A stretch of DNA of 64,000 bases from Hyphomicrobium sp. (GTDB lineage Bacteria; Pseudomonadota; Alphaproteobacteria; Rhizobiales; Hyphomicrobiaceae). Below the pieces are notes generated by a model. That model had not been told where the DNA came from and did not search any database. It saw only the letters and a list, made by a program, of their open reading frames with translations. Positions 1-64,000 of the stretch are shown here, piece after piece. Made by a program: the position numbers and the translations under genes. Numbering within the stretch: the stretch's first letter is position 1; every line of letters begins with the position of its first letter. The stretch lies in the NCBI RefSeq assembly GCF_019753045.1, contig NZ_JAIELN010000005.1:248001-312000 (forward strand), in the 5' to 3' direction.

Positions 1-1
1 C

Positions 2-364
2 GCCGCTGCCGTGATGGCGGCAGGTATGGTGATGGCAACAAGCGCGTTCGCGGCGGATCCGGGAACGCCTGCCTCGGTAATCGCAATGAACCAGAAGCCG
101 AAGGGCGAATCCGTTTCGATTACCTATGCCTTTGCCCCCGCAGACGGCACTTTGGCGATTTTCTCGGTCGATCCGGCAGGACACGCATCCGCGCAACCCC
201 TCGGCTCAGCTGCGCTAACGCGTGGAGATCATCGCGACGTGAAAATCAAACTCAACGAAGAGTTGAAGCCGGGAACAACGCTTTGGGCAGTCGCGCGAAG
301 CAAGGACGGCAAACCTTTCCGGAATGTCGACGGCCCCGCTGAACAGACCTTCAATATCCTCTAG
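2..364 (+). CDS. exported hypothetical protein, 5' end outside window
   Basis: The frame is open from the first bases of the window, so the start codon probably lies upstream. The visible beginning is the hydrophobic core and cleavage site of a signal peptide, ending ATSAFA|ADPG, without the positively charged N-region that should precede it. An internal GTG at 11 or ATG at 14 would give only a truncated signal. The mature part is about 100 residues, with alternating hydrophobic positions that suggest beta structure, and it contains no cysteine. I do not recognise the family. It is followed by about 360 bases without a gene. Periplasmic location is inferred from the signal peptide. Confidence 0.6.
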   Translation, partial: AAAVMAAGMVMATSAFAADPGTPASVIAMNQKPKGESVSITYAFAPADGTLAIFSVDPAGHASAQPLGSAALTRGDHRDVKIKLNEELKPGTTLWAVARSKDGKPFRNVDGPAEQTFNIL

Positions 365-727
365 CCGTCGTGAAGTTCCCCGGCGCGATCGCTCCCGCGC
401 CGGGACTCTGCCAGGGATCGTTGCAGAATGGTGGCACGTTCGCCGGCGAAAGCCCGCTCCCGCGGCAGTAATCGAATGATACCGAAACACGCGTGCCACT
501 CGGACATATCAGACAGGCCTTTTGGCGAAAATCGTGAAAAAATCGTCTCCTGGACTGTCACAATCCGGCTTTGTGACGGTTTCCGCCTGGAGTTCCATCG
601 AGATAACCGGCTGCATTGATCGCGGAGTATTGAATTAATGCCCCGCGTGCCCTATTTCGGGCCCCCAGCGCAACTTTACGCGCTTGCTGGAGCCGGAGAG
701 ACCGGCCTTTCAACATCGGAGCGTTCG
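365..727. other. intergenic spacer, no gene seen
   Basis: About 360 bases between the exported protein and the polyamine operon. Only short, poorly supported open frames are present. The right part is less G+C rich and presumably carries the promoter of the downstream operon, but I cannot point to a convincing -35/-10 pair. No hairpin with a T-run is obvious. Confidence 0.5.
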
Positions 728-1942
728 TTGGACAACGTACTTATCATCGGGGCAGGCGCTGCAGGCTCGGTCGTCGCGAAGAAATGCGCGATGAACCGCG
801 ATGTTTTCAAAAAGATCCATCTTGCTTCGCGCCGCATCGAAAGCTGCAAGAAGGTCCAGGCCGAATGCAAAACGCCGATCGAGATTTCACAACTCGACGC
901 GGACAACGTCGCCGATACGGTCGCGCTGCTGAACAAGGTCAAACCTGACCTCGTCATCAACATGGCGCTCCCCTACCAGGATCTCGCGATCATGGACGCG
1001 TGCCTCGAGGCCGGCGTCAACTACATGGACACCGCGAACTACGAGCCCCGCGACGAAGCCAAGTTCACCTACAAATACCAATGGCCGTATAACGATAAAT
1101 TCAAAGCCAAGGGCCTCATGGCCGTCCTCGGCTGCGGTTTCGATCCGGGCGTGACGAACATCTTCTGCGCCTACGCGCAGGAGAATCTGTACGATGAGAT
1201 CCACACGATCGACATCATCGATTGCAACGCGGGCAGCCACGGCAAGGCATTCGCCACGAACTTCAATCCGGAGATCAACCTTCGGGAAGTGACGCAGCGT
1301 GGCAAGTATTGGAAAAACGGCGAATGGATCGAGATCGATCCGCTGTCGATCTCGACGATGATCGACTATCCGGAAGTCGGACCCGTCAAGTCCTACCTCA
1401 TCTACCATGAGGAGGAAGAGAGCCTCGTCGAGAACATCAAGGGTCTGAAAGAGATCCGCTTCTGGATGACGTTCTCGGACAATTACATCAAGCACCTCGA
1501 AGTGCTTCAGAACGTCGGCATGACGCGCATCGACCCCGTCATGTACAAGGGCACGCCCGTCATTCCGATGGAGTTCCTGAAATCCGTTCTTCCGGAGCCG
1601 TCCTCGCTTGCCGAAAATTACACCGGCAAAACGTCCATTGGCGTCGTCCTCAAGGGCGAGAAGAAGGGCAAGAAGAAGCGGTACATGATCTGGAACGTAT
1701 GCGACCACGCCGAGACCAACAAAGAGGTCGGCGCGCAGGCGGTTTCCTACACGACCGGCGTGCCCGCGGTCACCGGCGCGATCATGATGTTCAAGGGCAT
1801 CTGGAAGGGCAAAGGCGTGTTCAACGTCGAGCAGCTGCCGCCCGAGCCGTTCCTCGAAGAGCTCGCCGAGCAGGGTCTGCCCTGGCAAGTGAAGGAAATC
1901 GAGAAGTCCGATCAGAAGAAGCTTTTCTCGGTCGATACCTGA
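728..1942 (+). CDS. carboxynorspermidine/carboxyspermidine dehydrogenase (saccharopine dehydrogenase family)
   Basis: Joins L-aspartate semialdehyde to a diamine (diaminopropane or putrescine) with NADPH, giving carboxynorspermidine or carboxyspermidine in the cytoplasm. The 404-residue protein opens directly with a Rossmann strand and GAGAAG (residues 8-13). It carries the family blocks NMALPYQDLAIMDACLEAGV, GCGFDPGVTN and SYTTGVPAVTGA, which match the Vibrio-type enzyme as I remember it. I chose the TTG at 728 because GGAG lies 7 bases upstream and the Rossmann fold would begin there; an in-frame ATG at 638 would add 30 unrelated residues. The gene overlaps the next one by TGATG, and nspC follows, which fixes the pathway. 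Whether the product is norspermidine or spermidine cannot be read from sequence. Confidence 0.88.
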   Translation: MDNVLIIGAGAAGSVVAKKCAMNRDVFKKIHLASRRIESCKKVQAECKTPIEISQLDADNVADTVALLNKVKPDLVINMALPYQDLAIMDACLEAGVNYMDTANYEPRDEAKFTYKYQWPYNDKFKAKGLMAVLGCGFDPGVTNIFCAYAQENLYDEIHTIDIIDCNAGSHGKAFATNFNPEINLREVTQRGKYWKNGEWIEIDPLSISTMIDYPEVGPVKSYLIYHEEEESLVENIKGLKEIRFWMTFSDNYIKHLEVLQNVGMTRIDPVMYKGTPVIPMEFLKSVLPEPSSLAENYTGKTSIGVVLKGEKKGKKKRYMIWNVCDHAETNKEVGAQAVSYTTGVPAVTGAIMMFKGIWKGKGVFNVEQLPPEPFLEELAEQGLPWQVKEIEKSDQKKLFSVDT

Positions 1943-2379
1943 TGAGCGAAGCCGATATCCTTTCGATCCGCAACGAGCTGACGGGCCTCGTGGTCTCCGT
2001 CGTCTCGGTGAGCTTCGGGATGATTTCGGCCTATATCGCGGGACTTTGGCTCTTCCTTCGGGAGGCGCCAATCTCGCTTCGCCTGCTCGCCTTTACCTTG
2101 TTGTCGTGCGGCCTCGCTTTCATGGGTGCGCTGACATGGGGCCTGAATGACCTGCTCGTCGGAACCGACCGCGCATGGGCAAAGCTCATCAGCCCGGCGA
2201 GCGATATTCCGGGCTTCGGCAACGCACGGCCGCCCTGGCTCCATGGTTTGACGCTTTACGAAGCTGCGGCATTACTTGGAAGTTTTGCATTCGGGGCCAT
2301 TTATATCTCGCTCGCCTATCTGACCTTCGTTTACAGATGGCCGGGCTCGACAGCGGGACCGGTGCGCGTCTCGCAGTAA
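1942..2379 (+). CDS. small inner-membrane protein inside the polyamine operon
   Basis: A 145-residue protein whose ATG overlaps the stop of the dehydrogenase gene (TGATG), so translation is probably coupled. Three hydrophobic segments are visible at about residues 14-39, 45-66 and 105-130, with a polar loop at about 68-103 between the second and third. No catalytic motif or known domain is recognised. Its position between the two enzymes of carboxynorspermidine synthesis suggests a linked role, for example in polyamine transport or membrane association, but this is inference from position only. Base composition is like its neighbours. Confidence 0.72.
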   Translation: MSEADILSIRNELTGLVVSVVSVSFGMISAYIAGLWLFLREAPISLRLLAFTLLSCGLAFMGALTWGLNDLLVGTDRAWAKLISPASDIPGFGNARPPWLHGLTLYEAAALLGSFAFGAIYISLAYLTFVYRWPGSTAGPVRVSQ

Positions 2380-2410
2380 CAGCTTTCACTAACTTCACCG
2401 GTGACCCGAA

Positions 2411-3580
2411 TTGTCCGATCTCTCCAAATTGAAATTGCCGGCCTTCGACTGGGCTCAGTCGATTGCGACGCCCTCGTACGTTCTCGACGTCGCGGCGCTG
2501 AAGCGCAATCTCGCTCGTGCAGCTGAGATCAAGCGCGAAACAGGATGCAAAATTCTTCTCGCGACGAAAGCGTTCGCGCTTCCGGCCGCGTTTCCGCTGA
2601 TGCGCGACGTTCTCGACGGCACAACCGCGAGTGGCGAATACGAGGCGCGACTCGGCCACGACGAGTTCGGCAAGGAAGTGCACGTCTACTCTCCCGCCTA
2701 TGCGACCGGCGAAGTCGAGCGCCTGACGAAGCTCGCTCAGCACATCTATTTCAATTCGCCCGAGCAGATTGCGAAGAATCTTTCCGTCGTCAGGTCGCAT
2801 CCCGGCGTCAAGATCGGCATCCGGATCAATCCCGGCTATTCCAACGCAACGCTCGGCGGAGCGCTTTACGATCCGTGCGCGCCCAACTCACGTTTCGGTG
2901 CGACGCCCGATACGCTCAATCGCGTCCCTTGGGACGAAGTGGACATTCTGCACACGCACGCCCTCTGTGAGTCCGGCGATGAAGGATCCGTTGGGCTCAT
3001 CGAGCATGTCGGACGCGTGTTCGGAGATTACGTGCGCCGCGTGAAGACCGTCAATTTCGGCGGCGGTCATTTCATCAATAAGCCGGGCTACGATATCGGA
3101 AAGTTGATCGCCGCCATCAACGCGTTCAAAACCGCGTTCAACGTCGACGTCGTCCTGGAGCCGGGTGCCGGTCTTGTCGTCAATACGGGCTATCTGGTCG
3201 GGAGCGTTCTCGATATTCACCACAACGGCAAGGACATCGCCATTCTCGATGCCTCGGCTTCGACGCACATGCCCGACGTTCTCGAGGTACCCTACACTCC
3301 GGAAGTGATCGGCGCCGCTCCGCCTGGCGAAAAGCCGCATTCCTACATCCTTGGCGGGAAGACCTGCATGACCGGCGATATCATCGGTGAATATTCCTTC
3401 GATCGGCCGCTGAAAACGGGAGATCGCGTGATTTTTACGGATATGATGCAATATTCGTTCGTCAAGAATAACACCTTCAATGGCGTGCCTTTGCCCGATC
3501 TTGCCGTTCTTGACGAAGATGGCACCACGCGGACGCTTCGGTCATTTGGCTACGATGATTTCCGCCATCGCCTGGGGTAG
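2411..3580 (+). CDS. nspC: carboxynorspermidine decarboxylase NspC
   Basis: PLP-dependent fold-III decarboxylase of 389 residues that removes CO2 from carboxynorspermidine or carboxyspermidine. The PLP lysine is K53 in LLATKAFALP. The histidine and acidic patch HTHALCE follows, with a glycine-rich phosphate-binding segment NFGGGHFINK. The C-terminal catalytic block has CMTGD with C319. The start is a TTG at 2411, as for the first gene of the operon, 31 bases after the membrane protein gene; no strong Shine-Dalgarno is seen. Together with the dehydrogenase upstream this is the aspartate-semialdehyde route to triamines, an alternative to the S-adenosylmethionine (SpeE) route. Confidence 0.9.
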   Translation: MSDLSKLKLPAFDWAQSIATPSYVLDVAALKRNLARAAEIKRETGCKILLATKAFALPAAFPLMRDVLDGTTASGEYEARLGHDEFGKEVHVYSPAYATGEVERLTKLAQHIYFNSPEQIAKNLSVVRSHPGVKIGIRINPGYSNATLGGALYDPCAPNSRFGATPDTLNRVPWDEVDILHTHALCESGDEGSVGLIEHVGRVFGDYVRRVKTVNFGGGHFINKPGYDIGKLIAAINAFKTAFNVDVVLEPGAGLVVNTGYLVGSVLDIHHNGKDIAILDASASTHMPDVLEVPYTPEVIGAAPPGEKPHSYILGGKTCMTGDIIGEYSFDRPLKTGDRVIFTDMMQYSFVKNNTFNGVPLPDLAVLDEDGTTRTLRSFGYDDFRHRLG

Positions 3581-3655
3581 AAGCGAAGAGGTGGCTGCGA
3601 TGCGACTGAGCGCGCCGATCGAGAGCCGCCCAAGATAACCTTCACGGCGGGTATT

Positions 3656-6310
3656 ATGAAATCAGAGAACCCCAAACCAGTCCTTCTTGCCGACTATCGC
3701 CCGCCGGAATTTCTGATCGACAGCGTCCACCTCGATATCGTGCTCGCGCCGTCAAAGACGCGCGTTACGTCGAAACTCACCGTTCGCCGCAATCCGGATT
3801 CGGAGACTACCGGCAAGGTTCCGTTGAAGCTCGACGGCGAGCTCCTCAAACTCGAAAGCATCGCCCTCGACGGCCGCACGCTCAAGCCGTCATCCTATCG
3901 TGTCGACGACACAAGCCTGACGATCCTGGCTCCGCCCAAAGAGCCGTTCACGCTCGAAATCGTGACGCTGGTCAATCCCAAGGGCAACACCGCGCTTCAG
4001 GGAATTTACCTTTCGCGCGGCGTCTACTGCTCGCAATGCGAGGCGCAAGGCTTCCGCCGGATCACGTATTTCCTCGACCGGCCCGACGTGCTGGCCGAAT
4101 ACACGGTGCGTCTCGAGGCAGATGTCGAAACGGCGCCGATACTTCTGGCGAACGGCAATCCGGTCGAGCGCGGCACGCTTTCGGGCGGCGAGCGCCACTA
4201 TGCGGTCTGGCACGACCCGCACCCGAAGCCTTCCTATCTCTTCGCCATCGTCGGCGGCAGTCTTTCGCCCGTCGCGTCGACCTTCACGACGCAGTCGGGT
4301 CGCGAGGTCGATCTTCGGATTTATGTCGAGCGGGGCAAGGAATCGCGCGCTCACTGGGCCATGGAATCGCTGAAGCGCGCCATGCGTTGGGACGAGGTCA
4401 AGTTCGGTCGTGAATACGATCTCGACGTCTTCAACATCGTCGCCGTTTCAGATTTCAACATGGGGGCCATGGAGAACAAGGGCCTCAACATTTTCAACGA
4501 TCGCCTGATCCTCGCGTCGCCGCAGACAGCGACGGACTCCAATTATGAATCGATCGAAAGCGTCGTCGCGCACGAATACTTCCACAACTGGACGGGCAAC
4601 CGCATCACGTGCCGCGACTGGTTCCAGCTGTGCCTGAAAGAAGGCCTCACCGTCTACCGGGACCAGGAATTCTCAGCCGACCTGCGCAGCACGACCGTGC
4701 AGCGGATCTCCGACGTCCGGCAACTGAAGGCGCTGCAATTTCCCGAGGACCAGGGGCCGCTCGCGCATCCGGTCCGGCCCGAGAGCTATGTCGAGATCAA
4801 TAACTTCTATACGCCCACGGTTTACGAGAAGGGCGCCGAAGTCGTCCGGATGATCCACACGATCGTCGGGGCTCAGAAATTCCGCGCGGGCATGGATCTC
4901 TATTTCGAGCGTCATGACGGACAGGCGGTAACGATTGAAGACTTCATCGCCTGCTTCGCGGATGTGAGCGGCGCAGACTTCACGCAGTTCCATCGCTGGT
5001 ATTCGCAATCCGGGACGCCGGAGCTCGTGTGCGATCTCTCGTACGACCGGCGCAAGAAGTCCGCCGAGCTGACCGTCCATCAGGTGCTGAAGCCTTCGCC
5101 CGGCAAGGCGAAGAAGCAGCCGTACTTCATTCCGATCAGCATGGCTCTGCTCGGCGAGAACGGCCAAGAGATGGATCTCGAGGTCGAGGGCGGCATCAAG
5201 ATCCGCGACGGCGTGATGGCTGTTTCCGAGCGGACGACAAGCTTCAAATTCAAAGGCGTCACCTCGCGGCCGGTTCCCTCGCTGCTCCGCGGGTTCTCGG
5301 CGCCCGTCACCGTCACGATGTCGATATCGGATCAGGATCTCGCGTTCCTGATGCATCATGACAGCGACCTGTTCAATCGCTGGCAGTCGAGCAATGCCTA
5401 CGCGACACGCAGCATTATCGGGCTTCTCGACGCGAAACGGCCGAACGCCATGGTTGCAGCAAAATCCGCAAAGCTCGCTGACGCGCTGCGGTATGCGTTG
5501 CGCGATAACGAACTCGACGATTCCTATAAGGCTGAGTTGCTGAAGCTGCCGTCGGTCGCGGATGTTGCCCGGGAGAAGGCGAGCCGCGTCGATCACGCCG
5601 GGATCTTCGATGCGCATCGCCTGTTCAGCCGGACCGTCGGCGAAAAGCTGGCGGACGATCTCGAGTCCCTTTACGCGAACGCATCGCGCGACAAGAAGTT
5701 TTCACCCGACGCGAAGAATGCGGGCCGGCGAGCCTTGCGCAACGCGGCGCTGACGCTGTTGACGGCGCGCGGGAGCAGCGAAGACTTCGCCCGGGTCGAG
5801 GCCCATTATCGCAAAGCCTCGAACATGACGGATGCGTGCCATGCGCTGTTCCTGATTGCGGGCGTCGACGCGCCCGGCCGCCTCGAGATCATCGAGGACT
5901 TCTTCGAGCGCTGGAAAGACGATCATCTCGTCATCGACATGTGGTTTGCGGCGCAGGCGCAATCGCCTCGACCAACCGTGCTCGACGAAGTGAAGGCGCT
6001 CTGCCGGCATCCTCTCTTCAAGATCACGACGCCGAACAAGGTGCGCGCGCTCATCGGTACATATGCTTTGGGCAATCCGCTGCAATTCAATCGCGCGGAC
6101 GGTGCGGGTTATGACTTTCTCGCAGACAAGGTGCTCGAGATCGATCAGCTCAATCCGCAAGTCGCGGCGCGTATGCTTGGCGCTTTCCGCAGTTACCGAG
6201 CGCTCGAGCCCGGCCGCAAAGTCCTAGCAAGAGCCGCATTGAAGCGTGTTGCCGCTGCTCCGATTTCGCGCGATTGCCACGAGATCGTCTCGCGGATGCT
6301 AGAGGACTAA
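3656..6310 (+). CDS. pepN: aminopeptidase N
   Basis: M1-family zinc aminopeptidase of 884 residues, close to the length of the E. coli enzyme, acting on peptide N-termini in the cytoplasm. The exopeptidase motif GAMEN is at residues 270-274. The zinc site HEXXH-X18-E is complete: H306, E307 and H310 in VAHEYFHNW, and E329 in LKEGLTVY. The N-terminal beta domain, catalytic domain and a long alpha-helical C-terminal domain follow in the usual order. There is no signal peptide. It stands alone between the polyamine operon and a kinase gene, about 75 bases after nspC. No irregularity is seen. Confidence 0.96.
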   Translation: MKSENPKPVLLADYRPPEFLIDSVHLDIVLAPSKTRVTSKLTVRRNPDSETTGKVPLKLDGELLKLESIALDGRTLKPSSYRVDDTSLTILAPPKEPFTLEIVTLVNPKGNTALQGIYLSRGVYCSQCEAQGFRRITYFLDRPDVLAEYTVRLEADVETAPILLANGNPVERGTLSGGERHYAVWHDPHPKPSYLFAIVGGSLSPVASTFTTQSGREVDLRIYVERGKESRAHWAMESLKRAMRWDEVKFGREYDLDVFNIVAVSDFNMGAMENKGLNIFNDRLILASPQTATDSNYESIESVVAHEYFHNWTGNRITCRDWFQLCLKEGLTVYRDQEFSADLRSTTVQRISDVRQLKALQFPEDQGPLAHPVRPESYVEINNFYTPTVYEKGAEVVRMIHTIVGAQKFRAGMDLYFERHDGQAVTIEDFIACFADVSGADFTQFHRWYSQSGTPELVCDLSYDRRKKSAELTVHQVLKPSPGKAKKQPYFIPISMALLGENGQEMDLEVEGGIKIRDGVMAVSERTTSFKFKGVTSRPVPSLLRGFSAPVTVTMSISDQDLAFLMHHDSDLFNRWQSSNAYATRSIIGLLDAKRPNAMVAAKSAKLADALRYALRDNELDDSYKAELLKLPSVADVAREKASRVDHAGIFDAHRLFSRTVGEKLADDLESLYANASRDKKFSPDAKNAGRRALRNAALTLLTARGSSEDFARVEAHYRKASNMTDACHALFLIAGVDAPGRLEIIEDFFERWKDDHLVIDMWFAAQAQSPRPTVLDEVKALCRHPLFKITTPNKVRALIGTYALGNPLQFNRADGAGYDFLADKVLEIDQLNPQVAARMLGAFRSYRALEPGRKVLARAALKRVAAAPISRDCHEIVSRMLED

Positions 6311-6504
6311 TTGAGCATTTCTGCCACAGCGGACTGCCGTTATGCTCGCGCTGCCGTCATCGCAACAAAATTGATTCCTTAGCGATTTTTTCTCCCTCGA
6401 CGGTGAGTCGCAAATCGGCGAATGTCGAATCACGCCCACGGACATGATCGTCCACCGCCTTACGGGGTTGGGCACTTAGACAAAACTCAGCAAGGGAATT
6501 CGAG

Positions 6505-7527
6505 ATGGCTCGGACTTGGTCCGTCCCTCAACGGGAAAGCTATGCCGGCTTCGGCGGCTCGCGGCGACTGTCAACGGACATCGCCAACGGGATCGGCTTC
6601 TCGCAACGCGGCCCCCTTTTGCTTGTCGCCGCGCTCCTGACGCTCGCCGGAGCGATCGTGCCGCAACTCGATGCGGATTCTCTCTCCACGCTACTGTTCG
6701 TGGTTGGCGCTGGACTTGCAGCGATGGTGGTCGCGCTTCCGGCACGGGGCGCTCGAAAGCCCGCACCGAGCTTCGCACAAGAGGCTCAGATGCCCTCGCA
6801 ACCCTCCGCCTTCGACGCACGCACGCAGGCCCGTTTTCCGGAACTCTTCGGATCCGGCGAATCTCAATCCGCTCTTGATCGCGCCGCCTGGGCGAAGCTC
6901 ACCGCGCATATGAGCCACGAGCTCAGGACGCCGCTCAATGCGGTTCTCGGCTTTTCCGAAATCATGACGAAAGAGGTCTTCGGCCCGCTCGGCTCCGGCT
7001 ACGACACCTACGCCCGCGATATTCATGCGAGCGGTCGCATCCTGCTCAAAAGCGCCGAGGATGCGCTGGCCATCACGGCGTTGCTGACGGCTCCCGAATG
7101 CAAGGGCCGTCAGACGAGCCGGCTGGCGTCGGTCATCGATGAAGCGTGCGCCTTCGCGGCGCCGGATCTCGCCGCGCGATCTATCTCAATCGTCAGGAGC
7201 GCCGACGCCGGCTTCGATGTGCTCGGCGACCATCAGGCCATGCGTCAGTTGTTGATCAACCTCATCAGCGAAGCCGGTCGCAACGGGGCGGGGAATACGA
7301 CGCTTCGGATCGAAACGAAATCGCTCGCCGGCGCGATAGACTTGTCGATCGCTATTCAGGCCGACCGGCGCGGCGTTACGGCTGACGAAGGTTTCGGGAT
7401 GATTTTAGCGCGGACGCTCTGTGAGCTTTCGGGTGCCGAACTCGCCACCTCGGCGCGGGACGGCGAGCGCAAGTGGACGGTGCGGCTTCTGCCTGCCGCA
7501 CAGCATGATCTTTTCTTGGCAGCCTGA
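6505..7527 (+). CDS. membrane histidine kinase with degenerate ATPase domain
   Basis: A 340-residue protein with two membrane segments (about residues 36-53 and 61-79) and a short linker. An intact HisKA box follows: AHMSHELRTPLN with phospho-acceptor H138. The catalytic domain that follows is abnormal. At the N-box position the sequence reads LINLISEAGRNG, so the Mg-binding Asn of the usual N-x-x-x-N pattern is replaced by Glu. No DxGxG box is visible. A G2-like GFGMILARTLCELSG remains. It may be a phosphotransferase or pseudokinase that receives phosphate from another kinase, in the manner of ChpT-like proteins; this is inference. No response regulator is adjacent. GGGA lies 9 bases before the ATG. 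Confidence 0.75.
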   Translation: MARTWSVPQRESYAGFGGSRRLSTDIANGIGFSQRGPLLLVAALLTLAGAIVPQLDADSLSTLLFVVGAGLAAMVVALPARGARKPAPSFAQEAQMPSQPSAFDARTQARFPELFGSGESQSALDRAAWAKLTAHMSHELRTPLNAVLGFSEIMTKEVFGPLGSGYDTYARDIHASGRILLKSAEDALAITALLTAPECKGRQTSRLASVIDEACAFAAPDLAARSISIVRSADAGFDVLGDHQAMRQLLINLISEAGRNGAGNTTLRIETKSLAGAIDLSIAIQADRRGVTADEGFGMILARTLCELSGAELATSARDGERKWTVRLLPAAQHDLFLAA

Positions 7528-7570
7528 ATAATTACCGCTTGAGGTCAGCGAGCGTTTGCCAGACCTAATT

Positions 7571-8083
7571 CTACTTGGGCGGCTCCTCATCCTTGACTTG
7601 CCCGCCTCGCGTCTTCAGCACGTTTGGGCGGCGCTTCTCCCGCCAGGTCTGCAAAATTTTTCGCTCCTCGGGGCTAAGACTTGCAGCCGTCTCGGCAATA
7701 GCGTTGTTGATGGCCGTTTTATAGAGGTTTTCTTCCTCTCGCAGTTTCGCCAGCGCTTCGGAGAACTTCGCTTTGTCGAATGGCTCGACGGTCAAGAGCG
7801 CGTTGGCATCACTCCAGGATTTTCTCACGGTTGCGCGCAAGTCCTTCATCCCTTCCCGCGCACCTGTGATCTCATTACGGACCGCTGCCTGACGGCTTTC
7901 CGGAAGCTCCCTCACAAAGCCCAAGAGGCCAGGCTCGAAAGGTTTGGAGCTTTCTTCGTGGTGATGCCAAGCGGCAGCTGCGAACAGGCCGATGAACAAA
8001 AGGTTCAGCGCCAGCGAACCGATGAAGGCCGGATAGAGATATCGCGGCCGCGCTGGCGAGAGATGATTGACTTCAGCCGTCAC
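7571..8083 (-). CDS. periplasmic Spy/CnrX-like protein (heavy-metal resistance type)
   Basis: A 170-residue protein anchored by one N-terminal membrane segment (about residues 18-39), followed by HHH at 40-42 and a charged, all-helical periplasmic domain. The helical pattern, with LPESRQAAVRNEI near the start and LSPEERKILQTWREKRRP at the end, fits the heavy-metal-resist/Spy/CpxP superfamily, whose members sense metals or misfolded envelope proteins. It overlaps the upstream gene by 4 bases. It is the last of three genes: ECF sigma factor, membrane protein, this one. By analogy with CnrX it may control the release of the sigma factor from its anti-sigma factor; the analogy is inferred. Confidence 0.78.
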   Translation of the reverse strand: MTAEVNHLSPARPRYLYPAFIGSLALNLLFIGLFAAAAWHHHEESSKPFEPGLLGFVRELPESRQAAVRNEITGAREGMKDLRATVRKSWSDANALLTVEPFDKAKFSEALAKLREEENLYKTAINNAIAETAASLSPEERKILQTWREKRRPNVLKTRGGQVKDEEPPK

Positions 8084-8592
8084 AATAAATCCTCATCGAG
8101 AAGAACGTCGGCCTCGTCGGATTGAGCCATCCGGGTGTTGCTCGCGTTCCCACTGCCGCCGCCGAGAAGCACATCTGCGCTCGCGTTCAAAACATTCAGC
8201 TGACCTGCAAACACGCCAAGCACCAACGAGGCCGCAAGAGCGGTTGCCGCAAAGCCTTGACGGCGCGATCCCGGCCACGCCGTCCGGCGGTTCGCGGGTG
8301 CGGTGACGATGGCCGCGCCCCCGGCGACGATCCGAGGCTGGCGTTCGGCCGCGAAGGCTATCCGCTTACTCAAAGTATCGAGGCGGCTCTGATCATACTG
8401 GGGCGCCTTATCGAGAAGACGATCGAACGCCTCGGCGTCTTTCAGCATCTTCTGCGCATCGGCATTGCCAGCGATCAAACCTGACAAGGCGAGACGCAAC
8501 GGCGCCGGCCATCGCGTACGGTCTGCACCATACGTGTCGAGCGCAGCCTCCAGCTTGTTGAGCCCCATGGGGCCTAGAGCATTACGTGACAT
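8080..8592 (-). CDS. probable membrane anti-sigma factor
   Basis: A 170-residue protein with a cytoplasmic helical part (about residues 1-100), one membrane segment at about 108-128 and a short Gly/Asn/Asp-rich tail. The start MSRNALGPMGLNKLEAAL is followed by a region resembling the N-terminal helices of anti-sigma factors, but I see no zinc-binding HxxxCxxC motif. Its gene begins 20 bases after the ECF sigma gene and overlaps the following periplasmic sensor gene by 4 bases. That arrangement is what is expected of an anti-sigma factor. The function is inferred from context and topology, not from a family match. Confidence 0.7.
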   Translation of the reverse strand: MSRNALGPMGLNKLEAALDTYGADRTRWPAPLRLALSGLIAGNADAQKMLKDAEAFDRLLDKAPQYDQSRLDTLSKRIAFAAERQPRIVAGGAAIVTAPANRRTAWPGSRRQGFAATALAASLVLGVFAGQLNVLNASADVLLGGGSGNASNTRMAQSDEADVLLDEDLL

Positions 8593-8612
8593 CGTCCTGC
8601 CGTCTCCCGCAT

Positions 8613-9245
8613 TCAGAGTTCGCCATCACTACGCAGCGACTCCCAATCCGATCTCAGTTCCGCCTTCAGCTGCCGCCGCGCCCGGCTCAGGAGCGACTCA
8701 ATCGCTTCGTCGGATACTCCCATAACCTGGCCGATCTCGATCTGACTCAAACCCTCGAAGTGAAAGAGGGTTAGCGCCAACCGCTGCCGGTCCGGCAATT
8801 TCTGCATCGCCATTTCAACACGGCGCTGCGTATCCTGGCTCTCGAGCCCCGCCAGCTGTCGTGCCGGTTCCGGGACCTCGGGCAATTCATCAACAACTTT
8901 CACCCGGCTTTGACCGCGTACGCGATCGAGGCACAGGTTCGAAACCACACGGCGCAACCAGGGCCTGATGCCGGCCGGCCCGATTTCCAGCGTCCCGCTC
9001 GAGCGCCAAAGCCGCAAGAACGCCTCCTGCGCCACGTCCTCAGCCTCCGCGTCGTCCCGCAACATGCGGCGCGCCACGGCGACAATGCTGCCGAGGTGAC
9101 GCCCCATGAGCAGCCGGAACGCGTCACCGTCGCCGTTGCCGACTGCGGCAACGAGCACAGCCTCGTCAGCCCGGCTCTCGGCTGCCGCCCGCGGAGCAGC
9201 TGGGCTGCCATCGGTCCTCGTCGCCGCCACTAATCCTCTCGACAT
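8613..9245 (-). CDS. ECF-type RNA polymerase sigma factor
   Basis: A 210-residue sigma-70 family protein with only regions 2 and 4. Region 2 spans about residues 45-115 and includes DAEAEDVAQEAFLRLWR, the -10 recognition helix. Region 4 spans about 148-200 and includes LPDRQRLALTLFHFEGLSQ and a helix-turn-helix ending IESLLSRARRQLK. It heads a three-gene minus-strand unit with a probable anti-sigma factor and a periplasmic Spy/CnrX-like protein. A GTG at 9230 with GAGAGG just upstream is an alternative start. I found no GGAAC-type promoter in front of it, so autoregulation is not shown. Confidence 0.9.
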   Translation of the reverse strand: MSRGLVAATRTDGSPAAPRAAAESRADEAVLVAAVGNGDGDAFRLLMGRHLGSIVAVARRMLRDDAEAEDVAQEAFLRLWRSSGTLEIGPAGIRPWLRRVVSNLCLDRVRGQSRVKVVDELPEVPEPARQLAGLESQDTQRRVEMAMQKLPDRQRLALTLFHFEGLSQIEIGQVMGVSDEAIESLLSRARRQLKAELRSDWESLRSDGEL

Positions 9246-9364
9246 GCTTGTTAGCCTGCCTCGCGCCTAACGCCCCGGATAGTGCCGCCCGAAGGCCGGG
9301 ATCCGTGTCGGTTATCGCAAGAACGTCGTAACCTGCCACAATCCGTCGCCGGAGTGCAAAGGCG

Positions 9365-12319
9365 CTAGGCGACCAAGCGGTTAAAAGCCGAAAAAATCTC
9401 GCCGAGCGTCTTTTTAAGCTTTGTTTCAAGGTCCTCGAACGAGGCGGCGCGCCCCGAGCGGACCAACAAAGCCTTAAGCCCCTCAGGCGCTTGGACGGGG
9501 TCAAACCGTCCTTCGAGCGTCAGCCGCAGCACCTGCGTCAGGTCGTGCAGGAGCTGGCCCCCTTCCGAGAGACGCAGGTAGTCGGCCTCGCTGATGAGGC
9601 CCTCGGCGGCCGCCGCGGCGAGTGCGACGAGAGTCGTCTGGTTGAGGATCGCCGGGTGATCGGCGGCGTGAACGAGTTCAAGGTGCTGGGTGATGAACTC
9701 GAGATCGACGAGCCCGCCCCTCACCTGCTTCAGGTCCCAGATATCGGTCGTGGCTTTCTCCGCCTCGATGCGCTGGCGCATGTCGCGGATGTCGGCCGTG
9801 ATCTTTGCCGGGTCGCGGCGCGCCGTCAGAACCTTGCGGATCTCGCCTTCGACGCGGGCGCCCAATTCGCGGGAACCCGCGATGACGCGTGCGCGCGTCA
9901 GGGCCATATGCTCCCACGTCCAAGCTTCAGTCGTCTGATAGTTCGTAAAGCTCGACAAGCGCGTCGCGACCGGGCCTTTTTGCCCTGATGGTCGAAGACG
10001 CATGTCGACCTCATAAAGGGCCCCCTCCGGCGTCCGCGCAGAAATGGCGTTGATAAGACGCTGCGTCAGCCGCGTGTAATAGTGCGGCGGGGCGAGAGGT
10101 TTGGCGCCGTCCGATTGCTCGGCATCGGCGTCGAAATCATAGATGAGGATCAGATCGACGTCGGACGCCGCGGTCAGTTCGCGCCCGCCGAGCTTGCCCA
10201 TCGCGACGACCACTGCGGCCCCGCCCGGCACGCGGCCGTGATCCTCCTCCATCTCGCGGGTGACTTCCTCAAAGAGCGCCGCGATCAGCCGTTCCGCGAG
10301 CGTCGCGTAAGCGGCCCCGGCCTCTGTCGCCGAGATGCTTCCCGTCAATATTCTGACGCCGACGAGGAAGGATTGCTCGCTGCCTATCCGTCTTGCGGTG
10401 TCGAGAATTTCCTGCATCGGGTCGCCGACGGCCGTGGCGCGCGCCGCGCGAAACGCCTTCATCACCAGCTCGTCGATGGCCGCGCCGATGAGATCGCCGC
10501 CGTGGACTTGCGGGTCCAGCACGGCATCGAGCAGCCGCCGGCGGCGCGAGAGGATGCGTGCCAAGCGCGGCGCAGATCCCATGATGTCGGCCAGCAGCCG
10601 GATCAGGCGGGGTTGCGCCTTGAGCAGCGAAAAGAGCTGCACGCCCGAGGGAAGCTCGGCGATGAAGCGATCGAAGCTCGCGATCGCGGCGTCCGGATCG
10701 ACGGTGTCTGCGAGCGCCTCGATCAGCAGCGGCTGCACTTCGGTCAACCGCTCGCGGGCGCGCGGCGACCTGACCGACGGCGCGCGGCCATGATGCCAGC
10801 CCCTGACGATCGCCAGCACCTGCGCCGGCTGCGAATAGCCGAGGCGCTTCAACTCCTCGAGCGTCCGCGGATCGTCCTTTGCGCCGGCGAAGACCAGGTT
10901 CGTCCCCTCGGGCGCCAGCTGCGGCGCTTCTTCGAACAATCCGCCGTAGTGTTTTTCGACCGTTTCCAACGTGGCTATGAGATCGCGCGAAAGCTCCGGC
11001 GTGCCGGCGTAGCCCGAGAACCGAGCGAACGCGTCGAGCGCTGCTGGATTGGATGGCACATCGTGCGTCTGCTCGTCGGCGATCATTTGCACGCGGTGCT
11101 CGAGGCGGCGCAGGTACCGGTACGCATGATCGAGGTCTGCGCGCACATCGGCCTTTACCCAGCCACGCCGCTCGAGCGCCGCCAAAGCATCGAGCGTCGC
11201 GCGGACGCGGAGATCGGGCTGCCGCCCTCCGGCGATCAACTGCTGCGTCTGCGCGAAGAATTCGATCTCGCGAATGCCGCCGTGTCCGAGTTTGAGATTT
11301 TGTCCGGCGACGGATATCGGGCCGATGTCCTTGTGGGCGTGGATCTGCCGCTTCATCGCGTGGATGTCCGCGATCGCCGCGAAATCGAGATACTTGCGCC
11401 AGATGAAGGGAGCGAGCTCGGCGAGGAAGGTTTCTCCCGCTTCGAGATCACCCGCCACCGGCCGCGCCTTGATCATGGCGGAGCGTTCCCAATTCTGTCC
11501 GACCGTCTCGTAGTAGCCGTGCGCGGCAGCGGTTGAGAGCGCGATCTGGGTGGCGCCCGCATCGGGCCGCAGGCGGAGATCCGTCCGAAAGACGTAGCCA
11601 TCGGGCGTGCGTTCATCGAGCAGCAGCACGAGGTCGCGCGTGAGCCGTACGAAGAACGACTGCAGGTCACCGTCGCCGACGAGGCGGGACTTGTCGCGAT
11701 CGAAGAAGACCGTCAGATCGATGTCGCTTGAATAATTGAGCTCGAATGCGCCGTGCTTGCCCATGGCGAGCACGAAATAGCCGGACTGTTGCTCCGGTTC
11801 GTCGATAGCGAGCGGCTGCCACTGCCCGCGGGCGGATGCGAGCCGAAACAGAAAGCGTACTGCCGTCGCGACGGCGGCGTCGGCGCATTCCGAAAGCGTG
11901 CGCGTTACTGTCATGACGGGCCAGACGCCGGCGAGATCGGCGAGCGCGGTCAGAAGCGCAACCTCCGACTTGTAGATGCGGAGCACGCGCTTGGCCGCGA
12001 TCAAGTCCGGTGCCTCGCGCATTGCGGCGGTCAGTTCTTCGGTCGCCTTGGCGAAGCGCGTTTCGGGAGGCTCGCCGAGGATACGGGCCAATCGCGCAAG
12101 ATCGCGGTTCGCAAGTGCGGAGAGATAGGGCGATCCGTCGAAAACGCCTGTGAGCAGGCTTTCGACCTTCGGATCGCTCAGCAACCGGCTAAGCGGCGGG
12201 CAGGAGCTTTCGGCTTCCCCCTTCAGGGCATTGAAGCGTTCGGCACCGATACCGGTGGGCAGCGCGTGCGGCCATTCGGCGATTTGCGTAGCGAGGCTCG
12301 AGGAGACGGTCTGATCCAT
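9365..12319 (-). CDS. glnE: bifunctional glutamine synthetase adenylyltransferase/deadenylylase
   Basis: Controls glutamine synthetase by adding AMP (N-terminal half) and removing it (C-terminal half) in response to PII proteins and glutamine. The 984-residue length is normal. Both nucleotidyltransferase centres are intact: YSSDIDLTVFFD with D199/D201, and AASDVDLILIYD with D720/D722. Each is preceded by a glycine turn (MGKHGAFEL, MGKLGGREL). I chose the ATG at 12319 because it starts 4 bases after the stop of the kinase gene; an upstream start at 12355 would overlap that gene. It is the last gene of the degP/two-component cluster, an order common in Hyphomicrobiales. Confidence 0.95.
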   Translation of the reverse strand: MDQTVSSSLATQIAEWPHALPTGIGAERFNALKGEAESSCPPLSRLLSDPKVESLLTGVFDGSPYLSALANRDLARLARILGEPPETRFAKATEELTAAMREAPDLIAAKRVLRIYKSEVALLTALADLAGVWPVMTVTRTLSECADAAVATAVRFLFRLASARGQWQPLAIDEPEQQSGYFVLAMGKHGAFELNYSSDIDLTVFFDRDKSRLVGDGDLQSFFVRLTRDLVLLLDERTPDGYVFRTDLRLRPDAGATQIALSTAAAHGYYETVGQNWERSAMIKARPVAGDLEAGETFLAELAPFIWRKYLDFAAIADIHAMKRQIHAHKDIGPISVAGQNLKLGHGGIREIEFFAQTQQLIAGGRQPDLRVRATLDALAALERRGWVKADVRADLDHAYRYLRRLEHRVQMIADEQTHDVPSNPAALDAFARFSGYAGTPELSRDLIATLETVEKHYGGLFEEAPQLAPEGTNLVFAGAKDDPRTLEELKRLGYSQPAQVLAIVRGWHHGRAPSVRSPRARERLTEVQPLLIEALADTVDPDAAIASFDRFIAELPSGVQLFSLLKAQPRLIRLLADIMGSAPRLARILSRRRRLLDAVLDPQVHGGDLIGAAIDELVMKAFRAARATAVGDPMQEILDTARRIGSEQSFLVGVRILTGSISATEAGAAYATLAERLIAALFEEVTREMEEDHGRVPGGAAVVVAMGKLGGRELTAASDVDLILIYDFDADAEQSDGAKPLAPPHYYTRLTQRLINAISARTPEGALYEVDMRLRPSGQKGPVATRLSSFTNYQTTEAWTWEHMALTRARVIAGSRELGARVEGEIRKVLTARRDPAKITADIRDMRQRIEAEKATTDIWDLKQVRGGLVDLEFITQHLELVHAADHPAILNQTTLVALAAAAAEGLISEADYLRLSEGGQLLHDLTQVLRLTLEGRFDPVQAPEGLKALLVRSGRAASFEDLETKLKKTLGEIFSAFNRLVA

Positions 12320-12323
12320 GACT

Positions 12324-13772
12324 TCATTGTGCCGCAAGGCCGGGCTCGGCGTCACCCTCGCTGTTCGGCGCCGCGATCAAGCACTTGGCTGAGAGCAGCA
12401 GCACAACCCTCAACCCCGGCTGGTTGTCTTCGAGCCGGACTTCTCCGTGATGGAGACGAGCGACCGCCGCGACGAGGCTCAGCCCGAGGCCCGTGCCCGG
12501 TTTGGTGCGGCTTGCTTCGAGCCGCACGAACCGCTTCAGCACCTTTTCGCGGTCGGCTGGGTCGATGCCGGGCCCGTGGTCGCCGACTGAGATTGCGGGA
12601 CGGCCCTCCAATAGGGAGGCGCGCACGGTGATCGTGCTTCCAGGCTCACCACCGCGCGAATACTTTATCGCGTTGTCGATGAGATTGGCGATCGCCTGCC
12701 CGATCAATTGCCGGTTGCCTTGCACGAACAGGCCTTGCTCCGTCTCGATCGACAGCGCGAAGCCTGCTTCCTCGGCCGCAGGCGCGTAGAGTTCGCTGAC
12801 GTCCGCCACAAAGCGACCGAGGTCGAACGTCTCCGTGCTTTCCTGCAGCGGGCCCGCTTCCAGGCGCGCGATCAGCAGAAGGGCGTTGAACGTCTTGATC
12901 AGCTCGTCCGACTTTTCGATCGTTCGCTCGAGGCCTTCGCGATAGGCCTCGCCTCCGCGCGGATCGCGGAGCGCTGCTTCCGCCGAGTTGCGCAGTCGAT
13001 TGAGCGGGGTTTTGAGATCGTGGGCGATGTTGTCGGAGACTTCGCGAAGGCCGCTCATCAGGCTTTCGATGCGGTCCAGCATCTCGTTCAGGCTACCCGC
13101 AAGCGCGTCGAGTTCGCCGCCTTTGCCCGACGTCGGGATACGGCGAGATAGGTCGCCTTCCATGATCTGCCGGCTGGTGGCGGTGATCTCATCCATGCGG
13201 TTGACGATCAGGCGGCTGACAGCGAGACCGCCGAGCAGCCCGAGGATCGACAACACGCCAAATCCGAGAAGAAACGTCAGCCGGACAGAATCGGCGAAGG
13301 CGCGCTGATCCTCGATGTCACGGCCGATGATCAGGCGCAGATGGGAACCGACGTCGACGGGAATGGCCACCGCGAGATGCGCCCTCTCCGGACCATCGGG
13401 CGTCGGCTGATATGTGAACACGCCGCCGTGGCCCTCGCCTTCCAGTTCGGGCGGAATGCGGTTCAAGTTTCCGGCGATCTTCGTGCCGCTCGTATCCGCC
13501 AGATAGTAGAGGCCGATCCCTTGAGGACGGGAAAGGGCCGATACCGTCTCCGTCAATTTGCCTTGCCCTCCGACTTTCATTTCGGAGGAGAGAATGCGGG
13601 CCTCGGCGTTGAGCGTGGTCAGGACCTGATCGGTCAGCAGGTTGTTCGTTTGCCAGAACAGAACGCCGACGACGATTGCAGCGGCAAAAAGGAAAAAGGC
13701 TACCGCCAGCGCGCTCAGTCCGAAGGCTGTCGTCGATGCCGCTTTCGCGACGCGGTCAAGCAGGGCCGTCAC
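12324..13772 (-). CDS. sensor histidine kinase
   Basis: A 482-residue inner-membrane kinase with membrane segments at about residues 18-40 and 164-190, enclosing a periplasmic sensor domain of about 120 residues. A HAMP linker and HisKA box follow (NIAHDLKTPLNRL, phospho-acceptor H251), then a complete ATPase domain with an N-box NLIDNAIKYS and G-boxes GDHGPGID and GTGLGLSL. The GTG start at 13772 overlaps the regulator gene by 17 bases, so the pair is translated together. Lying between degP and glnE, it probably senses envelope state. The signal is unknown. Confidence 0.9.
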   Translation of the reverse strand: MTALLDRVAKAASTTAFGLSALAVAFFLFAAAIVVGVLFWQTNNLLTDQVLTTLNAEARILSSEMKVGGQGKLTETVSALSRPQGIGLYYLADTSGTKIAGNLNRIPPELEGEGHGGVFTYQPTPDGPERAHLAVAIPVDVGSHLRLIIGRDIEDQRAFADSVRLTFLLGFGVLSILGLLGGLAVSRLIVNRMDEITATSRQIMEGDLSRRIPTSGKGGELDALAGSLNEMLDRIESLMSGLREVSDNIAHDLKTPLNRLRNSAEAALRDPRGGEAYREGLERTIEKSDELIKTFNALLLIARLEAGPLQESTETFDLGRFVADVSELYAPAAEEAGFALSIETEQGLFVQGNRQLIGQAIANLIDNAIKYSRGGEPGSTITVRASLLEGRPAISVGDHGPGIDPADREKVLKRFVRLEASRTKPGTGLGLSLVAAVARLHHGEVRLEDNQPGLRVVLLLSAKCLIAAPNSEGDAEPGLAAQ

Positions 13773-14436
13773 GAATTGTATATCCTGCGCCCCGAACCGT
13801 ATGCAGAAGCTGCCTGTCGAAGTTCTTATCGATCTTGGCGCGAAGGCGCGAGACGTGAACGTCGATGACGTTCGTTTGTGGATCGAAGTGATAGTCCCAG
13901 ACATGCTCGAGCAGCATCGTGCGCGTGACGACCTGACCGGCATGCTGCATCAGATATTCGAGCAGCCGATACTCGCGAGGCTGCAGCAGAATGTGCTCAC
14001 CGCCGCGCGTAACGCGGTGCGAGAGGCGATCGAGCACGAGATCGCCGACGGCGTAGCGGGTTTGCTGTTCTTCCGGCGCCGTGCGGCGGCCGAGCGCTTC
14101 GACGCGCGCCAGTAGCTCGGAATATGCGTAGGGCTTCGTCAGATAGTCGTCGCCGCCGGCGCGCAGACCCTTGACGCGATCGTCGACTTCGCCAAGCGCG
14201 GAGAGGATAAGCACGGGTGTGCGATTGGATTCTGAGCGCAGCGATTTGATGAGTGACAGTCCGTCGAGGCGGGGCAACATGCGGTCAACGATCAGGACGT
14301 CGTAGGCTCCGTCCGTCGCGAGAGCCAATCCGGCCTCGCCATCATGCGCGAGATCGGCGGTATGGCCGTTCTCTTTCAAAGATTTCTGAAGGAAAAGCGC
14401 GGTTTCTTTATCGTCTTCAATCACGAGCACGCGCAT
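13756..14436 (-). CDS. OmpR-family response regulator
   Basis: A 226-residue regulator partnered with the overlapping kinase gene. The receiver domain has acidic residues EDD at 7-9, phospho-acceptor D51 in VLIVDRMLPRLDGL, and the conserved lysine in DDYLTKPYAYSELLARV. A winged-helix DNA-binding domain follows, with LQPREYRLLEYLMQH and a C-terminal VRGAGYTI. I placed the start at MRVLVIEDD; an upstream in-frame ATG would add 36 residues unlike any receiver. degP lies 121 bases upstream in the same direction, so the pair may share its promoter or regulate it. Confidence 0.92.
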   Translation of the reverse strand: MRVLVIEDDKETALFLQKSLKENGHTADLAHDGEAGLALATDGAYDVLIVDRMLPRLDGLSLIKSLRSESNRTPVLILSALGEVDDRVKGLRAGGDDYLTKPYAYSELLARVEALGRRTAPEEQQTRYAVGDLVLDRLSHRVTRGGEHILLQPREYRLLEYLMQHAGQVVTRTMLLEHVWDYHFDPQTNVIDVHVSRLRAKIDKNFDRQLLHTVRGAGYTIRDGPA

Positions 14437-14557
14437 GGTGTATGTCCGACTTTCGCCTTTTCTCCGCTCACTGTGTAGCTGGGTCGTACCCGGACGTCGA
14501 GGCAGCCCCGCCGTTTCACTGACGAGGCTGCCCGAGTTTTTCATGGGTGGTTAACCC

Positions 14558-16156
14558 TCAGCCCTTCTTCGAGCTGAGCTGAACGGCAACGAAGCGCTTC
14601 TGATCGGCGGTCTTGATGTGAAGAAGAACCGCCGTGCGCTTCAGGCCTTCGGCCTTCTTGATGCCCGCGAGGACATCGTCCGGAGAGGCGACGGTCTGGC
14701 CCGATACCTCGAGGATCACGTCACCCGCCTTCAGGCCCTTCTGCGCGGCGTCCGAAGAGGGATCAACCTCAGCGATCGCAACGCCGTCCTGCGCATCTTT
14801 GCCGGTACGGGCCGGCATCAATGTGAGCCCCAGCTGGCTCAGCTCGACCGAAGACGGCTTGGCATTGTCGTCGTCGTTGTTGCCGTTGCTGTCTTCGTCG
14901 TTGTTTTCGCCGCTCATGGCTGCTTCGGCGTTCTTCGGGAACAGCCCGAGCTTCACCTTGACGGTTTCCTCCGCGTTGTTACGCCAGACCTTCACGTCCA
15001 CCGCCGTGTCCGGAGCAAGCTCGGCGATCTTCCGCGCGAGGTCGCGGCTATCGGCGATCTTATCACCGTTCACCTGGATGATTGCGTCCTGTGCCTTGAG
15101 GCCCGACTTCGCTGCTGGGCCGTTCGGCGTCACTTCGCTGACGAGCGCGCCGTGTGCTGCCGGTAGCCCGATGCTCGCAGCCGTGTCCTCATCGACGTTC
15201 TGGATCTTGACGCCCAGCCAGCCGCGATTGACGGTGCCGCCGGACTTCAGCTGCTGAACGACTTCCTTCACCGTTTTCGCAGGTACTGCGAAGGCGATGC
15301 CGACGTTGCCGCCGGACGGAGAGAAGATCGCGGTGTTAACGCCGATGACATCGCCATCGATGTTGACCGTCGGGCCACCCGAGTTGCCGCGGTTCACGGC
15401 AGCGTCGATCTGGAGGTAGTCGTAAGGACCCGAGCCGATGTCGCGTGCGAGTGCCGAGACGATGCCGGCCGTGACCGTGCCGCCAAGGCCGAACGGATTG
15501 CCGACGGCCAACGCCCAGTCGCCAACGCGCGATTCCTTTTCGGCCAGCTTGAGGGTCGGGAACGTCTTCTTAGCGCCCTCGATCTTGATGACGGCGATGT
15601 CTGTGCGCTGATCGGTGCCGACCAGCTTGGCGTCGTACTTCGTCTCATCGTTGTCGAAGGTGACCTGGATCTTCGTGGCGCCATCGATGACGTGATTGTT
15701 GGTCACGACGTAGCCATCAGGCGTGATGACGAAGCCAGAACCCTGACCTTGCACGATCTTCGGCTTCTGGTCCGGCTGTCCGAACTCCTTGGGGAGATTC
15801 TTGAAGAAGTCGTGGAGCGGATGATCGGGCGGGAGATCGGGAAGCGTAAATCCCTTGTCGCCCTTCTTGCCGCCCTTCTCGTTCGAAGCGAGCTTGGAGG
15901 CGCCGCCGTCGTTCACGACCGAGACGGAGACGACGGCCGGTTTGACCTTGTCCACAATGTCGGCAAACGAAACGGGCGCGCGGCCGAACGGGGTCTCGAT
16001 GGTCTGACCCGCGGGGGTGTCAGCACGAACCGGATAGGATGGCGCGAAAAGTCCAATTCCCACCACCGCAGCGGCCGCCATCGCAAGCGTGGCCGGTGCG
16101 ATATTTGAAGCAAATTTGAAGTTTGAGGTCGTCGACGAACGGTGGGGCAATCGCAT
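14558..16156 (-). CDS. degP: periplasmic DegP/HtrA-family serine protease
   Basis: A 532-residue protease/chaperone for misfolded envelope proteins. An N-terminal hydrophobic segment (about residues 20-40) exports or anchors it. The trypsin-like triad is complete: H155 in VVTNNHVIDG, D186 in RTDIAVIKI and S259 in RGNSGGPTVN. Two PDZ domains follow, at about 290-385 and 430-520, separated by an acidic Asn/Asp-rich linker. A charged Gly/Lys insert sits near residues 86-103, in the LA-loop region of DegP. It follows ccmH by 127 bases, a position common to rhizobial genomes, and may have its own promoter there. Confidence 0.93.
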   Translation of the reverse strand: MRLPHRSSTTSNFKFASNIAPATLAMAAAAVVGIGLFAPSYPVRADTPAGQTIETPFGRAPVSFADIVDKVKPAVVSVSVVNDGGASKLASNEKGGKKGDKGFTLPDLPPDHPLHDFFKNLPKEFGQPDQKPKIVQGQGSGFVITPDGYVVTNNHVIDGATKIQVTFDNDETKYDAKLVGTDQRTDIAVIKIEGAKKTFPTLKLAEKESRVGDWALAVGNPFGLGGTVTAGIVSALARDIGSGPYDYLQIDAAVNRGNSGGPTVNIDGDVIGVNTAIFSPSGGNVGIAFAVPAKTVKEVVQQLKSGGTVNRGWLGVKIQNVDEDTAASIGLPAAHGALVSEVTPNGPAAKSGLKAQDAIIQVNGDKIADSRDLARKIAELAPDTAVDVKVWRNNAEETVKVKLGLFPKNAEAAMSGENNDEDSNGNNDDDNAKPSSVELSQLGLTLMPARTGKDAQDGVAIAEVDPSSDAAQKGLKAGDVILEVSGQTVASPDDVLAGIKKAEGLKRTAVLLHIKTADQKRFVAVQLSSKKG

Positions 16157-16283
16157 CCCATGGTCTCCAGATAAATGCAGGCTTCGCGAGCCTTGTCTGG
16201 AGGCGTACCGGAGAATGGATTACGGCAGCATGTCAGCGACGTTAACTGTTGGTAATCTGCAGCCCGCAGTGCGCAAAATCCGG

Positions 16284-16769
16284 CTAGCGGCGCTCGTCCG
16301 TCAGGATGGAATTGAGCTTCGCTTTCTCCTGTTCGGTCAATGGCGTGCTTGGAGACAATGCTTCTTTTTTTCCGGCGCTTCGGACAACAAGAACGAGACC
16401 GCCGAGCAGAACGAGAACCGGAGTCAGCCAAAGCAGAATGGTGGACAGCTCAAAGCGTGGATTAAGGAGAACGAATTCGCCATAGCGGGCGACGACATAG
16501 TCGAGGACTTGCTGGTCGGAGTCGTGCGCTTCCAGGCGTTCACGAACGAGCCGGCGCAGGTCGCCGGCCAACGGCGCATCGCTGTCGTCGATCGACTGAT
16601 TCTGGCAAACGAGGCAGCGCAGCTCGGCCGAGATGTTCCGGGCACGCTGCTCGAGCGCCGGATCTGCGAGCATTTCGCCAGGCTGAACAGCAAGCGCCAT
16701 CGGAGCGCCTACGAAGAGCGCCCATGCCGTGAGCAACATCGCTATCATGGAGCGTCGCAAGCGTTTCAC
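16284..16769 (-). CDS. ccmH: cytochrome c maturation thiol protein CcmH
   Basis: A 161-residue membrane protein that keeps apocytochrome c cysteines reduced for haem attachment. A signal peptide (about residues 1-27) is followed by the family motif LRCLVCQNQS with redox cysteines C52 and C55. A three-helix periplasmic domain precedes one membrane segment at about 110-130. The ATG overlaps the ccmF stop by 4 bases. The length corresponds to a CcmH without the TPR extension found in E. coli; that extension is supplied separately here by CcmI. Confidence 0.95.
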   Translation of the reverse strand: MKRLRRSMIAMLLTAWALFVGAPMALAVQPGEMLADPALEQRARNISAELRCLVCQNQSIDDSDAPLAGDLRRLVRERLEAHDSDQQVLDYVVARYGEFVLLNPRFELSTILLWLTPVLVLLGGLVLVVRSAGKKEALSPSTPLTEQEKAKLNSILTDERR

Positions 16770-18745
16770 TCCGCGGGTACCGCAATAGGTTGACGCGACC
16801 TCGACGGCGCGCCGACACGCAAGCGCCGGTCAGACAGCGAGATGCCGCCACCGATAAACATGATCAACGCGCCGAGCCAAATGAAGCGTACGAGCGGGTT
16901 GAAATAAGCTCTGACCGCGTAGCCGCCGTTCGGTTGCGGATCGCCGATGACGAGGTAGAGATCGCCGCGCCACGCGGCAAGAATGCCGGACTCGGTCGTC
17001 GTCTGCGGCGGGGCATCGTAGAGCCGCTTCGAGGGCGTGAGCCGCGCCACCGTTTCGCCGCCGCGCTTCACATTGAAATCGGCGATGTCTTCGACGTAGT
17101 TCGGCCCGCGGGCCCGCTCGAGACCGACGAACGTCACGTCATAGCCGTTGACCGTGATCTGCTCGCCCGGCTTCATGGCCTGTATGTGTTCTTCGCGGTA
17201 GGCGCTCGTCGCGACGATGCCGACCACGAGCATGCCGATCCCGAAATGCGCCAAGAGGGTGCCGTATGCGGAACGCGGCAGGTTTCGCGCACGGCGAATG
17301 ATTTCATCCGATTTTGCCGAGCCGAACTTCACTCTGTTCGCCCACTCGACGATTGCGCCAGCCATAACGTAGACGCCGAGCGCGATCCCGAACGGTGCGA
17401 GCCAAGGTCCCCGATACTCGGCGGCGAATACGGCAACGAGAGCCACGAGAGCCGCACCGAATGCAAACGCCAAACGTTGCATCGCTCCCGCGAAATCACC
17501 GCGCTTCCAGGCCAACATCGGCCCGATCGGCAAAGCGACGAGCAGCGGTATCATCAACGGTCCGAAGGTCATGTTGAAGAACGGCGGGCCAACGGAAATT
17601 TTCTCGCCCGTCAGTCCTTCGAGCGCCATCGGATAGAGCGTGCCGACGAGCACGGTCGCAGCGCCCGTCACGAGCAACAGGTTGTTGAGGACGAGCGATC
17701 CTTCGCGGCTGATCGGCTGGAACAGGCCACCCGCCTGCATGTCCTTGGAGCGCAACGCAAAGAGCGCGAGGCCGCCGCCGGTGAAGAGGACCAGAATGGC
17801 GAGAATGAATACGCCGCGCGCCGGATCGACGGCGAAGGAGTGGACGGATGTCAGCACGCCGGAGCGCACGATGAACGTGCCCATCAGCGACAGCGAGAAC
17901 GTCAGGATCGCGAGCAGCACGGTCCAGATCTTCAGCGCCTCGCGTTTTTCCATGACGAGCGCGGAATGCAGAAGCGCGGTTCCGGCGAGCCACGGCATGA
18001 AGGATGCGTTTTCGACCGGATCCCAGAACCACCAGCCGCCCCAGCCGAGTTCATAATATGCCCACCACGATCCCATCGCGATGCCGATCGTCAGAAACAT
18101 CCAGGCGGCGAGCGTCCACGGCCTCACCCAGCGCGCCCAGGCTGCATCGATGCGGCCTTCGATCAACGCCGCAATCGCAAACGAGAAGGCAATCGAGAAG
18201 CCGACATAGCCCATGTAGAGAAACGGCGGATGGAAGGCGAGCGCCGGGTCCTGAAGGATCGGGTTCAAGCCGCGTCCGTCGGGCGGCGCCGGATCGAGGC
18301 GGGTGAATGGATTGGACGTCAGCAGCGAGAAGAGCAGAAACGCCACCGCGATCGACGCCTGCACGGATAGAACGCGGGCCTTCAGCGTCAGCGGGAGGTT
18401 ATTGCCAAAGAGCGCGACAGCGGCGCCGAAGAGCGCCAGGATCAACACCCAAAGCAGCATCGAGCCTTCGTGATTGCCCCAGACGCCGGCCAATTTGTAA
18501 ATCAGCGGCTTCGTCGAATGGGAGTTTTCAGCAACGTTCAGAACGGAGAAGTCCGACGTCACATAGGCGTGCGTCAGCGCAAAGAAGGCGATGGCGATCA
18601 GGAAGAGTTGCGAAACGGCCGCAGGGTCGGCGACGCGCATCATGCGCTCGTCTTTGAGGTGAGCGCCGATCGCGGGAATGACGACCTGCGCGACGGCAAC
18701 CAGCAAAGCGAGGATCAGCGCGAAATGTCCGAATTCTACGATCAC
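16766..18745 (-). CDS. ccmF: haem lyase subunit CcmF
   Basis: A 659-residue integral membrane protein that, with CcmH and CcmI, forms the complex ligating haem to apocytochrome c. It has more than a dozen hydrophobic segments and the tryptophan-rich haem-handling signature GWGGWWFWDPVENASFMPW near residue 235. A large periplasmic loop lies near the C-terminus. Translation appears to begin at a GTG (18745) with AGAAGGA a few bases upstream; the nearby ATG is out of frame. It starts 11 bases after ccmE and overlaps ccmH by 4 bases. Confidence 0.96.
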   Translation of the reverse strand: MIVEFGHFALILALLVAVAQVVIPAIGAHLKDERMMRVADPAAVSQLFLIAIAFFALTHAYVTSDFSVLNVAENSHSTKPLIYKLAGVWGNHEGSMLLWVLILALFGAAVALFGNNLPLTLKARVLSVQASIAVAFLLFSLLTSNPFTRLDPAPPDGRGLNPILQDPALAFHPPFLYMGYVGFSIAFSFAIAALIEGRIDAAWARWVRPWTLAAWMFLTIGIAMGSWWAYYELGWGGWWFWDPVENASFMPWLAGTALLHSALVMEKREALKIWTVLLAILTFSLSLMGTFIVRSGVLTSVHSFAVDPARGVFILAILVLFTGGGLALFALRSKDMQAGGLFQPISREGSLVLNNLLLVTGAATVLVGTLYPMALEGLTGEKISVGPPFFNMTFGPLMIPLLVALPIGPMLAWKRGDFAGAMQRLAFAFGAALVALVAVFAAEYRGPWLAPFGIALGVYVMAGAIVEWANRVKFGSAKSDEIIRRARNLPRSAYGTLLAHFGIGMLVVGIVATSAYREEHIQAMKPGEQITVNGYDVTFVGLERARGPNYVEDIADFNVKRGGETVARLTPSKRLYDAPPQTTTESGILAAWRGDLYLVIGDPQPNGGYAVRAYFNPLVRFIWLGALIMFIGGGISLSDRRLRVGAPSRSRQPIAVPAE

Positions 18746-18756
18746 GGCATGTCCTT

Positions 18757-19227
18757 CTAAGGCATCCCTGCCTTCACTTGGCCCGGATGGGCGCCCGCGC
18801 CAAGCTTGACGCCTTTCGCTTCCAGCGCATTCGCTACTTCGCGCGGCATGTAATTTTCGTCATGCTTGGCAAGCACGCTATCGGCTTTGAAGCGGCCCTC
18901 GCCATCGAGCATGCCTTCAGCGACCACGCCCTGGCCTTCCTTGAAAAGGTCCGGCAGCACGCCCGTAAATGTAACCGGAATATCGCGCAGCGTATCGGTC
19001 ACTTTGAACGTGATCGTCGTACCCTCGCCGCGAACGACGGAGCCATGCTCCACGAGGCCGCCGAGGCGGATGCGCTGACCCGGCGGGACGCCCTTCTCGA
19101 CGATGTCGCTCGGCGTATGGAAGAATACGATGCTGTCCTTCAACGCGAAGAGCACCAGAACGAGCGCCACGCAGAGCGTTGCGACCCCTCCGCCGATCAG
19201 AACTCCGCGCTTCTGCTTACGTGTCAT
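18757..19227 (-). CDS. ccmE: haem chaperone CcmE
   Basis: A 156-residue membrane-anchored periplasmic haem chaperone. One N-terminal membrane segment (about residues 8-28) is followed by an OB-fold beta domain. The covalent haem-binding motif KHDENYMP is present, with H122 as the haem-attachment residue and Y126 as axial ligand. It receives haem from CcmABCD, which are not in this window, and passes it to CcmF. It lies 18 bases after ccmI and 11 bases before ccmF. Confidence 0.96.
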
Positions 19228-19245
19228 CAGAGACCCTGCATTGCA

Positions 19246-20442
19246 TTAGCTTCCGAGGCCCAGCTGGCGCGCGAGATGCTCGACTTCGGCCAAGCCGTCC
19301 TGGTTGCCTTTGAGGTTGGCGCGGGCATCTGTCAAAGCTTTGATGGCATCATCGCGGCGACCGAGAACTTGATAGGCCCGTATCAATTTTACCCATCCCG
19401 CGGCGTCGTTTCCATCGGACTTGAGACGGGCTGCGAGACTATCGACCATACGCGCTATGAACGCCTGCCGTTCCTCGGGGTTCATTGCCATGACCGCGGC
19501 GGCTTCAGGATTGGCGGCCGGAGGTGGGGATGCTGAGGTTGAAGCGGGGCCGGCGTTGCCGGCTGCTCCCTGATTACCATCGCCTGCCGGTGGACTGCCG
19601 ATCCTGAAGCCGATATTTGCCAGCCGTTCTTCGATGACCTTGCGCCAAGGCGCGTCCGCCGGCGCTTCGGCGATGAGCTTGCGATAATCGGCGGCCGCGT
19701 CAGACACGCGTCCGTCCTGCTCCTTTGCGAGCGCCAGCCAAATGCGCGGCTCAATTGAATGGTCCGGCGCCAAAACAATAATGCGCTCGAGAGCTTTGCG
19801 GGCGTCTTCCGGAACGACGCCGTTCTCGATGTGGATGCGCGCGTTAGCGAAGCCTTGTAGACGCTTCGGGCTTTCGCCGATCAACCGGATGGCATTCTGG
19901 TAGGCGGTCGCGGCATCGGCATACCGTCCCATCGCATAGTAGACGGGTGCGATGACATCCCATCCGGTACCGTCTTCCGGATGGTCTCGCAGCCGCTCTT
20001 CGACTTTGGCGACGAGATCGTTGGGCTTGTTGGCGTCCGACGCTTGCGCGAGGCGCTCGCTCAACGGCTGTGCCGGCATGCCGGGTGCGCCATACGTCAG
20101 ATAAAGGCCCAAGCTTGCAATCGGCAGCGCAATGGCAGTGGCGATGGATACCGGAACGACGAAGCGATTGCGCTCTGGGTCGCGAGCGGGCTTACCGGCT
20201 TTCGGATGGTCCTGCGATACACGCAAAATCCGGCGGCCGATTTCGGTGCGGGCGCTATCAGCTTCCGCAGGGGCGAGAGTACCGCGCGCTTCGTCGGAAT
20301 CGATTTCTTTGAGCTGATCTTTGTAGACGGCGATATCGGGGCCGGCGGAATCCGTTGCCGCCGATGACGGACGCATCAGCGGCCGCGTGATGGCGAGCGT
20401 CACGGCTGCCACTAATCCAGCCACTAGAATCCAGAAAACCAT
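19246..20442 (-). CDS. ccmI: cytochrome c maturation protein CcmI
   Basis: A 398-residue membrane protein with a first membrane segment at residues 1-20, a cytoplasmic loop holding a predicted leucine-zipper region, a second membrane segment at about 110-130, and a large periplasmic domain of TPR-like helices. The periplasmic domain binds apocytochrome c and presents it to the CcmF-CcmH complex. I set the start at MVFWILVAGL, where a membrane helix begins; the longer frame adds 22 unlikely residues. An Ala/Pro-rich linker interrupts the periplasmic part at about 290-320. It is the first gene of the ccmIEFH run. Confidence 0.92.
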   Translation of the reverse strand: MVFWILVAGLVAAVTLAITRPLMRPSSAATDSAGPDIAVYKDQLKEIDSDEARGTLAPAEADSARTEIGRRILRVSQDHPKAGKPARDPERNRFVVPVSIATAIALPIASLGLYLTYGAPGMPAQPLSERLAQASDANKPNDLVAKVEERLRDHPEDGTGWDVIAPVYYAMGRYADAATAYQNAIRLIGESPKRLQGFANARIHIENGVVPEDARKALERIIVLAPDHSIEPRIWLALAKEQDGRVSDAAADYRKLIAEAPADAPWRKVIEERLANIGFRIGSPPAGDGNQGAAGNAGPASTSASPPPAANPEAAAVMAMNPEERQAFIARMVDSLAARLKSDGNDAAGWVKLIRAYQVLGRRDDAIKALTDARANLKGNQDGLAEVEHLARQLGLGS

Positions 20443-20581
20443 CGCTGCGCGATCCTCAAGCTTCGCTGCAGGGAATAGGATCGCATGCCTGCCGAGGCAA
20501 GCCGACAAAGCCTAAGTTAGCCCATCTGTCGCGGACGGGATTAACTTAGCGAAATGAAACGAGTTGGTCCGCTGCAGCGCG

Positions 20582-21061
20582 TCAACCGACGTTCTGCCAC
20601 GTTCCGTCCGAACTCCGGCAGGCAGTGCCATGCATCTTCTGCGGCCGGCCGTCGATGTAAACGGTGTGCGTGTAATCACGGCAATCGGCGACGCCGCGCT
20701 TATAGGGCTTGCTCGGGACGATTTCCCCGTAGTGACCGGTATCGGGATCGCGCCACTGCCGCGGGTTGCCGGACTGGCCGCGCTCGAGGGCGTCATATTC
20801 CGCTTCCTGCGCCAAACGGCGATCGCGTTCGTCGAGGCTTTTGCCGATCTGGCTGCCGACGATACCGCCGATGACAGCACCGCCAATGGTGGCAGCGACC
20901 TTGCCTCCCTCACCCTTGCCGATCGAATTTCCGAGGACACCGCCGGCGATGCTACCGAGAACGAGGCCGGTACTGGTATTGTCCACTCCGCCCTGGCCAT
21001 TGCTGCAGGCGCAAAGCAAGGTGACTGCCAGAAGCGGCAGCGAAAGGCGCGCAGTGCGCAT
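20582..21061 (-). CDS. glycine-zipper outer-membrane lipoprotein (17-kDa antigen/RT0821-like)
   Basis: A small lipoprotein with a signal peptide ending in the lipobox-like LLCAC. A glycine-zipper pair follows (GSIAGGVLGNSIGKGEGG and GGAVIGGIVGSQIG), typical of the surface-antigen 2TM family. The C-terminal domain is rich in Tyr, Asp and Arg and ends with two cysteines (VADCRDYT, GTACRSSDG). Such proteins usually sit in the outer membrane and are often envelope-stress linked. An ATG 12 bases further upstream (21073) is an equally possible start. It stands alone between ccmI and the FeuQ-like kinase gene. Confidence 0.85.
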   Translation of the reverse strand: MRTARLSLPLLAVTLLCACSNGQGGVDNTSTGLVLGSIAGGVLGNSIGKGEGGKVAATIGGAVIGGIVGSQIGKSLDERDRRLAQEAEYDALERGQSGNPRQWRDPDTGHYGEIVPSKPYKRGVADCRDYTHTVYIDGRPQKMHGTACRSSDGTWQNVG

Positions 21062-21225
21062 GGTAAACCCCATTTGTGGCATCCCCCGACACGCCGCTGG
21101 CCCCACCGGCGCGTAGTCCTGCGATATTCGCTAGACCGATATTGCGCCTTCGACAAGGCGGAAATCCACCACAATTCGGGCAAATCCCCACTCCATCCGC
21201 TGTTGCAATGCGGAATCAACGCGCG

Positions 21226-22605
21226 TCAGGCGGCGGGGAGTTCAAGAACAGCTTTCAGGCCGCCGTGCTCGGAGGCATCGAGCCTCAACCGGCCTCGATA
21301 TGACGCCGCAAGATCGGTGACGATCGAAAGTCCCAGCCCCGAGCCGGGTTTGGTCTCATCGAGCCTAAGTCCGCGCTTACCGATCTTGGCTCTTTGCTCC
21401 GCCGAGAGACCCGGGCCATCGTCCTCGACGATCAGGGTGAGCTTTCGCCGGGCGGTCGTCTCCTGACTGTTGACTGTCGCCGTCAGGTAAACCCTGCGCT
21501 TGCCCCACTTGCAGGCGTTGTCGAGAAGGTTGCCCAGCATCTCCTCGAGGTCCTGCTTTTCACCTTGGAACTTGGCACCGGGCTGAACCGCGTAGTCGAT
21601 CGATATGCCTTTTTCCCGATGGATGCGCTCTATCGCTCTGACGACTGGTTCCGCCGTCGTGTCGACCGGCGTGACGCGGCCAATGGTGTTCGTCCTTGCG
21701 GCGATGCGCGCGCGGTCGAGATAATGCGTAATCTGATCGCGCATCAGATGGGCTTGCTCGGCAACCTTCGAGCCGAATGCGCTTTCATCTTCCCGCGCTT
21801 CGTTGGTGATGACTGCGAGCGGGGTTTTCAATGCGTGCGCGAGGTTACCGACCTGCGTTCGGGCGCGGTCGATGATGTCCTGGTTTGAATCGATCAACGC
21901 ATTGAGCTCGGTTTGCAACGGCTCGATCTCGGCCGGCAACTGGCCTTCGAGGCGTTCGACTTGGCCGGAACGGATACTCGCCAGGCCTCGTTCGATCCGG
22001 CGCAATGGCAAAAGACCGAAGCGAACCTGGAAAACGGTCGCCGCCAAAAGACCCAGACCCACAAGCGACAGCGCACTTGTCAGGCGGGCGCGGAATTTGG
22101 CGACGGTTTCCTCGAACCAGTCCATGGGACCGGCGACGATAATCGAATACTTCGTCTTTTCGGGATCGTGACCGGGGGAATCGATGAATTCGAGGATGCG
22201 GATCGTCGAACCGGTCGGGCCGGGGACGTTCATCCATCGTGTCCCAGTGTCGTCGGTCGGGAACTTTCTGTCATAGGGGGACGGCAACATGGCCGTTGCG
22301 AGGGAGGGCGATACGAGCGTGCGGCCGGGAGCGCCGTCAATCGGCCGTATCTGCCAATACCAGCCCGACTGCGTGACTTCGAAAAGGGGCTCATAAAGGT
22401 TCGGCGGGTTGACGGGCTCGTCGCCCATCGTGCTCATGCTGTCGATCGTGATCTGCGTCAGCAGTTTCTTCAACTGGGCGTCGAAGCTCAGCTGCACGTC
22501 ATCCCGATACAGCGCGTAAATGATGTAGCCCGCGAGCGGCAGCGCCAGTAGCGTCCACGCTGCCGAAGTTGCAAAAAGGCGCAGCGCAAGTGAGTTAAGC
22601 CTCAT
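21226..22605 (-). CDS. FeuQ/PhoQ-like sensor histidine kinase
   Basis: A 459-residue kinase with two membrane segments (about residues 10-32 and 180-200) enclosing a periplasmic sensor domain of about 145 residues. A HAMP-like linker is followed by the phospho-acceptor motif NLAHALKTPLAVI, of the HALKTPL type seen in PhoQ/FeuQ kinases. The ATPase domain has the N-box LLDNACKWGKR and EDDGPGLS and GSGLGLSIV. The gene overlaps its regulator by 11 bases. From memory, rhizobial FeuQ has this layout; it controls export and iron-uptake functions there. The ligand in this organism is unknown. Confidence 0.88.
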   Translation of the reverse strand: MRLNSLALRLFATSAAWTLLALPLAGYIIYALYRDDVQLSFDAQLKKLLTQITIDSMSTMGDEPVNPPNLYEPLFEVTQSGWYWQIRPIDGAPGRTLVSPSLATAMLPSPYDRKFPTDDTGTRWMNVPGPTGSTIRILEFIDSPGHDPEKTKYSIIVAGPMDWFEETVAKFRARLTSALSLVGLGLLAATVFQVRFGLLPLRRIERGLASIRSGQVERLEGQLPAEIEPLQTELNALIDSNQDIIDRARTQVGNLAHALKTPLAVITNEAREDESAFGSKVAEQAHLMRDQITHYLDRARIAARTNTIGRVTPVDTTAEPVVRAIERIHREKGISIDYAVQPGAKFQGEKQDLEEMLGNLLDNACKWGKRRVYLTATVNSQETTARRKLTLIVEDDGPGLSAEQRAKIGKRGLRLDETKPGSGLGLSIVTDLAASYRGRLRLDASEHGGLKAVLELPAA

Positions 22606-23266
22606 CCGGTCCTTGGCTCATGCGGTATCCGAGACCGCGGACCGTCTGGATCACGTCGCCGGGAATTTTCTTCCGCAGTCGGCCGATAAATACTTCGATC
22701 GTGTTCGAATCGCGATCAAAATCCTGATCGTAGAGATGTTCGACCAGTTCGGTCCGCGAAACCACGCGGCCGTTGTGGTGCATCAAATAGGCCAGCAGCC
22801 GAAATTCGTGCGAGGTCAACTTGACGGGCAAGCCCTCGCAGGTCACGCGCGCCGATTTGGTGTCGAGACGAACCGGTCCGCATTCGATTTCCGATTTTGC
22901 ATGGCCTGACGCCCGACGGACCTGAGCCCGAACCCGCGCCAGCAACTCTTCCATGTGGAAGGGCTTGGCGAGATAGTCGTCGGCGCCGGCATCCATTCCA
23001 GCGACCTTGTCGCTCCAGCGGTCGCGAGCGGTCAGAATGATGACGGGCATCTTGCGATCGCTGCGCCGCCACTGCTCGAGGACAGAAATGCCATCCATCT
23101 TGGGCAGGCCAATGTCGAGAATGACGATATCATACGGCTCGGTATCGCCGAGGAAGTAGCCTTCCTCTCCGTCTGCTGCCGTATCGACGGCGAAGCCTGC
23201 GTCTTCCAGAGCCGCCGAAAGCTGACGATTCAGGTCCTTGTCATCTTCGACGACGAGCGCTCGCAC
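22595..23266 (-). CDS. FeuP/PhoP-like response regulator
   Basis: A 223-residue OmpR-family regulator. Receiver: ED at 7-8, D51 in VILDIGLPKMDGI, and the lysine of DDYLAKPFHMEELLARV. A winged-helix domain follows from about residue 125, with LTSHEFRLLAYLMHH and the end VRGLGYRM. The run EDDKDLNRQLSAAL and the block ARDRWSDKVAGMDAGADDY closely resemble FeuP of rhizobia as I recall it. It is co-transcribed with the overlapping kinase gene. An exported PepSY-like protein is encoded just upstream, an arrangement often seen with PhoPQ-type systems. Confidence 0.9.
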   Translation of the reverse strand: MRALVVEDDKDLNRQLSAALEDAGFAVDTAADGEEGYFLGDTEPYDIVILDIGLPKMDGISVLEQWRRSDRKMPVIILTARDRWSDKVAGMDAGADDYLAKPFHMEELLARVRAQVRRASGHAKSEIECGPVRLDTKSARVTCEGLPVKLTSHEFRLLAYLMHHNGRVVSRTELVEHLYDQDFDRDSNTIEVFIGRLRKKIPGDVIQTVRGLGYRMSQGPDEA

Positions 23267-23349
23267 GGTAGTCCCCTCCCCCTCCTACAAGACTTGCGGA
23301 CGCTCGGAGATCTCGACGAGAGATTTCCATCCCCGCAACGACGGACCGA

Positions 23350-23643
23350 CTACCGGCCCCTCGCTGTCATAACGGTCGTTCTAAGCTGTCCCGTCGGACT
23401 TCTGATGACCAGACGATAAAAATATCCGGCTTCCGTACGGCACAGCGTGGTCTTTACGAGCTTGCCGATACCATCTGCTGCCAACGAGCGCGATACCTCC
23501 TCGACGGTTATCAGGTTTTCCCGGCGGACAATCTGGCCGGCCATGCCCCAGTCGGTCAGGCAGTCGTCGGCGCGCAAGGCGCCGCACGGCAGTAGTACCA
23601 CTGCCGCTGTCGCCACTGCCACCGCTCTACCCGAATTGACCAT
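23350..23643 (-). CDS. small exported PepSY-like protein
   Basis: A 97-residue protein with a signal peptide ending CGALRA|DD. The mature part ends in YFYRLVIRSPTGQLRTTVMT, which follows the pattern of the C-terminal strand pair of PepSY domains (long aromatic strand, a polar turn, second strand). One cysteine near the start of the mature part and a second at CRTEAG could form a disulfide. I chose the ATG at 23643 because GGAAG lies 7 bases upstream; an ATG two codons earlier is too close to it. It precedes the FeuP-like regulator gene by 83 bases in the same direction. PepSY assignment is tentative. Confidence 0.65.
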   Translation of the reverse strand: MVNSGRAVAVATAAVVLLPCGALRADDCLTDWGMAGQIVRRENLITVEEVSRSLAADGIGKLVKTTLCRTEAGYFYRLVIRSPTGQLRTTVMTARGR

Positions 23644-23734
23644 CCGCATTCTTCCGGAAAACCGACGGTCTAACATAGCGCGTTGAACCGCCGATGAATA
23701 CGGGAGGCCGTTAAGGATGGGCCCCTGATATTAT

Positions 23735-25051
23735 TCAACTCTTTCGTAGGCTGAGGACCGATGACGCCTTGAACCGGCCGTAGATCGCCAGCGCCGTCCC
23801 GAACAAGCCGGCGAGCGCCTGAACGGCGGTCACCGCCTGATTGCCGAAAGTCTGAATGAGATCGGCGGGCAGGCTCACACCGATCGCCGGGGCGATGACG
23901 GGAAGCACGGTCGCCGCGGCGGTAATCAGCGTTCCCCAAAGCGTCCTCGATTGGGCCCACCATTTCGCCGTATCATCGACCATCGGCGCTGTCGTCGCTT
24001 CTTTGCTCATGCTGGATTCTCCTTTTGCGATTTGTGCCGGCTCCAAAAGCCCGCGGGTGATGCCGTCGGCCGCGCCCCAGGATTTTCCGAGGGCCAATGT
24101 CGCGTCGACGCGTTTCAGCCAACCCCGTCCGAAGCGCCAAAAATGCGGGAGCGCCCGGTACCGGGTGCGCCGGATTTCCGCGTAGTCGTCGATCAGATCC
24201 GTCAGTCTTCGGCTGCCAATTGCCGAGAGCGTCTCGGGGCCGATCTCGCCGTCGACAGTCACGTTCACGACCTGCTGCAGCATCCGGGTCGCGGCGCCGA
24301 CGCCGTGGTTTACGGCGGCATCGAAGTGCATCAGCGCCAGCGGCGCCGTGAACGCTGCACACTGAGCAGGATCGAAATACCGGCGGCGATAGATGGCCTC
24401 GACGACGGCATCCGGGATCGACTTCAACTCCGAAATGAGCCGCGGGCGCGAGCCGGCGTCGACCGTCTGGCCTTTGAAGTTGGCGTAGACTTCGAGCGTT
24501 ACGCCGCGATTGGTCGGGCCGCCGGGATCGTACGGATCGTTCGAAAAGCCGCCCTCCATTTCGAGGACGTGGGCGAGCGCCTTCGCGAAGATGCCGTTGT
24601 CGGCCGTCGCGCTTTCAGCCTCGGTTTCAGCGTCCGGCCAGCGGAAGCCGAGAAGGCGCGAGGCATCGAAGGCTGAGACCGTCACCGCGTCGCCCTGGTT
24701 GCCGCCGAGGAGGTAGAGCTTGTTCGCCGCCGAGCCGATCAGAAAGCCGACGTGTCCGGCGGTCGGATCGTCGCCCCGCGCCAAAACGGCGAGCGCGCCA
24801 AAGCGCGGCTCATCGAGACCAATTCCCCAGTCGAGATACGACCGTGCCATGAGCGATCCGGTACCCTGGCATCCGGCCCGCTTCAGCATGGCGCCGGCAA
24901 ACGCGGCGCACCACGGCGTCTCTTCGCTTTCGACCTTTATGTCGCCAGCTTCGCGGAAGTAGCGGAGGATTTCGGAAGAATTCTCCTTGCCCGGAATTTC
25001 GCGCACGCCGAATTCGGCCCACGCGGCCGCGAGCCACGCCGGTTGATCCAT
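23735..25051 (-). CDS. GTA-type lysin: TIGR02594-like peptidase, GH108 muramidase and holin-like tail
   Basis: A 438-residue three-part protein. Residues 1-140 form a TIGR02594/CHAP-like domain with candidate nucleophile C48 in TPWCAAFAG and H100 in TAGHVGFLIG. Residues about 155-330 are a GH108 muramidase domain with the catalytic glutamate E166 in EMEGGFS and PYDPGGPTNRGVTL. The C-terminal 90 residues contain a membrane segment with a PVIAPAIGVSLP core and a second hydrophobic stretch, as in GTA holins. Its place directly downstream of the megatron gene, 15 bases apart, fits cell-lysis duty. Fusion of lysin and holin in one chain is unusual. No frameshift is visible. Confidence 0.85.
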   Translation of the reverse strand: MDQPAWLAAAWAEFGVREIPGKENSSEILRYFREAGDIKVESEETPWCAAFAGAMLKRAGCQGTGSLMARSYLDWGIGLDEPRFGALAVLARGDDPTAGHVGFLIGSAANKLYLLGGNQGDAVTVSAFDASRLLGFRWPDAETEAESATADNGIFAKALAHVLEMEGGFSNDPYDPGGPTNRGVTLEVYANFKGQTVDAGSRPRLISELKSIPDAVVEAIYRRRYFDPAQCAAFTAPLALMHFDAAVNHGVGAATRMLQQVVNVTVDGEIGPETLSAIGSRRLTDLIDDYAEIRRTRYRALPHFWRFGRGWLKRVDATLALGKSWGAADGITRGLLEPAQIAKGESSMSKEATTAPMVDDTAKWWAQSRTLWGTLITAAATVLPVIAPAIGVSLPADLIQTFGNQAVTAVQALAGLFGTALAIYGRFKASSVLSLRKS

Positions 25052-25066
25052 ATGCTTTTCGCCTTG

Positions 25067-28000
25067 CTAAACAGTGGCCGCGCGAGGAGCGCCCCGGCCG
25101 AAGATTACGTTTGTCTGATAGACCTTGACCGACACGCTCGGCTGCACGCCGCCGAAGTCGGCGATTTGATCTGCACTCGAATAAACAATGCTTGGCGACG
25201 GCGCTCGGAGCGTGCGCTTCACCGCCCCGCCGTCGAGAATGTCGACCTCGTAGCTTTCGCTTTCTTCGCCGAGCGGCACTTCGGGCAGCTCCCAGTTATC
25301 GCCGCCGCTCCGCGTGCGCCGAATCCAAGAAATGCCTAGGTCGTCTGGCGTGCGCACGCCTCTGACATGGACTGGCGACAACGGCCGAAGCCCAAGCGCG
25401 TGGTAGGCGAACGGCTCCGTGACGTACGACGCGTCGCCGATATCGCGGTTGCCGGGTCCATAGCGCCAATTGAGCGATACCTTCTGTTCGCTCTCCCTGA
25501 GCGGCACGGATGTCACCGCACCGTCGAGCAGAACGAATTGCGCACCGGCTGGAAGCGCGTCGTCCATCGCACCTTCAGTTCCGAACTGGCCACGGAGAAG
25601 TCCACCGATGCGATACGTTTGCACATCAACGAGTTCGGCGGTTTGGAACTGTACGATTTCCCAATTGCCACTCGCGTTGCGAAGCGCCGCGAGGTTGGCA
25701 CCCGCCAGCATCCCAACCCGATCGACGGAAGAAAGCGTTCCGCTCGTCAGGCGCACACGGACGGACGCCCGGTGATCGATGCGTCCCTCGGGCCCCGGCG
25801 GGAGCTCGTCAAGCGTCACGCCGAGCGTTGCTGGCGCACCAGCGATCGCCTTAAGCTGATATCCCGTCTCCTGCGGAGACGCGAACGCTACAACGCTGCC
25901 GGGCCACGGCCTCTGCATCGCGGCGACGTATCCGGCCGCCGCATCGGCAGCGGCGTTCCACTGCGGCAGATCCATCAACGCAACGGCCGGCGAGCCGATC
26001 TGAACTGGTGCAGGCTCGGAGGCAGCGCGCGGCGCGACGTCGATCTGATCGTAAACGCCCGGATCGATGCTCAACGCTCGTATGTCGCGAACCCCGTGCT
26101 CCGAAATATTGGTCAGTCGCAGCAGCCGGCTTCGTCCGCCGATGTCGACCGAGACGAGATCTCCGGGTTCGAGCGCGAGCATCGACGGCGCCAGTTTGAA
26201 GGTTGCGGATTCCCGCGTCGCCCACGTTTCGTAAAGCCAGCTCTCGGCAATCGCTCCGGCGAGGCTGTCGTCGAGCACGATCGGGAGATCGGCTTCCGCG
26301 ACGCGCCCGCTCGCTCCTGTCAGGCGCCGCGCTTCGGCGACGGCCTGCGGATAATCGTCGACGCCTGAGATGTAGCGGAGCTTGGCGGAGGCAGGAAGGT
26401 CAGTTTCCTGCGCGCGCGTCATCTCGTACAGCGCGTCGCCCACGCTTTCTTCGACGAGCGCATCCTGGGCGAGCGCCATTGCAGGCGCGGCGCGGCCGCG
26501 ATGGCGAAACACAATCTTGCCGTTGCTTTCGATGCTGTCGAAAAAGTACGCGAGTTCCAGCGGCTGTATCGCATCGCGCGCTGCCATCGTCCGGTCGATG
26601 ACGTAGCCCGGCACGGTGCCGGCAAGCGCGGATGCGTCGAAATCTGCGAAGCCCTGATCGCGCAGGATGGTCGAGACGACATCATCGAGCGCCGCGCCGC
26701 CGAGACGGCCGTTGAGCCAATGTCCGAGCTGCCAGTTTTCGCTGTCGCCCCAATAGGTGGTCGCGTCCGGAAATGCCGGATAGGGCCGCGCGTCCCAGCA
26801 ATAAACATGTATGCGATCGAGATCGACCATGCGCTTGCCGTTGACCGTCGATACCGGATTGCATCCTTCGACGTAGCCCGGCTTCGTCCAATCGAAAGCG
26901 TCCGTGAGCGCCTGGCGATGACGCGCCTGCATCAGGTCATCGCGGATTCCGCGCGAATAATAGGGAAGCGCCGATTCCGAACTCTTCGGATCGACGAAGA
27001 CATTCGGCTGGTTCGCACCATTGTCGACCGCGGGACAGCCGATCTCCATGAACCAGAACGGCTTCGATTGCGGCACCCAGCCCGTCGCCGACGCGCTTTC
27101 GACGCCTGCGGGGCGATTGTAGTGCGCGTTGGTCCACCACGAGAGAATATCCTTGTAGCGAAAGACCCACGGCTTTCCGGATCCATCGGTTATCGGGGTG
27201 CGAACTTGCGCATCGCGATCTTCGCTTGACGCGTAATACCAATCGAAGCCTTCGCCGCCGTGGACGTTCGAACGGAGATACGCCTGATCGTAGATCGAGG
27301 TTGCGCCTGCGACCGCGTCGAGATGATCGCGGCCATCGCGCCAATCGGCGAGCGGCCAATAAATGTCGATGCCGATGGCGTCGATGCTCGACGCCGACCA
27401 TAGCGGATCGAGGTGGAAATAAACGTCGCCCGAACCGTCCGCCGGCTGATGGCCGAAGTATTCCGTCCAGTCCGCAGCGTATAGGACCTTCGTTCCAGCT
27501 CCAAGGATCGCTTTCACGTCATCGGCAAGCGCGATCAGCGCTGTGACGAATGGATACGCATTGGCGCTCGACCGGACGCACGTCAGACCGCGCAACTCCG
27601 TGCCGATAACGAAAGCGTCGACGCCGCCAGCCGCTTTCGCGAGATGCGCCTGATGCAGGATCATGCGCCGGTACGACCATTCGTCCGGTCCCGCGTAGTG
27701 CACGCTTGTGCCAGCGATGGAAAAGTCAGATCGCGCGGCTGAGCCGACGAAACTTGCGATTTGCGTCGCGGCGGCAGACGTCTTGTCGGGCGTTCCCGAT
27801 TGGCCGGGCGCCGGATGACACGCAATTCGTCCGCGCCACGGATATGCCGGCTGGCTCTCGCCGCCGTAGGGATCAGGAAGGCTGTTGCCCGCCGGAACAT
27901 CCATCAGAACGAACGGCGTCAGCGTCACGTCCAATCCGCGCGCTTTCATATCGCGAATGGCGGCGATGACCGTCTGGTCGGAAGGCGTGCCGCCATAGGC

Positions 28001-28327
28001 TGCGTTGCCGTCGCGCATGCTGATGAGATGAGCTGTGCTGCGCGTTTCGCCGGCAACGGACCAGCTCAATGGTGCGGTCCGTTTATGGCGGGTTTCGACC
28101 CCCGGCATGATCTTACACGCGCCCGCGCGGAGGTCCGTTCCAAACCAGCTGACGACAAGCGACACCGACTTCGCGTTCGGCAATGCCGCTTCGAGTTGAT
28201 CGAGCGAAACCTGCCAGTCGGTCGGGCCGACCAACTGATGAACGTTCTCCGACTGCGAAACGCCGTCGTCGAAGGTTTGGTGCACGGGTTCCGTCGCGTA
28301 GACGAACTCGCCGGAACCCGGGATCAT
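25067..28327 (-). CDS. GTA tail hub (gp15/megatron-like) protein, N-terminally truncated
   Basis: A 1086-residue protein with the TIM-barrel-like glycoside-hydrolase region (about residues 200-480), including YPWRGRIACHPAP and IDAIGIDIYWPLADWRDG, followed by the phage-tail hub domains. It begins at MIPGSGEFVYATE. In full-length family members that block is preceded by roughly 200 further residues, as I recall, so the N-terminus is missing. The ATG overlaps the terminase stop codon as TGATG, giving a plausible start by coupling. The frame stays open without any stop for 3.2 kb, so decay is slight. In RcGTA-like particles this protein contacts the recipient cell. Confidence 0.85.
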   Translation of the reverse strand: MIPGSGEFVYATEPVHQTFDDGVSQSENVHQLVGPTDWQVSLDQLEAALPNAKSVSLVVSWFGTDLRAGACKIMPGVETRHKRTAPLSWSVAGETRSTAHLISMRDGNAAYGGTPSDQTVIAAIRDMKARGLDVTLTPFVLMDVPAGNSLPDPYGGESQPAYPWRGRIACHPAPGQSGTPDKTSAAATQIASFVGSAARSDFSIAGTSVHYAGPDEWSYRRMILHQAHLAKAAGGVDAFVIGTELRGLTCVRSSANAYPFVTALIALADDVKAILGAGTKVLYAADWTEYFGHQPADGSGDVYFHLDPLWSASSIDAIGIDIYWPLADWRDGRDHLDAVAGATSIYDQAYLRSNVHGGEGFDWYYASSEDRDAQVRTPITDGSGKPWVFRYKDILSWWTNAHYNRPAGVESASATGWVPQSKPFWFMEIGCPAVDNGANQPNVFVDPKSSESALPYYSRGIRDDLMQARHRQALTDAFDWTKPGYVEGCNPVSTVNGKRMVDLDRIHVYCWDARPYPAFPDATTYWGDSENWQLGHWLNGRLGGAALDDVVSTILRDQGFADFDASALAGTVPGYVIDRTMAARDAIQPLELAYFFDSIESNGKIVFRHRGRAAPAMALAQDALVEESVGDALYEMTRAQETDLPASAKLRYISGVDDYPQAVAEARRLTGASGRVAEADLPIVLDDSLAGAIAESWLYETWATRESATFKLAPSMLALEPGDLVSVDIGGRSRLLRLTNISEHGVRDIRALSIDPGVYDQIDVAPRAASEPAPVQIGSPAVALMDLPQWNAAADAAAGYVAAMQRPWPGSVVAFASPQETGYQLKAIAGAPATLGVTLDELPPGPEGRIDHRASVRVRLTSGTLSSVDRVGMLAGANLAALRNASGNWEIVQFQTAELVDVQTYRIGGLLRGQFGTEGAMDDALPAGAQFVLLDGAVTSVPLRESEQKVSLNWRYGPGNRDIGDASYVTEPFAYHALGLRPLSPVHVRGVRTPDDLGISWIRRTRSGGDNWELPEVPLGEESESYEVDILDGGAVKRTLRAPSPSIVYSSADQIADFGGVQPSVSVKVYQTNVIFGRGAPRAATV

Positions 28328-29331
28328 CACGACACCGCGAATGCCGTCACCGGCGGATCGAGCGCGACGACGACGCGTTGCATCTCGGGCGCGTTTTCGA
28401 CGCGCGCTTCCTCGATCCAGTGGCGGCGCCAAAGTCCGTCACTCGGGTCTTCGACAATTTCGCCGAGCAATTCCTGGCGGCCGATTGCGGAGCCTGCGTA
28501 GCGGCGCGTCATCTCGGCAAGGAACGTCGGTGCGAGGTTCGTCGCGTTGTCGGCTGTCGCGAGATTGACGGTCACGGTCGCCTCATCGGCAATGATCTGT
28601 TTCAATAGCTTCGTCGCGCGCGGCGTCGTCGTCACGCACACGCGCGGCGCTTCGCCGAGCCGCAGCGCGAATTGCAACATGTCCCACGCCCTTTCCGCTC
28701 CGCGCCATTTCGCAAGCTCATCGCACCAGGCGGCCGTGAACTGCGGGCCGCGCAGCGCTTCGGCTTCATCCGCCGAGAACAGTTCCGCGACCGCGCCATT
28801 CGGCCACGTCAGGCGGCGCTTCGAGGGTTCGAACAGCGGCCGCTCTTTTGCCGGATGAATCGCGAGCAGTCCCGACTGGCCTTCGATCATGACGTTGCGT
28901 ACGTCGGCCAGCGTTTTGCCCACCAGTGCGATTCTTGGTTGCTCACGGCGACTCGCGTTCCGCGAGCCGGCCGCCGTGAGCGGGGATGTTGCTTCGTCCG
29001 TCTCGGAAGAAAGTGCGAGTGACCTCACCCACTCGGCGCCTGCCCGCGTCTTTCCCGATCCGCGACCACCGAGCAGCAGCCAGACTCGCCAGCTTTTGAT
29101 TGCGCCTTGCGACTCCCCTGCGGGGAGCCGGCCGCAAGGCGCGGGCTTGTTGCGCGAGTCTTGCGCAATCAATACTGGCGCGAGTTGCTCGTCGCGTGCC
29201 CAAAGTTCCCAATCGTGAGAGATGAACTCGAGTTCGTCCGCGCTCAGCTCATTCAGGATTTCGCTGAGACGACCGTTTGTGATTGAGGCGTTCAAGACGT
29301 TCCGCAATTTCGCGGCGTAGGTTTTCCGCAT
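28327..29331 (-). CDS. GTA large terminase, truncated after the ATPase domain
   Basis: A 334-residue DNA-packaging motor fragment. The ATPase is complete: Walker A GGRGSGKTRAGAEW, Walker B TAAWCDEL and coupling motif CVTTTPR. The frame follows the family to VVVALDPPVT, the first strand of the nuclease domain. It then ends with AFAVS and a stop, so the nuclease is missing. Two stretches absent from relatives as I know them, APCGRLPAGESQGAI and LTAAGSRNASRRE, are in-frame translations of palindromic elements at 29102-29142 and 28942-28980. The ATG at 29331 overlaps the upstream gene by about 80 bases; a shorter start is possible. It could not package DNA alone. Confidence 0.85.
   Translation of the reverse strand: MRKTYAAKLRNVLNASITNGRLSEILNELSADELEFISHDWELWARDEQLAPVLIAQDSRNKPAPCGRLPAGESQGAIKSWRVWLLLGGRGSGKTRAGAEWVRSLALSSETDEATSPLTAAGSRNASRREQPRIALVGKTLADVRNVMIEGQSGLLAIHPAKERPLFEPSKRRLTWPNGAVAELFSADEAEALRGPQFTAAWCDELAKWRGAERAWDMLQFALRLGEAPRVCVTTTPRATKLLKQIIADEATVTVNLATADNATNLAPTFLAEMTRRYAGSAIGRQELLGEIVEDPSDGLWRRHWIEEARVENAPEMQRVVVALDPPVTAFAVS
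28942..28980 (+). repeat. bipartite palindromic element, copy A (in terminase gene)
   Basis: 39 bases. Outer arms CTCACGGCG/CGCCGTGAG pair perfectly. After a single A comes the inner hairpin CTCGCG-TTC-CGCGAG, then the asymmetric bulge CCGGC before the outer 3' arm. Length is exactly 13 codons, so the terminase frame is kept; it is translated on the minus strand as LTAAGSRNASRRE. Confidence 0.85.
29102..29142 (+). repeat. bipartite palindromic element, copy B (in terminase gene)
   Basis: 41 bases. Outer arms GCGCCTTGCG/CGCAAGGCGC, single A, inner hairpin CTCCCC-TGC-GGGGAG, bulge CCGGC. A further inverted pair TTGATTGCGC/GCGCAATCAA at 29096-29105 and 29163-29172 encloses it. On the minus strand it is translated as part of APCGRLPAGESQGA. 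Confidence 0.85.
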
Positions 29332-29821
29332 GGGCGAGCGCCTCCTTGCTCTTGGCGTCACCTCCCGTTGGCTTCCGCTTCGTCATCACGCGTTGCATCT
29401 CAACTGCTTTCTCCAGTGCATTGACCATCTGCGACAGGGCGCGGGACGCTCGCTCGCGATCCTGCGACGTCAGACCTTTTTGCTTCTCGAGCTTCGTCAG
29501 CTCGCCATCGATCGTGTTGTAGACGCGCTGCACGAGGACGTTAGGCTTTGCTCGCATTCGCGTCGTGGGCGGCTTTGCTCGCATTCCCGTCGCGGGCAGC
29601 TTGGCGCGCGTGCTTGTCGCCGCCTTCCGAGCCGGAACGGTGCGCGCGGGTTTCGCGACCGCGTCGTTCGCGGCAGATTTCGTTTTCGATGCGTTCGCGC
29701 CCTTCGTGGCCGGACGCTTCGCCTTCGGCTTTTCGTCCGCCGGATCGTCGTCGTTCGTTGCGGCCACCTTTGTCGTGAGAACGCGCGAAGTCGTTCGCCG
29801 CACGATCGATGCCGCCGCCAT
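29249..29821 (-). CDS. small-terminase-like GTA protein (gp1-like), Lys/Ala-rich N-terminus
   Basis: A 190-residue protein. Residues 1-100 are a low-complexity Lys/Ala/Thr/Arg tail with repeated RAKPP/RAKPN units, unlikely to fold. Residues 105-190 are helical and charged, including VYNTIDGELTKLEKQKGL and RERASRALSQMVNALEKAVE. This block resembles the short protein encoded before the terminase in GTA clusters of Bradyrhizobium-type bacteria, probably the small terminase. Its end overlaps the terminase gene start, supporting a linked role. The start at 29821 is preceded only by a weak AAGG. Family assignment rests on position and the helical pattern. Confidence 0.5.
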   Translation of the reverse strand: MAAASIVRRTTSRVLTTKVAATNDDDPADEKPKAKRPATKGANASKTKSAANDAVAKPARTVPARKAATSTRAKLPATGMRAKPPTTRMRAKPNVLVQRVYNTIDGELTKLEKQKGLTSQDRERASRALSQMVNALEKAVEMQRVMTKRKPTGGDAKSKEALAHAENLRREIAERLERLNHKRSSQRNPE

Positions 29822-29905
29822 GCACACTGCCTTTTTGGAATTTCGGTGGTTATTGCTGCGGAGCGTGGACGTAGAGCCCTGAGGCCTGTCCCGGTGGCCT
29901 CTCAC

Positions 29906-30072
29906 ACTTTCCGCGTTATACAGAAACCTACTCGAAGAGCGTTACGCTGTCAACGACAGAAATGGCGTAAGTCTCTGATTTTTCTATATATTATCGCAGA
30001 TCTAGGCGCAAACTTTCCGATGATAGTCGACTTTCTCAGAGCGAGGATAAGTTTCTCCGTTCAGAATGCACT
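29906..30072. other. intergenic spacer, A+T-richer, no gene seen
   Basis: Spacer between the GTA remnant and the palindrome cluster. It includes a markedly A+T-rich stretch around 29975-30000 that could hold a promoter. No open frame with a plausible ribosome-binding site is seen. Confidence 0.4.
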
Positions 30073-30101
30073 CCGTCATGCGCCTGCGGCGCGAATGACG
30101 G
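30073..30101. repeat. short intergenic palindrome
   Basis: Inverted repeat CCGTCAT/ATGACGG enclosing GCGCCTGCGGCGCGA, which itself contains GCC-TGC-GGC. It is the first of a row of palindromes in this spacer. Confidence 0.6.
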
Positions 30102-30112
30102 CTCCTGACTCC

Positions 30113-30223
30113 CCCCTCTCCCCGCAAGCGGGGAGAGGGTCGGGGTGAGGGGCAGCACATTCGTTGATCGTGAGGCTGCCCCTCACCCTAGCCCTCTCCC
30201 CATTGAAGAAATGGGGAGAGGGG
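30113..30223. repeat. inverted pair of a CTCTCCCC-type intergenic repeat
   Basis: Left copy (30113-30155) has the hairpin CCCTCTCCCC-GCAA-GGGGAGAGGG-like core followed by GGGGTGAGGGGCAGC. The right copy (30175-30223) is the same element inverted: GCTGCCCCTCACCC, then CCCTCTCCCCATT/AATGGGGAGAGGG. The two could fold on each other. This repeat type is common in intergenic regions of Hyphomicrobiales. Confidence 0.8.
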
Positions 30224-30235
30224 ACGACCCACCAC

Positions 30236-30263
30236 CGTCCTCCCGGCGAAGGCCGGGATCCAG
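30236..30263. repeat. CCGGCGAAGGCCGG-type intergenic palindrome
   Basis: Hairpin CCCGGC-GAAG-GCCGGG followed by ATCCAG, a sequence type scattered through many alphaproteobacterial genomes. Confidence 0.7.
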
Positions 30264-30338
30264 GCAAAGTGCAGCGCATTCGCGCTCGCGGTCAGCGCCG
30301 GGCCAACCCCATCTGCTGTTGTGTTGAAGCTTGACTAG

Positions 30339-30358
30339 GTGCCGGCCTCCGCCGGCAC
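30339..30358. repeat. GTGCCGGC palindrome
   Basis: Perfect 8-bp inverted repeat GTGCCGGC-CTCC-GCCGGCAC, followed by ACGGGGATGAC. It completes the cluster of intergenic palindromes before the cysteine-cluster gene end at 30401. Confidence 0.6.
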
Positions 30359-30400
30359 GACGGGGATGACAATCACGCCCGCAAAATCTTTTCGCTGCCG

Positions 30401-30946
30401 CTATTCGGTGGTTTCGGGAGGGAGTTCGCTGGCACCCGAAGGACGGCGTTTCCGCTCGGGCTTGGAGCCTCCTTCAGGTCCGTCGTCAGGAATGATGTAT
30501 TTCCAATAATTCTCTTCTTTGACGCGACGTTCGCTCATGGCGAAGCTGCGGACGGAAACACCGGCCTGATGCACCGTGTCGGGAGAACCTGAAACCAGCG
30601 GGTGCCACCACATCAGGTCTTGCCCCTCGCCGATGAGGCGGTAGGCGCAGGTTTTCGGCAGCCAGGAAAGTTCGCGCGCGCGTGCAATATCGATCTCAAG
30701 ACAATCCGGCATCTTCTTGAAGCGATTGGGATAGTCCTTGCAGCGGCAGGTCCGGACGTCGAGCTGTGCGCACGACAGGCGCGTCAGGTAGACCTCGGCC
30801 GTATCCTCGTCCTCGAGCTTGACCAGGCAGCAGCGCCCGCAGCCGTCGCACAGAGCTTCCCACTCGTCGCGGTTCATCTCTTCGAGGGTCTTCGTGCGCC
30901 AGAACGGTGGATCGTTGCCGTCCAACATCAAGTCTTGCTCTTCCAT
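30401..30946 (-). CDS. YcgN/YkgJ-family cysteine-cluster protein (UPF0260)
   Basis: A 181-residue cytoplasmic protein. The cluster [14 protein letters not shown] at about residues 34-47 and a second block [17 protein letters not shown] supply the cysteines of the CxCxxCC/YkgJ zinc- or iron-binding family. WWHPLVSG and SVRSFAMSE are further hallmarks of the UPF0260/YcgN group. The tail is rich in Pro, Glu and Arg. An in-frame GTG at 30970 is an alternative start; neither start has a clear ribosome-binding site. The biochemical role of the family is unknown. It is divergent from the PBP1a gene. Confidence 0.9.
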
Positions 30947-31130
30947 TGTCGGTTCAGTCGCGATAACCACAATTTCGTCGACTTACGCCGTGTAACGTCG
31001 GCAATTCGGTTTAAGCGGCGCGTCCTACTGGAAGCGTCGCGATTGTTGTTGCAAGAAAGACTCTCGCTGTTGAGGGCTTAAGCCCACGTCTCACGCGTGA
31101 CAAGAGCGACGTCGTTAGGGTGGCCGTTTC

Positions 31131-33488
31131 TTGAACGACTGGTTTCATAGACAGGGCGGCCGCGACCGCTTCATCGACTGGCTTAGGCTCGATTCGCAGA
31201 TCAATTCTGCGCTCGGGGAAGCATGGTCGCGCGTCAAAGACTACTGGAATGCCGGATCGAGCTACTTTGCCCGCTTCCAGCTCGTCGGCTGGCGTCGCCT
31301 CCTCAATGAATTCGCCTCCGAAAGCCTGACGATGCTGTTCGGCGGCTTCGTCGTCCTTTATGGGCTCGCGCTTCCCGCGTTCGAGGAATTCGACGAGAGC
31401 AAATTTCTGACCGGGCGCTACGCCGTCAAATTCCTCGACGTCAACGGTAACGAGATCGGCCGCCGCGGCATTCTCCATAACGACGCGGTGCCGCTCGAAG
31501 ATATCCCCGACGTCCTGATCAAGGCGACTCTCTCGACGGAAGACCGGCGCTTCTTCGAGCACTACGGCATCGACGTTCTCGGCACGATGCGCGCGCTCGT
31601 CACCAACGTGCAGGCGAACGAGGTCGTGCAGGGCGGCTCGACGCTGACGCAGCAGCTTGCGAAGAACCTGTTCCTGTCGTCGGAGCGCTCGCTGCAGCGA
31701 AAGATCAAGGAGCTGTTCCTCTCGTTCCTTCTCGAGAGCCGCTACTCGAAGCGGGAGATCCTGAAGCTCTATTTCGATCGCGCCTATATGGGCGGCGGCA
31801 CCTTCGGCGTCGAAGCGGCGTCGCAATACTACTTCGGCAAGTCCGTTCGCGACATCAACATGTCGGAAGCAGCCGTGCTCGCCGGCCTCTTCAAGGCGCC
31901 GACGAAGTACTCGCCGCTCGTCGATCTTGCGGCATCGCGCGCCCGCACCAACCAGGTTCTCGATAACATGGTCGAGGCCAAATATTATACCGCCGGCCAA
32001 GTGCATTCGGCGCGCATGAACCCGGCGAAAATCGTCGAAGCGCGGACCTCGACGAGCCCAGATTGGTATCTCGATTGGGCGTTCGAAGAAGTCCAACGCC
32101 TCGCCGACGGCAAAAACCAGTTCGTGCTGACGGCGCGAACGACGGTCGATCTGACGCTGCAACGGCAGGCCGAAGAGGCTCTCGCTGCGGCTCTGCGCAA
32201 GGAAGGTCGCGACCTTCACTTTACTTCGGGCGCGATCGTTCTGATGGAGACGGATGGAAAGGTCCGGGCGATCGTCGGCGGGCCTGACTACGGCGAAAGT
32301 CAATTCAATCGAGCAACCCACGCCAAGCGCCAGCCGGGCTCGTCGTTCAAGATCTACGTTTACGCGACCGCGATGGAGAACGGCTTCACGCCGGAGACCA
32401 TCGTCAGGGACGCGTCGCGTTCCTGCGGAAACTGGTCACCGTCGAACTACGGCGGCGGCGGCGGCTCGGGCGCGCGGATCCCGCTCTGGATGGCGCTGGC
32501 CAAATCGTTGAACACGGTTGCGGCAGAGCTGTCGTTCGTCGTCGGCCGGGAAAAGGTCGTCGAGATGACCAAGCGTGTCGGCATCGAGGGCGTCAAGAAA
32601 ACCTGCTCGATGGCGCTCGGCGACGGCGGCGTCACCGTTCTCGAGCACACCGGCGGCGTCGCGACGTTCGCGAACGGCGGCAAGCTCGCCAAGCCCTACG
32701 GCATTCTCGACATCACGACATCGAAGGGCGATCTTCTCTATTCGCGCGAACGCGACGAACCGCCCCCGCGGCAGGTCGTGTCGCGGCACGTCGCTGAAGA
32801 GATGAACGTCATGCTCAACCGCGTGGTGACCGAAGGGACGGGCGGCATGGCCAATCTCGATTTCACCAACGTCGCGGGTAAGACCGGCACCTCTACCGGT
32901 CCCAAGGACGCGTGGTTCATGGGCTTCACCGGCAAATACGTCGCGGGCGTCTGGCTCGGCAACGACGACAACCGGCCGATGCGCTCGGGCGTCACGGGCG
33001 GCCATCAGGCGGCGCCGATCTGGCGTGACCTGATGACGGTTGCGCACACCGACATGAATATTCCGACCATTCCGGGTCTCGCCCCGCATCCGCGTCAGGT
33101 GGAGGAGCAGAAGCGTCTCGCCGAGATCAGAGCGCAGCAAGTTGCGGCCGGGCTCGAGCCGGCGCAACTTGCTGCGGACGCGACGAAGACGCAGGCCGTC
33201 CTGCCGTCGAAGACGCGCGATGCTCTCAAGGTTCTCGTCGCGGCGCTTCGCAAGGCGAACGGCCAAGCGGAGGCGGCGCCTGCAGCCGCGTCCGGACCAT
33301 CGCATGCTCCAACGTCGCCCATCGATCCGAAGCAGGAGGCGCCGCAGCCTGCGACACGGCCGGAGGCTCCGAAGACCGACCGGCGCGCGACGTTGCTTGA
33401 CACATCTCGCGACGATCTTTCAGTTCCGGCAGCAACGTCGCCCGCGGCATCGCCAACGAAGTCGCCGGCCCCAGCAGCTGCCCATTGA
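31131..33488 (+). CDS. class A penicillin-binding protein (PBP1a-type transglycosylase/transpeptidase)
   Basis: A 785-residue bifunctional peptidoglycan synthase anchored in the inner membrane by one segment (about residues 70-85). The GT51 domain has EDRRFFEHYGID, GGSTLTQQLAKNLFL and KREILKLYFDRAYMGGG. The transpeptidase domain has SSFK with nucleophile S404, SLN in AKSLNTVA, and KTGTS beginning at K584. A Pro/Ala-rich tail of about 100 residues follows. The start is a TTG at 31131, with AGGGTGG about 8 bases upstream. The DUF1214 gene begins within its stop codon. Confidence 0.92.
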   Translation: MNDWFHRQGGRDRFIDWLRLDSQINSALGEAWSRVKDYWNAGSSYFARFQLVGWRRLLNEFASESLTMLFGGFVVLYGLALPAFEEFDESKFLTGRYAVKFLDVNGNEIGRRGILHNDAVPLEDIPDVLIKATLSTEDRRFFEHYGIDVLGTMRALVTNVQANEVVQGGSTLTQQLAKNLFLSSERSLQRKIKELFLSFLLESRYSKREILKLYFDRAYMGGGTFGVEAASQYYFGKSVRDINMSEAAVLAGLFKAPTKYSPLVDLAASRARTNQVLDNMVEAKYYTAGQVHSARMNPAKIVEARTSTSPDWYLDWAFEEVQRLADGKNQFVLTARTTVDLTLQRQAEEALAAALRKEGRDLHFTSGAIVLMETDGKVRAIVGGPDYGESQFNRATHAKRQPGSSFKIYVYATAMENGFTPETIVRDASRSCGNWSPSNYGGGGGSGARIPLWMALAKSLNTVAAELSFVVGREKVVEMTKRVGIEGVKKTCSMALGDGGVTVLEHTGGVATFANGGKLAKPYGILDITTSKGDLLYSRERDEPPPRQVVSRHVAEEMNVMLNRVVTEGTGGMANLDFTNVAGKTGTSTGPKDAWFMGFTGKYVAGVWLGNDDNRPMRSGVTGGHQAAPIWRDLMTVAHTDMNIPTIPGLAPHPRQVEEQKRLAEIRAQQVAAGLEPAQLAADATKTQAVLPSKTRDALKVLVAALRKANGQAEAAPAAASGPSHAPTSPIDPKQEAPQPATRPEAPKTDRRATLLDTSRDDLSVPAATSPAASPTKSPAPAAAH

Positions 33489-34168
33489 AACAGGAAGCCA
33501 CGGACTTGGCATCGGTCGAACTTGAGCCAGCAGCGATATCGCCGGGTTCGCGCCTCAGCGTGATGCGCACGATCTTCGGGATCCTGCTGCGCGCGATCGG
33601 TCTCATTCTGACGATCGTCCTCGCCGTGACCGTCGGCGTCTGGTCGAGCCGGTACATGGTTGCGCGCGGCTCGCCGCTGTCGACGGATATGTACGGGCCC
33701 TGGCAACAGTGGCGCGACATCGGCCGCGAGAGCGCCGACCCCTACACCAAGGCCCACGTCGTCACGACGGGCAAGCTCAGGATTTCAGCCGACAGTGCCG
33801 GCACTTTCGAAGCGCGCACGGATTCGCAAGGGGCGCGGCTCCATTCGTCGTGCAACTACGTCGTCGAAGGCGCGAACATGCGCGGCTTATGGTGGAGTCT
33901 CGCCGTGTTCGATGCTCGCGGCAATCTCATCAGCAATGACGCCGACCGCTACGAGTTCACGGCCGACACGATCGCCCCCAATCCAAACGGCACGTTCGTC
34001 GTCACGCTCGGCCGGGACGCGCGGCCCGGCAACTGGCTGCCGACGAGCGGCGCCGGACGTCTTGTACTCGTGCTGACAGTGCTCGACCCGGCGACCGGTC
34101 TTTCGGCCGAAGAACGCGCGGAGCGGAACAAGCATTTGCCCGTCATCACGCGGGAGGGATGCTCGTGA
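33485..34168 (+). CDS. DUF1214-type membrane-anchored protein
   Basis: A 227-residue protein with one membrane segment at about residues 28-50 and a soluble periplasmic domain. DUF1214 features are visible in SPLSTDMYGPWQQWRDIG and NGTFVVTLGRDARPGNWLP, the latter close to the usual NWLPAP. The start is a TTG overlapping the PBP1a stop; an internal ATG at 33563 is the alternative and still keeps the membrane segment. It overlaps the DUF1254 gene by 10 bases. In Hyphomicrobiales, DUF1214 and DUF1254 proteins commonly occur as such a pair. The function is unknown; coupling to PBP1a suggests cell-envelope work. Confidence 0.85.
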   Translation: MKQEATDLASVELEPAAISPGSRLSVMRTIFGILLRAIGLILTIVLAVTVGVWSSRYMVARGSPLSTDMYGPWQQWRDIGRESADPYTKAHVVTTGKLRISADSAGTFEARTDSQGARLHSSCNYVVEGANMRGLWWSLAVFDARGNLISNDADRYEFTADTIAPNPNGTFVVTLGRDARPGNWLPTSGAGRLVLVLTVLDPATGLSAEERAERNKHLPVITREGCS

Positions 34169-34743
34169 GATTGCTTCAGCGCTTCGACTTCCGGCTTCTC
34201 GCGATCTTCCTGCTGGTTGCGGGGATCGTGCATCTCATCGCGACGTTCATGGCGGTCAACGATGCGCGCGGATCGGCCTATTCTCGACTTGCGCGCTCTT
34301 TGCCGAAAAATCAGATGACGATCGCCTCCGCCGTGACGCCGCAGCACCAGCCGCTGCCTTTCCTAGCGCCCGACGAGCACTATGCGTTCTGTCTGTTCGA
34401 TACTGGCGATACGACGATACGCGTTCGTGCGCTGCTTCCCGATCTCGGCTGGACGATCGGCATCTACGCGCCCGACGGGCACAATCTTTATTTCGCCGCC
34501 GCCTCAGCGGACCGGGAGACGACGGTCGATCTGTCCATCGTACCCGCCGACGATCGCTTTCTCGGGCTGCCGCAAACGAGTTCCACGAAAGCCGGCATCA
34601 CGCCAGAAGCGGTCGATACGCAGCAGTCGATCGCCGCTGAAAAAGGATTGATCGTCGTTCGCGCTCCCGACAAGGGCGATCCTTACCGCGCAGACGAACA
34701 GGCGGTTCTCTCGAAGGCGTCGTGCACTGCAGGCGGCGCGTGA
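34159..34743 (+). CDS. DUF1254-type membrane-anchored protein
   Basis: A 194-residue protein with one N-terminal membrane segment (about residues 12-32). Its periplasmic beta domain carries the DUF1254-like pattern DEHYAFCLFDTGDTTIRV and PDLGWTIGIYAPDGHN. The ATG is preceded directly by GGGAGGG within the end of the DUF1214 gene, so the two are translated together. It is the last gene of the PBP1a unit; a pair of palindromic elements follows immediately. The family has no assigned biochemical function. Confidence 0.83.
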   Translation: MLVRLLQRFDFRLLAIFLLVAGIVHLIATFMAVNDARGSAYSRLARSLPKNQMTIASAVTPQHQPLPFLAPDEHYAFCLFDTGDTTIRVRALLPDLGWTIGIYAPDGHNLYFAAASADRETTVDLSIVPADDRFLGLPQTSSTKAGITPEAVDTQQSIAAEKGLIVVRAPDKGDPYRADEQAVLSKASCTAGGA

Positions 34744-34757
34744 AGAGTCCTTGATGG

Positions 34758-34796
34758 TCGCGTGCGACTCCCCAGCGGGGAGCCGGCCGCACGCGA
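34758..34796 (+). repeat. bipartite palindromic element, copy C
   Basis: 39 bases. Outer arms TCGCGTGCG/CGCACGCGA, single A, inner hairpin CTCCCC-AGC-GGGGAG, bulge CCGGC. Preceded by TTGATGG. Lies 14 bases after the stop of the DUF1254 gene, in a convergent spacer. Confidence 0.88.
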
Positions 34797-34810
34797 TGAA
34801 TTTTTGATGG

Positions 34811-34849
34811 TCGCGTGCGACTCCCCAGCGGGGAGCCGGCCGCACGCGA
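34811..34849 (+). repeat. bipartite palindromic element, copy D
   Basis: Identical to copy C over all 39 bases and the preceding TTGATGG, so C and D form a direct repeat with a 53-base period. It lies 15 bases before the end of the convergent small gene at 34864. Confidence 0.88.
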
Positions 34850-34863
34850 CGGGCGCCAAGCCT

Positions 34864-35070
34864 TTATGATTTGGTATCGGAGTCGAGGTCGAGCGTGTCG
34901 CGACGGCTCTGCCGCGGCTTCTTCGGTTTGTCCGCCCGTTCCTCGCCGTGACGTTCGTAGCGCACGCCCGGGAAAAATACGATTTCGGCGGATTGGCCTG
35001 CTCCGTATGCCGCGAGCACCGAGGCTGTTGTCGGTTTCGGTGCGGTCTTGAATGCAATGATCGTTGCCAT
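34864..35070 (-). CDS. small hypothetical protein
   Basis: A 68-residue protein starting MATIIAFKTAPKPTTASVLA, with a well-placed AGGGGGA before the ATG. The N-terminal third is hydrophobic to neutral; the C-terminal half is strongly charged (KPKKPRQSRRD, then DLDSD). No domain is recognised. A longer frame to 35151 exists but lacks a ribosome-binding site. It converges on the PBP1a unit across the palindromic pair C/D. Confidence 0.65.
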   Translation of the reverse strand: MATIIAFKTAPKPTTASVLAAYGAGQSAEIVFFPGVRYERHGEERADKPKKPRQSRRDTLDLDSDTKS

Positions 35071-35277
35071 TCGTCCCCCTGGCGCGAGCCCTTGCCCACG
35101 CCGTGCGGCACTCCTCGCCTTGAAGGCTCCCGCCACGGGAACGGGACGCATTACTGTCTGTGTACTGAAGAGTGGCGTAAATGCGCTGCTGCCGCCAGAA
35201 TCATCGCAATCAATGAAGTAGAGTCCGGGAGTTCTTAACGGACGGTAAAACGAAATCCTGAACGTCCGGTAGCGTTG

Positions 35278-35622
35278 CTAGCTCATCAATTCGTCGCCGA
35301 GAAAGTGCCGCCCTTCGCGGTCCTCGATCTCGACGATCCAGACGTCGCTGTCGAATTCGGCTTCGCGCTTTAAGAGCTTCTCGGCGTCTGCCTCCGGCAC
35401 GAAGTCCTGCTTGAAACGTGCGACCCAGCGCCGGTCGACGTCGGCGTCATCGAGCCCGGCCGGCGCGGGAGAGAAAACTGCCGCGGTTTGATCGGGACGA
35501 ACGATCTTGATGAACACTGCTCCCGCATCGTCGTCGCCGTGGCGGACCACGACGGCGTGGGCGCCATTGAATTGGCAACGACGCAGATAGGCTTTGACCC
35601 AGATTTCGGTTTTGAGGCGCAT
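35278..35622 (-). CDS. DUF1491 family protein
   Basis: A 114-residue cytoplasmic protein. It starts MRLKTEIWVKAYLRRCQ and contains GAVFIKIVRPDQTAAVFSPA and the end DVWIVEIEDREGRHFL, the conserved backbone of DUF1491, a family largely limited to Alphaproteobacteria. The role is unknown. It is followed, 33 bases beyond its start, by the end of the peptidoglycan-binding-like gene in the same direction, so the two may be co-transcribed. Confidence 0.9.
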   Translation of the reverse strand: MRLKTEIWVKAYLRRCQFNGAHAVVVRHGDDDAGAVFIKIVRPDQTAAVFSPAPAGLDDADVDRRWVARFKQDFVPEADAEKLLKREAEFDSDVWIVEIEDREGRHFLGDELMS

Positions 35623-35655
35623 GTCGGTACGTTATCAGCAAGCACCCGGAAATCC

Positions 35656-36477
35656 CTAGTGCTTCGCCGCCTTCGCAATCGCCTCGCGCCGCGCCTTCGG
35701 CTCGCCCTGCAGACGGATCAACCGGCTCATCAAAGGACCCGATATGCGGCCGGTGACTTTCAGCTTCTGGTCGGTCTCGAACTCGCGGACGGCACGCGCG
35801 AACTCGGGCGTCATCGCGGAACCCGGAACGCCCGTCTGATAGCCAAGCGTCGCGAGCTGCTGCTTGACGGAGCGTACGAGACTTTCGCCATCCGCCGTCA
35901 TCGTCTTGCCGGGCCGCGCCGCGCTCGGCGACATCGACGATGAACCGAGGATCAGTTGGCTCAAAAGCTGTTCGCTCGGTTCGCCCGTCAACACGAGGCC
36001 GTTGTCGTACTCATATGCGAAGATCGCGGCGCGCGTGACCATTCCCAAAACGCCGTCGGGCTGGCCGGGCTCGTAACGGATGTTGCCGAGTTCGCGTTGT
36101 ATGCCCTTCGTAAGTTCCGCGCGGTTGGCATCGTCGCTTTGGCCCAAAGGCGCCGGCGGCAAAACGCCGTCGGATGCGGGCTGCTCGGCTGCGGGACCCG
36201 GCGACGTCGGTCCAAGCGCAATGCCCGGCCCATCGACCCACGAGGTGCGATCCGTCACGATGCCACCCGTTTCGATGGCGCTCGTCTTGGCGGTGTTCTG
36301 GAAGACGAACATGTTCAAAGCCACGCTCGTCGTCGCCAGCAGCGATATGACAGCTGCGAGCTTAATATCCCTCTCGGTCATGCTGACGCCCGTTGCTCGT
36401 TCCCCAAGCTCGAAGTATGGCGAGTCAGCCGTTAAGACCTGCTTAACCGTCGGGAATTTCTGAGCCGTGGAGCTCAT
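35656..36477 (-). CDS. membrane-anchored protein with two peptidoglycan-binding-like domains
   Basis: A 273-residue protein with one membrane segment at about residues 38-58. Two peptidoglycan_binding_1-like modules follow: the first around DANRAELTKGIQRELGNI and PDGVLGMVTRAAIFAYEYDNG, the second around SLVRSVKQQLATLGY and MTPEFARAVREFETDQKL. A proline-rich linker joins them to the membrane anchor. An internal ATG at 36384 is a possible start; neither has a convincing ribosome-binding site. It probably acts in the periplasm on the cell wall. It is upstream of the DUF1491 gene in the same direction. Confidence 0.8.
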   Translation of the reverse strand: MSSTAQKFPTVKQVLTADSPYFELGERATGVSMTERDIKLAAVISLLATTSVALNMFVFQNTAKTSAIETGGIVTDRTSWVDGPGIALGPTSPGPAAEQPASDGVLPPAPLGQSDDANRAELTKGIQRELGNIRYEPGQPDGVLGMVTRAAIFAYEYDNGLVLTGEPSEQLLSQLILGSSSMSPSAARPGKTMTADGESLVRSVKQQLATLGYQTGVPGSAMTPEFARAVREFETDQKLKVTGRISGPLMSRLIRLQGEPKARREAIAKAAKH

Positions 36478-36640
36478 CCAATTTATCTAAAACTTGAAGC
36501 AAAAACGGTTCGAATTGCATTGCACAAACTAGCGTGACCTTGAGCCGGGGCTGGTATCCATTGAGCGAGGGTAAGAGCCTTCACTGCCAATCCGTTCAAC
36601 GGCCGAGCGCGTTTCGGCCGCAGATGGGAAAGTTTGAGCT

Positions 36641-37024
36641 ATGGGTTTGTTGCGTATTGCTACGTTTGCGGCGGTCGCCGTCGCGCTGCTTCCGTCCGAC
36701 CGGGAACAGCAGCAGCGTCTTTACGAGCGCGCCGGGTCGACGGCGGAATGGGTCGTCACATTCTGCGACCGCAACGCTGCGGCATGCGCGAAAGGTTCGG
36801 AATATTGGTCATTGTTCGTTGCCAAAGCCGAGTTCGGCGCCAAGCTCGCCTACGACATGATCCGCGAGCGGGAGGCTTCGAGCCTCGCCAACACGAACTT
36901 GAACCTCGACGAGAGCAAAGGCCGGGTTGCACCTGCTGTCCTGGAGCGGGAGAGCGGCACTCTGACGCCGGTCGACAAAATGCCGGACTGGCGCGGCAAG
37001 AACAGCCACAAGAGCGGCGTTTAA
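36641..37024 (+). CDS. DUF5330 family exported protein
   Basis: A 127-residue protein with a short N-terminal hydrophobic segment (residues 3-17). A helical domain follows with two cysteines in VTFCDRNAAACAKGSEYW, the recognisable core of DUF5330, a small alphaproteobacterial family. The C-terminal third is polar and probably unstructured, ending near TPVDKMPDWRGK. It is a single gene between divergent and co-directional neighbours. The function is unknown. Confidence 0.8.
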   Translation: MGLLRIATFAAVAVALLPSDREQQQRLYERAGSTAEWVVTFCDRNAAACAKGSEYWSLFVAKAEFGAKLAYDMIREREASSLANTNLNLDESKGRVAPAVLERESGTLTPVDKMPDWRGKNSHKSGV

Positions 37025-37156
37025 GAAACACTTAGGCGATTGAGTTCACGCGATTGGGTTGGGCCCCAAGCGCGTACGGCCTTGCCCTCGACCGGCCCAC
37101 ATACCTAAGTGTATTGTGAATGCCCGATTAAGCGGGTTGCAGGCTGGACTTTCCCG

Positions 37157-37588
37157 ATGACACTCGACGACATTCGCGCCGATTTCGCGCTCCTCGACGA
37201 TTGGGAGGATCGTTATCGCTATGTCATTGAGCTCGGCCGCGCGCTCCCGCCGTTCCCGGACGCCCTTCGAACTGACGCCAACAAGGTCCGCGGCTGCGCG
37301 AGCCAGGTTTGGCTGGCGACCGAGCGCGTGGGCTCACCGGGTGCGCCGAGTTCCGGCGACAAGCTCGAAATGCAGGGCATGAGCGACGCTCACATCGTCC
37401 AGGGCCTAATTGCCCTTCTCTTCATCATCTACCGGGGCAAGACGCTCGACGAGATCCTGAAGACCGACGCTGAAGGCATTTTCGCGAGCCTCGGGCTCAA
37501 GGAGCATCTCACTCCGCAACGTTCGAACGGGCTCGCCTCGATGGTGAAGCGCATCCGCTCGGACGCGACCGAGATGCTCGCGGCTTAA
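37157..37588 (+). CDS. sufE: SufE family sulfur-acceptor protein
   Basis: A 143-residue cytoplasmic protein that accepts persulfide sulfur from the cysteine desulfurase SufS for iron-sulfur cluster assembly. The active-site cysteine lies in NKVRGCASQVWL. LDDWEDRYRYVIELGRALP at the N-terminus and LTPQRSNGLASMVKRIR at the C-terminus are family signatures. I chose the ATG at 37157; a 16-residue upstream extension would not match the family. No other suf gene is nearby, as is often the case for a second, stand-alone sufE. Confidence 0.93.
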   Translation: MTLDDIRADFALLDDWEDRYRYVIELGRALPPFPDALRTDANKVRGCASQVWLATERVGSPGAPSSGDKLEMQGMSDAHIVQGLIALLFIIYRGKTLDEILKTDAEGIFASLGLKEHLTPQRSNGLASMVKRIRSDATEMLAA

Positions 37589-37625
37589 CTTCGGCCCACG
37601 TTCGAGACTTCGCCCGGATCTGGGC

Positions 37626-38201
37626 TCAGACTTGGTCTGGATCAATCGCGGGGCGGTAGTCGCTCGCGCCCCAATGCCTTACGCGCACCGGTCTGTGATC
37701 ATTCGCCTCCGGCGGCGGAGGAAGCATTCCGTAATGCCGGGCGAGCTGGCGTAGCGCGATTTGCAGAATGATCTTGCCGGACCGTTGCGGCCAGCCGCTC
37801 GCCTTCTCGCTCGCTTCGAGCCCCTTCAAATGGCAGCAGACGTCGATCAAAACTCCGGCGAGGTCGGGGCCGACTGCTGCGAGCGCGCGTTTGACCCGCT
37901 CGTGCGCCGCTATAACTGAATCACGAATATCCGGCCCGATGTCCGGCGCGCCTCTGGTGCCGCCTCCCCCACTCAGGAACGACGACCAGTTGGTCGTGAC
38001 GCGCGGGGTCATTTGCGCAAACCAGAAATCGGCGCGGAGTTTTTCGCCTGCATCGAACTCGGCATCGGTGAGCATCGGCTGACCGTCCTTGTCCTTGCGC
38101 CGCGCGAGCCACGCAAGCGGGCTTTCCGCGAGATTGCGTTCGGGCGCTTGATGCTCCGCACTCTGCGAAACACTGCGAGCGCGAGACGATCTTACTTGCA
38201 T
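37626..38201 (-). CDS. DUF6456 family protein
   Basis: A 191-residue protein starting at the ATG of a TAATG overlap with the DnaA-domain gene, with AAGGA just upstream. Conserved blocks include ESPLAWLARRKDKDGQPML, DAEFDAGEKLRADFW and VCCHLKGLEASEKASGWP, and KIILQIALRQLARHYG near the end. These are features of DUF6456, which in Hyphomicrobiales almost always follows a small DnaA-like helix-turn-helix protein. The function is unknown; the pairing suggests a DNA- or cell-cycle-related role. Confidence 0.85.
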   Translation of the reverse strand: MQVRSSRARSVSQSAEHQAPERNLAESPLAWLARRKDKDGQPMLTDAEFDAGEKLRADFWFAQMTPRVTTNWSSFLSGGGGTRGAPDIGPDIRDSVIAAHERVKRALAAVGPDLAGVLIDVCCHLKGLEASEKASGWPQRSGKIILQIALRQLARHYGMLPPPPEANDHRPVRVRHWGASDYRPAIDPDQV

Positions 38202-38734
38202 TACTGATCCTTGGTGTGGAGGGAAGATTTCTCGGCGCCGGAGCGAACTTCGTGCATCACCAGCGTGGGCAATGCCCATCCGAGCACGTCGAGCGCGCGA
38301 TCGAACGCTGGATTGTCGCGCCGGCATTCGACTTTGAGGCAGGCATGAGCGACCGTCGTCCGGTCGCGGCCGAACATGGCTCCGACCTCGGTCAGCGTCA
38401 TGCGGCAACAGACGTGAGCGAGATACATGGCCACCTGCCGCGCCTCTGCAACGTCTTTGACGCCGCGCGTACCGTGCCAAAGTCCTTCCGAACCGACGCC
38501 AAAAACGTTCGAAATCGCAACATCGATCGCGAGGCGCGCGCAGCGGTGGCGATGTTCGCCCTGCGTGAGATTAAGATTGGACGTGGACTGATCTTGCTGC
38601 ACAGGCGAAGGCGACGCCGAGCCGCGCAAGATCAAGCGTACGCGTGGTCCGAGTATCGAGCCATCGATGCTGCCATCCTCGGCGGTAGCTCCGACGATGT
38701 TCCGAGTCAGAACTGAAGACGCTATCTGTTCCAT
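38201..38734 (-). CDS. stand-alone DnaA domain IV-like DNA-binding protein
   Basis: A 177-residue protein. Its centre matches DnaA domain IV: VKDVAEARQVAMYLAHVC, then MTLTEVGAMFGRDRTTVAH, a helix-turn-helix that in DnaA contacts the DnaA box through the DHTTV loop, here DRTTV. There is no AAA+ domain. An alphaproteobacterial form of this protein regulates replication or ageing-related genes in some species, but its target here is unknown. Stop and next start overlap as TAATG. A DnaA-box-like sequence lies upstream at 38766-38774. The start MEQIAS was chosen over an ATG 9 codons upstream without strong support. Confidence 0.85.
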   Translation of the reverse strand: MEQIASSVLTRNIVGATAEDGSIDGSILGPRVRLILRGSASPSPVQQDQSTSNLNLTQGEHRHRCARLAIDVAISNVFGVGSEGLWHGTRGVKDVAEARQVAMYLAHVCCRMTLTEVGAMFGRDRTTVAHACLKVECRRDNPAFDRALDVLGWALPTLVMHEVRSGAEKSSLHTKDQ

Positions 38735-38863
38735 TGCATGAGGAGGATACGGCCCGGTCACATCGCGGGGATAAGTTTTTTGTGGCCGCTCGTATTCACC
38801 CTAACGGGATAGCAATCTCAGAAAGATATCCCCGCATCTCGCGACCGCCGCACAGTCCGCGGC

Positions 38864-39220
38864 ATGCAAAATCGCGTTTCGATACGAGACACCAGAGCGC
38901 CTAGAAATACGCGGCGCGGGCGTCATCGCAATTCAGAGTCCAATTGTGCACCCGACGCTTCGCAGCTCTTACCGGCCTGGCCAAAAGATCTCGCTGACCG
39001 AAGCACAGAAGGGAGGAAAAAGCTGGTCGCCCTCATCGAGCGCGAGATCAGAAAGGAGCGGCGGCGCGGGCTCGCATGCAACGCGGCATACGACGTTGCG
39101 CGTCACGCTCGCCTCAATCACTTGCTCAAGGAGGAACGCCGATCGCTCGTCGCGCTCGAACTTTCCGAAATCGGAAATCGTGTTCGCGGCGGCGTGGAAC
39201 AATTAACTCATAAACGATAG
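38864..39220 (+). CDS. small basic hypothetical protein
   Basis: A 118-residue protein rich in Arg. The N-terminal 40 residues are low-complexity and may not be translated. The rest contains KKLVALIEREIRKERRRG and YDVARHARLNHLLKEERRSL, a helical pattern resembling small uncharacterised rhizobial proteins with an RxERRRGxAxxxxYDxxRH motif. The resemblance is from memory. No ribosome-binding site is clear at 38864. Divergent from the DnaA-like gene and convergent with mucR. Confidence 0.42.
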   Translation: MQNRVSIRDTRAPRNTRRGRHRNSESNCAPDASQLLPAWPKDLADRSTEGRKKLVALIEREIRKERRRGLACNAAYDVARHARLNHLLKEERRSLVALELSEIGNRVRGGVEQLTHKR

Positions 39221-39303
39221 TTGCCGCGTCATCGGCCGGCGCCAGTCCTTCGACAGCACAAGCTGATATTTTCGATGACCGCTATTTTTCCCGGCGCGTG
39301 CCG

Positions 39304-39711
39304 CTACTTCTCCCTGCGGGTGCCAAGGCCCATCTTCTTGGCGAGTTGGGAGCGCGCATTGGCATAATTCGGCGCGACCATCGGATAGTCAGGCGGCAGG
39401 CCCCACTTCTCGCGGTACTCTTCCGGCGACAAGTTGTAGTGCGTCCGCAAATGACGCTTCAGCGATTTGAACTTCTTGCCATCTTCGAGGCAGATGATGA
39501 AATCCGGCATGACCGATTTCTTCACCGCGACCTTCGGCTTCGCCTCTTCCCGCTCCTGCGGAACGGTGCGGCCCGCGGCCCGGCTCAAAGCGGCGTGGGT
39601 TTCAGCAATCAAACCCGGCAGTTCGGTTGACGAGATCGAATTGTTGCTGACGTAGGCGGCGACGATCGTCGCCGTGATCGTCACGAGTTCGGGGGAGGCT
39701 GAACTTTCCAT
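39304..39711 (-). CDS. mucR: MucR/Ros family zinc-finger transcriptional regulator
   Basis: A 135-residue global regulator that binds A+T-rich, T-A-step-containing DNA. The start [20 protein letters not shown] is the usual MucR N-terminus, and GGAAG lies 8 bases before it; upstream in-frame ATGs would add 19-41 residues. The Ros-type finger is present as [26 protein letters not shown], but the second metal-binding cysteine of the usual CxxCG is replaced (CLEDG). Such variants occur in MucR homologues and still bind DNA. The C-terminus has [19 protein letters not shown], a family hallmark. Confidence 0.93.
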
Positions 39712-40058
39712 TCGTTTGACTTCCGCTTCCTCTGGCGACCGAGAATCCGGCACCGCACGCCCATCCATGTCCACATCCCGCCTTTGCCCTGCATAACCGT
39801 TACTGGCAAAGCCCGTCGCGGATCTCAAAACCACTTAAAAGACTAGGAGATCAACTCCATTTCACTTGCGAAAGCTTTGACTACAGGACGACTTCCCTGT
39901 CAATCTCGGCCTCTGTTTAGATTACGACATCGCTAATGCTTGGCGATCCCCCATCTTCATTTGATCATTACTCCGTCATGTTCGCGCGTTGACGCGCGGG
40001 CGCGGCCGGTCAAGAAGAAGCCAAATCCGTTCCCTTCACCAAAAAAGGTCCGCACCCC

Positions 40059-42215
40059 ATGACCGGCCAAACGAAGACGCCTGCTGCGATCAAAGACGAG
40101 GCTGCGGCCCAGCCGCGCCCGCCGGTCGCGGAGCGCGTGACGACGGTCGCGACGCACCACGGCGTTTCCGTCAGCGACGACTACGGCTGGCTTCGCGCGG
40201 CCAACTGGCAGGAGGTCATGCGCAAGCCCGACACTCTTGCCGCGAACATCCGGTCGCATCTCGAAGCCGAGAACGCCTACACGAAGGCGATGCTTGCCGA
40301 CACGGACGCGCTGCAAGCCACCTTGTTCCAGGAAATGAAGGCGCGTCTCAAGGAAGACGACCGGCAGGTTCCGCAGCCCGACGGCCCCTACGAATACTTC
40401 CCGCGCTTCGTCAAAGGCGGGCAGTACGCGCAGCTCTGCCGTATCCCCCGCGGCGGTTCGGTGGACGAGCCGGAAGTGCTTCTCGACGGCAACAAGGAAT
40501 CCGAGGGGAAGGGCTATTGGGATCTCGGCGCCACGGCCCACTCCGGCGATCATAAGCTCTTCGCCTATGCGATCGACGACAAGGGCTCAGAGCTTTACAC
40601 GGTCCGCGTCCGCGATCTCACGACGGGCCAGGATCTCGCGGACGAAATCCCCGATACCCACGGCGGCCTCGAGTGGTCGAGCGACGGGAAGACGCTCTTC
40701 TACATCAAGGTCGACGAGCATCAGCGGCCGCTCTTTGTCTACAGTCACGCGCTCGGAACACCGGCCTCGGAAGACAAGCTCGTTTACGCCGAACCCGATT
40801 CCGGCTTCTTCGTCGGATTGTCGTCGACGCAATCGCGGAAGTTCATCCTCATCGACATCCACGATCACGAGACGAGCGAAGTGCGGCTCATCGATGCCGA
40901 GAGGGCAGACGCAGCTCCGAGGCTCGTTGCCGCCCGGCGCGTCGGACACCAATACAACGTCGAACATCACGGCGCGAAGCTTATCATCGCGACGAATTCG
41001 GAAGGCGCAGAAGATTTCCGCATCGTCACGGCGCCCGTCGAAAATCCGGGGGAAGCGAACTGGCGGGAAATCGTCTCGCACAAGCCCGGGCGCCTGATCA
41101 TCGACGTCAGCGTATTTCAGAACTTCATGACGCGTCTCGAACGCGAAGAGAGCCTGCCGCGCATCGTCGTCACGCCGCTGAAGCCTGGTGACGATGAATT
41201 TCTCGATTACAGCGGCGAGCATACGATCGCATTCGACGAAGAAGCTTATGCGCTCGGGCTGAGTTCGGGATACGAGTTCGATACGACGCGGATCCGCTTC
41301 ACCTATTCGTCGATGACGACGCCGGCGGAGACCTACGACTACGACATGGCGACCCGCGAGCGGACGTTGCGCAAGCGGCAGGAAATTCCGAGCGGGCACA
41401 ATCCGTCAGAGTACGTGACGCGGCGGCTGCTCGCACCGGCTAAGGACGGCGAACTCGTTCCCGTAACCTTGCTCTACAAAAAGACGACACCGCTCGACGG
41501 CTCGGCGCCGCTTTTTCTTTACGGATACGGCGCCTATGGCATTGCCATGCCGGCGTCGTTCTCGACGGGACGGCTGTCGCTCGTCGACCGGGGTTTCATC
41601 TTTGCGATCGCGCACATTCGCGGCGGCAAGGACAAGGGCTATCGCTGGTACACCGACGGCAAGATGAAGAAGAAGAAGAATACTTTCACCGACTTCATCG
41701 CTGCCGGCGAACATCTGATTTCGGAAGGCTTCACGCAGCGTGGCCGGATCGTCGCCAACGGCGGATCCGCTGGCGGGATGCTGATGGGCGCGATCGCCAA
41801 TATGGCCCCCGACCTTTTCCTCGCGATCATCGCCGACGTGCCGTTCGTTGACGTTTTGAACACGATGCTCGACAAGGATCTGCCGCTTACGCCGCCCGAG
41901 TGGCCCGAGTGGGGCAATCCGCTCGCGAGCAAGGAGGACTTCGACTATATCCGCAGCTACTCGCCCTACGACAATGTCGAGGCGAAGGGCTATCCGCACA
42001 TTCTCGCTCTCGCCGGCCTCACCGATCCGCGCGTGACATATTGGGAGCCAGCGAAGTGGATCGCGAAGCTCCGCCAGCTCAACACAAGCGACAACCTCGT
42101 GCTTCTCAAGACCAACATGGGCGCGGGCCACGGTGGCGCTTCGGGACGGTTCGACGGGCTGAAGGATACCGCGTTCAACTACGCGTTTGCGGTGAAGGTG
42201 GCCGGCTGCGCCTAG
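40059..42215 (+). CDS. ptrB: oligopeptidase B (S9 prolyl oligopeptidase family)
   Basis: A 718-residue cytoplasmic serine peptidase cleaving peptides after basic residues. An N-terminal seven-bladed propeller domain starts with YGWLRAANWQEVM, and the alpha/beta-hydrolase domain holds the triad S570 (NGGSAGGML), D656 (LTDPRV) and H691 (GAGHGGASGR). LYGYGAYGIAMPASFS and IAHIRGGKDKGYRWYTDG are the characteristic lid-side motifs. There is no signal peptide. It is a single gene, closed by a bidirectional hairpin at 42282-42310. Confidence 0.95.
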   Translation: MTGQTKTPAAIKDEAAAQPRPPVAERVTTVATHHGVSVSDDYGWLRAANWQEVMRKPDTLAANIRSHLEAENAYTKAMLADTDALQATLFQEMKARLKEDDRQVPQPDGPYEYFPRFVKGGQYAQLCRIPRGGSVDEPEVLLDGNKESEGKGYWDLGATAHSGDHKLFAYAIDDKGSELYTVRVRDLTTGQDLADEIPDTHGGLEWSSDGKTLFYIKVDEHQRPLFVYSHALGTPASEDKLVYAEPDSGFFVGLSSTQSRKFILIDIHDHETSEVRLIDAERADAAPRLVAARRVGHQYNVEHHGAKLIIATNSEGAEDFRIVTAPVENPGEANWREIVSHKPGRLIIDVSVFQNFMTRLEREESLPRIVVTPLKPGDDEFLDYSGEHTIAFDEEAYALGLSSGYEFDTTRIRFTYSSMTTPAETYDYDMATRERTLRKRQEIPSGHNPSEYVTRRLLAPAKDGELVPVTLLYKKTTPLDGSAPLFLYGYGAYGIAMPASFSTGRLSLVDRGFIFAIAHIRGGKDKGYRWYTDGKMKKKKNTFTDFIAAGEHLISEGFTQRGRIVANGGSAGGMLMGAIANMAPDLFLAIIADVPFVDVLNTMLDKDLPLTPPEWPEWGNPLASKEDFDYIRSYSPYDNVEAKGYPHILALAGLTDPRVTYWEPAKWIAKLRQLNTSDNLVLLKTNMGAGHGGASGRFDGLKDTAFNYAFAVKVAGCA

Positions 42216-42281
42216 CGGCGACCCGGTGTTGTGATTGTCAGCCGTCCGGTCGTGTCTAGTCGCGGCGTTCAGCGCAAAATA

Positions 42282-42310
42282 AAAAGGGCCCGCTTGCAGC
42301 AGGCCCTTTT
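42282..42310. terminator. bidirectional rho-independent terminator
   Basis: AAAAGGGCC/GGCCCTTTT stem around an 11-base loop that can pair further. A-run on one side and T-run on the other, so it can end both the oligopeptidase B transcript (+) and the small basic gene (-). Confidence 0.8.
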
Positions 42311-42330
42311 CGAAAACTTGGATCGGCGGG

Positions 42331-42462
42331 TCAGTGTTTTCCGCTCTTCTGCGATTTCGCAAACGTCGCGGTTACGGAGCTCGTCGAGGGCTGCGGTTTC
42401 GCAGCGGCGCTCTTCTTAGGCTTGCGGATTTCCTTATTCGAACGCTGTTGGCCTTTGGGCAT
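42331..42462 (-). CDS. small basic conserved protein (MPKGQQRSN type)
   Basis: A 43-residue lysine- and serine-rich protein starting MPKGQQRSNKEIRKPKKSAA. It matches the pattern of a tiny protein found across Hyphomicrobiales (MPKGQxRSNxExKKPK, then a disordered tail), as I remember it. The ATG is preceded by GAGAGG at good spacing, and a hairpin terminator follows. Its high charge suggests nucleic-acid or ribosome association, which is inference only. Confidence 0.75.
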   Translation of the reverse strand: MPKGQQRSNKEIRKPKKSAAAKPQPSTSSVTATFAKSQKSGKH

Positions 42463-42634
42463 GGCAGACCTCTCAAGTGTTGGAGGGCGCGTCGCATTCG
42501 ACCTGCGGCGTGTACGCTGGAGTGTTTCACACCGTCCTGACAAGCGCCAGGAGGGAACACCCGGGGCGACGATCACAACATTGCACAACTCGAAAAAGTG
42601 AAAGGCGGCGGACGCCTGCCTCTAAAAAGCAAAA

Positions 42635-42653
42635 GACCCGCCGGAGGGCGAGC
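42635..42653 (-). terminator. minus-strand terminator-like hairpin 3
   Basis: On the minus strand GCTCGCC-CTCC-GGCGGGT is followed by a T-rich tail. The stem has two G-T pairs, so it is weaker than the two preceding hairpins. Confidence 0.5.
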
Positions 42654-42684
42654 CGTTCAACCGCAGTCCGCGAAACAAAAAAAA

Positions 42685-42703
42685 GGCCCGCATTGAGCGG
42701 GCC
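42685..42703 (-). terminator. minus-strand rho-independent terminator 2
   Basis: Perfect stem GGCCCGC-ATTGA-GCGGGCC. On the minus strand it is followed by a run of eight T. Confidence 0.82.
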
Positions 42704-42732
42704 GTCGAAAGTTGGAAACTTGCAAGAAAAAA

Positions 42733-42750
42733 GGCCCGCCGAGGCGGGCC
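42733..42750 (-). terminator. minus-strand rho-independent terminator 1
   Basis: Perfect 8-bp stem GGCCCGCC-GA-GGCGGGCC. On the minus strand it is followed by six T. It lies 20 bases after the stop of the membrane/winged-helix gene. Confidence 0.85.
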
Positions 42751-42769
42751 TCACATTCACGAAGCAGCG

Positions 42770-44104
42770 CTAGGCTGCAACAGTGCCGAAGAGAGGCGGT
42801 TTCATAGCCTCCTCGAGAACCATGTCGGACTTCAGTGCGATACCGATGTAGCGCACTCGGCCGGCTACCTTTTCCTTCTTCACGCCAAGGTCTGCAAATT
42901 CTCTTGCAAAGCTCGGAAGTGCTGCGGGTTCCTTGTTCTTAGATTCACACCATGAACAATAATCCTCGTAGAGTTCAGTAGCCGTAACGCTTGATCCATC
43001 ACGGACCTCGATGTTCTCCTTGTAGAAACGTTCAGTGTTGGTTTCCGGGGCAAGACGCCTGACGGGCATCGTGCTGCGGCTTTCTGCAACCTTGGTCTCA
43101 ACCTGATGCACTTCAGCGGGTTGAGCTTCGATTGCGGGCGTCGAGGCAACGGGTGCTTCGAGAGGGATCTCGATCGACCGGTTGTCGTTGGCGCCAGAAC
43201 GCGGCTTTTTCGTTTCAACGGTAATCGGTGTGAGCACCGGAACCGCCACCGCTGCCGCAGCGGTGCTTTCCTCCGTCAGCGCCATTCTGGGCGTGACAGG
43301 CATTGGCTGGCGATCATACAGACGCCACTGGCTGAATGCGACGTACATCCCGAACCCAGATCCGATCTCGAGCAGCAGCGCGACGAACAACGTCAACGCC
43401 ATCTGAACGTTTTCCATCTTGATGTTCGGGAAGAACGCGTTCGCAAGTTCGGTCAGAACCTTGGCTTGCGGATCAGCTTCGGAGAGAGCAGGCGAACCTG
43501 CGGTAGCATCGACCTTCGCCGTGAGTTCGGCGATACGGGCTTCGGCCTGCTTCGCCGCGCTTGCGGACGCAAGCTCGGAGTCGAGAGCCGTCAACTGTTG
43601 GCAGAATGTCCGTTCGGTTTTCGAATTGACGTTCTTACAGCCGTCCGACCATTGCCAGGCCTTCTGCATTTTCATGCCGTCGATCTGGCTCTGCACCGCC
43701 TCGAAGGGTCGATGCTGAGGGATCCATCCGGCCTGCTCCTGCGCACGCTTCAGCTCACCTCTCAAATCTTGATAGGTTTGAGCTTCCTGAGCACGCTGCC
43801 CGGTCGAATCGAAGCGGTTCAACGCTGCGTGTCCGAGCGCAGATGTCATCGAGTAGGCCGTCACGACCACCCAGACAAGCGCCGACGCAGCCGCCTGCGA
43901 CCAGATTCTATTTCGAACTGCGGCAAAGAAGAAAAACGGTACCAGTGCTTTCATGCAGTCGGCCGCAGCAGATGCTGCGCCGTAGATTTGGCCGTCCAGC
44001 TCGGTTCTTCCGAGACTGAAGCCAAAACGCCAGTTCATAGCAGCTGATACGGCGAGCAATACGCCTGCTGCTAGAACACCCAACACGCCTAAAACGTGTC
44101 TCAT
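42770..44104 (-). CDS. four-pass membrane protein with coiled coil and C-terminal winged-helix-like domain
   Basis: A 444-residue protein of unrecognised family. Membrane segments are at about residues 3-25, 50-65, 72-95 and 238-262. A charged helical (coiled-coil-like) region of about 130 residues lies between the third and fourth. After a proline-rich linker comes a compact C-terminal domain, with ATELYEDYCSWCESKNKEP and FAREFADLGVKKEKVAGR, then RVRYIGIALK. That pattern resembles the winged-helix domain at the C-terminus of phage and plasmid D5-type primases. AGGAGAGGG precedes the ATG strongly. Three terminators follow. Its role is unknown; a membrane-tethered DNA-binding protein is a reasonable guess. 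Confidence 0.75.
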   Translation of the reverse strand: MRHVLGVLGVLAAGVLLAVSAAMNWRFGFSLGRTELDGQIYGAASAAADCMKALVPFFFFAAVRNRIWSQAAASALVWVVVTAYSMTSALGHAALNRFDSTGQRAQEAQTYQDLRGELKRAQEQAGWIPQHRPFEAVQSQIDGMKMQKAWQWSDGCKNVNSKTERTFCQQLTALDSELASASAAKQAEARIAELTAKVDATAGSPALSEADPQAKVLTELANAFFPNIKMENVQMALTLFVALLLEIGSGFGMYVAFSQWRLYDRQPMPVTPRMALTEESTAAAAVAVPVLTPITVETKKPRSGANDNRSIEIPLEAPVASTPAIEAQPAEVHQVETKVAESRSTMPVRRLAPETNTERFYKENIEVRDGSSVTATELYEDYCSWCESKNKEPAALPSFAREFADLGVKKEKVAGRVRYIGIALKSDMVLEEAMKPPLFGTVAA

Positions 44105-44844
44105 CGTGTGCCCTCTCCTGTGAAGGCCGGTTCGGTTACGCGAATACAATACCGGCCACTTCGTCTTGTGGTCCTTGCGCCCGAGGGAGGCGCCGACCAG
44201 GCTCCGGAACGCACAACGGGCATGGCTGCAAATGATGTCCTCTTCGATCGGCTGTGAGCTCCGATGTCATCCCCATGACATCGGCAGACGAGCGACGCGG
44301 AGACCGCGCAACCAAGCAAACCAGAGCTGCCACTCTCAACGCTGCCTCAAAGTATCGCCACGATTTCGCCGCAAGAAATCAGAGGTGGATAATTCTTATC
44401 CTCAAGACAGGCCGAGGGTGGAAAACTACGCAATTAAACTCCCCTCTCCTTCACGCGTAACTGAGTCGGACCGTGATGGGAATCATCGAATCGCGAGAAG
44501 AATCAGAATTCTAGTATTCGAGTACCGGAGCTCCGCGATGGTCTCAGCCTGAGCATTCGAAGCGCCGCCAGCGGTTGAAAAACTCCGGTTATCAAGAGGT
44601 TTTGCACCGGTCGCCCGAGGCTTATGCACGGCTGAAATGTGGCGGACGATCCGTGCAAAGCGACGTTCGGGCGCAACAACCGGGTGAGGCTTTTGGGACG
44701 CTCCACGGCGCCACCATGGGGTGCTCGTGATTCCCGTTTACCAAGTCTTGCCGGCGATGCATTCTCCATCGCGTACGTGAGAAGCTTCGCACCCGGCGTT
44801 ACCGGCGCAGGCTACGTGCAGTAGAGTTGAGTGGAGTTTGCGCC
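44105..44844. other. 740-base spacer without a convincing gene; possible untranslated RNA
   Basis: No open frame here has a plausible start and ribosome-binding site. Composition changes along it: 44330-44560 is A+T richer, and 44560-44830 is G+C rich with several small inverted repeats such as GGCGCC. The second part could encode a structured RNA. I compared it mentally with 6S, SRP and tmRNA signatures and could not place it. Confidence 0.4.
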
Positions 44845-46002
44845 ATGCCGCGTCTCGGTGGAGTGCTGTTGCTGACGGCGACTTCCCTGCTCGTTACATA
44901 CAGCTATCTTTTTCCGGCATCCGATCACACCGCAGACCTCACCGAAGTCACGCGCATCTCGGCGGCGCCGGACCGTGACTATCGGAGCGATGGCGGAAGC
45001 AGGATTTTTTCGGCCGCGTCTCCCGTATTTCATGAGGTGATCCCCGACGAAGGCGCCCGTGTTTCGGTTGCCTCTCCGCAGAAGCCCGCAACGTGGACCA
45101 CCGTGGTGACGTCGCGTGCCGTCTCGACACCTCTCAAGTCAGCAGAGCCCGGCGATCCCGAAACGCGGGCCGAACTGGCGAGCGATCTGCAGCGCGAGTT
45201 GAAACGCGTCGGCTGCTATGAGGGAGAGATTACCGGCGCATGGAACGGGTCGACGCGACGCGCCATGGCGGCATTCATGGATCGCGCCAACGCCACGCTT
45301 CCAACCGACAATCCCGATTACGTGTTGCTCGCCCTCGTGCAGAGCCACCATGACCTCGTGTGCTCCGCCGAATGTCCTGCTGGCCAGATCGCCGACGGCG
45401 GCCGTTGCGTGCCGCGCGCGGTCGTCGCTCAGGCGACGAAGCGATCCAAGCGCCTCGAGGAGCGCAGACTGGCCGCGGCGCGTCTCTCCGGCAATAACGA
45501 GCCGACAGTGACGGCGGAGCCTGAAAAGCTTCCCTGGCTTCAGAATGAGAAGGTCGCGGAGATTCCAGCTGCGCCACGCCCGGAGCTGCCGCCGGGGCGG
45601 ATGTCGATCGGAGCTGCCCCCGTCGAGGCTGCGCCGCTGCCTCCGCCGAACGGTGCCGCTGCCAGTGCCGCGCCGGCCTCTCAGGGATGGAAGATCATGA
45701 CACTCCTCCCGCCGACGAGCGATGCGGCAGCCGATCTCTCTCCGAAAGTTGCAGCGCTTGGCGAGAGCGGAGATACGGATGATCTCTCTGCCGACGCGCG
45801 TGGGGACACCAACGCGGCTCCCATCGCCATCGAGGATGATGACGCGAATGCGCGTGCCGTGAAGTCCAAGTCCTCCCGGCGGTCCTATGACGAAAATCGG
45901 CCGAGACGAAAATATGCTTCATCGGGGCGGGGCCGGCGTGGCGATCCCAGGCCCGGGACCATGCGCTACAATATCATGCAGTCGCTCGGCGGCATCTATT
46001 GA
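44845..46002 (+). CDS. exported protein with peptidoglycan-binding-like domain
   Basis: A 385-residue protein with an N-terminal signal or anchor (residues 4-22, LGGVLLLTATSLLVTYSYLF). A peptidoglycan-binding-like helical module follows at about 110-165 (ELASDLQRELKRVGCYEGEI, then WNGSTRRAMAAFMDRANATL). A short cysteine motif CSAECPAGQIADGGRCVP comes next, then a long Pro/Ala-rich and basic tail ending RYNIMQSLGGIY. GGAG ten bases upstream supports the ATG at 44845. The module order resembles caspase-associated or wall-binding exported proteins of rhizobia, but the enzymatic part is absent. Periplasmic location is inferred. Confidence 0.75.
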   Translation: MPRLGGVLLLTATSLLVTYSYLFPASDHTADLTEVTRISAAPDRDYRSDGGSRIFSAASPVFHEVIPDEGARVSVASPQKPATWTTVVTSRAVSTPLKSAEPGDPETRAELASDLQRELKRVGCYEGEITGAWNGSTRRAMAAFMDRANATLPTDNPDYVLLALVQSHHDLVCSAECPAGQIADGGRCVPRAVVAQATKRSKRLEERRLAAARLSGNNEPTVTAEPEKLPWLQNEKVAEIPAAPRPELPPGRMSIGAAPVEAAPLPPPNGAAASAAPASQGWKIMTLLPPTSDAAADLSPKVAALGESGDTDDLSADARGDTNAAPIAIEDDDANARAVKSKSSRRSYDENRPRRKYASSGRGRRGDPRPGTMRYNIMQSLGGIY

Positions 46003-46021
46003 TCGCGCCCGATGCGGGTCG

Positions 46022-46399
46022 TCACGGACGCGTGCCGCTGATGACCCAGTTCAGATAATCGGAACTTCCTCCGACCACCGGAACGACGAGGACCGCGGGC
46101 GTCTCGTAGGGATGATTGGCGACGATATGCGCGACGGCGCGATCGGCCCCCTGGCGGGAGAGCTTGGCGATCAACACGGCCTCTTCGGCGGTTTCCGTTT
46201 CGCCCTTCCAGACATAGATCGACGTCATCGCGGGCAGCACGTTGATGCACCCGGCCAGACCCTGCTCGACCAGGTCCCGGCCCAGCGCCAAGGCCGCGGA
46301 CCGGTCCGGGAACGTGGCATAAATCATCACCACATCGCCGGCTGGCGCCCGGGGCTCCTCTCCGATATCCCGCGAGGGGGGCTTGTCGTTTGTCGACAC
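46022..46399 (-). CDS. cutA: CutA1 divalent-cation tolerance protein
   Basis: A protein of about 125 residues of the trimeric CutA1 family, ferredoxin-like in fold. GLAGCINVLPAMTSIYVWKG and ETAEEAVLIAKLS match the family core, and HPYETPAVLVVPV is its signature. The family start corresponds to MIYATFPDRSAA at 46327; the GTG at 46399, with GGGAAG upstream, gives a 24-residue polar extension. Which start is used cannot be decided from sequence. It is divergent from nadK, with only about 50 bases between the two. Confidence 0.9.
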   Translation of the reverse strand: MSTNDKPPSRDIGEEPRAPAGDVVMIYATFPDRSAALALGRDLVEQGLAGCINVLPAMTSIYVWKGETETAEEAVLIAKLSRQGADRAVAHIVANHPYETPAVLVVPVVGGSSDYLNWVISGTRP

Positions 46400-46453
46400 T
46401 TGGGCGAGCTTCCCTGCCTTGTTGCGCGACCCCTCATGAACCCAAGGGCCTAG

Positions 46454-47236
46454 ATGCCGAAAGAAAAGCACAAGTTCGAACGCATCGCCTTCGTCGCGAG
46501 CGAGGTTCCCGAGGCGATCGAAGCACAGGCGGCGTTGATCAAGCGTTACGGCGAGACCGAACCCAACGAAGCCGATGCCATCGTCGCGCTCGGCGGTGAC
46601 GGCTTCATGTTGCAGACGCTACACCGTTTCATCAACGACAAGATTCCTATTTACGGGATGAACCGGGGTTCGGTCGGCTTCCTTATGAACGACTATAAGG
46701 AAGACAATCTGATCGAGCGGCTGCAGGCTGCCGAGATTAGCCGCATTCACCCGCTGTCGATGATCGCGACCGACTCGGCGGGGAAGGCGCACAAGAGCTT
46801 GGCGATCAACGAGATCTCGCTCTTTCGCCAGCGCTATCAGGCCGCCAAGTTGCAGATCGCCATCGATGGCAAGGTGCGGCTCGAAGAGTTGATTTGCGAC
46901 GGGGTTCTGGTTTCGACGCCTGCCGGTTCGACCGCCTACAATCTGTCGGCGCACGGACCCATTCTGCCGATCAAGTCACAGCTTCTGGCGGTAACGCCCA
47001 TCAGCCCTTTTCGGCCGAGGCGCTGGCGCGGCGCCCTCGTCCCCAACCGGGTGCACATTACAATCACCGTTCTCGAGGAGGAGAAGCGGCCGGTCAGCGC
47101 CGTGGCCGATCACTTCGAGACCCGCCACGTGGTGAAAGTCGAAATCGAGCAGGCCCGCGCCATCGAGCTTTTCATGATGTTCGACCGCGAACATGGGCTC
47201 GAGGAGCGCATCCTGACCGAGCAGTTCAGGTTTTAG
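46454..47236 (+). CDS. nadK: NAD kinase
   Basis: A 260-residue cytoplasmic enzyme making NADP from NAD and ATP (or polyphosphate). The catalytic GGDG is at residues 47-50 ([15 protein letters not shown]), followed by the [14 protein letters not shown] substrate loop and the [20 protein letters not shown] block. The short length without an N-terminal extension is normal for Alphaproteobacteria. The gene ends in a convergent spacer holding a pair of palindromic elements (E and F), which could serve as its terminator. Confidence 0.95.
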
Positions 47237-47248
47237 TTTTTTGCTTGC

Positions 47249-47284
47249 GCCAGGCTCTCGCGTTCCGCGAGCCGGCCGCCGGGC
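47249..47284 (+). repeat. bipartite palindromic element, copy E
   Basis: 36 bases. Inner hairpin CTCGCG-TTC-CGCGAG, bulge CCGGC, 3' arm CGCCGGGC. The 5' arm CGCCAGGC has one mismatch, and the core reads GCTCTCGCG instead of GCGACTCGCG, one base shorter. This is the least perfect copy. Confidence 0.75.
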
Positions 47285-47295
47285 AATTTTTAGTG

Positions 47296-47336
47296 GCGCC
47301 AGGCGACTCGCGTTCCGCGAGCCGGCCGCCGGGCGC
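47296..47336 (+). repeat. bipartite palindromic element, copy F
   Basis: 41 bases. Outer arms GCGCCAGGCG/CGCCGGGCGC (one mismatch), single A, inner hairpin CTCGCG-TTC-CGCGAG, bulge CCGGC. It lies about 50 bases after copy E, with nearly the same arms, in the spacer between nadK and a nitroreductase gene. Confidence 0.85.
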
Positions 47337-47515
47337 AGACCGGCCCCAAAAACCGACTGGCCCTCCTACAGGTGCCTCGGAGCACCGGCGGAGGGCCATG
47401 ATTTGGTCAAGTGCTGCATCCCGTTCTTCGGGCATGGCGGTGCTGATCCCGCCGCCACGAATCAGGATCGCTAACGCGTATTTCCCAACGGTCGCACGTT
47501 GTGGTTAACAGGTTG

Positions 47516-48103
47516 TTAACCCGCTTCCGACGTCGGCCAGTGGCGGACAAGCGCGTCGATGTTCGGGCGTTCGCGCTCTTCAGGCTTCTCCATCGGCGTG
47601 CCGATGTAGATGAAGCCAGCGATCTTCTCGTTTTCGGCAAGGCCCAGCGCCTCGCGCACGGTCGGGCTATAGGCAATCCACTCGCTGATCCAAGACGTGC
47701 CGAAACCGAGCGCATTCGCCACGAGACAGAGGTTGAAGCAGAGCGCGCCGACGGACAGGACCTGCTCCCATTCCGGTGCGCCGGGCTTCGGCTTCACGGC
47801 TGACACGACGGCGACGACGACGGGCGAGCGAAGGAACCGACCGCGCTCGGTTTCGAGGCGGATCGGCGACGGCGCCTGACGATCTTCTTTCTCACAGGCT
47901 TTGGCGAAGATTTCGCCGGCTGCCTTGCGGGCGTCGCCTTCGAAAACAATAAAGCGCCAGGGCGAGAGCTTCTTGTGGTCGGGAACGCGCGCGCCGGTCG
48001 TGAGGATTTTCTGCAGTTCCTCGGCGTTCGGTCCCGGTGCGGCGAGCCTATCCGGCTTCACTGACCGTCTTGCCGCAAGAAATTCAAAAATAGCGGGATT
48101 CAT
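47516..48103 (-). CDS. nitroreductase family protein
   Basis: A 195-residue flavoprotein of the nitroreductase superfamily, FMN-dependent and NAD(P)H-oxidising. It starts with FLAARRSVKPDRL (the RRSV phosphate-binding element) and contains TTGARVPDHKKLSPWRFIVF and NALGFGTSWISEW, as in the YdjA-like subgroup, which is small and lacks the large insertion. The C-terminus has IAGFIYIGTPMEKPEERERP. The substrate is unknown. It is divergent from the VWA gene. Confidence 0.9.
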   Translation of the reverse strand: MNPAIFEFLAARRSVKPDRLAAPGPNAEELQKILTTGARVPDHKKLSPWRFIVFEGDARKAAGEIFAKACEKEDRQAPSPIRLETERGRFLRSPVVVAVVSAVKPKPGAPEWEQVLSVGALCFNLCLVANALGFGTSWISEWIAYSPTVREALGLAENEKIAGFIYIGTPMEKPEERERPNIDALVRHWPTSEAG

Positions 48104-48217
48104 GTCATGTTCCGTACTTATTCGTGTCCGTCTCGCTATACGAGGCTCCGGCCTGTTACAAGCGGCCCATTACAGTCAGAATCGACACAATGAGCGAAAA
48201 ATGGGCGTGGAGATAAA

Positions 48218-50149
48218 ATGCGCCGGGTTTTTTTGAAATTTGTCGCGGCTGCCGTGGCGGCGGTTCCTTTGATCGCGTCCGGATCAGCGTTCAGCAGCGA
48301 CGCGCCGACAGCGATGGTCGTGCTCGATGGGTCGGGATCGATGTGGGCGCGGCTGCCGCCCGATAACCGCGCCAAGATCGATATCGTGCGCGAGAAACTC
48401 GGCAGCCTGCTCGCCGTGCCGAATTCGACGCGGCTGGGCCTCGTTTCATTTGGGCACCGCCGCCGCGGCGACTGCAACGACGTGGAATTGATCGCCGGAC
48501 CCGACAGTCCTCGCCAAGCCGTTCTCGATCCAATCGCCAAGCTCAATCCGCGGGGCCCCGGTCCACTCACCTCCGCACTCACGGTTGCCATGACCGCAAT
48601 CGGACAATCGCGTCCGGCGCAGATCGTCTTCATCGGAGATGGTGCGGACAATTGCCGGCAAGATGCGTGCGCCGTCGCCGCCGGGTTTGCAAAGACGTCG
48701 CCGGGTGTCGCCGTTCAAGTCATAGGCATCGGCATTCCCGCCCACGAACGGCCGCGCATGGCGTGCATCGCCGAGGCAACGGGCGGCCGTTACTACGACA
48801 TCGTGGATTCAAACGGTCTCACCGCGGCGATCGACGAGGCGACGCGGCTCGCCATTTTAACGCCGGGCGCGCCGATTGCGGGCGCTCCCAATCCCGGCGA
48901 CGGCAAACCGATGGCCCCGCCGCCGCCCGAGGGCGCATCGCTCCGCGCTTCCGCTGCACTTGCCGACGGTGGCGCGCTTCTCACAGTTCCGGTCAAATGG
49001 CGCATTTATAAGGGTGGCGAGAAGACACCACTGGTCCAATCGGAAGGTCAGGACATCACCGCCAAGCTCGCGGCCGGCAACTACGAGGTCGAGGCCGAAC
49101 TCGGCTCGCTCATGGCGCGTCAGGATCTCACGATCGCCGATGGAGACAAGCAAAGCATCATCGTGCCGTTCAACGCCGCGCATCTCGTCGCGCGCGTGAC
49201 TTCGAGCAAAGGCGGCAATCCATCTCCCAACGCCGTTTTGACCGTCTCCATCGGCGACAAGCCGGTCGCGATCGCGAGCAATGGCGCGCTCGATCTCTAT
49301 CTCCAGCCCGACACCTACACGCTGACGGTTGTCGACGGCGCGGCGCGCTCGTCGCAATCCCTTCAACTCGCTGCCGGAGACGCCAAGCCGCTCGACATCT
49401 CGCTCGGAACAGGACGTCTCGATCTCACCGCGGCCGCGGCGGACGGCGCCAGCATTCCGGACGTTCTGTTCGCTGTTTCCGCAGACGATCCCGAAAGCCC
49501 GGACGGCCGCCGCGAGGTCGCGCGCTCGCGTAGTCCGAACGCGAGTTTCACCCTTCCCGAGGGCACCTACTATGTCAGCGCGCGCTCGAAGAGCGGCGAC
49601 GTTCGCAAGCGCATCGCCGTCGGCGCCGGGCAAACGGTGAGCGAAACGCTGGAACTCGCCCTCACGCCCCTCAAGATCTCGGCTCTCGTCGCAGGCGCGC
49701 CCGCAAAGGCCGATCAGAACATTTTCTACCGTGTCGACCGCATCGACGGCGATCGCACAGGTATCGCACGCGCGATGGGGCCGGATCTCTCGCTCGACCT
49801 GTCGCCGGGACGTTACCGGATCACCGCGTCACTCGTCGTCTCACACATCTCGGCGACGAAAGAAGTTGTCATAGAGGCTCGGAAGCCCGCGAACGCAATC
49901 ATCGACATCGCAGCCGGAGAGGTGAACTTCGCTCCGCCCGCGGGCGAGGCGCTGCCTGCCGGCGACGTCTATTGGGAAGTCGCCGACGAGAGCGGTATGC
50001 CGACATGGCGTGCCACCGGCACGGAGGCGACAGCGCTTTTGGCTCCCGGCCGTTACACGGTGCGCTTCGATGCGCGCGGCAAGCACGGGCAGGCTTCATT
50101 CGAAGTACGCGCCGGTGAAAGCCAGAAGATCGAGATCGGACCAGGATGA
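48218..50149 (+). CDS. exported VWA-domain protein with tandem LxPGxYxV beta modules
   Basis: A 643-residue protein with a signal peptide ending SGSAFS. The von Willebrand A domain (about residues 30-215) has a complete MIDAS start DGSGSMW (D37, S39, S41). Behind it are about five beta-sandwich modules, each with a motif of the type LxPGxYxVxA followed by a short strand and VxAGxxxxxxI (e.g. LAAGNYEVEAEL, LPEGTYYVSARS, LSPGRYRITASL, LAPGRYTVRFDA). These resemble carboxypeptidase-regulatory-like or SpaA/Cna-B type folds. The gene overlaps its neighbour by ATGA. Likely periplasmic, with metal-dependent binding; the partner is unknown. Confidence 0.88.
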   Translation: MRRVFLKFVAAAVAAVPLIASGSAFSSDAPTAMVVLDGSGSMWARLPPDNRAKIDIVREKLGSLLAVPNSTRLGLVSFGHRRRGDCNDVELIAGPDSPRQAVLDPIAKLNPRGPGPLTSALTVAMTAIGQSRPAQIVFIGDGADNCRQDACAVAAGFAKTSPGVAVQVIGIGIPAHERPRMACIAEATGGRYYDIVDSNGLTAAIDEATRLAILTPGAPIAGAPNPGDGKPMAPPPPEGASLRASAALADGGALLTVPVKWRIYKGGEKTPLVQSEGQDITAKLAAGNYEVEAELGSLMARQDLTIADGDKQSIIVPFNAAHLVARVTSSKGGNPSPNAVLTVSIGDKPVAIASNGALDLYLQPDTYTLTVVDGAARSSQSLQLAAGDAKPLDISLGTGRLDLTAAAADGASIPDVLFAVSADDPESPDGRREVARSRSPNASFTLPEGTYYVSARSKSGDVRKRIAVGAGQTVSETLELALTPLKISALVAGAPAKADQNIFYRVDRIDGDRTGIARAMGPDLSLDLSPGRYRITASLVVSHISATKEVVIEARKPANAIIDIAAGEVNFAPPAGEALPAGDVYWEVADESGMPTWRATGTEATALLAPGRYTVRFDARGKHGQASFEVRAGESQKIEIGPG

Positions 50150-51231
50150 CCGAAGCGTCAGTGACATCATGCGGATCGCGAGTTGGGCAGCAACAACGGC
50201 GCGGATTTATCGGCGGCGCTGCGGCTCTGCTCCTCGTCGTGCTTCTGTCGATCTTCGGCGCGACGCCTTCGTTCGCGGAAGAGCCGATCCCTGACGGGCC
50301 GCCGACCGGTCCGTGGGGTCCATCGATCGAGAAGCGCAAGAACACCACCACCGTCGAGCGCGGCAAGGCCGCGAAAGGTCCGGGCGTCAAGCTCGTCGCG
50401 TTACTGACGGGCGACGGCCAGCAGATCGATCAAGGACTGGTGTGGCGGGTTTTTCAATCGGCGGGTCAGTCGGGGAAATCGAAGCTGCTCATGGAGTCAC
50501 ATGAGGCTAGTCCGTTCCTCAGGCTCAATCCCGGCGAATACACCGTCAACGCCGCTTTCGGACGGGCCAATCTGACCCGCAAGATCGTCGTCAAGGCAGC
50601 CGACGGTCCGCCGTTCGAAGCGTTCGTACTGAACGCGGGCGGCTTTCGGCTTTCGGCACTGATCGGCGGGAAGCCAGCTCCGGCCGGTTTGGTCACCTAT
50701 TCCATTTTTGCCGACGATCGCGACCAATTCGAAAGCCATTCGGCCGTAATCACGGGTGCGAAGCCGAACCTTATCATCCGGCTCAATTCCGGCATCTACC
50801 GTGTCGTTTCGCTTTATGGCGATGCCAACGCAAAAATCGAAACGGATATCACCGTCGAGGCGGGCAAGCTGACGGAGACGACTGTCACACATTCAGGCGG
50901 CAAGGCGACGTTCAAGCTCGTCACGCGGTCCGGCGGCGAAGCGATGCCCGACACGCGCTGGACGATACAGACCGAGGACGGCGAAACGATCAAGGAGAGC
51001 GTCGGCGCGCTGCCGACGCATGTGTTGGCGCCCGGGAAATATGAAGTGACGGCCTCTTCCGGGGGACATATTTTCCAGAAGGCCTTCCAGATCAAAGACG
51101 GCGACATCGTCAGCGTCGAGGTCATGATGTCGGTGTCGCATGACCAGCGTGGCCAGCCGTCTTCCACTGGCGCAACGACGATCATACCGACCGAGCAAGG
51201 TGGCACGACGCTCGATTTCAAAAATCAGTGA
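50146..51231 (+). CDS. exported protein with LxPGxYxV modules, partner of the VWA protein
   Basis: A 361-residue protein with an unusually long N-region before the membrane or signal segment (about residues 22-44, ending ATPSFA). The mature part holds three modules of the same kind as in the VWA protein (LNPGEYTVNAAFG, LNSGIYRVVSLYG, LAPGKYEVTASSG) but no VWA domain. Its ATG lies inside the upstream stop codon (ATGA), so the two are translated together. Shared modules suggest duplication and joint action in the periplasm. It ends 14 bases inside the convergent downstream gene. Confidence 0.8.
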   Translation: MTEASVTSCGSRVGQQQRRGFIGGAAALLLVVLLSIFGATPSFAEEPIPDGPPTGPWGPSIEKRKNTTTVERGKAAKGPGVKLVALLTGDGQQIDQGLVWRVFQSAGQSGKSKLLMESHEASPFLRLNPGEYTVNAAFGRANLTRKIVVKAADGPPFEAFVLNAGGFRLSALIGGKPAPAGLVTYSIFADDRDQFESHSAVITGAKPNLIIRLNSGIYRVVSLYGDANAKIETDITVEAGKLTETTVTHSGGKATFKLVTRSGGEAMPDTRWTIQTEDGETIKESVGALPTHVLAPGKYEVTASSGGHIFQKAFQIKDGDIVSVEVMMSVSHDQRGQPSSTGATTIIPTEQGGTTLDFKNQ

Positions 51232-51820
51232 GAACCCAATCCGTCGGGCAGCCGTTTTCCCGCATCCGCTTTTCGATGCGCGCGTGATGTTCCGCCTCGC
51301 CCGCTTGAAGATATGCCGTGCGCGCCATTTGCCACTGTTCGCAAGCCGTGGTCAGGTCGCCTGCGCTATGTGCTGCCTCTCCCAGCGCTAAGCGAGCTGC
51401 AGCGTGTGCGCCAGGCGGCCCATGGAGCGCGCCATATCCGGCCGCCGACCGCAACGCGGCCATGCGCGCCTCGACGTTACCCCGTCGCGCGTGAGCCGCC
51501 GCCAATTCGTAGTAGAGGCCGGAAAGCGCGGTCTTTTCGTCGCGAGCGAGGGCCGTCTCTATTTTCTCGAGAATTGTTTCAACGCTTTCGACAGGGGCAG
51601 GCTGCGGCGGTGTTTGAGGCTTCGGCTCGAGGGACAACGCGTGCAGCGGTTCAGCTTGCGGCTGCTCATTCGACGGTTCTCGAGGCAGCGCGGCTGACGA
51701 TTGCGCGCCCGGCCGTCGCCGCCGCGACAACAGCAAGAAAATGAGGGTGAAAAGGACCGCGATCGGGATCAGAAAAACGGCGGCGCTCAACAGTGTTTCA
51801 AGCGTTGCCTTGTCGCCCAT
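51218..51820 (-). CDS. membrane-anchored TPR-like hypothetical protein
   Basis: A 200-residue protein with one membrane segment at about residues 8-32 followed by RRRRP, which places the rest in the cytoplasm. After a proline-rich linker come helical repeats resembling TPRs (SGLYYELAAAHARRGNVEAR, then LGEAAHSAGDLTTACEQWQM and TAYLQAGEAEHHARIEKRM). It could act as an adaptor. Its last 14 bases overlap the end of the convergent VWA-partner gene, an arrangement that suggests mutual dependence of their transcription ends. Confidence 0.75.
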   Translation of the reverse strand: MGDKATLETLLSAAVFLIPIAVLFTLIFLLLSRRRRPGAQSSAALPREPSNEQPQAEPLHALSLEPKPQTPPQPAPVESVETILEKIETALARDEKTALSGLYYELAAAHARRGNVEARMAALRSAAGYGALHGPPGAHAAARLALGEAAHSAGDLTTACEQWQMARTAYLQAGEAEHHARIEKRMRENGCPTDWVLTDF

Positions 51821-51878
51821 GACTAACCTCGTGGTTCACGAGCTCGCGTGCATTTTTCCGGCAATGGCCAGATTTCTA

Positions 51879-52916
51879 TCAGCGGAATGGCGCCGCGTAC
51901 ATCAGGCCGCCTTTGCTCCACAAATTGTTGAGGCCACGATCGAGCTTCAACGAAGACCCCTGCCCGAGCGTGCGCTCGAAGATCTCGCCATAATTGCCAA
52001 CCTGCTTGACGACTTGATAGGCCCAATCACGCGCCAACCCGAGGGGCGCACCGAGATCGGCATCGAGACCGAGAAAGCGGCGCACCTCGTGAGAGGGAGA
52101 CGACTTCATCGTATCGACGTTGGAACTCGATATGTTCAGTTCTTCTGCGGCGACGAGCGCCATGAACGTCCAGCGGACGACTGCGAACCAGCCGTCGTCG
52201 CCCACGCGCACGGCAGGCCCGTAAGGCTCCTTCGTGATCATTTCCGGAAGCAGCATCTGATCCGAACCGCTCGACATGCGGCTCTTTTCGTATGCAAGAA
52301 GGGATACCTCGCCTGTCAGGACCGTGCAGCCGCCATTCGTATAGGTCTTGACCAAATCATCCCACCGGTCGGACGTGATGCGCTGATAGCGCATCTTTCG
52401 CGATCCGAAGAAATCGGCGATCGCCGTTTCGTCGCTCGAACCCGCCAGGACACAGACCGAGGCGCCGGAAAGCTCGAGGACGCTTGCGATCGAATGGTTT
52501 CGCGGAATGATGAAGCCCTGGCCATCGTAGTAGAGCGGGCTCGTAAAACGCGCTCCGAGTTCCGTATCCCGGGTGAGCGTCCAGGTCGTGGCGCCGAGCA
52601 GCACGTCGATTTCGTTGTCTTGGAGGGACTTGAAGCGATCGCCGGGGTTGAGACTGAGATATTTGACCGCGTCCCGGTTCCCGAGCACAGCCGCCGCCAG
52701 CGCGGAACAGAATTCGACGTCGAGCCCGCTCCAGGTGCCGCGGGTGCTGACTTCGCTGAAGCCCGGCTCACGGTCGGCAACGCCACAAACGACCTTGCCC
52801 CTGGCACGAATAGCATCGACAGTGCTGGCCGTCGCGCTCCAAGCCTCGGAGGACAGTCCAACGCCCATGACAACGAGCGAAACCGCTGCCGTCCAGAGCC
52901 TCGACACGCTTCTCAT
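51879..52916 (-). CDS. amino-acid ABC transporter substrate-binding protein (AapJ/BztA-like)
   Basis: A 345-residue periplasmic binding protein for general amino acids. A signal peptide ends SEAWS|AT. The core is recognisable by VDAIRARGKVVCGVADREPG and GTWSGLDVEFCSALAAAVLG. GATTWTLTRDTELGARFTSP follows, and the C-terminal AYQVVKQVGNYGEIFERTLG. No permease or ATPase gene is adjacent, so it is an orphan binding protein here or serves a transporter elsewhere. It lies back to back with metC, whose product handles sulfur amino acids, but no functional link is shown. Confidence 0.9.
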   Translation of the reverse strand: MRSVSRLWTAAVSLVVMGVGLSSEAWSATASTVDAIRARGKVVCGVADREPGFSEVSTRGTWSGLDVEFCSALAAAVLGNRDAVKYLSLNPGDRFKSLQDNEIDVLLGATTWTLTRDTELGARFTSPLYYDGQGFIIPRNHSIASVLELSGASVCVLAGSSDETAIADFFGSRKMRYQRITSDRWDDLVKTYTNGGCTVLTGEVSLLAYEKSRMSSGSDQMLLPEMITKEPYGPAVRVGDDGWFAVVRWTFMALVAAEELNISSSNVDTMKSSPSHEVRRFLGLDADLGAPLGLARDWAYQVVKQVGNYGEIFERTLGQGSSLKLDRGLNNLWSKGGLMYAAPFR

Positions 52917-53110
52917 CTGCACTTTTCCGGCCAATGCTTCACTGAAGTCTCTTCGTTTTCCCTCAAACAGACGAAAGCAACGGCCTCGGGCGCGCCCGCC
53001 CATGTGTAGCTCGCCCCGCCACACATCCCGCGCCTGCGCCTAATGGTCAAGGCCTTGACCATGAACGAAACTTGCGCCACGAGGACGCGAACCGCCCGGA
53101 GAAGTTGAAA

Positions 53111-54298
53111 ATGGCGAAAAAAGACGACAGTTCCGAGCGCGGCGAACAGCCTGAAACCGAGGTCGTGCACCTCGGGCGCAAGCCGTTCGAGCAGCACGGA
53201 TTTGTCAACACGCCGGTATATCGGGGGTCGACGGTACTCTATCCGACGCTCGATGCCATCAAGCAGCGGACGCAGCCCTTCACGTACGGACGGCGGGCGA
53301 CGCCGACGACGAAAGCGCTCGAAGACGCGATAACGCATCTCGAAGGCGGCGCGGCGACAGTGCTGACGGCGTCGGGCCTCGCCGCGATTTCGACCGCGGT
53401 TCTGGCATTCGCCGAGAGCGGCGACCACATCCTGATGCCCGACAACGTCTATCAGCCGGGCCGCGCGTTTGCGGACAAGATGCTGAAGAAGCTCGGCGTC
53501 GAGACGACGTATTACGATCCGCTCATCGGTCACGACATCGCCGGGCTTTTCCGTCCCAACACGAAGCTCGTGCTGGTCGAAGCGCCGGGCTCGCAGACGT
53601 TCGAGATGCCGGACATTCCGGCAATTGCCGCCGCGGCCCGCGTCAAGAACATCTGGGTTCTCGCGGACAACACCTGGGCGACGCCGTTCTTTTGCAAACC
53701 GCTATCGCTCGGCGCCGACGTATCGCTCGAAGCCGCGACGAAATACATCGTCGGTCATGCCGACGCGATGATGGGCACGGTCACCGCCAACGCGCGCGCC
53801 GCGAAGTATCTCGACAACGCCAAGGAAACGCTCGGCACGTGTCCCGGCTCGGAGGAGACGTATCTCGCTCTCCGAGGCCTCAGAACTCTGGCTGTCCGTC
53901 TCGAGCGGCATCAACGATCAGGCATCGCGGTCGCGGAGTGGTTGGCTGCCCGTCCCGAGGTTGACCGGGTTCTGCATCCTGCCCTTCCAGGCGATGCCGG
54001 TCATGAGATCTGGAAACGTGATTTCAGCGGCGCGAGCGGTCTCTTCGCGGTCGTCCTGAAACCCGCGCCTGAGAAAGCGCTCGCTGCATTTCTCGACGGG
54101 CTCAAGCTGTTCGGCATGGGCTATTCGTGGGGCGGCTACGAAAGCCTCGTCATCCCGTTCGATCCGACTTCATACCGGACGGCGACGCGCTGGCGCGGAC
54201 CGGGGCCGGCGCTTCGGTTCCACATTGGTCTCGAGGCCGTCGAAGATCTGATCCACGATCTCAGCGAAGGGTTCGCCCGCCTCGAGAGCGCGCGGTAG
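53111..54298 (+). CDS. metC: cystathionine beta-lyase
   Basis: A 395-residue PLP enzyme of the Cys/Met metabolism family, cleaving cystathionine to homocysteine. The PLP lysine is K211 in AATKYIVGHADAMMG. TYGRRATPTTKALEDAI and ADNTWATPFFCKPLSLGADV are family blocks, and GYSWGGYESLVIP near the C-terminus has the W-G-G-Y-E-S element typical of beta-lyases (MetC) rather than gamma-synthases. GGAGAAG precedes the ATG at 53111; an earlier in-frame ATG is less likely. The gene is monocistronic. Confidence 0.93.
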   Translation: MAKKDDSSERGEQPETEVVHLGRKPFEQHGFVNTPVYRGSTVLYPTLDAIKQRTQPFTYGRRATPTTKALEDAITHLEGGAATVLTASGLAAISTAVLAFAESGDHILMPDNVYQPGRAFADKMLKKLGVETTYYDPLIGHDIAGLFRPNTKLVLVEAPGSQTFEMPDIPAIAAAARVKNIWVLADNTWATPFFCKPLSLGADVSLEAATKYIVGHADAMMGTVTANARAAKYLDNAKETLGTCPGSEETYLALRGLRTLAVRLERHQRSGIAVAEWLAARPEVDRVLHPALPGDAGHEIWKRDFSGASGLFAVVLKPAPEKALAAFLDGLKLFGMGYSWGGYESLVIPFDPTSYRTATRWRGPGPALRFHIGLEAVEDLIHDLSEGFARLESAR

Positions 54299-54325
54299 CC
54301 CCAACGGCTACACTTAAAATTCAAC

Positions 54326-56275
54326 TCAGAATCCGAGCGCCCGGCGGATCACATCGCCGACCGTGTTGCCGTACGAGTAACCGGGGCCAGAGCGCATCAG
54401 GCCCATGTCGCCCCCGTATCTTCCGTATCCGCCACGGCGATCATAGCCGCCGCCACGCCTCCTGCGGTCGTCGTCGTCTTCATCTCTTCGCGCGGAGCGG
54501 TAGTGCACCTTCTTGACCGCGGAGGTTTCCAGCGTCTCGGGCGTTACATGCTCCTGGGTGACGTCGATGTCTTTCCACTTCCCGGCGAGCGCCAGCGTGA
54601 TGCGTTTCTGGTGACCGTAGTAATCTTCAAAAAACTGCGGCGTGCCGTCGTTCGCGACCCAGGTCGTAAAGTATCCGACATGGACGGGGATCGGCGTATT
54701 CAGTGCAATTTGATTGTCCATGGGACCTTTGTTGACGAGCTGGGCAACGTTCGGGCTCGAGTGTCCACGGTCGATGTTGAAGACTGTTTGCGCGAACCGT
54801 TGGGGGTTTCGCACGCGCATGCAGCCGTGGCTGAACAGGCGGACGCGTTCGTTGAAGAGATATCGCGAGGGCGTATCGTGGAGATAGACCGAGTGCTTGT
54901 TCGGAAAGAGCAGCTTGACGAGGCCGAGCGCGTTGTCGTCGCCCGACGGCTGATAGATCATGTAATTGCTGAGCTTGGCTTTCGACCAGTTCACGCGGCT
55001 GCTGTCGATGACATGGCCGTTGTGCATGACGACGTAGCCTTGCCGCTCGATCGAGCGGCCGGTTCGCAGAGCCGTCATCTTGATCGAGTCCGGCAGGTTC
55101 CACCTTGGACGCAGAACGATCTTCGTCATGTCCTTCGAGAATACCGGCGTTTGCGTGCTCGGCGTGCCGACGACGACACGTTCTTCGAACACGGGCTTAT
55201 TGTTGTCGGTAAGGACGATCGAAAACGCTGGAATGTTGACGAATACGTTGGTCGCGCCGAGCGAGCGCGGCATCCATCGCCATTCTTCCATGTTGGCGAT
55301 GACGGCCGTAATCTTCTCGGGAGTCGATTGAAAATCTTCGCCGGACAGCTTTGCTCGCGTGCTCGCCCCGACGATACCGTCAGCGTGAAGTGACTTCGAT
55401 GCCTGGAACTGTTTGATAGCTGCTGCCAGCTTATCGTCGTAGAGCTGCTCCGATCCCGTATCCGAGGCAATTCCAAATCTCTGCTTCAGCGTCGCGACAT
55501 CGGCATCGCGCACGCCGGCCTGGAGCATCGCGCCCCGCCGCGGGATATTGAAGCGATCCGGCTCGTTCGCGGGCGTGTGGCCCCGCAACCGCGCGAGAAG
55601 CGCCTTGAGCTTCAGGAATTGATCCTGCGACGGTTGAAACGCGCGCAACGCCTCGTCGGGGTTTTGCGCGCCGGCCAGACGCGTGAGCACAGACGCTGCA
55701 TCGGTGAGGACGGGCGCGCGATCCAAGTAGCCGGAGAGGCGCTTTTCGGGCTCTGAAATGCGGCTGCCCTCGGCTTCGTGAGCGTATCGCAAGGCGGCAG
55801 CGCTGATTTCGAGTTCGGCCCGCGCCGTCTGCTCTGGAGTCCAGCTGCCGGAAATCATCGGCTCCTTTACTGCGGCGAGTTCGAAATCCGACGCCCTGAG
55901 GCCCCAGTCCTCAGCACGGCCCAGCTCTGCCATTACGAGCGTTGCTGCACGCGTCGGCCCCTGCTCATCGACCCACAACGGCCGGCATTGGCGAGCCTGA
56001 TAAAACGTCGAAACGGCAGCGCTATCGCTCTCGTCAAACGGTGCTGCGGGTTTGGTTGCGAGCTTCGCGCAGATGACGGCTGCGGTACCCGTCAGAAGTT
56101 CCGGAGTTTCACCGGATTCGACGGCTGGGGATTCAACGATTGGCGGCTGCGGCGGCGTAACGGGCGCATCTTGCGCTCGCGTCAGTGAAGGCTCGAACAC
56201 GGCGCTGATGAGACTCAGTGCAAGGATCTTTGCTTTGCGCGCCGAACGATGAGGGGGGCGGAGAGACATGGTCAT
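54326..56275 (-). CDS. L,D-transpeptidase, YcbB/LdtD-like
   Basis: A 649-residue exported enzyme that forms 3-3 cross-links in peptidoglycan. A signal peptide (about residues 14-34) is followed by an N-terminal domain, a peptidoglycan-binding module (DADVATLKQRFGIASDTGSE, then LAAAIKQFQASKSLHADGIV), and a YkuD catalytic domain with SHGCMRVRNPQRF, H483 and nucleophile C485. An insertion before the catalytic loop acts as a lid in this subfamily. The C-terminus is an unusual Arg/Gly/Tyr-rich tail (about residues 600-649). The gene follows metC convergently, only 27 bases apart. Confidence 0.93.
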   Translation of the reverse strand: MTMSLRPPHRSARKAKILALSLISAVFEPSLTRAQDAPVTPPQPPIVESPAVESGETPELLTGTAAVICAKLATKPAAPFDESDSAAVSTFYQARQCRPLWVDEQGPTRAATLVMAELGRAEDWGLRASDFELAAVKEPMISGSWTPEQTARAELEISAAALRYAHEAEGSRISEPEKRLSGYLDRAPVLTDAASVLTRLAGAQNPDEALRAFQPSQDQFLKLKALLARLRGHTPANEPDRFNIPRRGAMLQAGVRDADVATLKQRFGIASDTGSEQLYDDKLAAAIKQFQASKSLHADGIVGASTRAKLSGEDFQSTPEKITAVIANMEEWRWMPRSLGATNVFVNIPAFSIVLTDNNKPVFEERVVVGTPSTQTPVFSKDMTKIVLRPRWNLPDSIKMTALRTGRSIERQGYVVMHNGHVIDSSRVNWSKAKLSNYMIYQPSGDDNALGLVKLLFPNKHSVYLHDTPSRYLFNERVRLFSHGCMRVRNPQRFAQTVFNIDRGHSSPNVAQLVNKGPMDNQIALNTPIPVHVGYFTTWVANDGTPQFFEDYYGHQKRITLALAGKWKDIDVTQEHVTPETLETSAVKKVHYRSARRDEDDDDRRRRGGGYDRRGGYGRYGGDMGLMRSGPGYSYGNTVGDVIRRALGF

Positions 56276-56481
56276 TACGACGTACTCTCTACTGTCTGTT
56301 TCAAGTCCCCGGTGGAACGCAAACTAAAGCAGTCGCGACTCATCGCTAGAGTTAGTTTGAGAAATGCGGTCCGTGGTTAAATGTAGGTGACGGATTGAAT
56401 TGCAATCTCGCGAACGCGCGATCGCGTTCCAATTTTCGCATCAAGTTTTTTTAGAGATGAATTTGATGGCAATGAATTTCG

Positions 56482-56557
56482 TGGCGATCCCGGCAGGGCT
56501 CGAACCTGCAACCTTCGGAGTCGAATTCCGACGCTCTATCCATTGAGCCACGGGACC
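56482..56557 (-). tRNA. tRNA-Arg (anticodon TCG)
   Basis: 76 nt including an encoded CCA. Acceptor GGTCCCG pairs with CGGGATC (one G-T). D-arm GCTC/GAGC, anticodon stem TCGGA/TCCGA with loop ATTCGAC, so the anticodon is TCG. T-arm GCAGG-TTCGAGC-CCTGC. All arms fold without mismatch. Confidence 0.95.
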
Positions 56558-56758
56558 ATTGCGCCACGTCATTCGGCCGAAGAACCGTCTCGTTTCGATT
56601 TTCTGTCTTTGCGACGGAAAATCGTCAAGAGCCACGATTCTCAATAAATGATCGCACAATCCGCGCGGCGACAAAATGGATTAAGCGGAACCAATGGGGC
56701 TATTCGCAGTTTGTGGCCGTCGGTCATCAAATTCCGCGATCGTTGCGATGGTTAGCCG

Positions 56759-56776
56759 CCCCGATGAACATCGGGG
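56759..56776. promoter_or_regulatory. perfect inverted repeat upstream of an EcfG promoter
   Basis: CCCCGATG-AA-CATCGGGG lies 20 bases upstream of the -35 element at 56796. The 2-base centre makes it more likely a DNA operator than an RNA hairpin. No T-run follows, so it is not a terminator. The binding protein is unknown. Confidence 0.45.
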
Positions 56777-56795
56777 TATCGCGCGTTATTTGCGC

Positions 56796-56821
56796 GGAAC
56801 CAACGGCGACGAGAGGCCGTT
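56796..56821 (+). promoter_or_regulatory. EcfG-type general stress promoter (GGAAC-N17-CGTT)
   Basis: Exact GGAAC, 17 bases, CGTT. The -10 ends 37 bases before the ATG of the small exported protein at 56859. This is the consensus recognised by EcfG/SigT sigma factors of Alphaproteobacteria. Confidence 0.8.
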
Positions 56822-56858
56822 TCCCCACAGAGAACGTCCACAAGAAAAGGAGATTTAG

Positions 56859-57185
56859 ATGAAGGTTATTAAAGGTGCCGTCGTGACAATCGCACTTCTG
56901 GGCGCTGGCTCCGCAGGTGCCATGGCACAGGCGACGTACGATAATAACGGACAGCCGCTAACGCCTCAGACTAAGACTCAGCCGGTAACTCCCGCGCCGT
57001 CTAATGGCGCAAGTAGTGGTGACACGGGCGTATCGAGCCCGGCCGGCATTCCGGCAGATCCGACGACCAATGAAAATGTTCAACCGGGTCCGTCAACCAA
57101 TACACCGAACGATCCCGCCGCGGGCTCAAATCCCGACGCTCGCGCTCCGACATCTCCAGCCGGAACCGGCACCTCTAGCCCGTAA
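56859..57185 (+). CDS. small exported Pro/Thr/Asn-rich protein, probably stress-induced
   Basis: A 108-residue protein with a clear signal peptide (MKVIKGAVVTIALLG core, cleavage near AMAQA). The mature part is low-complexity, rich in Pro, Thr, Ser, Asn and Gly, and is expected to be disordered in the periplasm or outside. AAAGGAG precedes the ATG at ideal distance. An exact EcfG-type promoter lies upstream, so it belongs, by inference, to the general stress regulon. No homologous family is recognised. A shared hairpin separates it from the convergent Gly/His-rich gene. Confidence 0.78.
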   Translation: MKVIKGAVVTIALLGAGSAGAMAQATYDNNGQPLTPQTKTQPVTPAPSNGASSGDTGVSSPAGIPADPTTNENVQPGPSTNTPNDPAAGSNPDARAPTSPAGTGTSSP

Positions 57186-57207
57186 TGTTCCTCCGGGTAA
57201 TACGTTG

Positions 57208-57232
57208 AAGGTTCCGGGACGCCCGGAACCTT
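57208..57232. terminator. bidirectional hairpin between convergent stress genes
   Basis: AAGGTTCCGGG-ACG-CCCGGAACCTT, an 11-bp perfect stem between two convergent genes. T-runs are short on both sides, so termination strength is uncertain. Confidence 0.7.
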
Positions 57233-57254
57233 CATCATCTTCAGCGATGCACAA

Positions 57255-57761
57255 TCAGTAGTCGCAATCCTGATACCGTCGCCACCAGTACGGACTTCCC
57301 GTCTCGATGGCTCTGCGATACAGCCATCCGCAGTCGGAGCCATAGTAGCCACCGTCGTAATAGCCGTAAGAGTAGTAGGGATAACCGATGATGTACCGCC
57401 CGCGGCGGTGATGGTGCCGGCCGCCGTGTCCGTGATAATTGCCGGCAAAATTCCGGTAGCCGCGATCACCTATCCGCGGACCGCGCGGTCCGTTGCCACG
57501 GAAATTGCCAGCGCCGAAATTCGGACCAGCGCGATGCGCCCGCCCGGAAAAATTCCCGCCGCGGTAATTGCCGCCTCCATTACCGAAGTGTGGTGCCCCT
57601 CCACCGAAGTGTGGTCCCCCTCCACCTCCGCCACCACCGCTGAAATGGGCCCCTCCGCCTCCTCCGCCGCCACCGCCGTGGCCGCTTCTCGCATCGGCGA
57701 CAGTCGTGCCCAGCGCGAGGAGCAGGATTGCTCCCAGCGTAGCAACGCTTCTTACCTTCAT
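57255..57761 (-). CDS. exported Gly/His/Tyr-rich protein, probably stress-induced
   Basis: A 168-residue protein with a signal peptide ending TTVADA|RS. The mature N-terminal half is almost only Gly, His, Phe and Asn, with imperfect repeats (GGPHFGGGAPHFGNGG). A basic His/Arg run HGGRHHHRRGRYI precedes a Tyr/Trp-rich C-terminus containing two cysteines (GSDCGWLY, RYQDCDY). Such proteins occur in Hyphomicrobiales envelopes and may bind metals or coat the surface; this is inference. An exact EcfG-type promoter lies 56 bases before the start codon. Confidence 0.82.
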   Translation of the reverse strand: MKVRSVATLGAILLLALGTTVADARSGHGGGGGGGGGAHFSGGGGGGGGPHFGGGAPHFGNGGGNYRGGNFSGRAHRAGPNFGAGNFRGNGPRGPRIGDRGYRNFAGNYHGHGGRHHHRRGRYIIGYPYYSYGYYDGGYYGSDCGWLYRRAIETGSPYWWRRYQDCDY

Positions 57762-58105
57762 CTAGAACGCTCCTAAGTCTCTCTCAAACGGACGCCCTCA
57801 CGACATCCATTGTAGTAACGGGTGGGTAAATGCTGCAGTTCCGGACAGCACTAACCGGAGATGGCTAGCCGTCCGACCTTAGCACATTGCAACGGGAGGA
57901 AGTGAGGCGCCCAACTGCGTCTAAAGCACCTTAGTCCGCAGCCGAGTGTATCGCGTCAAGCACCCGCCGGAGACTCAGTCGCCTGCAAAACACGGATCGA
58001 CATAAACCGTTCCGTAACAGCATGGTGCTTGTTTGACTGTACTTGAGGGATTTCCAGGAGACGAGAAGCGGCGCACAGTGATTTTTACGCGGAGGATGGT
58101 TTGAC
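57762..58105. other. spacer with a minus-strand EcfG promoter; otherwise nothing seen
   Basis: Apart from the promoter at 57817-57842, no gene, repeat or terminator is recognised in this 344-base spacer. No GGAAC promoter faces the gene at 58106. Confidence 0.5.
57817..57842 (-). promoter_or_regulatory. EcfG-type promoter of the Gly/His-rich protein
   Basis: On the minus strand GGAAC, exactly 17 bases, CGTT. The -10 lies 55 bases before the ATG at 57761. Confidence 0.8.
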
Positions 58106-58333
58106 ATGTCTGTCGCTTACAATGTTTTTGGGCCTGAAGACCTCGCGTTGGCTGAAAGCGTATTGAACGAAGTCTGGACCTCGCTTCCGAGCGGCGTCCG
58201 AAGCGGGCCGCACGGACCGGAATGCCGCGACTGGTTGGCCAGGCAGGTGCTGGCATCGATCCGCGACGACGACATCAACCGCGATCTTCTTAAAAAGCAG
58301 CTGCTGAATAGCGATATGACGGCGTGGGCGTGA
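58106..58333 (+). CDS. small hypothetical protein
   Basis: A 75-residue soluble protein starting MSVAYNVFGPEDLALAESVL, with helical amphipathic pattern and one internal C in GPECRDWLARQVLASIRDD. No domain is recognised. GGAGGATGG lies shortly before the ATG. It sits between two stress-linked genes and ends 12 bases before an EcfG promoter that drives the RNA candidate. Confidence 0.6.
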   Translation: MSVAYNVFGPEDLALAESVLNEVWTSLPSGVRSGPHGPECRDWLARQVLASIRDDDINRDLLKKQLLNSDMTAWA

Positions 58334-58345
58334 CGGCCGCGCTTG

Positions 58346-58371
58346 GGAACAAATCGCGTTCCGCAACCGTT
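58346..58371 (+). promoter_or_regulatory. EcfG-type promoter of the sRNA candidate
   Basis: Exact GGAAC, 17 bases, CGTT. Transcription should begin about 7-9 bases downstream, near 58378-58380, directly at the first hairpin of the RNA candidate. Confidence 0.8.
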
Positions 58372-58378
58372 TTTCGGT

Positions 58379-58466
58379 TAGACGCATGCAGCAGCGTGCG
58401 TCAGGCGCCTTTAAGCCAGGTGCCCAGGCCGCTGGGGAGCTTTACGCTCCCGGCGGCTTTGCTTTG
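58379..58466 (+). ncRNA. candidate stress-induced sRNA with three hairpins
   Basis: About 88 nt between an exact EcfG promoter and a strong terminator, with no open frame. Hairpin 1: GACGCATGC-AGCA-GCGTGCGTC (58381-58402, one G-T). Hairpin 2: GGCGCCT-TTAAGCC-AGGTGCC (58404-58424, one G-T). Hairpin 3: GCCGCTGGGGAGC-TTTAC-GCTCCCGGCGGC (58428-58457) followed by a T-rich tail. It matches no RNA family I know. Confidence 0.6.
58428..58460 (+). terminator. rho-independent terminator of the sRNA candidate
   Basis: Stem of about 12 bp with a 5-base loop, followed by TTTGCTTTG. It lies about 100 bases before ligD, so readthrough or a second promoter must supply that gene. Confidence 0.82.
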
Positions 58467-58562
58467 ACTTGAGACGCCGGAGACTTAAAATTTCGAGCAC
58501 TCAAGCCTGAACGACATTTGCGACCTCGGACTTTCGACCTTCATCGGGTGGGACGCCTTCCA

Positions 58563-60245
58563 ATGGCAAAGAAAAAGCTTTCCGAGTATCGCGCCAAGCG
58601 TGACTTCACCAAAACCGCGGAGCCGAGCGGCTCGGCGAATGTCCGTCCGGCGAAGTATCTTCGTTTCGTGATCCAGAAGCACGACGCCTCGCATCTCCAT
58701 TACGATCTTCGTCTGGAACTCGACGGTGTATTCAAATCGTGGGCGGTGACGCGCGGTCCCTCTATCGATCCCAAAGACAAACGCCTCGCTGTCGAAGTCG
58801 AGGACCATCCGCTCGACTATGGTGATTTCGAAGGGACCATTCCCAAAGGCCAGTACGGCGGCGGAACGGTGATGCTGTGGGACCGCGGGTTCTGGGCACC
58901 GGTCGGCGATCAAAGTCCCGAGGAACAGCTGCGCAAGGGCGAGCTGAAATTCATCCTGGCCGGCGATAAGCTCAAAGGCAGCTGGGTGCTCGTCAAAATC
59001 AAGAACGACCGTTTCGGGGGAAAGCGCAACAACTGGCTTCTTATCAAGCATCGCGATGAGGGCGCGCATTCCGGCGATGCCGATGCGATACTTGCGAAGG
59101 ACCGCTCGGTCGCGTCGAAACGCACCATGGCGCAGATTGCGGCCGGACAGGGCAAAGGCCCCGAACCTTTCATCACGCGGCGGAGGACGGCCGCAAGCCC
59201 GAATGCCGTCTGGAATTCCAATCAACCGTCGGACGACGATCCGGAGCCTCAGCCTGCTCCGTCACCGTCGAAACCACTCAAGCGAACGCCGGTTCGAAAA
59301 GCGGCGAGACCGAAAAAGGCCGCGGCCGCTGCGGAGAGCACATCGGCGAACGCCGTTTTGGGAATTACGATTTCGCATCCCGAGAAAGTGCTGTGGCCCG
59401 CGGGCGAGGATTCTGCCGTTACGAAGCTCGATCTCGCGCATTATCTCGAAGCAGTCGGCGCGTGGATGCTCGAGCATATCAAAGGGCGTCCCTGCTCGGT
59501 GATCCGCGCGCCGGATGGCATAACCGGCCAAACGTTTTTTCAACGGCATGCGATGAAGGGCATGTCACCCGAGATCGATCTCGTTCGCATTTCGGGAGAT
59601 CGCGAACCTTATATCGAGGTGAACTCGGAAGAGGCGTTGATCGCGCTTGGGCAGATCGCGGCGCTCGAGTTTCATCCCTGGAATTGCGCGGAGTTCGAGC
59701 CGGATATCGCGGGGCGTCTCGTCTTCGATCTCGATCCGGCGCCGGACGTCGAATTCTCGCGTGTCGTCGGTGCGGCGAATGAACTTCGCGAGCGGCTCGA
59801 GAGGGTCGGTCTCGTCGCCTTTTGCAAGACGACCGGCGGCAAAGGCCTTCACGTCGTCACGCCGCTCAAGACAAATCGCGGCGACGCTGCGAACTGGACC
59901 GATGCGAAGTCGTTCGCCGGGGCCATTTGCCAGCAAATGGCGGCCGACAGCCCGAAAGACTATCTCATCAAGATGACGAAGAAGCTTCGAACGGGCAGGA
60001 TTTTTCTCGATTACCTTCGCAACGACCGCATGGCGACGGCCGTGGCGCCCCTGTCCCCGCGCGCGCGGCCCGGCGCCACCGTGTCGATGCCGCTCACTTG
60101 GCGTCAGGTCAAACAAGGGCTCGACCCCAAGCGCTTCACGGTGCAGACCGTCCCTTCCCTGCTCAAGAAGATGACCGCCTGGGAGGATTACGATTCCTCA
60201 GATCGCTCGCTCAAGAGCGCGATCAAGAAGCTCCTCGGATCCTGA
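58563..60245 (+). CDS. LigD phosphoesterase-polymerase protein (PE-POL, no ligase domain)
   Basis: A 560-residue protein for non-homologous end joining. Residues about 25-175 are the 3'-phosphoesterase domain, with [20 protein letters not shown] (H40, H46, D48) and [21 protein letters not shown] Pro/Lys/Ala-rich linker (about 195-265) leads to a primase-polymerase domain with metal-binding D389 and D391 in VFDLDPAP and a [13 protein letters not shown] loop. The ligase domain that LigD proteins normally carry is encoded by the separate next gene, 4 bases away. I chose the start [12 protein letters not shown]; the longer frame adds 15 residues. Confidence 0.9.
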
Positions 60246-60249
60246 GCGC

Positions 60250-61293
60250 GTGACTGCGAAGACGAACATTTCGCGGGGTCTATCAAAGCGCCGCCGGCCC
60301 GTTCGCGAGCCGAAGATCGCTGGCGGGATCAAATCAGCTATGCCGGATTTTGTGGCGCCTTGTCTTGCAACGCTCGTTGCAAAGCCGCCATCCGGCGACA
60401 ACTGGGTGCACGAGATCAAGTTCGACGGTTATCGCATTCAGGCGCGCATCGAGAAGCAGTCGGTGCGCATGCTGACGCGGAACGGCCTCGACTGGACTGA
60501 ACGTTTCGGCAGACTTCCGCAGCTTCTCGCCGAATTTCATGACGGCTCGGCAATCATCGACGGAGAACTCGTCGCCGATGACGCTTCAGGTCATTCGAGT
60601 TTTTCAGCACTCGCGGACGCGCTCAAAAGCGGCCGCAGCGAAAAGTTCGTGCTGCACTGCTTCGACCTTCTTTACCTGGATGGCATGAACCTGCTCGACG
60701 TCAAACTCGGCGATCGCAAAGCCGCACTGCAGGCGCTCTTTGCTGGCAAACCGAAGACCGGACAGATCCGCTACAGCGATCACCTTGCGTCGGACGGAGC
60801 GCAGATGCTCGCGCATGCCTGCAAGCTCGGGCTCGAAGGCATCATTTCAAAACGCATCGACCGGCCCTATCGCTCAGGCCGTCATGACGACTGGCTCAAA
60901 TCGAAGTGCGTCCAGGTCGATGAGTTCGTCGTCCTTGGATATCTCAAATCCAAGGCCGCACCCAATGCGGTCGGTGCGCTCGTCGTCGGTTATTACGATA
61001 AGAAACGGCTCGTCTATGCGGGACGGGTCGGCACGGGCTACACGAACAAGACCGCAGCGAGCTTGATGCGCACGTTGAAGCCGATGCGCATCGATGCTCC
61101 TTCTTTCTCGTCGTCGCTCACGAACCTGCAGCGGCGAGACGTGACGTGGGTGACGCCCACGCTTGTCGCACAAATCGAATACCGCGCCTGGACCTCCGAC
61201 GGGCTGTTACGGCACGCGGCCTTCAAGGGGCTGCGTGAGGACAAGCCCGCGACCGACGTTCGCCGTCCCGCAATAAAATCCATTGTCGAATGA
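60250..61293 (+). CDS. ATP-dependent DNA ligase, stand-alone LIG domain of LigD
   Basis: A 347-residue ligase. The adenylation lysine is K57 in HEIKFDGYR (motif I). FVLHCFDLLYLDGMN (motif III) and LGLEGIISKRIDRPYRSG (motif IV) follow, and WLKSKC matches motif V. A C-terminal OB-fold completes it. The start is a GTG at 60250, 4 bases after the stop of the PE-POL gene, so both are made from one mRNA. In most Proteobacteria the three activities form one chain in the order PE-LIG-POL; here the order is PE-POL and then LIG as a separate protein. Confidence 0.92.
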   Translation: MTAKTNISRGLSKRRRPVREPKIAGGIKSAMPDFVAPCLATLVAKPPSGDNWVHEIKFDGYRIQARIEKQSVRMLTRNGLDWTERFGRLPQLLAEFHDGSAIIDGELVADDASGHSSFSALADALKSGRSEKFVLHCFDLLYLDGMNLLDVKLGDRKAALQALFAGKPKTGQIRYSDHLASDGAQMLAHACKLGLEGIISKRIDRPYRSGRHDDWLKSKCVQVDEFVVLGYLKSKAAPNAVGALVVGYYDKKRLVYAGRVGTGYTNKTAASLMRTLKPMRIDAPSFSSSLTNLQRRDVTWVTPTLVAQIEYRAWTSDGLLRHAAFKGLREDKPATDVRRPAIKSIVE

Positions 61294-61299
61294 AGCTGG

Positions 61300-61377
61300 T
61301 CAGAACGGCAGAAACAGCTGCTGGGTGAAATGTGGAATCATCATCATCCACAGCCAGAGCGCAAAAATCGGGTGCAT
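61300..61377 (-). CDS. 25-residue hydrophobic membrane peptide
   Basis: A tiny frame too short for usual gene callers. It is preceded by CAGGAGG five bases before the ATG, the strongest ribosome-binding site in this part of the window. The peptide, MHPIFALWLWMMMIPHFTQQ followed by LFLPF, is almost wholly hydrophobic and could span the membrane once. A variant EcfG-type promoter (GGAAG-N16-CGTT) ends 20 bases before the ATG. It lies between the ligase and ku genes, on the ku strand. I see no family; a stress-induced membrane microprotein is the inference. Confidence 0.6.
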   Translation of the reverse strand: MHPIFALWLWMMMIPHFTQQLFLPF

Positions 61378-61397
61378 GGAAACCTCCTGAAATTGCC

Positions 61398-61422
61398 AAC
61401 GCAATCAGGCAACAACGCTTCC
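61398..61422 (-). promoter_or_regulatory. variant EcfG-type promoter of the membrane peptide
   Basis: On the minus strand GGAAG, 16 bases, CGTT. One base differs from the consensus -35, and spacing is one shorter than in the other four sites, so support is moderate. Confidence 0.5.
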
Positions 61423-61533
61423 TGTACTCACATTTATTGATAAGGCGCTGCGTTCAGGCAGATCGATAATATGAGCGAGCTGCGAACTTCGCGACGCACA
61501 CAACGTAACACGAGTCTGTTGCAATGCGTCTTC

Positions 61534-62436
61534 TTATCCGCGTGCGCGCGATTTTTTCTTCGGGGTCTTTGCGGGAGCTCGCTTCACAGGCTCGCGCTTT
61601 TGACGGGATGCTGCGGTCTTGGTTTTCGATGCAGCCGGTTTCGATGTTGATTTTCCCGTGGAGCGGCGGAGTGCCTCCATGAAATCGATGACAGTTCCAC
61701 CTGACGGCTGTTCCTCGCCCCCGGAAACTTCGGTCGATAGGCCGCCCTCAACCTTCTCCTTGACGAGCTTACGCAGCGCTTCGGCGTAATGGTTCTTGAA
61801 GTCGGCCGGATTGAATTTTCGCGTACGTTCGTTGATGAGTTGCTTCGCCATATCGATGAGCTCGGGACGAAGCTTCTCGTTGCCGATCCCGTCGAAGATC
61901 TCATCGGCGTCGCGCACTTCGCTGGCGTAACGCAGCGTTTCGATCATCAAGCCGTCGCCGGACGGCTTCATCGCGATCAGGTTCTCGCGCCCTCGCATCG
62001 TCAACTGGCCAACGCCGTATTTCTTGGTGGCCCGGAGCGCATCGCGGATGATGCGGTAGCCTTCCTCGGCGACGTCTCCATCGGGCAGCACGTAATACGG
62101 GTTATCGAAGTACAGCGGATCGATCGAGCATGCTTCGACGAACTCGGTCAACTCGACGGTGTGGCGGGTCGACAGCTTCAGCTTGTCGAGCTCATCCGGT
62201 TCGAACAGAACGTAGTTGCCATCATCAAGCTCATAGCCCTGCACGATGTCGGACTGCGGCACGACCTTTCCTGTCTCGCCCGCCACTTTCTGGTAGCGGA
62301 TACGCTGCTTCGATTTCTTGTCGACCTGATGCAGGGCGATTTTATCTTCGGATGCGGTCGCGCTAACCAACCGGATGGGAATGGTAACGAGCGCCAAGCG
62401 CAAATGTCCTTTCCAGAAGGACCGCGCGGTTGCCAT
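61534..62436 (-). CDS. ku: Ku DNA end-binding protein
   Basis: A 300-residue homodimeric Ku that threads onto double-strand ends and recruits LigD. The start MATARSFWKGHLRLALVTIP has GAGGAG seven bases upstream. The core beta-barrel and bridge are recognisable by VDKKSKQRIRYQKVAGETGK, GYELDDGNYVLFEPDEL and MRGRENLIAMKPSGDGL. The C-terminal 60 residues are a Lys/Ala/Arg-rich tail (KKKSRARG end), as in bacterial Ku proteins that use it for DNA binding. An exact EcfG promoter lies 60 bases before the ATG. It is convergent with the ligase genes. Confidence 0.95.
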   Translation of the reverse strand: MATARSFWKGHLRLALVTIPIRLVSATASEDKIALHQVDKKSKQRIRYQKVAGETGKVVPQSDIVQGYELDDGNYVLFEPDELDKLKLSTRHTVELTEFVEACSIDPLYFDNPYYVLPDGDVAEEGYRIIRDALRATKKYGVGQLTMRGRENLIAMKPSGDGLMIETLRYASEVRDADEIFDGIGNEKLRPELIDMAKQLINERTRKFNPADFKNHYAEALRKLVKEKVEGGLSTEVSGGEEQPSGGTVIDFMEALRRSTGKSTSKPAASKTKTAASRQKREPVKRAPAKTPKKKSRARG

Positions 62437-62496
62437 CGTTAAACTCCTCGAGAACGCAATACAGGCCAACAGGATAGCATGCCTTGGCGTTCGTCG

Positions 62497-62522
62497 GAAC
62501 GCGGTCGCAACGTTCGAGGTTC
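62497..62522 (-). promoter_or_regulatory. EcfG-type promoter of ku
   Basis: On the minus strand GGAAC, exactly 17 bases, CGTT. The -10 ends 60 bases before the ku ATG, and the site lies wholly in the spacer behind the small gene at 62540. Confidence 0.8.
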
Positions 62523-62539
62523 CCTCAGAGTTACTGGAC

Positions 62540-62734
62540 TCAACTCCCGGCCGTCGTCGTGACCCAATCATATGGGCGCTTCAGGTGCCGGCGGTGGGCC
62601 TCGGCAGCTTCCCGCGTCTGGAACGTCAAGGCCGTGGCAGGATCGCTCGTTTCCTCGTCATTGAGACCGAGATAAACGGCACGCCGGCCCGCGTACACAA
62701 CGTCCGGTTTTCGCTCGACAAGCAGCCATCTCAT
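62540..62734 (-). CDS. small hypothetical protein
   Basis: A 64-residue protein starting MRWLLVERKPDVVYAGRRAV. The ATG is preceded by GGAGGTGCGCG, a strong ribosome-binding site, which makes translation likely. The pattern is a beta strand, a charged turn, and an amphipathic helix (TREAAEAHRRHLKRP), and it contains no cysteine. No family is recognised. It lies upstream of the ku promoter on the same strand. Confidence 0.65.
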   Translation of the reverse strand: MRWLLVERKPDVVYAGRRAVYLGLNDEETSDPATALTFQTREAAEAHRRHLKRPYDWVTTTAGS

Positions 62735-62827
62735 CGCGCACCTCCGGCTTGGAAGGTAAGCTTAATCCGGCATTCATCCTAGAGAGAACGCGTCCGGCGA
62801 TCCGTTCCGCCGTCCGAGCGAAATTTC

Positions 62828-64000
62828 TTAACGCTGGCTGGTCTGGTAGTTGGGATTGACCCACACCGGTACTTCCTCGCGCGGCAACGGCGCCCGGCCC
62901 CGGATAACGTCGGCCAATTTTTCAGCCATCATGATGGTCGGGACGTTCAGATTGCCGCTCACGACGTCGGGCATGATCGAGGCGTCGACAACGCGTAAAC
63001 CCTCGACGCCGTGAACCCGCGCTTTGCCGTCGACGACCGCCATTTCGTCCGTTCCCATTCGGCACGAGCACGACGGATGGTACGCGCTTTCCGCCTTCGC
63101 CCGAATGAATGCATCGATATCCGCATCGCTGTCGCTCGCCGGGCCTGGAGCCAGCTCATCACCGCGATAACGATCAAATGCCTTCTGAGAGAATATCTCG
63201 CGCGTCAAGCGGATGCCGGCGCGCATTTCTTTGCGGTCCTGTTCCGTCTGCATGTAGTTGAAGAGCACGCGCGGGTACTGGCGCGGATCGGACGATTTGA
63301 GTTTCACGTATCCGGTGCTCGTCGGGCGCATCGGTCCGATGTGCGCCTGAAATCCATGTCCCTTCGCGGCGGACGAGCCGTCGTAGCTGATTGCCATCGG
63401 GAAGAAGTGATATTGAAGGTCGGGGTGGAGGACGCCGGGCTCGCTGCGAATGAAGCCGCCCGATTCAAAATGGTTGGTCGCGCCGAGTCCCTTCCCCGTC
63501 AAAATCCATTCGATGCCGATCTTCAGTTTCGCCAGCGGATTGTTGGCGCTGTAAATCGAGACCGGCTCCTTGCATTCGTATTGCACGTAGGCTTCGATAT
63601 GGTCTTGCAGGTTCTCTCCGACGCCGGGCACGTGCTCCACAACGGGAATTCCCAACTTCTTCAACTCGTCGGCATTGCCGATGCCCGACAGCATCAGGAT
63701 TTGCGGTGAATTGATCGCTCCGCCGCTGACGATCACTTCGCGCGTGGCGCGGGCGGACTGAAGACGGCCACCCCGGCTATATTCGACGCCCACCGCTCGC
63801 TTGCCTTCGAAGAGGATGCGCGTGACCAGAGACTTCGCCTTGACCTCGACGCCACCGCGCTTTTGTGCCGGGCGGAGATAAGCTTTCGCAGCACTCCAAC
63901 GCCGTCCTTTGTAGACGGTCATGTCCATCCGGCCGAGGCCTTCCTGCTGGCGGCCGTTCATATCTTCGGTGACGGGATAGCCTGCCTGGCGGCCCGCCTC
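62828..64000 (-). CDS. betA: choline dehydrogenase (GMC oxidoreductase), 5' part outside window
   Basis: The visible 390 residues are the C-terminal two thirds of a GMC flavoprotein; the frame is open to the window edge. VIVSGGAINSPQILMLSGIG and GVGENLQDHIEAYVQYEC are GMC signature 2 and the following block. The active-site region has AYHPSCSCRMGTDEMAVVDG with the catalytic His, and GNLNVPTIMMAEKLADVI supplies the second catalytic Asn. The combination GRQAGYPVTEDMNGRQQEG fits BetA of Proteobacteria, which oxidises choline to betaine aldehyde for osmoprotection or C1/C2 supply. The start and FAD-binding GxGxxG are not visible. Confidence 0.92.
   Translation of the reverse strand, partial: EAGRQAGYPVTEDMNGRQQEGLGRMDMTVYKGRRWSAAKAYLRPAQKRGGVEVKAKSLVTRILFEGKRAVGVEYSRGGRLQSARATREVIVSGGAINSPQILMLSGIGNADELKKLGIPVVEHVPGVGENLQDHIEAYVQYECKEPVSIYSANNPLAKLKIGIEWILTGKGLGATNHFESGGFIRSEPGVLHPDLQYHFFPMAISYDGSSAAKGHGFQAHIGPMRPTSTGYVKLKSSDPRQYPRVLFNYMQTEQDRKEMRAGIRLTREIFSQKAFDRYRGDELAPGPASDSDADIDAFIRAKAESAYHPSCSCRMGTDEMAVVDGKARVHGVEGLRVVDASIMPDVVSGNLNVPTIMMAEKLADVIRGRAPLPREEVPVWVNPNYQTSQR

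Follow-up and report, generated by a model that had tools for sequence, protein, structure and literature searches.

Hairpin copies in the window and their gene context

The window, a 64,000-nucleotide stretch of a Hyphomicrobium sp. contig, carries genes for a GTA terminase large subunit and an NAD kinase together with six copies of a hairpin repeat (Table 1). An alignment with 21 other sequences shows that the C-terminal part of the window's GTA terminase is absent in this genome, and the end of the NAD kinase gene was located in 10 of the 21 loci examined. Gene calls were made with a hexamer-based script written for this analysis, and the gene context of copies in the window's genome refers to the best 45 of 48 matches.

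An earlier, sequence-only reading had reported six copies of one architecture, all on the + strand, and our analysis confirms their number, positions and orientation. Its statement that the arms of each copy still pair holds fully for four of the six; the copy at 47249 is degraded (47249-47288 folds with a z of -0.6) and that at 47296 has an A.G mismatch. That the copies at 28942 and 29102 lie in frame in the GTA terminase gene had been missed.

Table 1. Hairpin copies in the window and the genes that they occupy or follow
Feature	Position	Strand	Description
Copy 1	28941..28981	+	Outer arms CTCACGGCG/CGCCGTGAG; inner stem GCG/CGC; in the GTA terminase large-subunit gene (site 2), antisense, in frame
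Copy 2	29102..29142	+	Outer arms GCGCCTTGCG/CGCAAGGCGC; inner stem CCC/GGG; same gene as copy 1 (site 1), antisense, in frame
Copy 3	34757..34796	+	Outer arms TCGCGTGCG/CGCACGCGA; 14 nt past the stop codon of gene 34159-34743
Copy 4	34810..34850	+	Shares the arms of copy 3 and lies 53 bp downstream of it as a direct neighbour
Copy 5	47247..47284	+	Degraded: T in place of GA, short 3' arm; 11 nt past the NAD kinase stop
Copy 6	47296..47336	+	Outer arms GCGCCAGGCG/CGCCGGGCGC with a single mismatch; next to copy 5, in direct orientation
GTA terminase large subunit ORF	28327..29331	-	In-frame host of copies 1 and 2; Pfam Terminase_6N, E 8.9e-30
NAD kinase gene	46454..47236	+	Copies 5 and 6 lie downstream of it, in a gap between convergent genes

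A dispersed family nearly confined to Hyphomicrobiaceae

These hairpin repeats, about 40 bases long, are a dispersed family in Hyphomicrobium genomes. A covariance model recovered the six window copies at E-values from 3.2e-22 to 6.5e-7, which are partly so by construction because the model, made from 30 genome copies, includes five of the window copies; it also returned one weak match (E 0.68). Independently of the model, GAGCCGGCCG occurs six times in the window against 0.78 expected, a number that none of 100 shuffles reached, and the whole genome contains 45 exact cores against none for the backward pattern. At least 106 matches, a few of them overlapping, were found in the window's own genome, and the family was present in 22 of 22 genus genomes, 40 of 60 family genomes and 1 of 40 outside genomes, being nearly confined to Hyphomicrobiaceae. 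Element counts are lower bounds because scoring was limited to 55-150 candidates per genome at most; the density is about one element per 33 kb. The earlier suggestion of a genome-wide family in a Hyphomicrobiales host is thereby borne out, and so, for Rfam, is its remark that no described family was known: no repeat matched Rfam at gathering scores, the sole weak match being a microRNA family (E 0.38, below its gathering score). No published account of the family was found in the open-licence literature.

Cluster statistics rest on 187 copies from loci in five genomes other than the window's. The earlier claim that every locus has two copies is true of the window but not of these loci, where 108 of 144 clusters are single, and on that ground an interpretation of pairs as transposon ends (IS200/IS605-like) was dropped. 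Close neighbours were direct in 31 cases and inverted in 11, with one further place called on both strands. Since only 9 of the 31 direct neighbours have 5' arms differing by no more than one base, local duplication accounts for a minority of pairs, or else the arms change later; as a general source of pairs it was weakened on this recount.

Structure and covariation

Each copy spans about 41 bp (the model with flanks, 58). According to predicted folds, the complement of the strand first read folds better than that strand, which the sequence-only reading had missed: among five copies folded as DNA on both strands, the bottom strand gave -17.1 to -18.3 kcal/mol and the top strand -14.6 to -16.3 kcal/mol. 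In the predicted bottom-strand fold, a variable outer stem (about 10 bp) leads through a one-sided 4-nt GCCG bulge to an inner stem of 7 bp, which includes a G.T pair and is closed by a GNA triloop. The GNA loop, although left free by the search pattern, is found in 157 of 173 unique copies. Non-standard cells on the top strand are A.C more often than G.T (36 versus 14, p 0.003), that is, G.T on the bottom strand; without one recurrent pair the ratio is 29:14 (p 0.03).

Conserved structure with changing sequence, as first proposed, was upheld by covariation among the 30 genome copies, in a test in which five pairs touch letters fixed by the search pattern. Paired cells amounted to 96.0% against 71.9% in shuffled data, and the covariation score was 0.545 against 0.125, neither being reached in 500 shuffles. 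Eleven of 16 pairs were altered on both sides, as in 2 of 500 shuffles; the number of further pair types was ordinary (84 of 500). The bulge is near constant (A in 170 and the first C in 169 of 173 unique copies), which is partly ascertainment because copies were found via the core pattern with at most three mismatches. The flank consensus of the 187 copies is T-rich and then G.TT on the 5' side, and on the 3' side base frequencies stay at or below 46%.

Change at orthologous sites

The window site at 34746-34856 is occupied in genomes G000 and G019 and missing in G001 and G003. Among 83 pairs taken as orthologous, where one site is counted in several genome pairs and some pairs may be repeats (L409/L460 with 0.99 identity, the repeat-rich L399/L203), the outer stem showed 124 compensated versus 79 one-sided changes and the inner stem 75 versus 7. 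Between orthologous sites, block differences in the arms or the inner stem are frequent, with complete replacement at L393/L217 (flank identity 0.92) and L394/L024 (0.91), and the inner stem alone or the arms alone can differ as a block; only 5 of 498 differences between paired copies fall in the bulge, again partly through ascertainment. Local orientation is sometimes reversed between orthologous sites. The compensated changes could also have come about by stepwise evolution selected for a cellular function, and the identical stems at L017/L391 and L453/L212, despite a flank identity of 0.83, would fit a host function as well.

An excess of two-sided compensated over one-sided changes is also what arm-to-arm correction would yield, as expected if the elements were neutral quasi-palindromes whose arms template switching during replication keeps perfect, with neither recognition nor selection involved. 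There is a precedent in the conversion proposed for coding palindromes of nematomorph mitochondria (PMC6649704, in excerpt). Those palindromes share with our family perfect arms inside coding genes and gain or loss between species, but they are mitochondrial, perfect and up to 284 bp long, and a common core or bulge goes unmentioned in the excerpted text of PMC6649704. We consider this explanation improbable, as correction should erase the asymmetric bulge, which persists (its constancy being partly ascertainment), the family is nearly restricted to Hyphomicrobiaceae, and block differences affect the inner stem or the arms separately.

Copies inside proteins and at gene ends

Called genes contain 28 of the 187 copies. 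The terminase was read in 19 genomes; the genus genomes among them include neither G012, where the match was weak, nor G020, where there was none. Site 1 is occupied in 13 of the 13 genus genomes read, where outgroups are short, and site 2 in 10 of 13. That insert lengths are divisible by three is no test because inserts were cut at codon borders; the evidence for in-frame location is that conserved residues on both sides of the insert share one open frame. The isoleucyl-tRNA synthetase gene (ileS) carries the element in 13 of 24 genomes, seven sense and six antisense. Within one genus the same ileS loop may hold the hairpin in sense or antisense orientation, a palindrome of a different family in its place, or no palindrome of either kind, and the frame is open across the loop in every genome read. 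Further internal copies are found in MazG, the GTA portal and an ATP-grasp protein, with a C-terminal copy in UvrB, while those assigned to SucB, HisB and RarA precede the conserved protein start and may fall outside the real gene. The GTA genes are rich in copies; a role as GTA packaging sites was dropped, these copies being mixed in orientation and in frame.

Of 159 intergenic copies, 76 (48%) lie between convergent genes, an enrichment given that 122 of 864 gaps of at least 60 bp (14%) are convergent. In tandem gaps, antisense copies outnumber sense copies by 43 to 17 relative to the genes, and cores often begin 0-25 nt past a same-strand stop codon. Such placement argues for an RNA-level 3'-end element, whereby the hairpin would end or protect transcripts, chiefly between convergent genes, and covariation would reflect RNA folding. 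The predicted RNA folds are indeed very stable, with the bottom strand better in the three copies tried, and at the L017/L391 site an apparent intrinsic terminator replaces the element in G018. Nevertheless, a T-run directly past the hairpin, as in rho-independent terminators, is absent from the flank consensus on both strands. The rarity of G.T on the element strand likewise speaks against RNA of that strand, although RNA of the other would still be compatible. Together with the copies inside genes and the one-strand polarity described below, which a 3'-end role leaves unaccounted for, this makes the RNA-level explanation unlikely in our assessment.

One-strand orientation around the chromosome

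In four near-complete chromosomes the elements lie mostly on one strand, which is the same for both replication arcs (38:3 and 45:7 by clusters; the pooled p-values share sites between genomes), a regularity that the sequence-only reading had not seen. Relative to a shared contig start, G003, G008 and G018 agree in polarity; G019, with its contig in the opposite direction, shows the reverse. It is weaker in G008 (12:6 on one arc, p 0.24), and H. sulfonivorans (G051) has 26:22 over its contigs. A link of orientation to replication was rejected: GC skew and intergenic skew both change from one arc to the other and element orientation does not follow, although skew is near zero on the second arc of G008. 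As a control, GGGNAGGG shows a clear reversal between arcs in G003 and G008; its reversal is modest in G019 (9:5, 5:9) and poor in G018 (14:13, 2:5). One-strand polarity across both arcs is thus shown.

The elements could conceivably be placed or kept by a process that tells apart both strands of the whole circle independently of replication direction, which we advance with considerable doubt. Strand-conserving copying of a bottom-strand DNA hairpin would be one candidate; oriented passage of the chromosome would be another. In Hyphomicrobium, the chromosome passes through the hypha into the bud. If true, the family would be the first known to us to show whole-circle polarity.

Alternatively, consistent polarity on both arcs might mean that the element serves the cell as a chromosome-polarity motif, recognised by a protein tracking one way with KOPS-like logic but no arc reversal. 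We give this only a slim chance, in view of the exceptions in G008 and H. sulfonivorans, the low density of elements, and the fact that inversions can move copies to the other strand, five of eight inverted orthologous pairs keeping their local orientation. Moreover, we know of no bacterial process with whole-circle polarity. By the strict count, collinear pairs were 30 same and 8 flipped, and inverted pairs 5 same and 3 flipped (Fisher p 0.37); reorientation after inversions, suggestive on a first count, is not claimed as proof of active polarity.

Search for a mobilising enzyme

The associated REP-type tyrosine transposase suggested in the earlier reading was not borne out. The Y1 transposase family PF01797 had no match in the window's own genome (97% complete) and matched in only 1 of 22 genus genomes, the other 21, the window's included, being without; it was positive in 5 of 14 control genomes. 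Twelve Y1 loci of about 3 kb from 60 relatives contained no significant element (one hit, E 0.37). The putative mobilising enzyme is no Y1/RAYT transposase of the genome's own, and after searches of the genome, the 60 relatives and the 12 loci, RAYT/Y1 mobilisation was rejected for this genome.

A possible selfish origin and relation to known repeats

We put at roughly even chances that the family is one of short, selfish hairpins that behave like RPEs or REPs and are maintained as DNA structures. A trans-acting protein would recognise the hairpin and bulge, probably as single-stranded DNA, and the elements would persist through insertion, together with conversion of one copy by another or renewed insertion into sites already occupied. 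Selection would purge insertions that break frames or operons, and some same-strand pairs would stem from local duplication. Against this reading, the searches yielded no mobilising enzyme, no target-site duplication was delimited, no insertion event was observed directly, and a one-strand polarity would not be expected from selfish insertion. As a natural experiment, the family bears on the spread and paired upkeep of palindromes with no known transposase, and on protein tolerance of palindromes. For a one-strand orientation over both replication arcs we know of no precedent, and it is directly testable in complete chromosomes.

To our knowledge, no dedicated transposase exists for RPEs (Rickettsia palindromic elements). 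As reportedly described by Ogata et al. in 2000 and 2002, these are palindromic repeats located in frame in many genes, which likely still function. Of the likeness to REP/RAYT or RPE proposed in the earlier reading, the RPE part stands: our family is also found in frame inside genes (terminase and ileS, the proteins presumably functional), and the Y1 search found no dedicated transposase. By comparison with RPE descriptions only, the family differs in its bipartite form, one-sided bulge, stems covarying between loci, one-strand polarity and host range in Hyphomicrobiaceae. For RPE-4 and RPE-6, the excerpted text of PMC3733652 gives no dedicated transposase.

The part that did not stand is the REP-type tyrosine transposase. 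As high-copy dispersed hairpins near gene ends, our elements resemble the GTAG REPs and REPINs with RAYT (TnpA-REP), but the flank consensus of 187 copies has no GTAG tag at the palindrome foot, the genome has no Y1 (HUH) transposase match, and in the 12 Y1 loci no transposase gene was found flanked by a significant copy of the repeat.

Another known group is the CGTC-tagged REPs, predominantly alphaproteobacterial and likewise lacking a dedicated transposase (Di Nocera et al. 2013, PMC3733652, in excerpt), a lack that our family shares as far as Y1 transposases are concerned. According to the same excerpt, REPs also lie downstream of genes and inside uvrB, uvrA and tRNA synthetase genes, and the CGTC type has a CGTC tag, one 8-9 bp stem, a 4-5 nt loop and a CCA tail, mostly as head-head dimers (PMC3733652). 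By structure and flank consensus our elements have neither this tag nor this stem, loop or tail; their two-stem, bulged fold ends in a loop of 3 nt, and their close neighbours are mostly direct. In G014 and G016, apparent CGTC-type repeats were observed at the same site as the element.

Copies and spread of the hairpin element

The sequence-only reading described six same-strand copies of a bipartite palindromic repeat in the window. All six, each ~41 bp, are present on the + strand by sequence check and covariance model (Table), and the model, built from 30 copies, returned at least 106 matches genome-wide rather than six alone (E <= 1e-3; 150 scored out of 6248 candidates, with a few matches overlapping one another). 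In this 4.52-Mb genome (35 contigs), the exact core, a short conserved hairpin-core pattern, occurs 45 times and a backward control pattern 0 times. Density is about 1 per 33 kb in four other Hyphomicrobium genomes (48 hits at E <= 0.05 in 80 random 20-kb stretches). With ~55 candidates scored per genome, the model found matches in 41 of 100 genomes: 22/22 of the genus, 18/38 of the rest of the family and 1/40 outside the family. Among the matches listed for named genomes, those whose arms also pair were, by eye, mostly from Hyphomicrobium or Hyphomicrobiaceae, and many of the remaining core-pattern matches look like chance.

Five IMG/VR contigs classed as viral (L147, L154, L162, L181 and L188) bear the element, often as inverted pairs with ~80 bp spacing. 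L147 has the most hits of the five (14 in 14 kb); L181 has the terminase gene, and the other four contigs were read by eye only.

Features of the window, with DNA folds of the complement and of the strand as first written
Feature	Position	Strand	Complement	As written
Copy	28942	+	-18.3	-14.8
Copy	29102	+	-17.1	-14.6
Copies	34758 and 34811	+	-18.2	-14.9
Copy	47249	+		
Copy	47296	+	-18.0	-16.3
Site compared among species	34746-34856			
GTA terminase/GTA_TIM stretch	25067-29331	-		
Conserved stretch near NAD kinase gene	47343-47460			

Fold and turnover

Pairing and covariation are far above shuffled and slid controls. Among 173 unique copies from five genomes, standard pairs fill 98% of inner-stem cells (1015/1038) and 93% of outer-stem cells (1606/1730). 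On the strand as first written, a single A faces CCGGC; on the complement these bases form a one-sided GCCG bulge and a G.T pair, and the inner stem extends to 7 bp. The loop is GNA in 157/173 copies. GNA triloops are unusually stable in DNA. DNA folding favours the complement in 5/5 copies folded both ways, as does RNA folding in 3/3 copies tried. Because the complement folds better and has the GNA triloop, we take it as the putative folded strand, and we infer that it folds as DNA.

The element is common at orthologous sites across species. In 83 pairs taken as orthologous (mean flank identity ~83%), 609 outer pairs were unchanged, 124 had changed in both partners and still paired, 79 had changed in one partner only, and 18 had changed in both and no longer paired; the same classes for inner pairs numbered 413, 75, 7 and 3. 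Loop bases differed at 54/249 positions, and the A and CCGGC at 5/498. Five compensated pairs separate the outer arms of loci L393/L217 (flanks 0.92), L394/L024 (flanks 0.91) differ in nothing but the inner stem and a single loop base, and stems are identical in other pairs, e.g. L391/L017 and L453/L212 (flanks 0.83). The window site in the Table has the same arms in genome G019 and is missing from G001 and G003. Local orientation was flipped in 11/46 orthologous pairs, some within repeat-rich loci. At the site bearing the element in two relatives (L017 and L391), L354 (from G018) has an apparent intrinsic terminator instead. In other relatives' loci (L526, L527 and L519-L521), apparent CGTC-type REPs (CGTCATCC...GGATGACG) take up the corresponding intergenic sites.

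Placement between and within genes

The 187 copies from loci of five genomes, not a random sample because many were fetched for bearing the exact core, comprised 159 intergenic copies (76 convergent, 60 tandem, 23 divergent) and 28 within called genes (18 antisense, 10 sense). Background gaps of at least 60 bp in the sampled stretches were 122 convergent, 515 tandem and 227 divergent. Tandem-gap copies were antisense in 43 cases and sense in 17. Random-stretch copies (45 of 48 hits) together with the six window copies gave 35 intergenic, 15 coding and 1 partial. The strongest rival account, a role at RNA 3' ends, may coexist with the one we favour. Our favoured account is a selfish DNA hairpin mobilised in trans, with a putative recognition, enzyme and strand rule, whose copies would persist at places tolerating a hairpin or a short peptide.

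Copies 28942 and 29102 sit within the terminase large-subunit gene (Pfam Terminase_6N) of a gene transfer agent (GTA), and in alignment one open frame spans the conserved residues on either side of the inserts. At site 1, 13/13 Hyphomicrobium terminases read have 96-234 nt and one or more called elements, and six homologues of other genera have 30-36 nt and no called element; site 2 is filled in 10/13 (empty in G014, G016 and G006). The window terminase ORF is missing its C-terminal portion and directly abuts the adjoining GTA_TIM gene, open frames in 12 genus relatives run to 465-554 aa, and the window's GTA cluster looks deleted.

In ileS (TIGR00392), the insert comes after the QWF motif, with query residues 486-514 opposite only three residues of the best solved chain, 8c9e. 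This loop carries the element in 13/24 genomes (7 sense, 6 antisense), another palindrome in 5/24 and, by our caller, neither in 6/24, of which that of G014 looks like a decayed copy; matched frames contain no stops. Across ileS loci L535-L558 the loop hosts at least two palindrome families, with frames open. The element is also internal to MazG, the GTA portal and an ATP-grasp protein, and UvrB has one copy in its C-terminal tail; RarA-like, SucB, HisB and DUF2793 genes have less certain copies, all of them N-terminal. Peptides from sense copies resemble APGDSPAGSRPPGA in 8/10 cases, and those from antisense copies GGRLxExES in 14/18.

One-strand orientation

Skew, sampled every 180-230 kb in genomes G003, G018, G008 and G019, differs between two arcs as under bidirectional replication (weakly in the second arc of G008), and the strand of the element does not track it. 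With GTA clusters left out, copies <5 kb apart merged and one tie dropped, the majority strand held 38/41 pooled clusters on the skew-positive arc and 45/52 on the other (respectively, G019, 10:0 and 21:1; G003, 13:1 and 7:0; G018, 6:1 and 5:0; G008, 9:1 and 12:6). Exact-core strand counts were 28:8 in G007, 34:3 in G001, 10:1 in G020 and 26:22 in G051, from another genus. G003, G008 and G018 have a common homologous start sequence and mostly + copies; G019, reversed relative to G003 at 8/8 matched places, has mostly - copies. Shared ancestry accounts for part of this between-species agreement, and the within-genome pattern is beyond what it accounts for. We know of no process that would account for the one-strand orientation.

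Conserved stretch near the NAD kinase gene

The last stretch in the Table contains a conserved AAACCGACTGGCC...GGCCATGATTTGGT, often followed by GGTGCTGATCCCG. An Rfam search of it gave no match, and it is possibly an unnamed structured RNA, with covariation judged only by eye. Among 21 genus loci, 16 have the AAACCGACTGGCC...GGCCATGATTTGGT stretch close to the NAD kinase gene.
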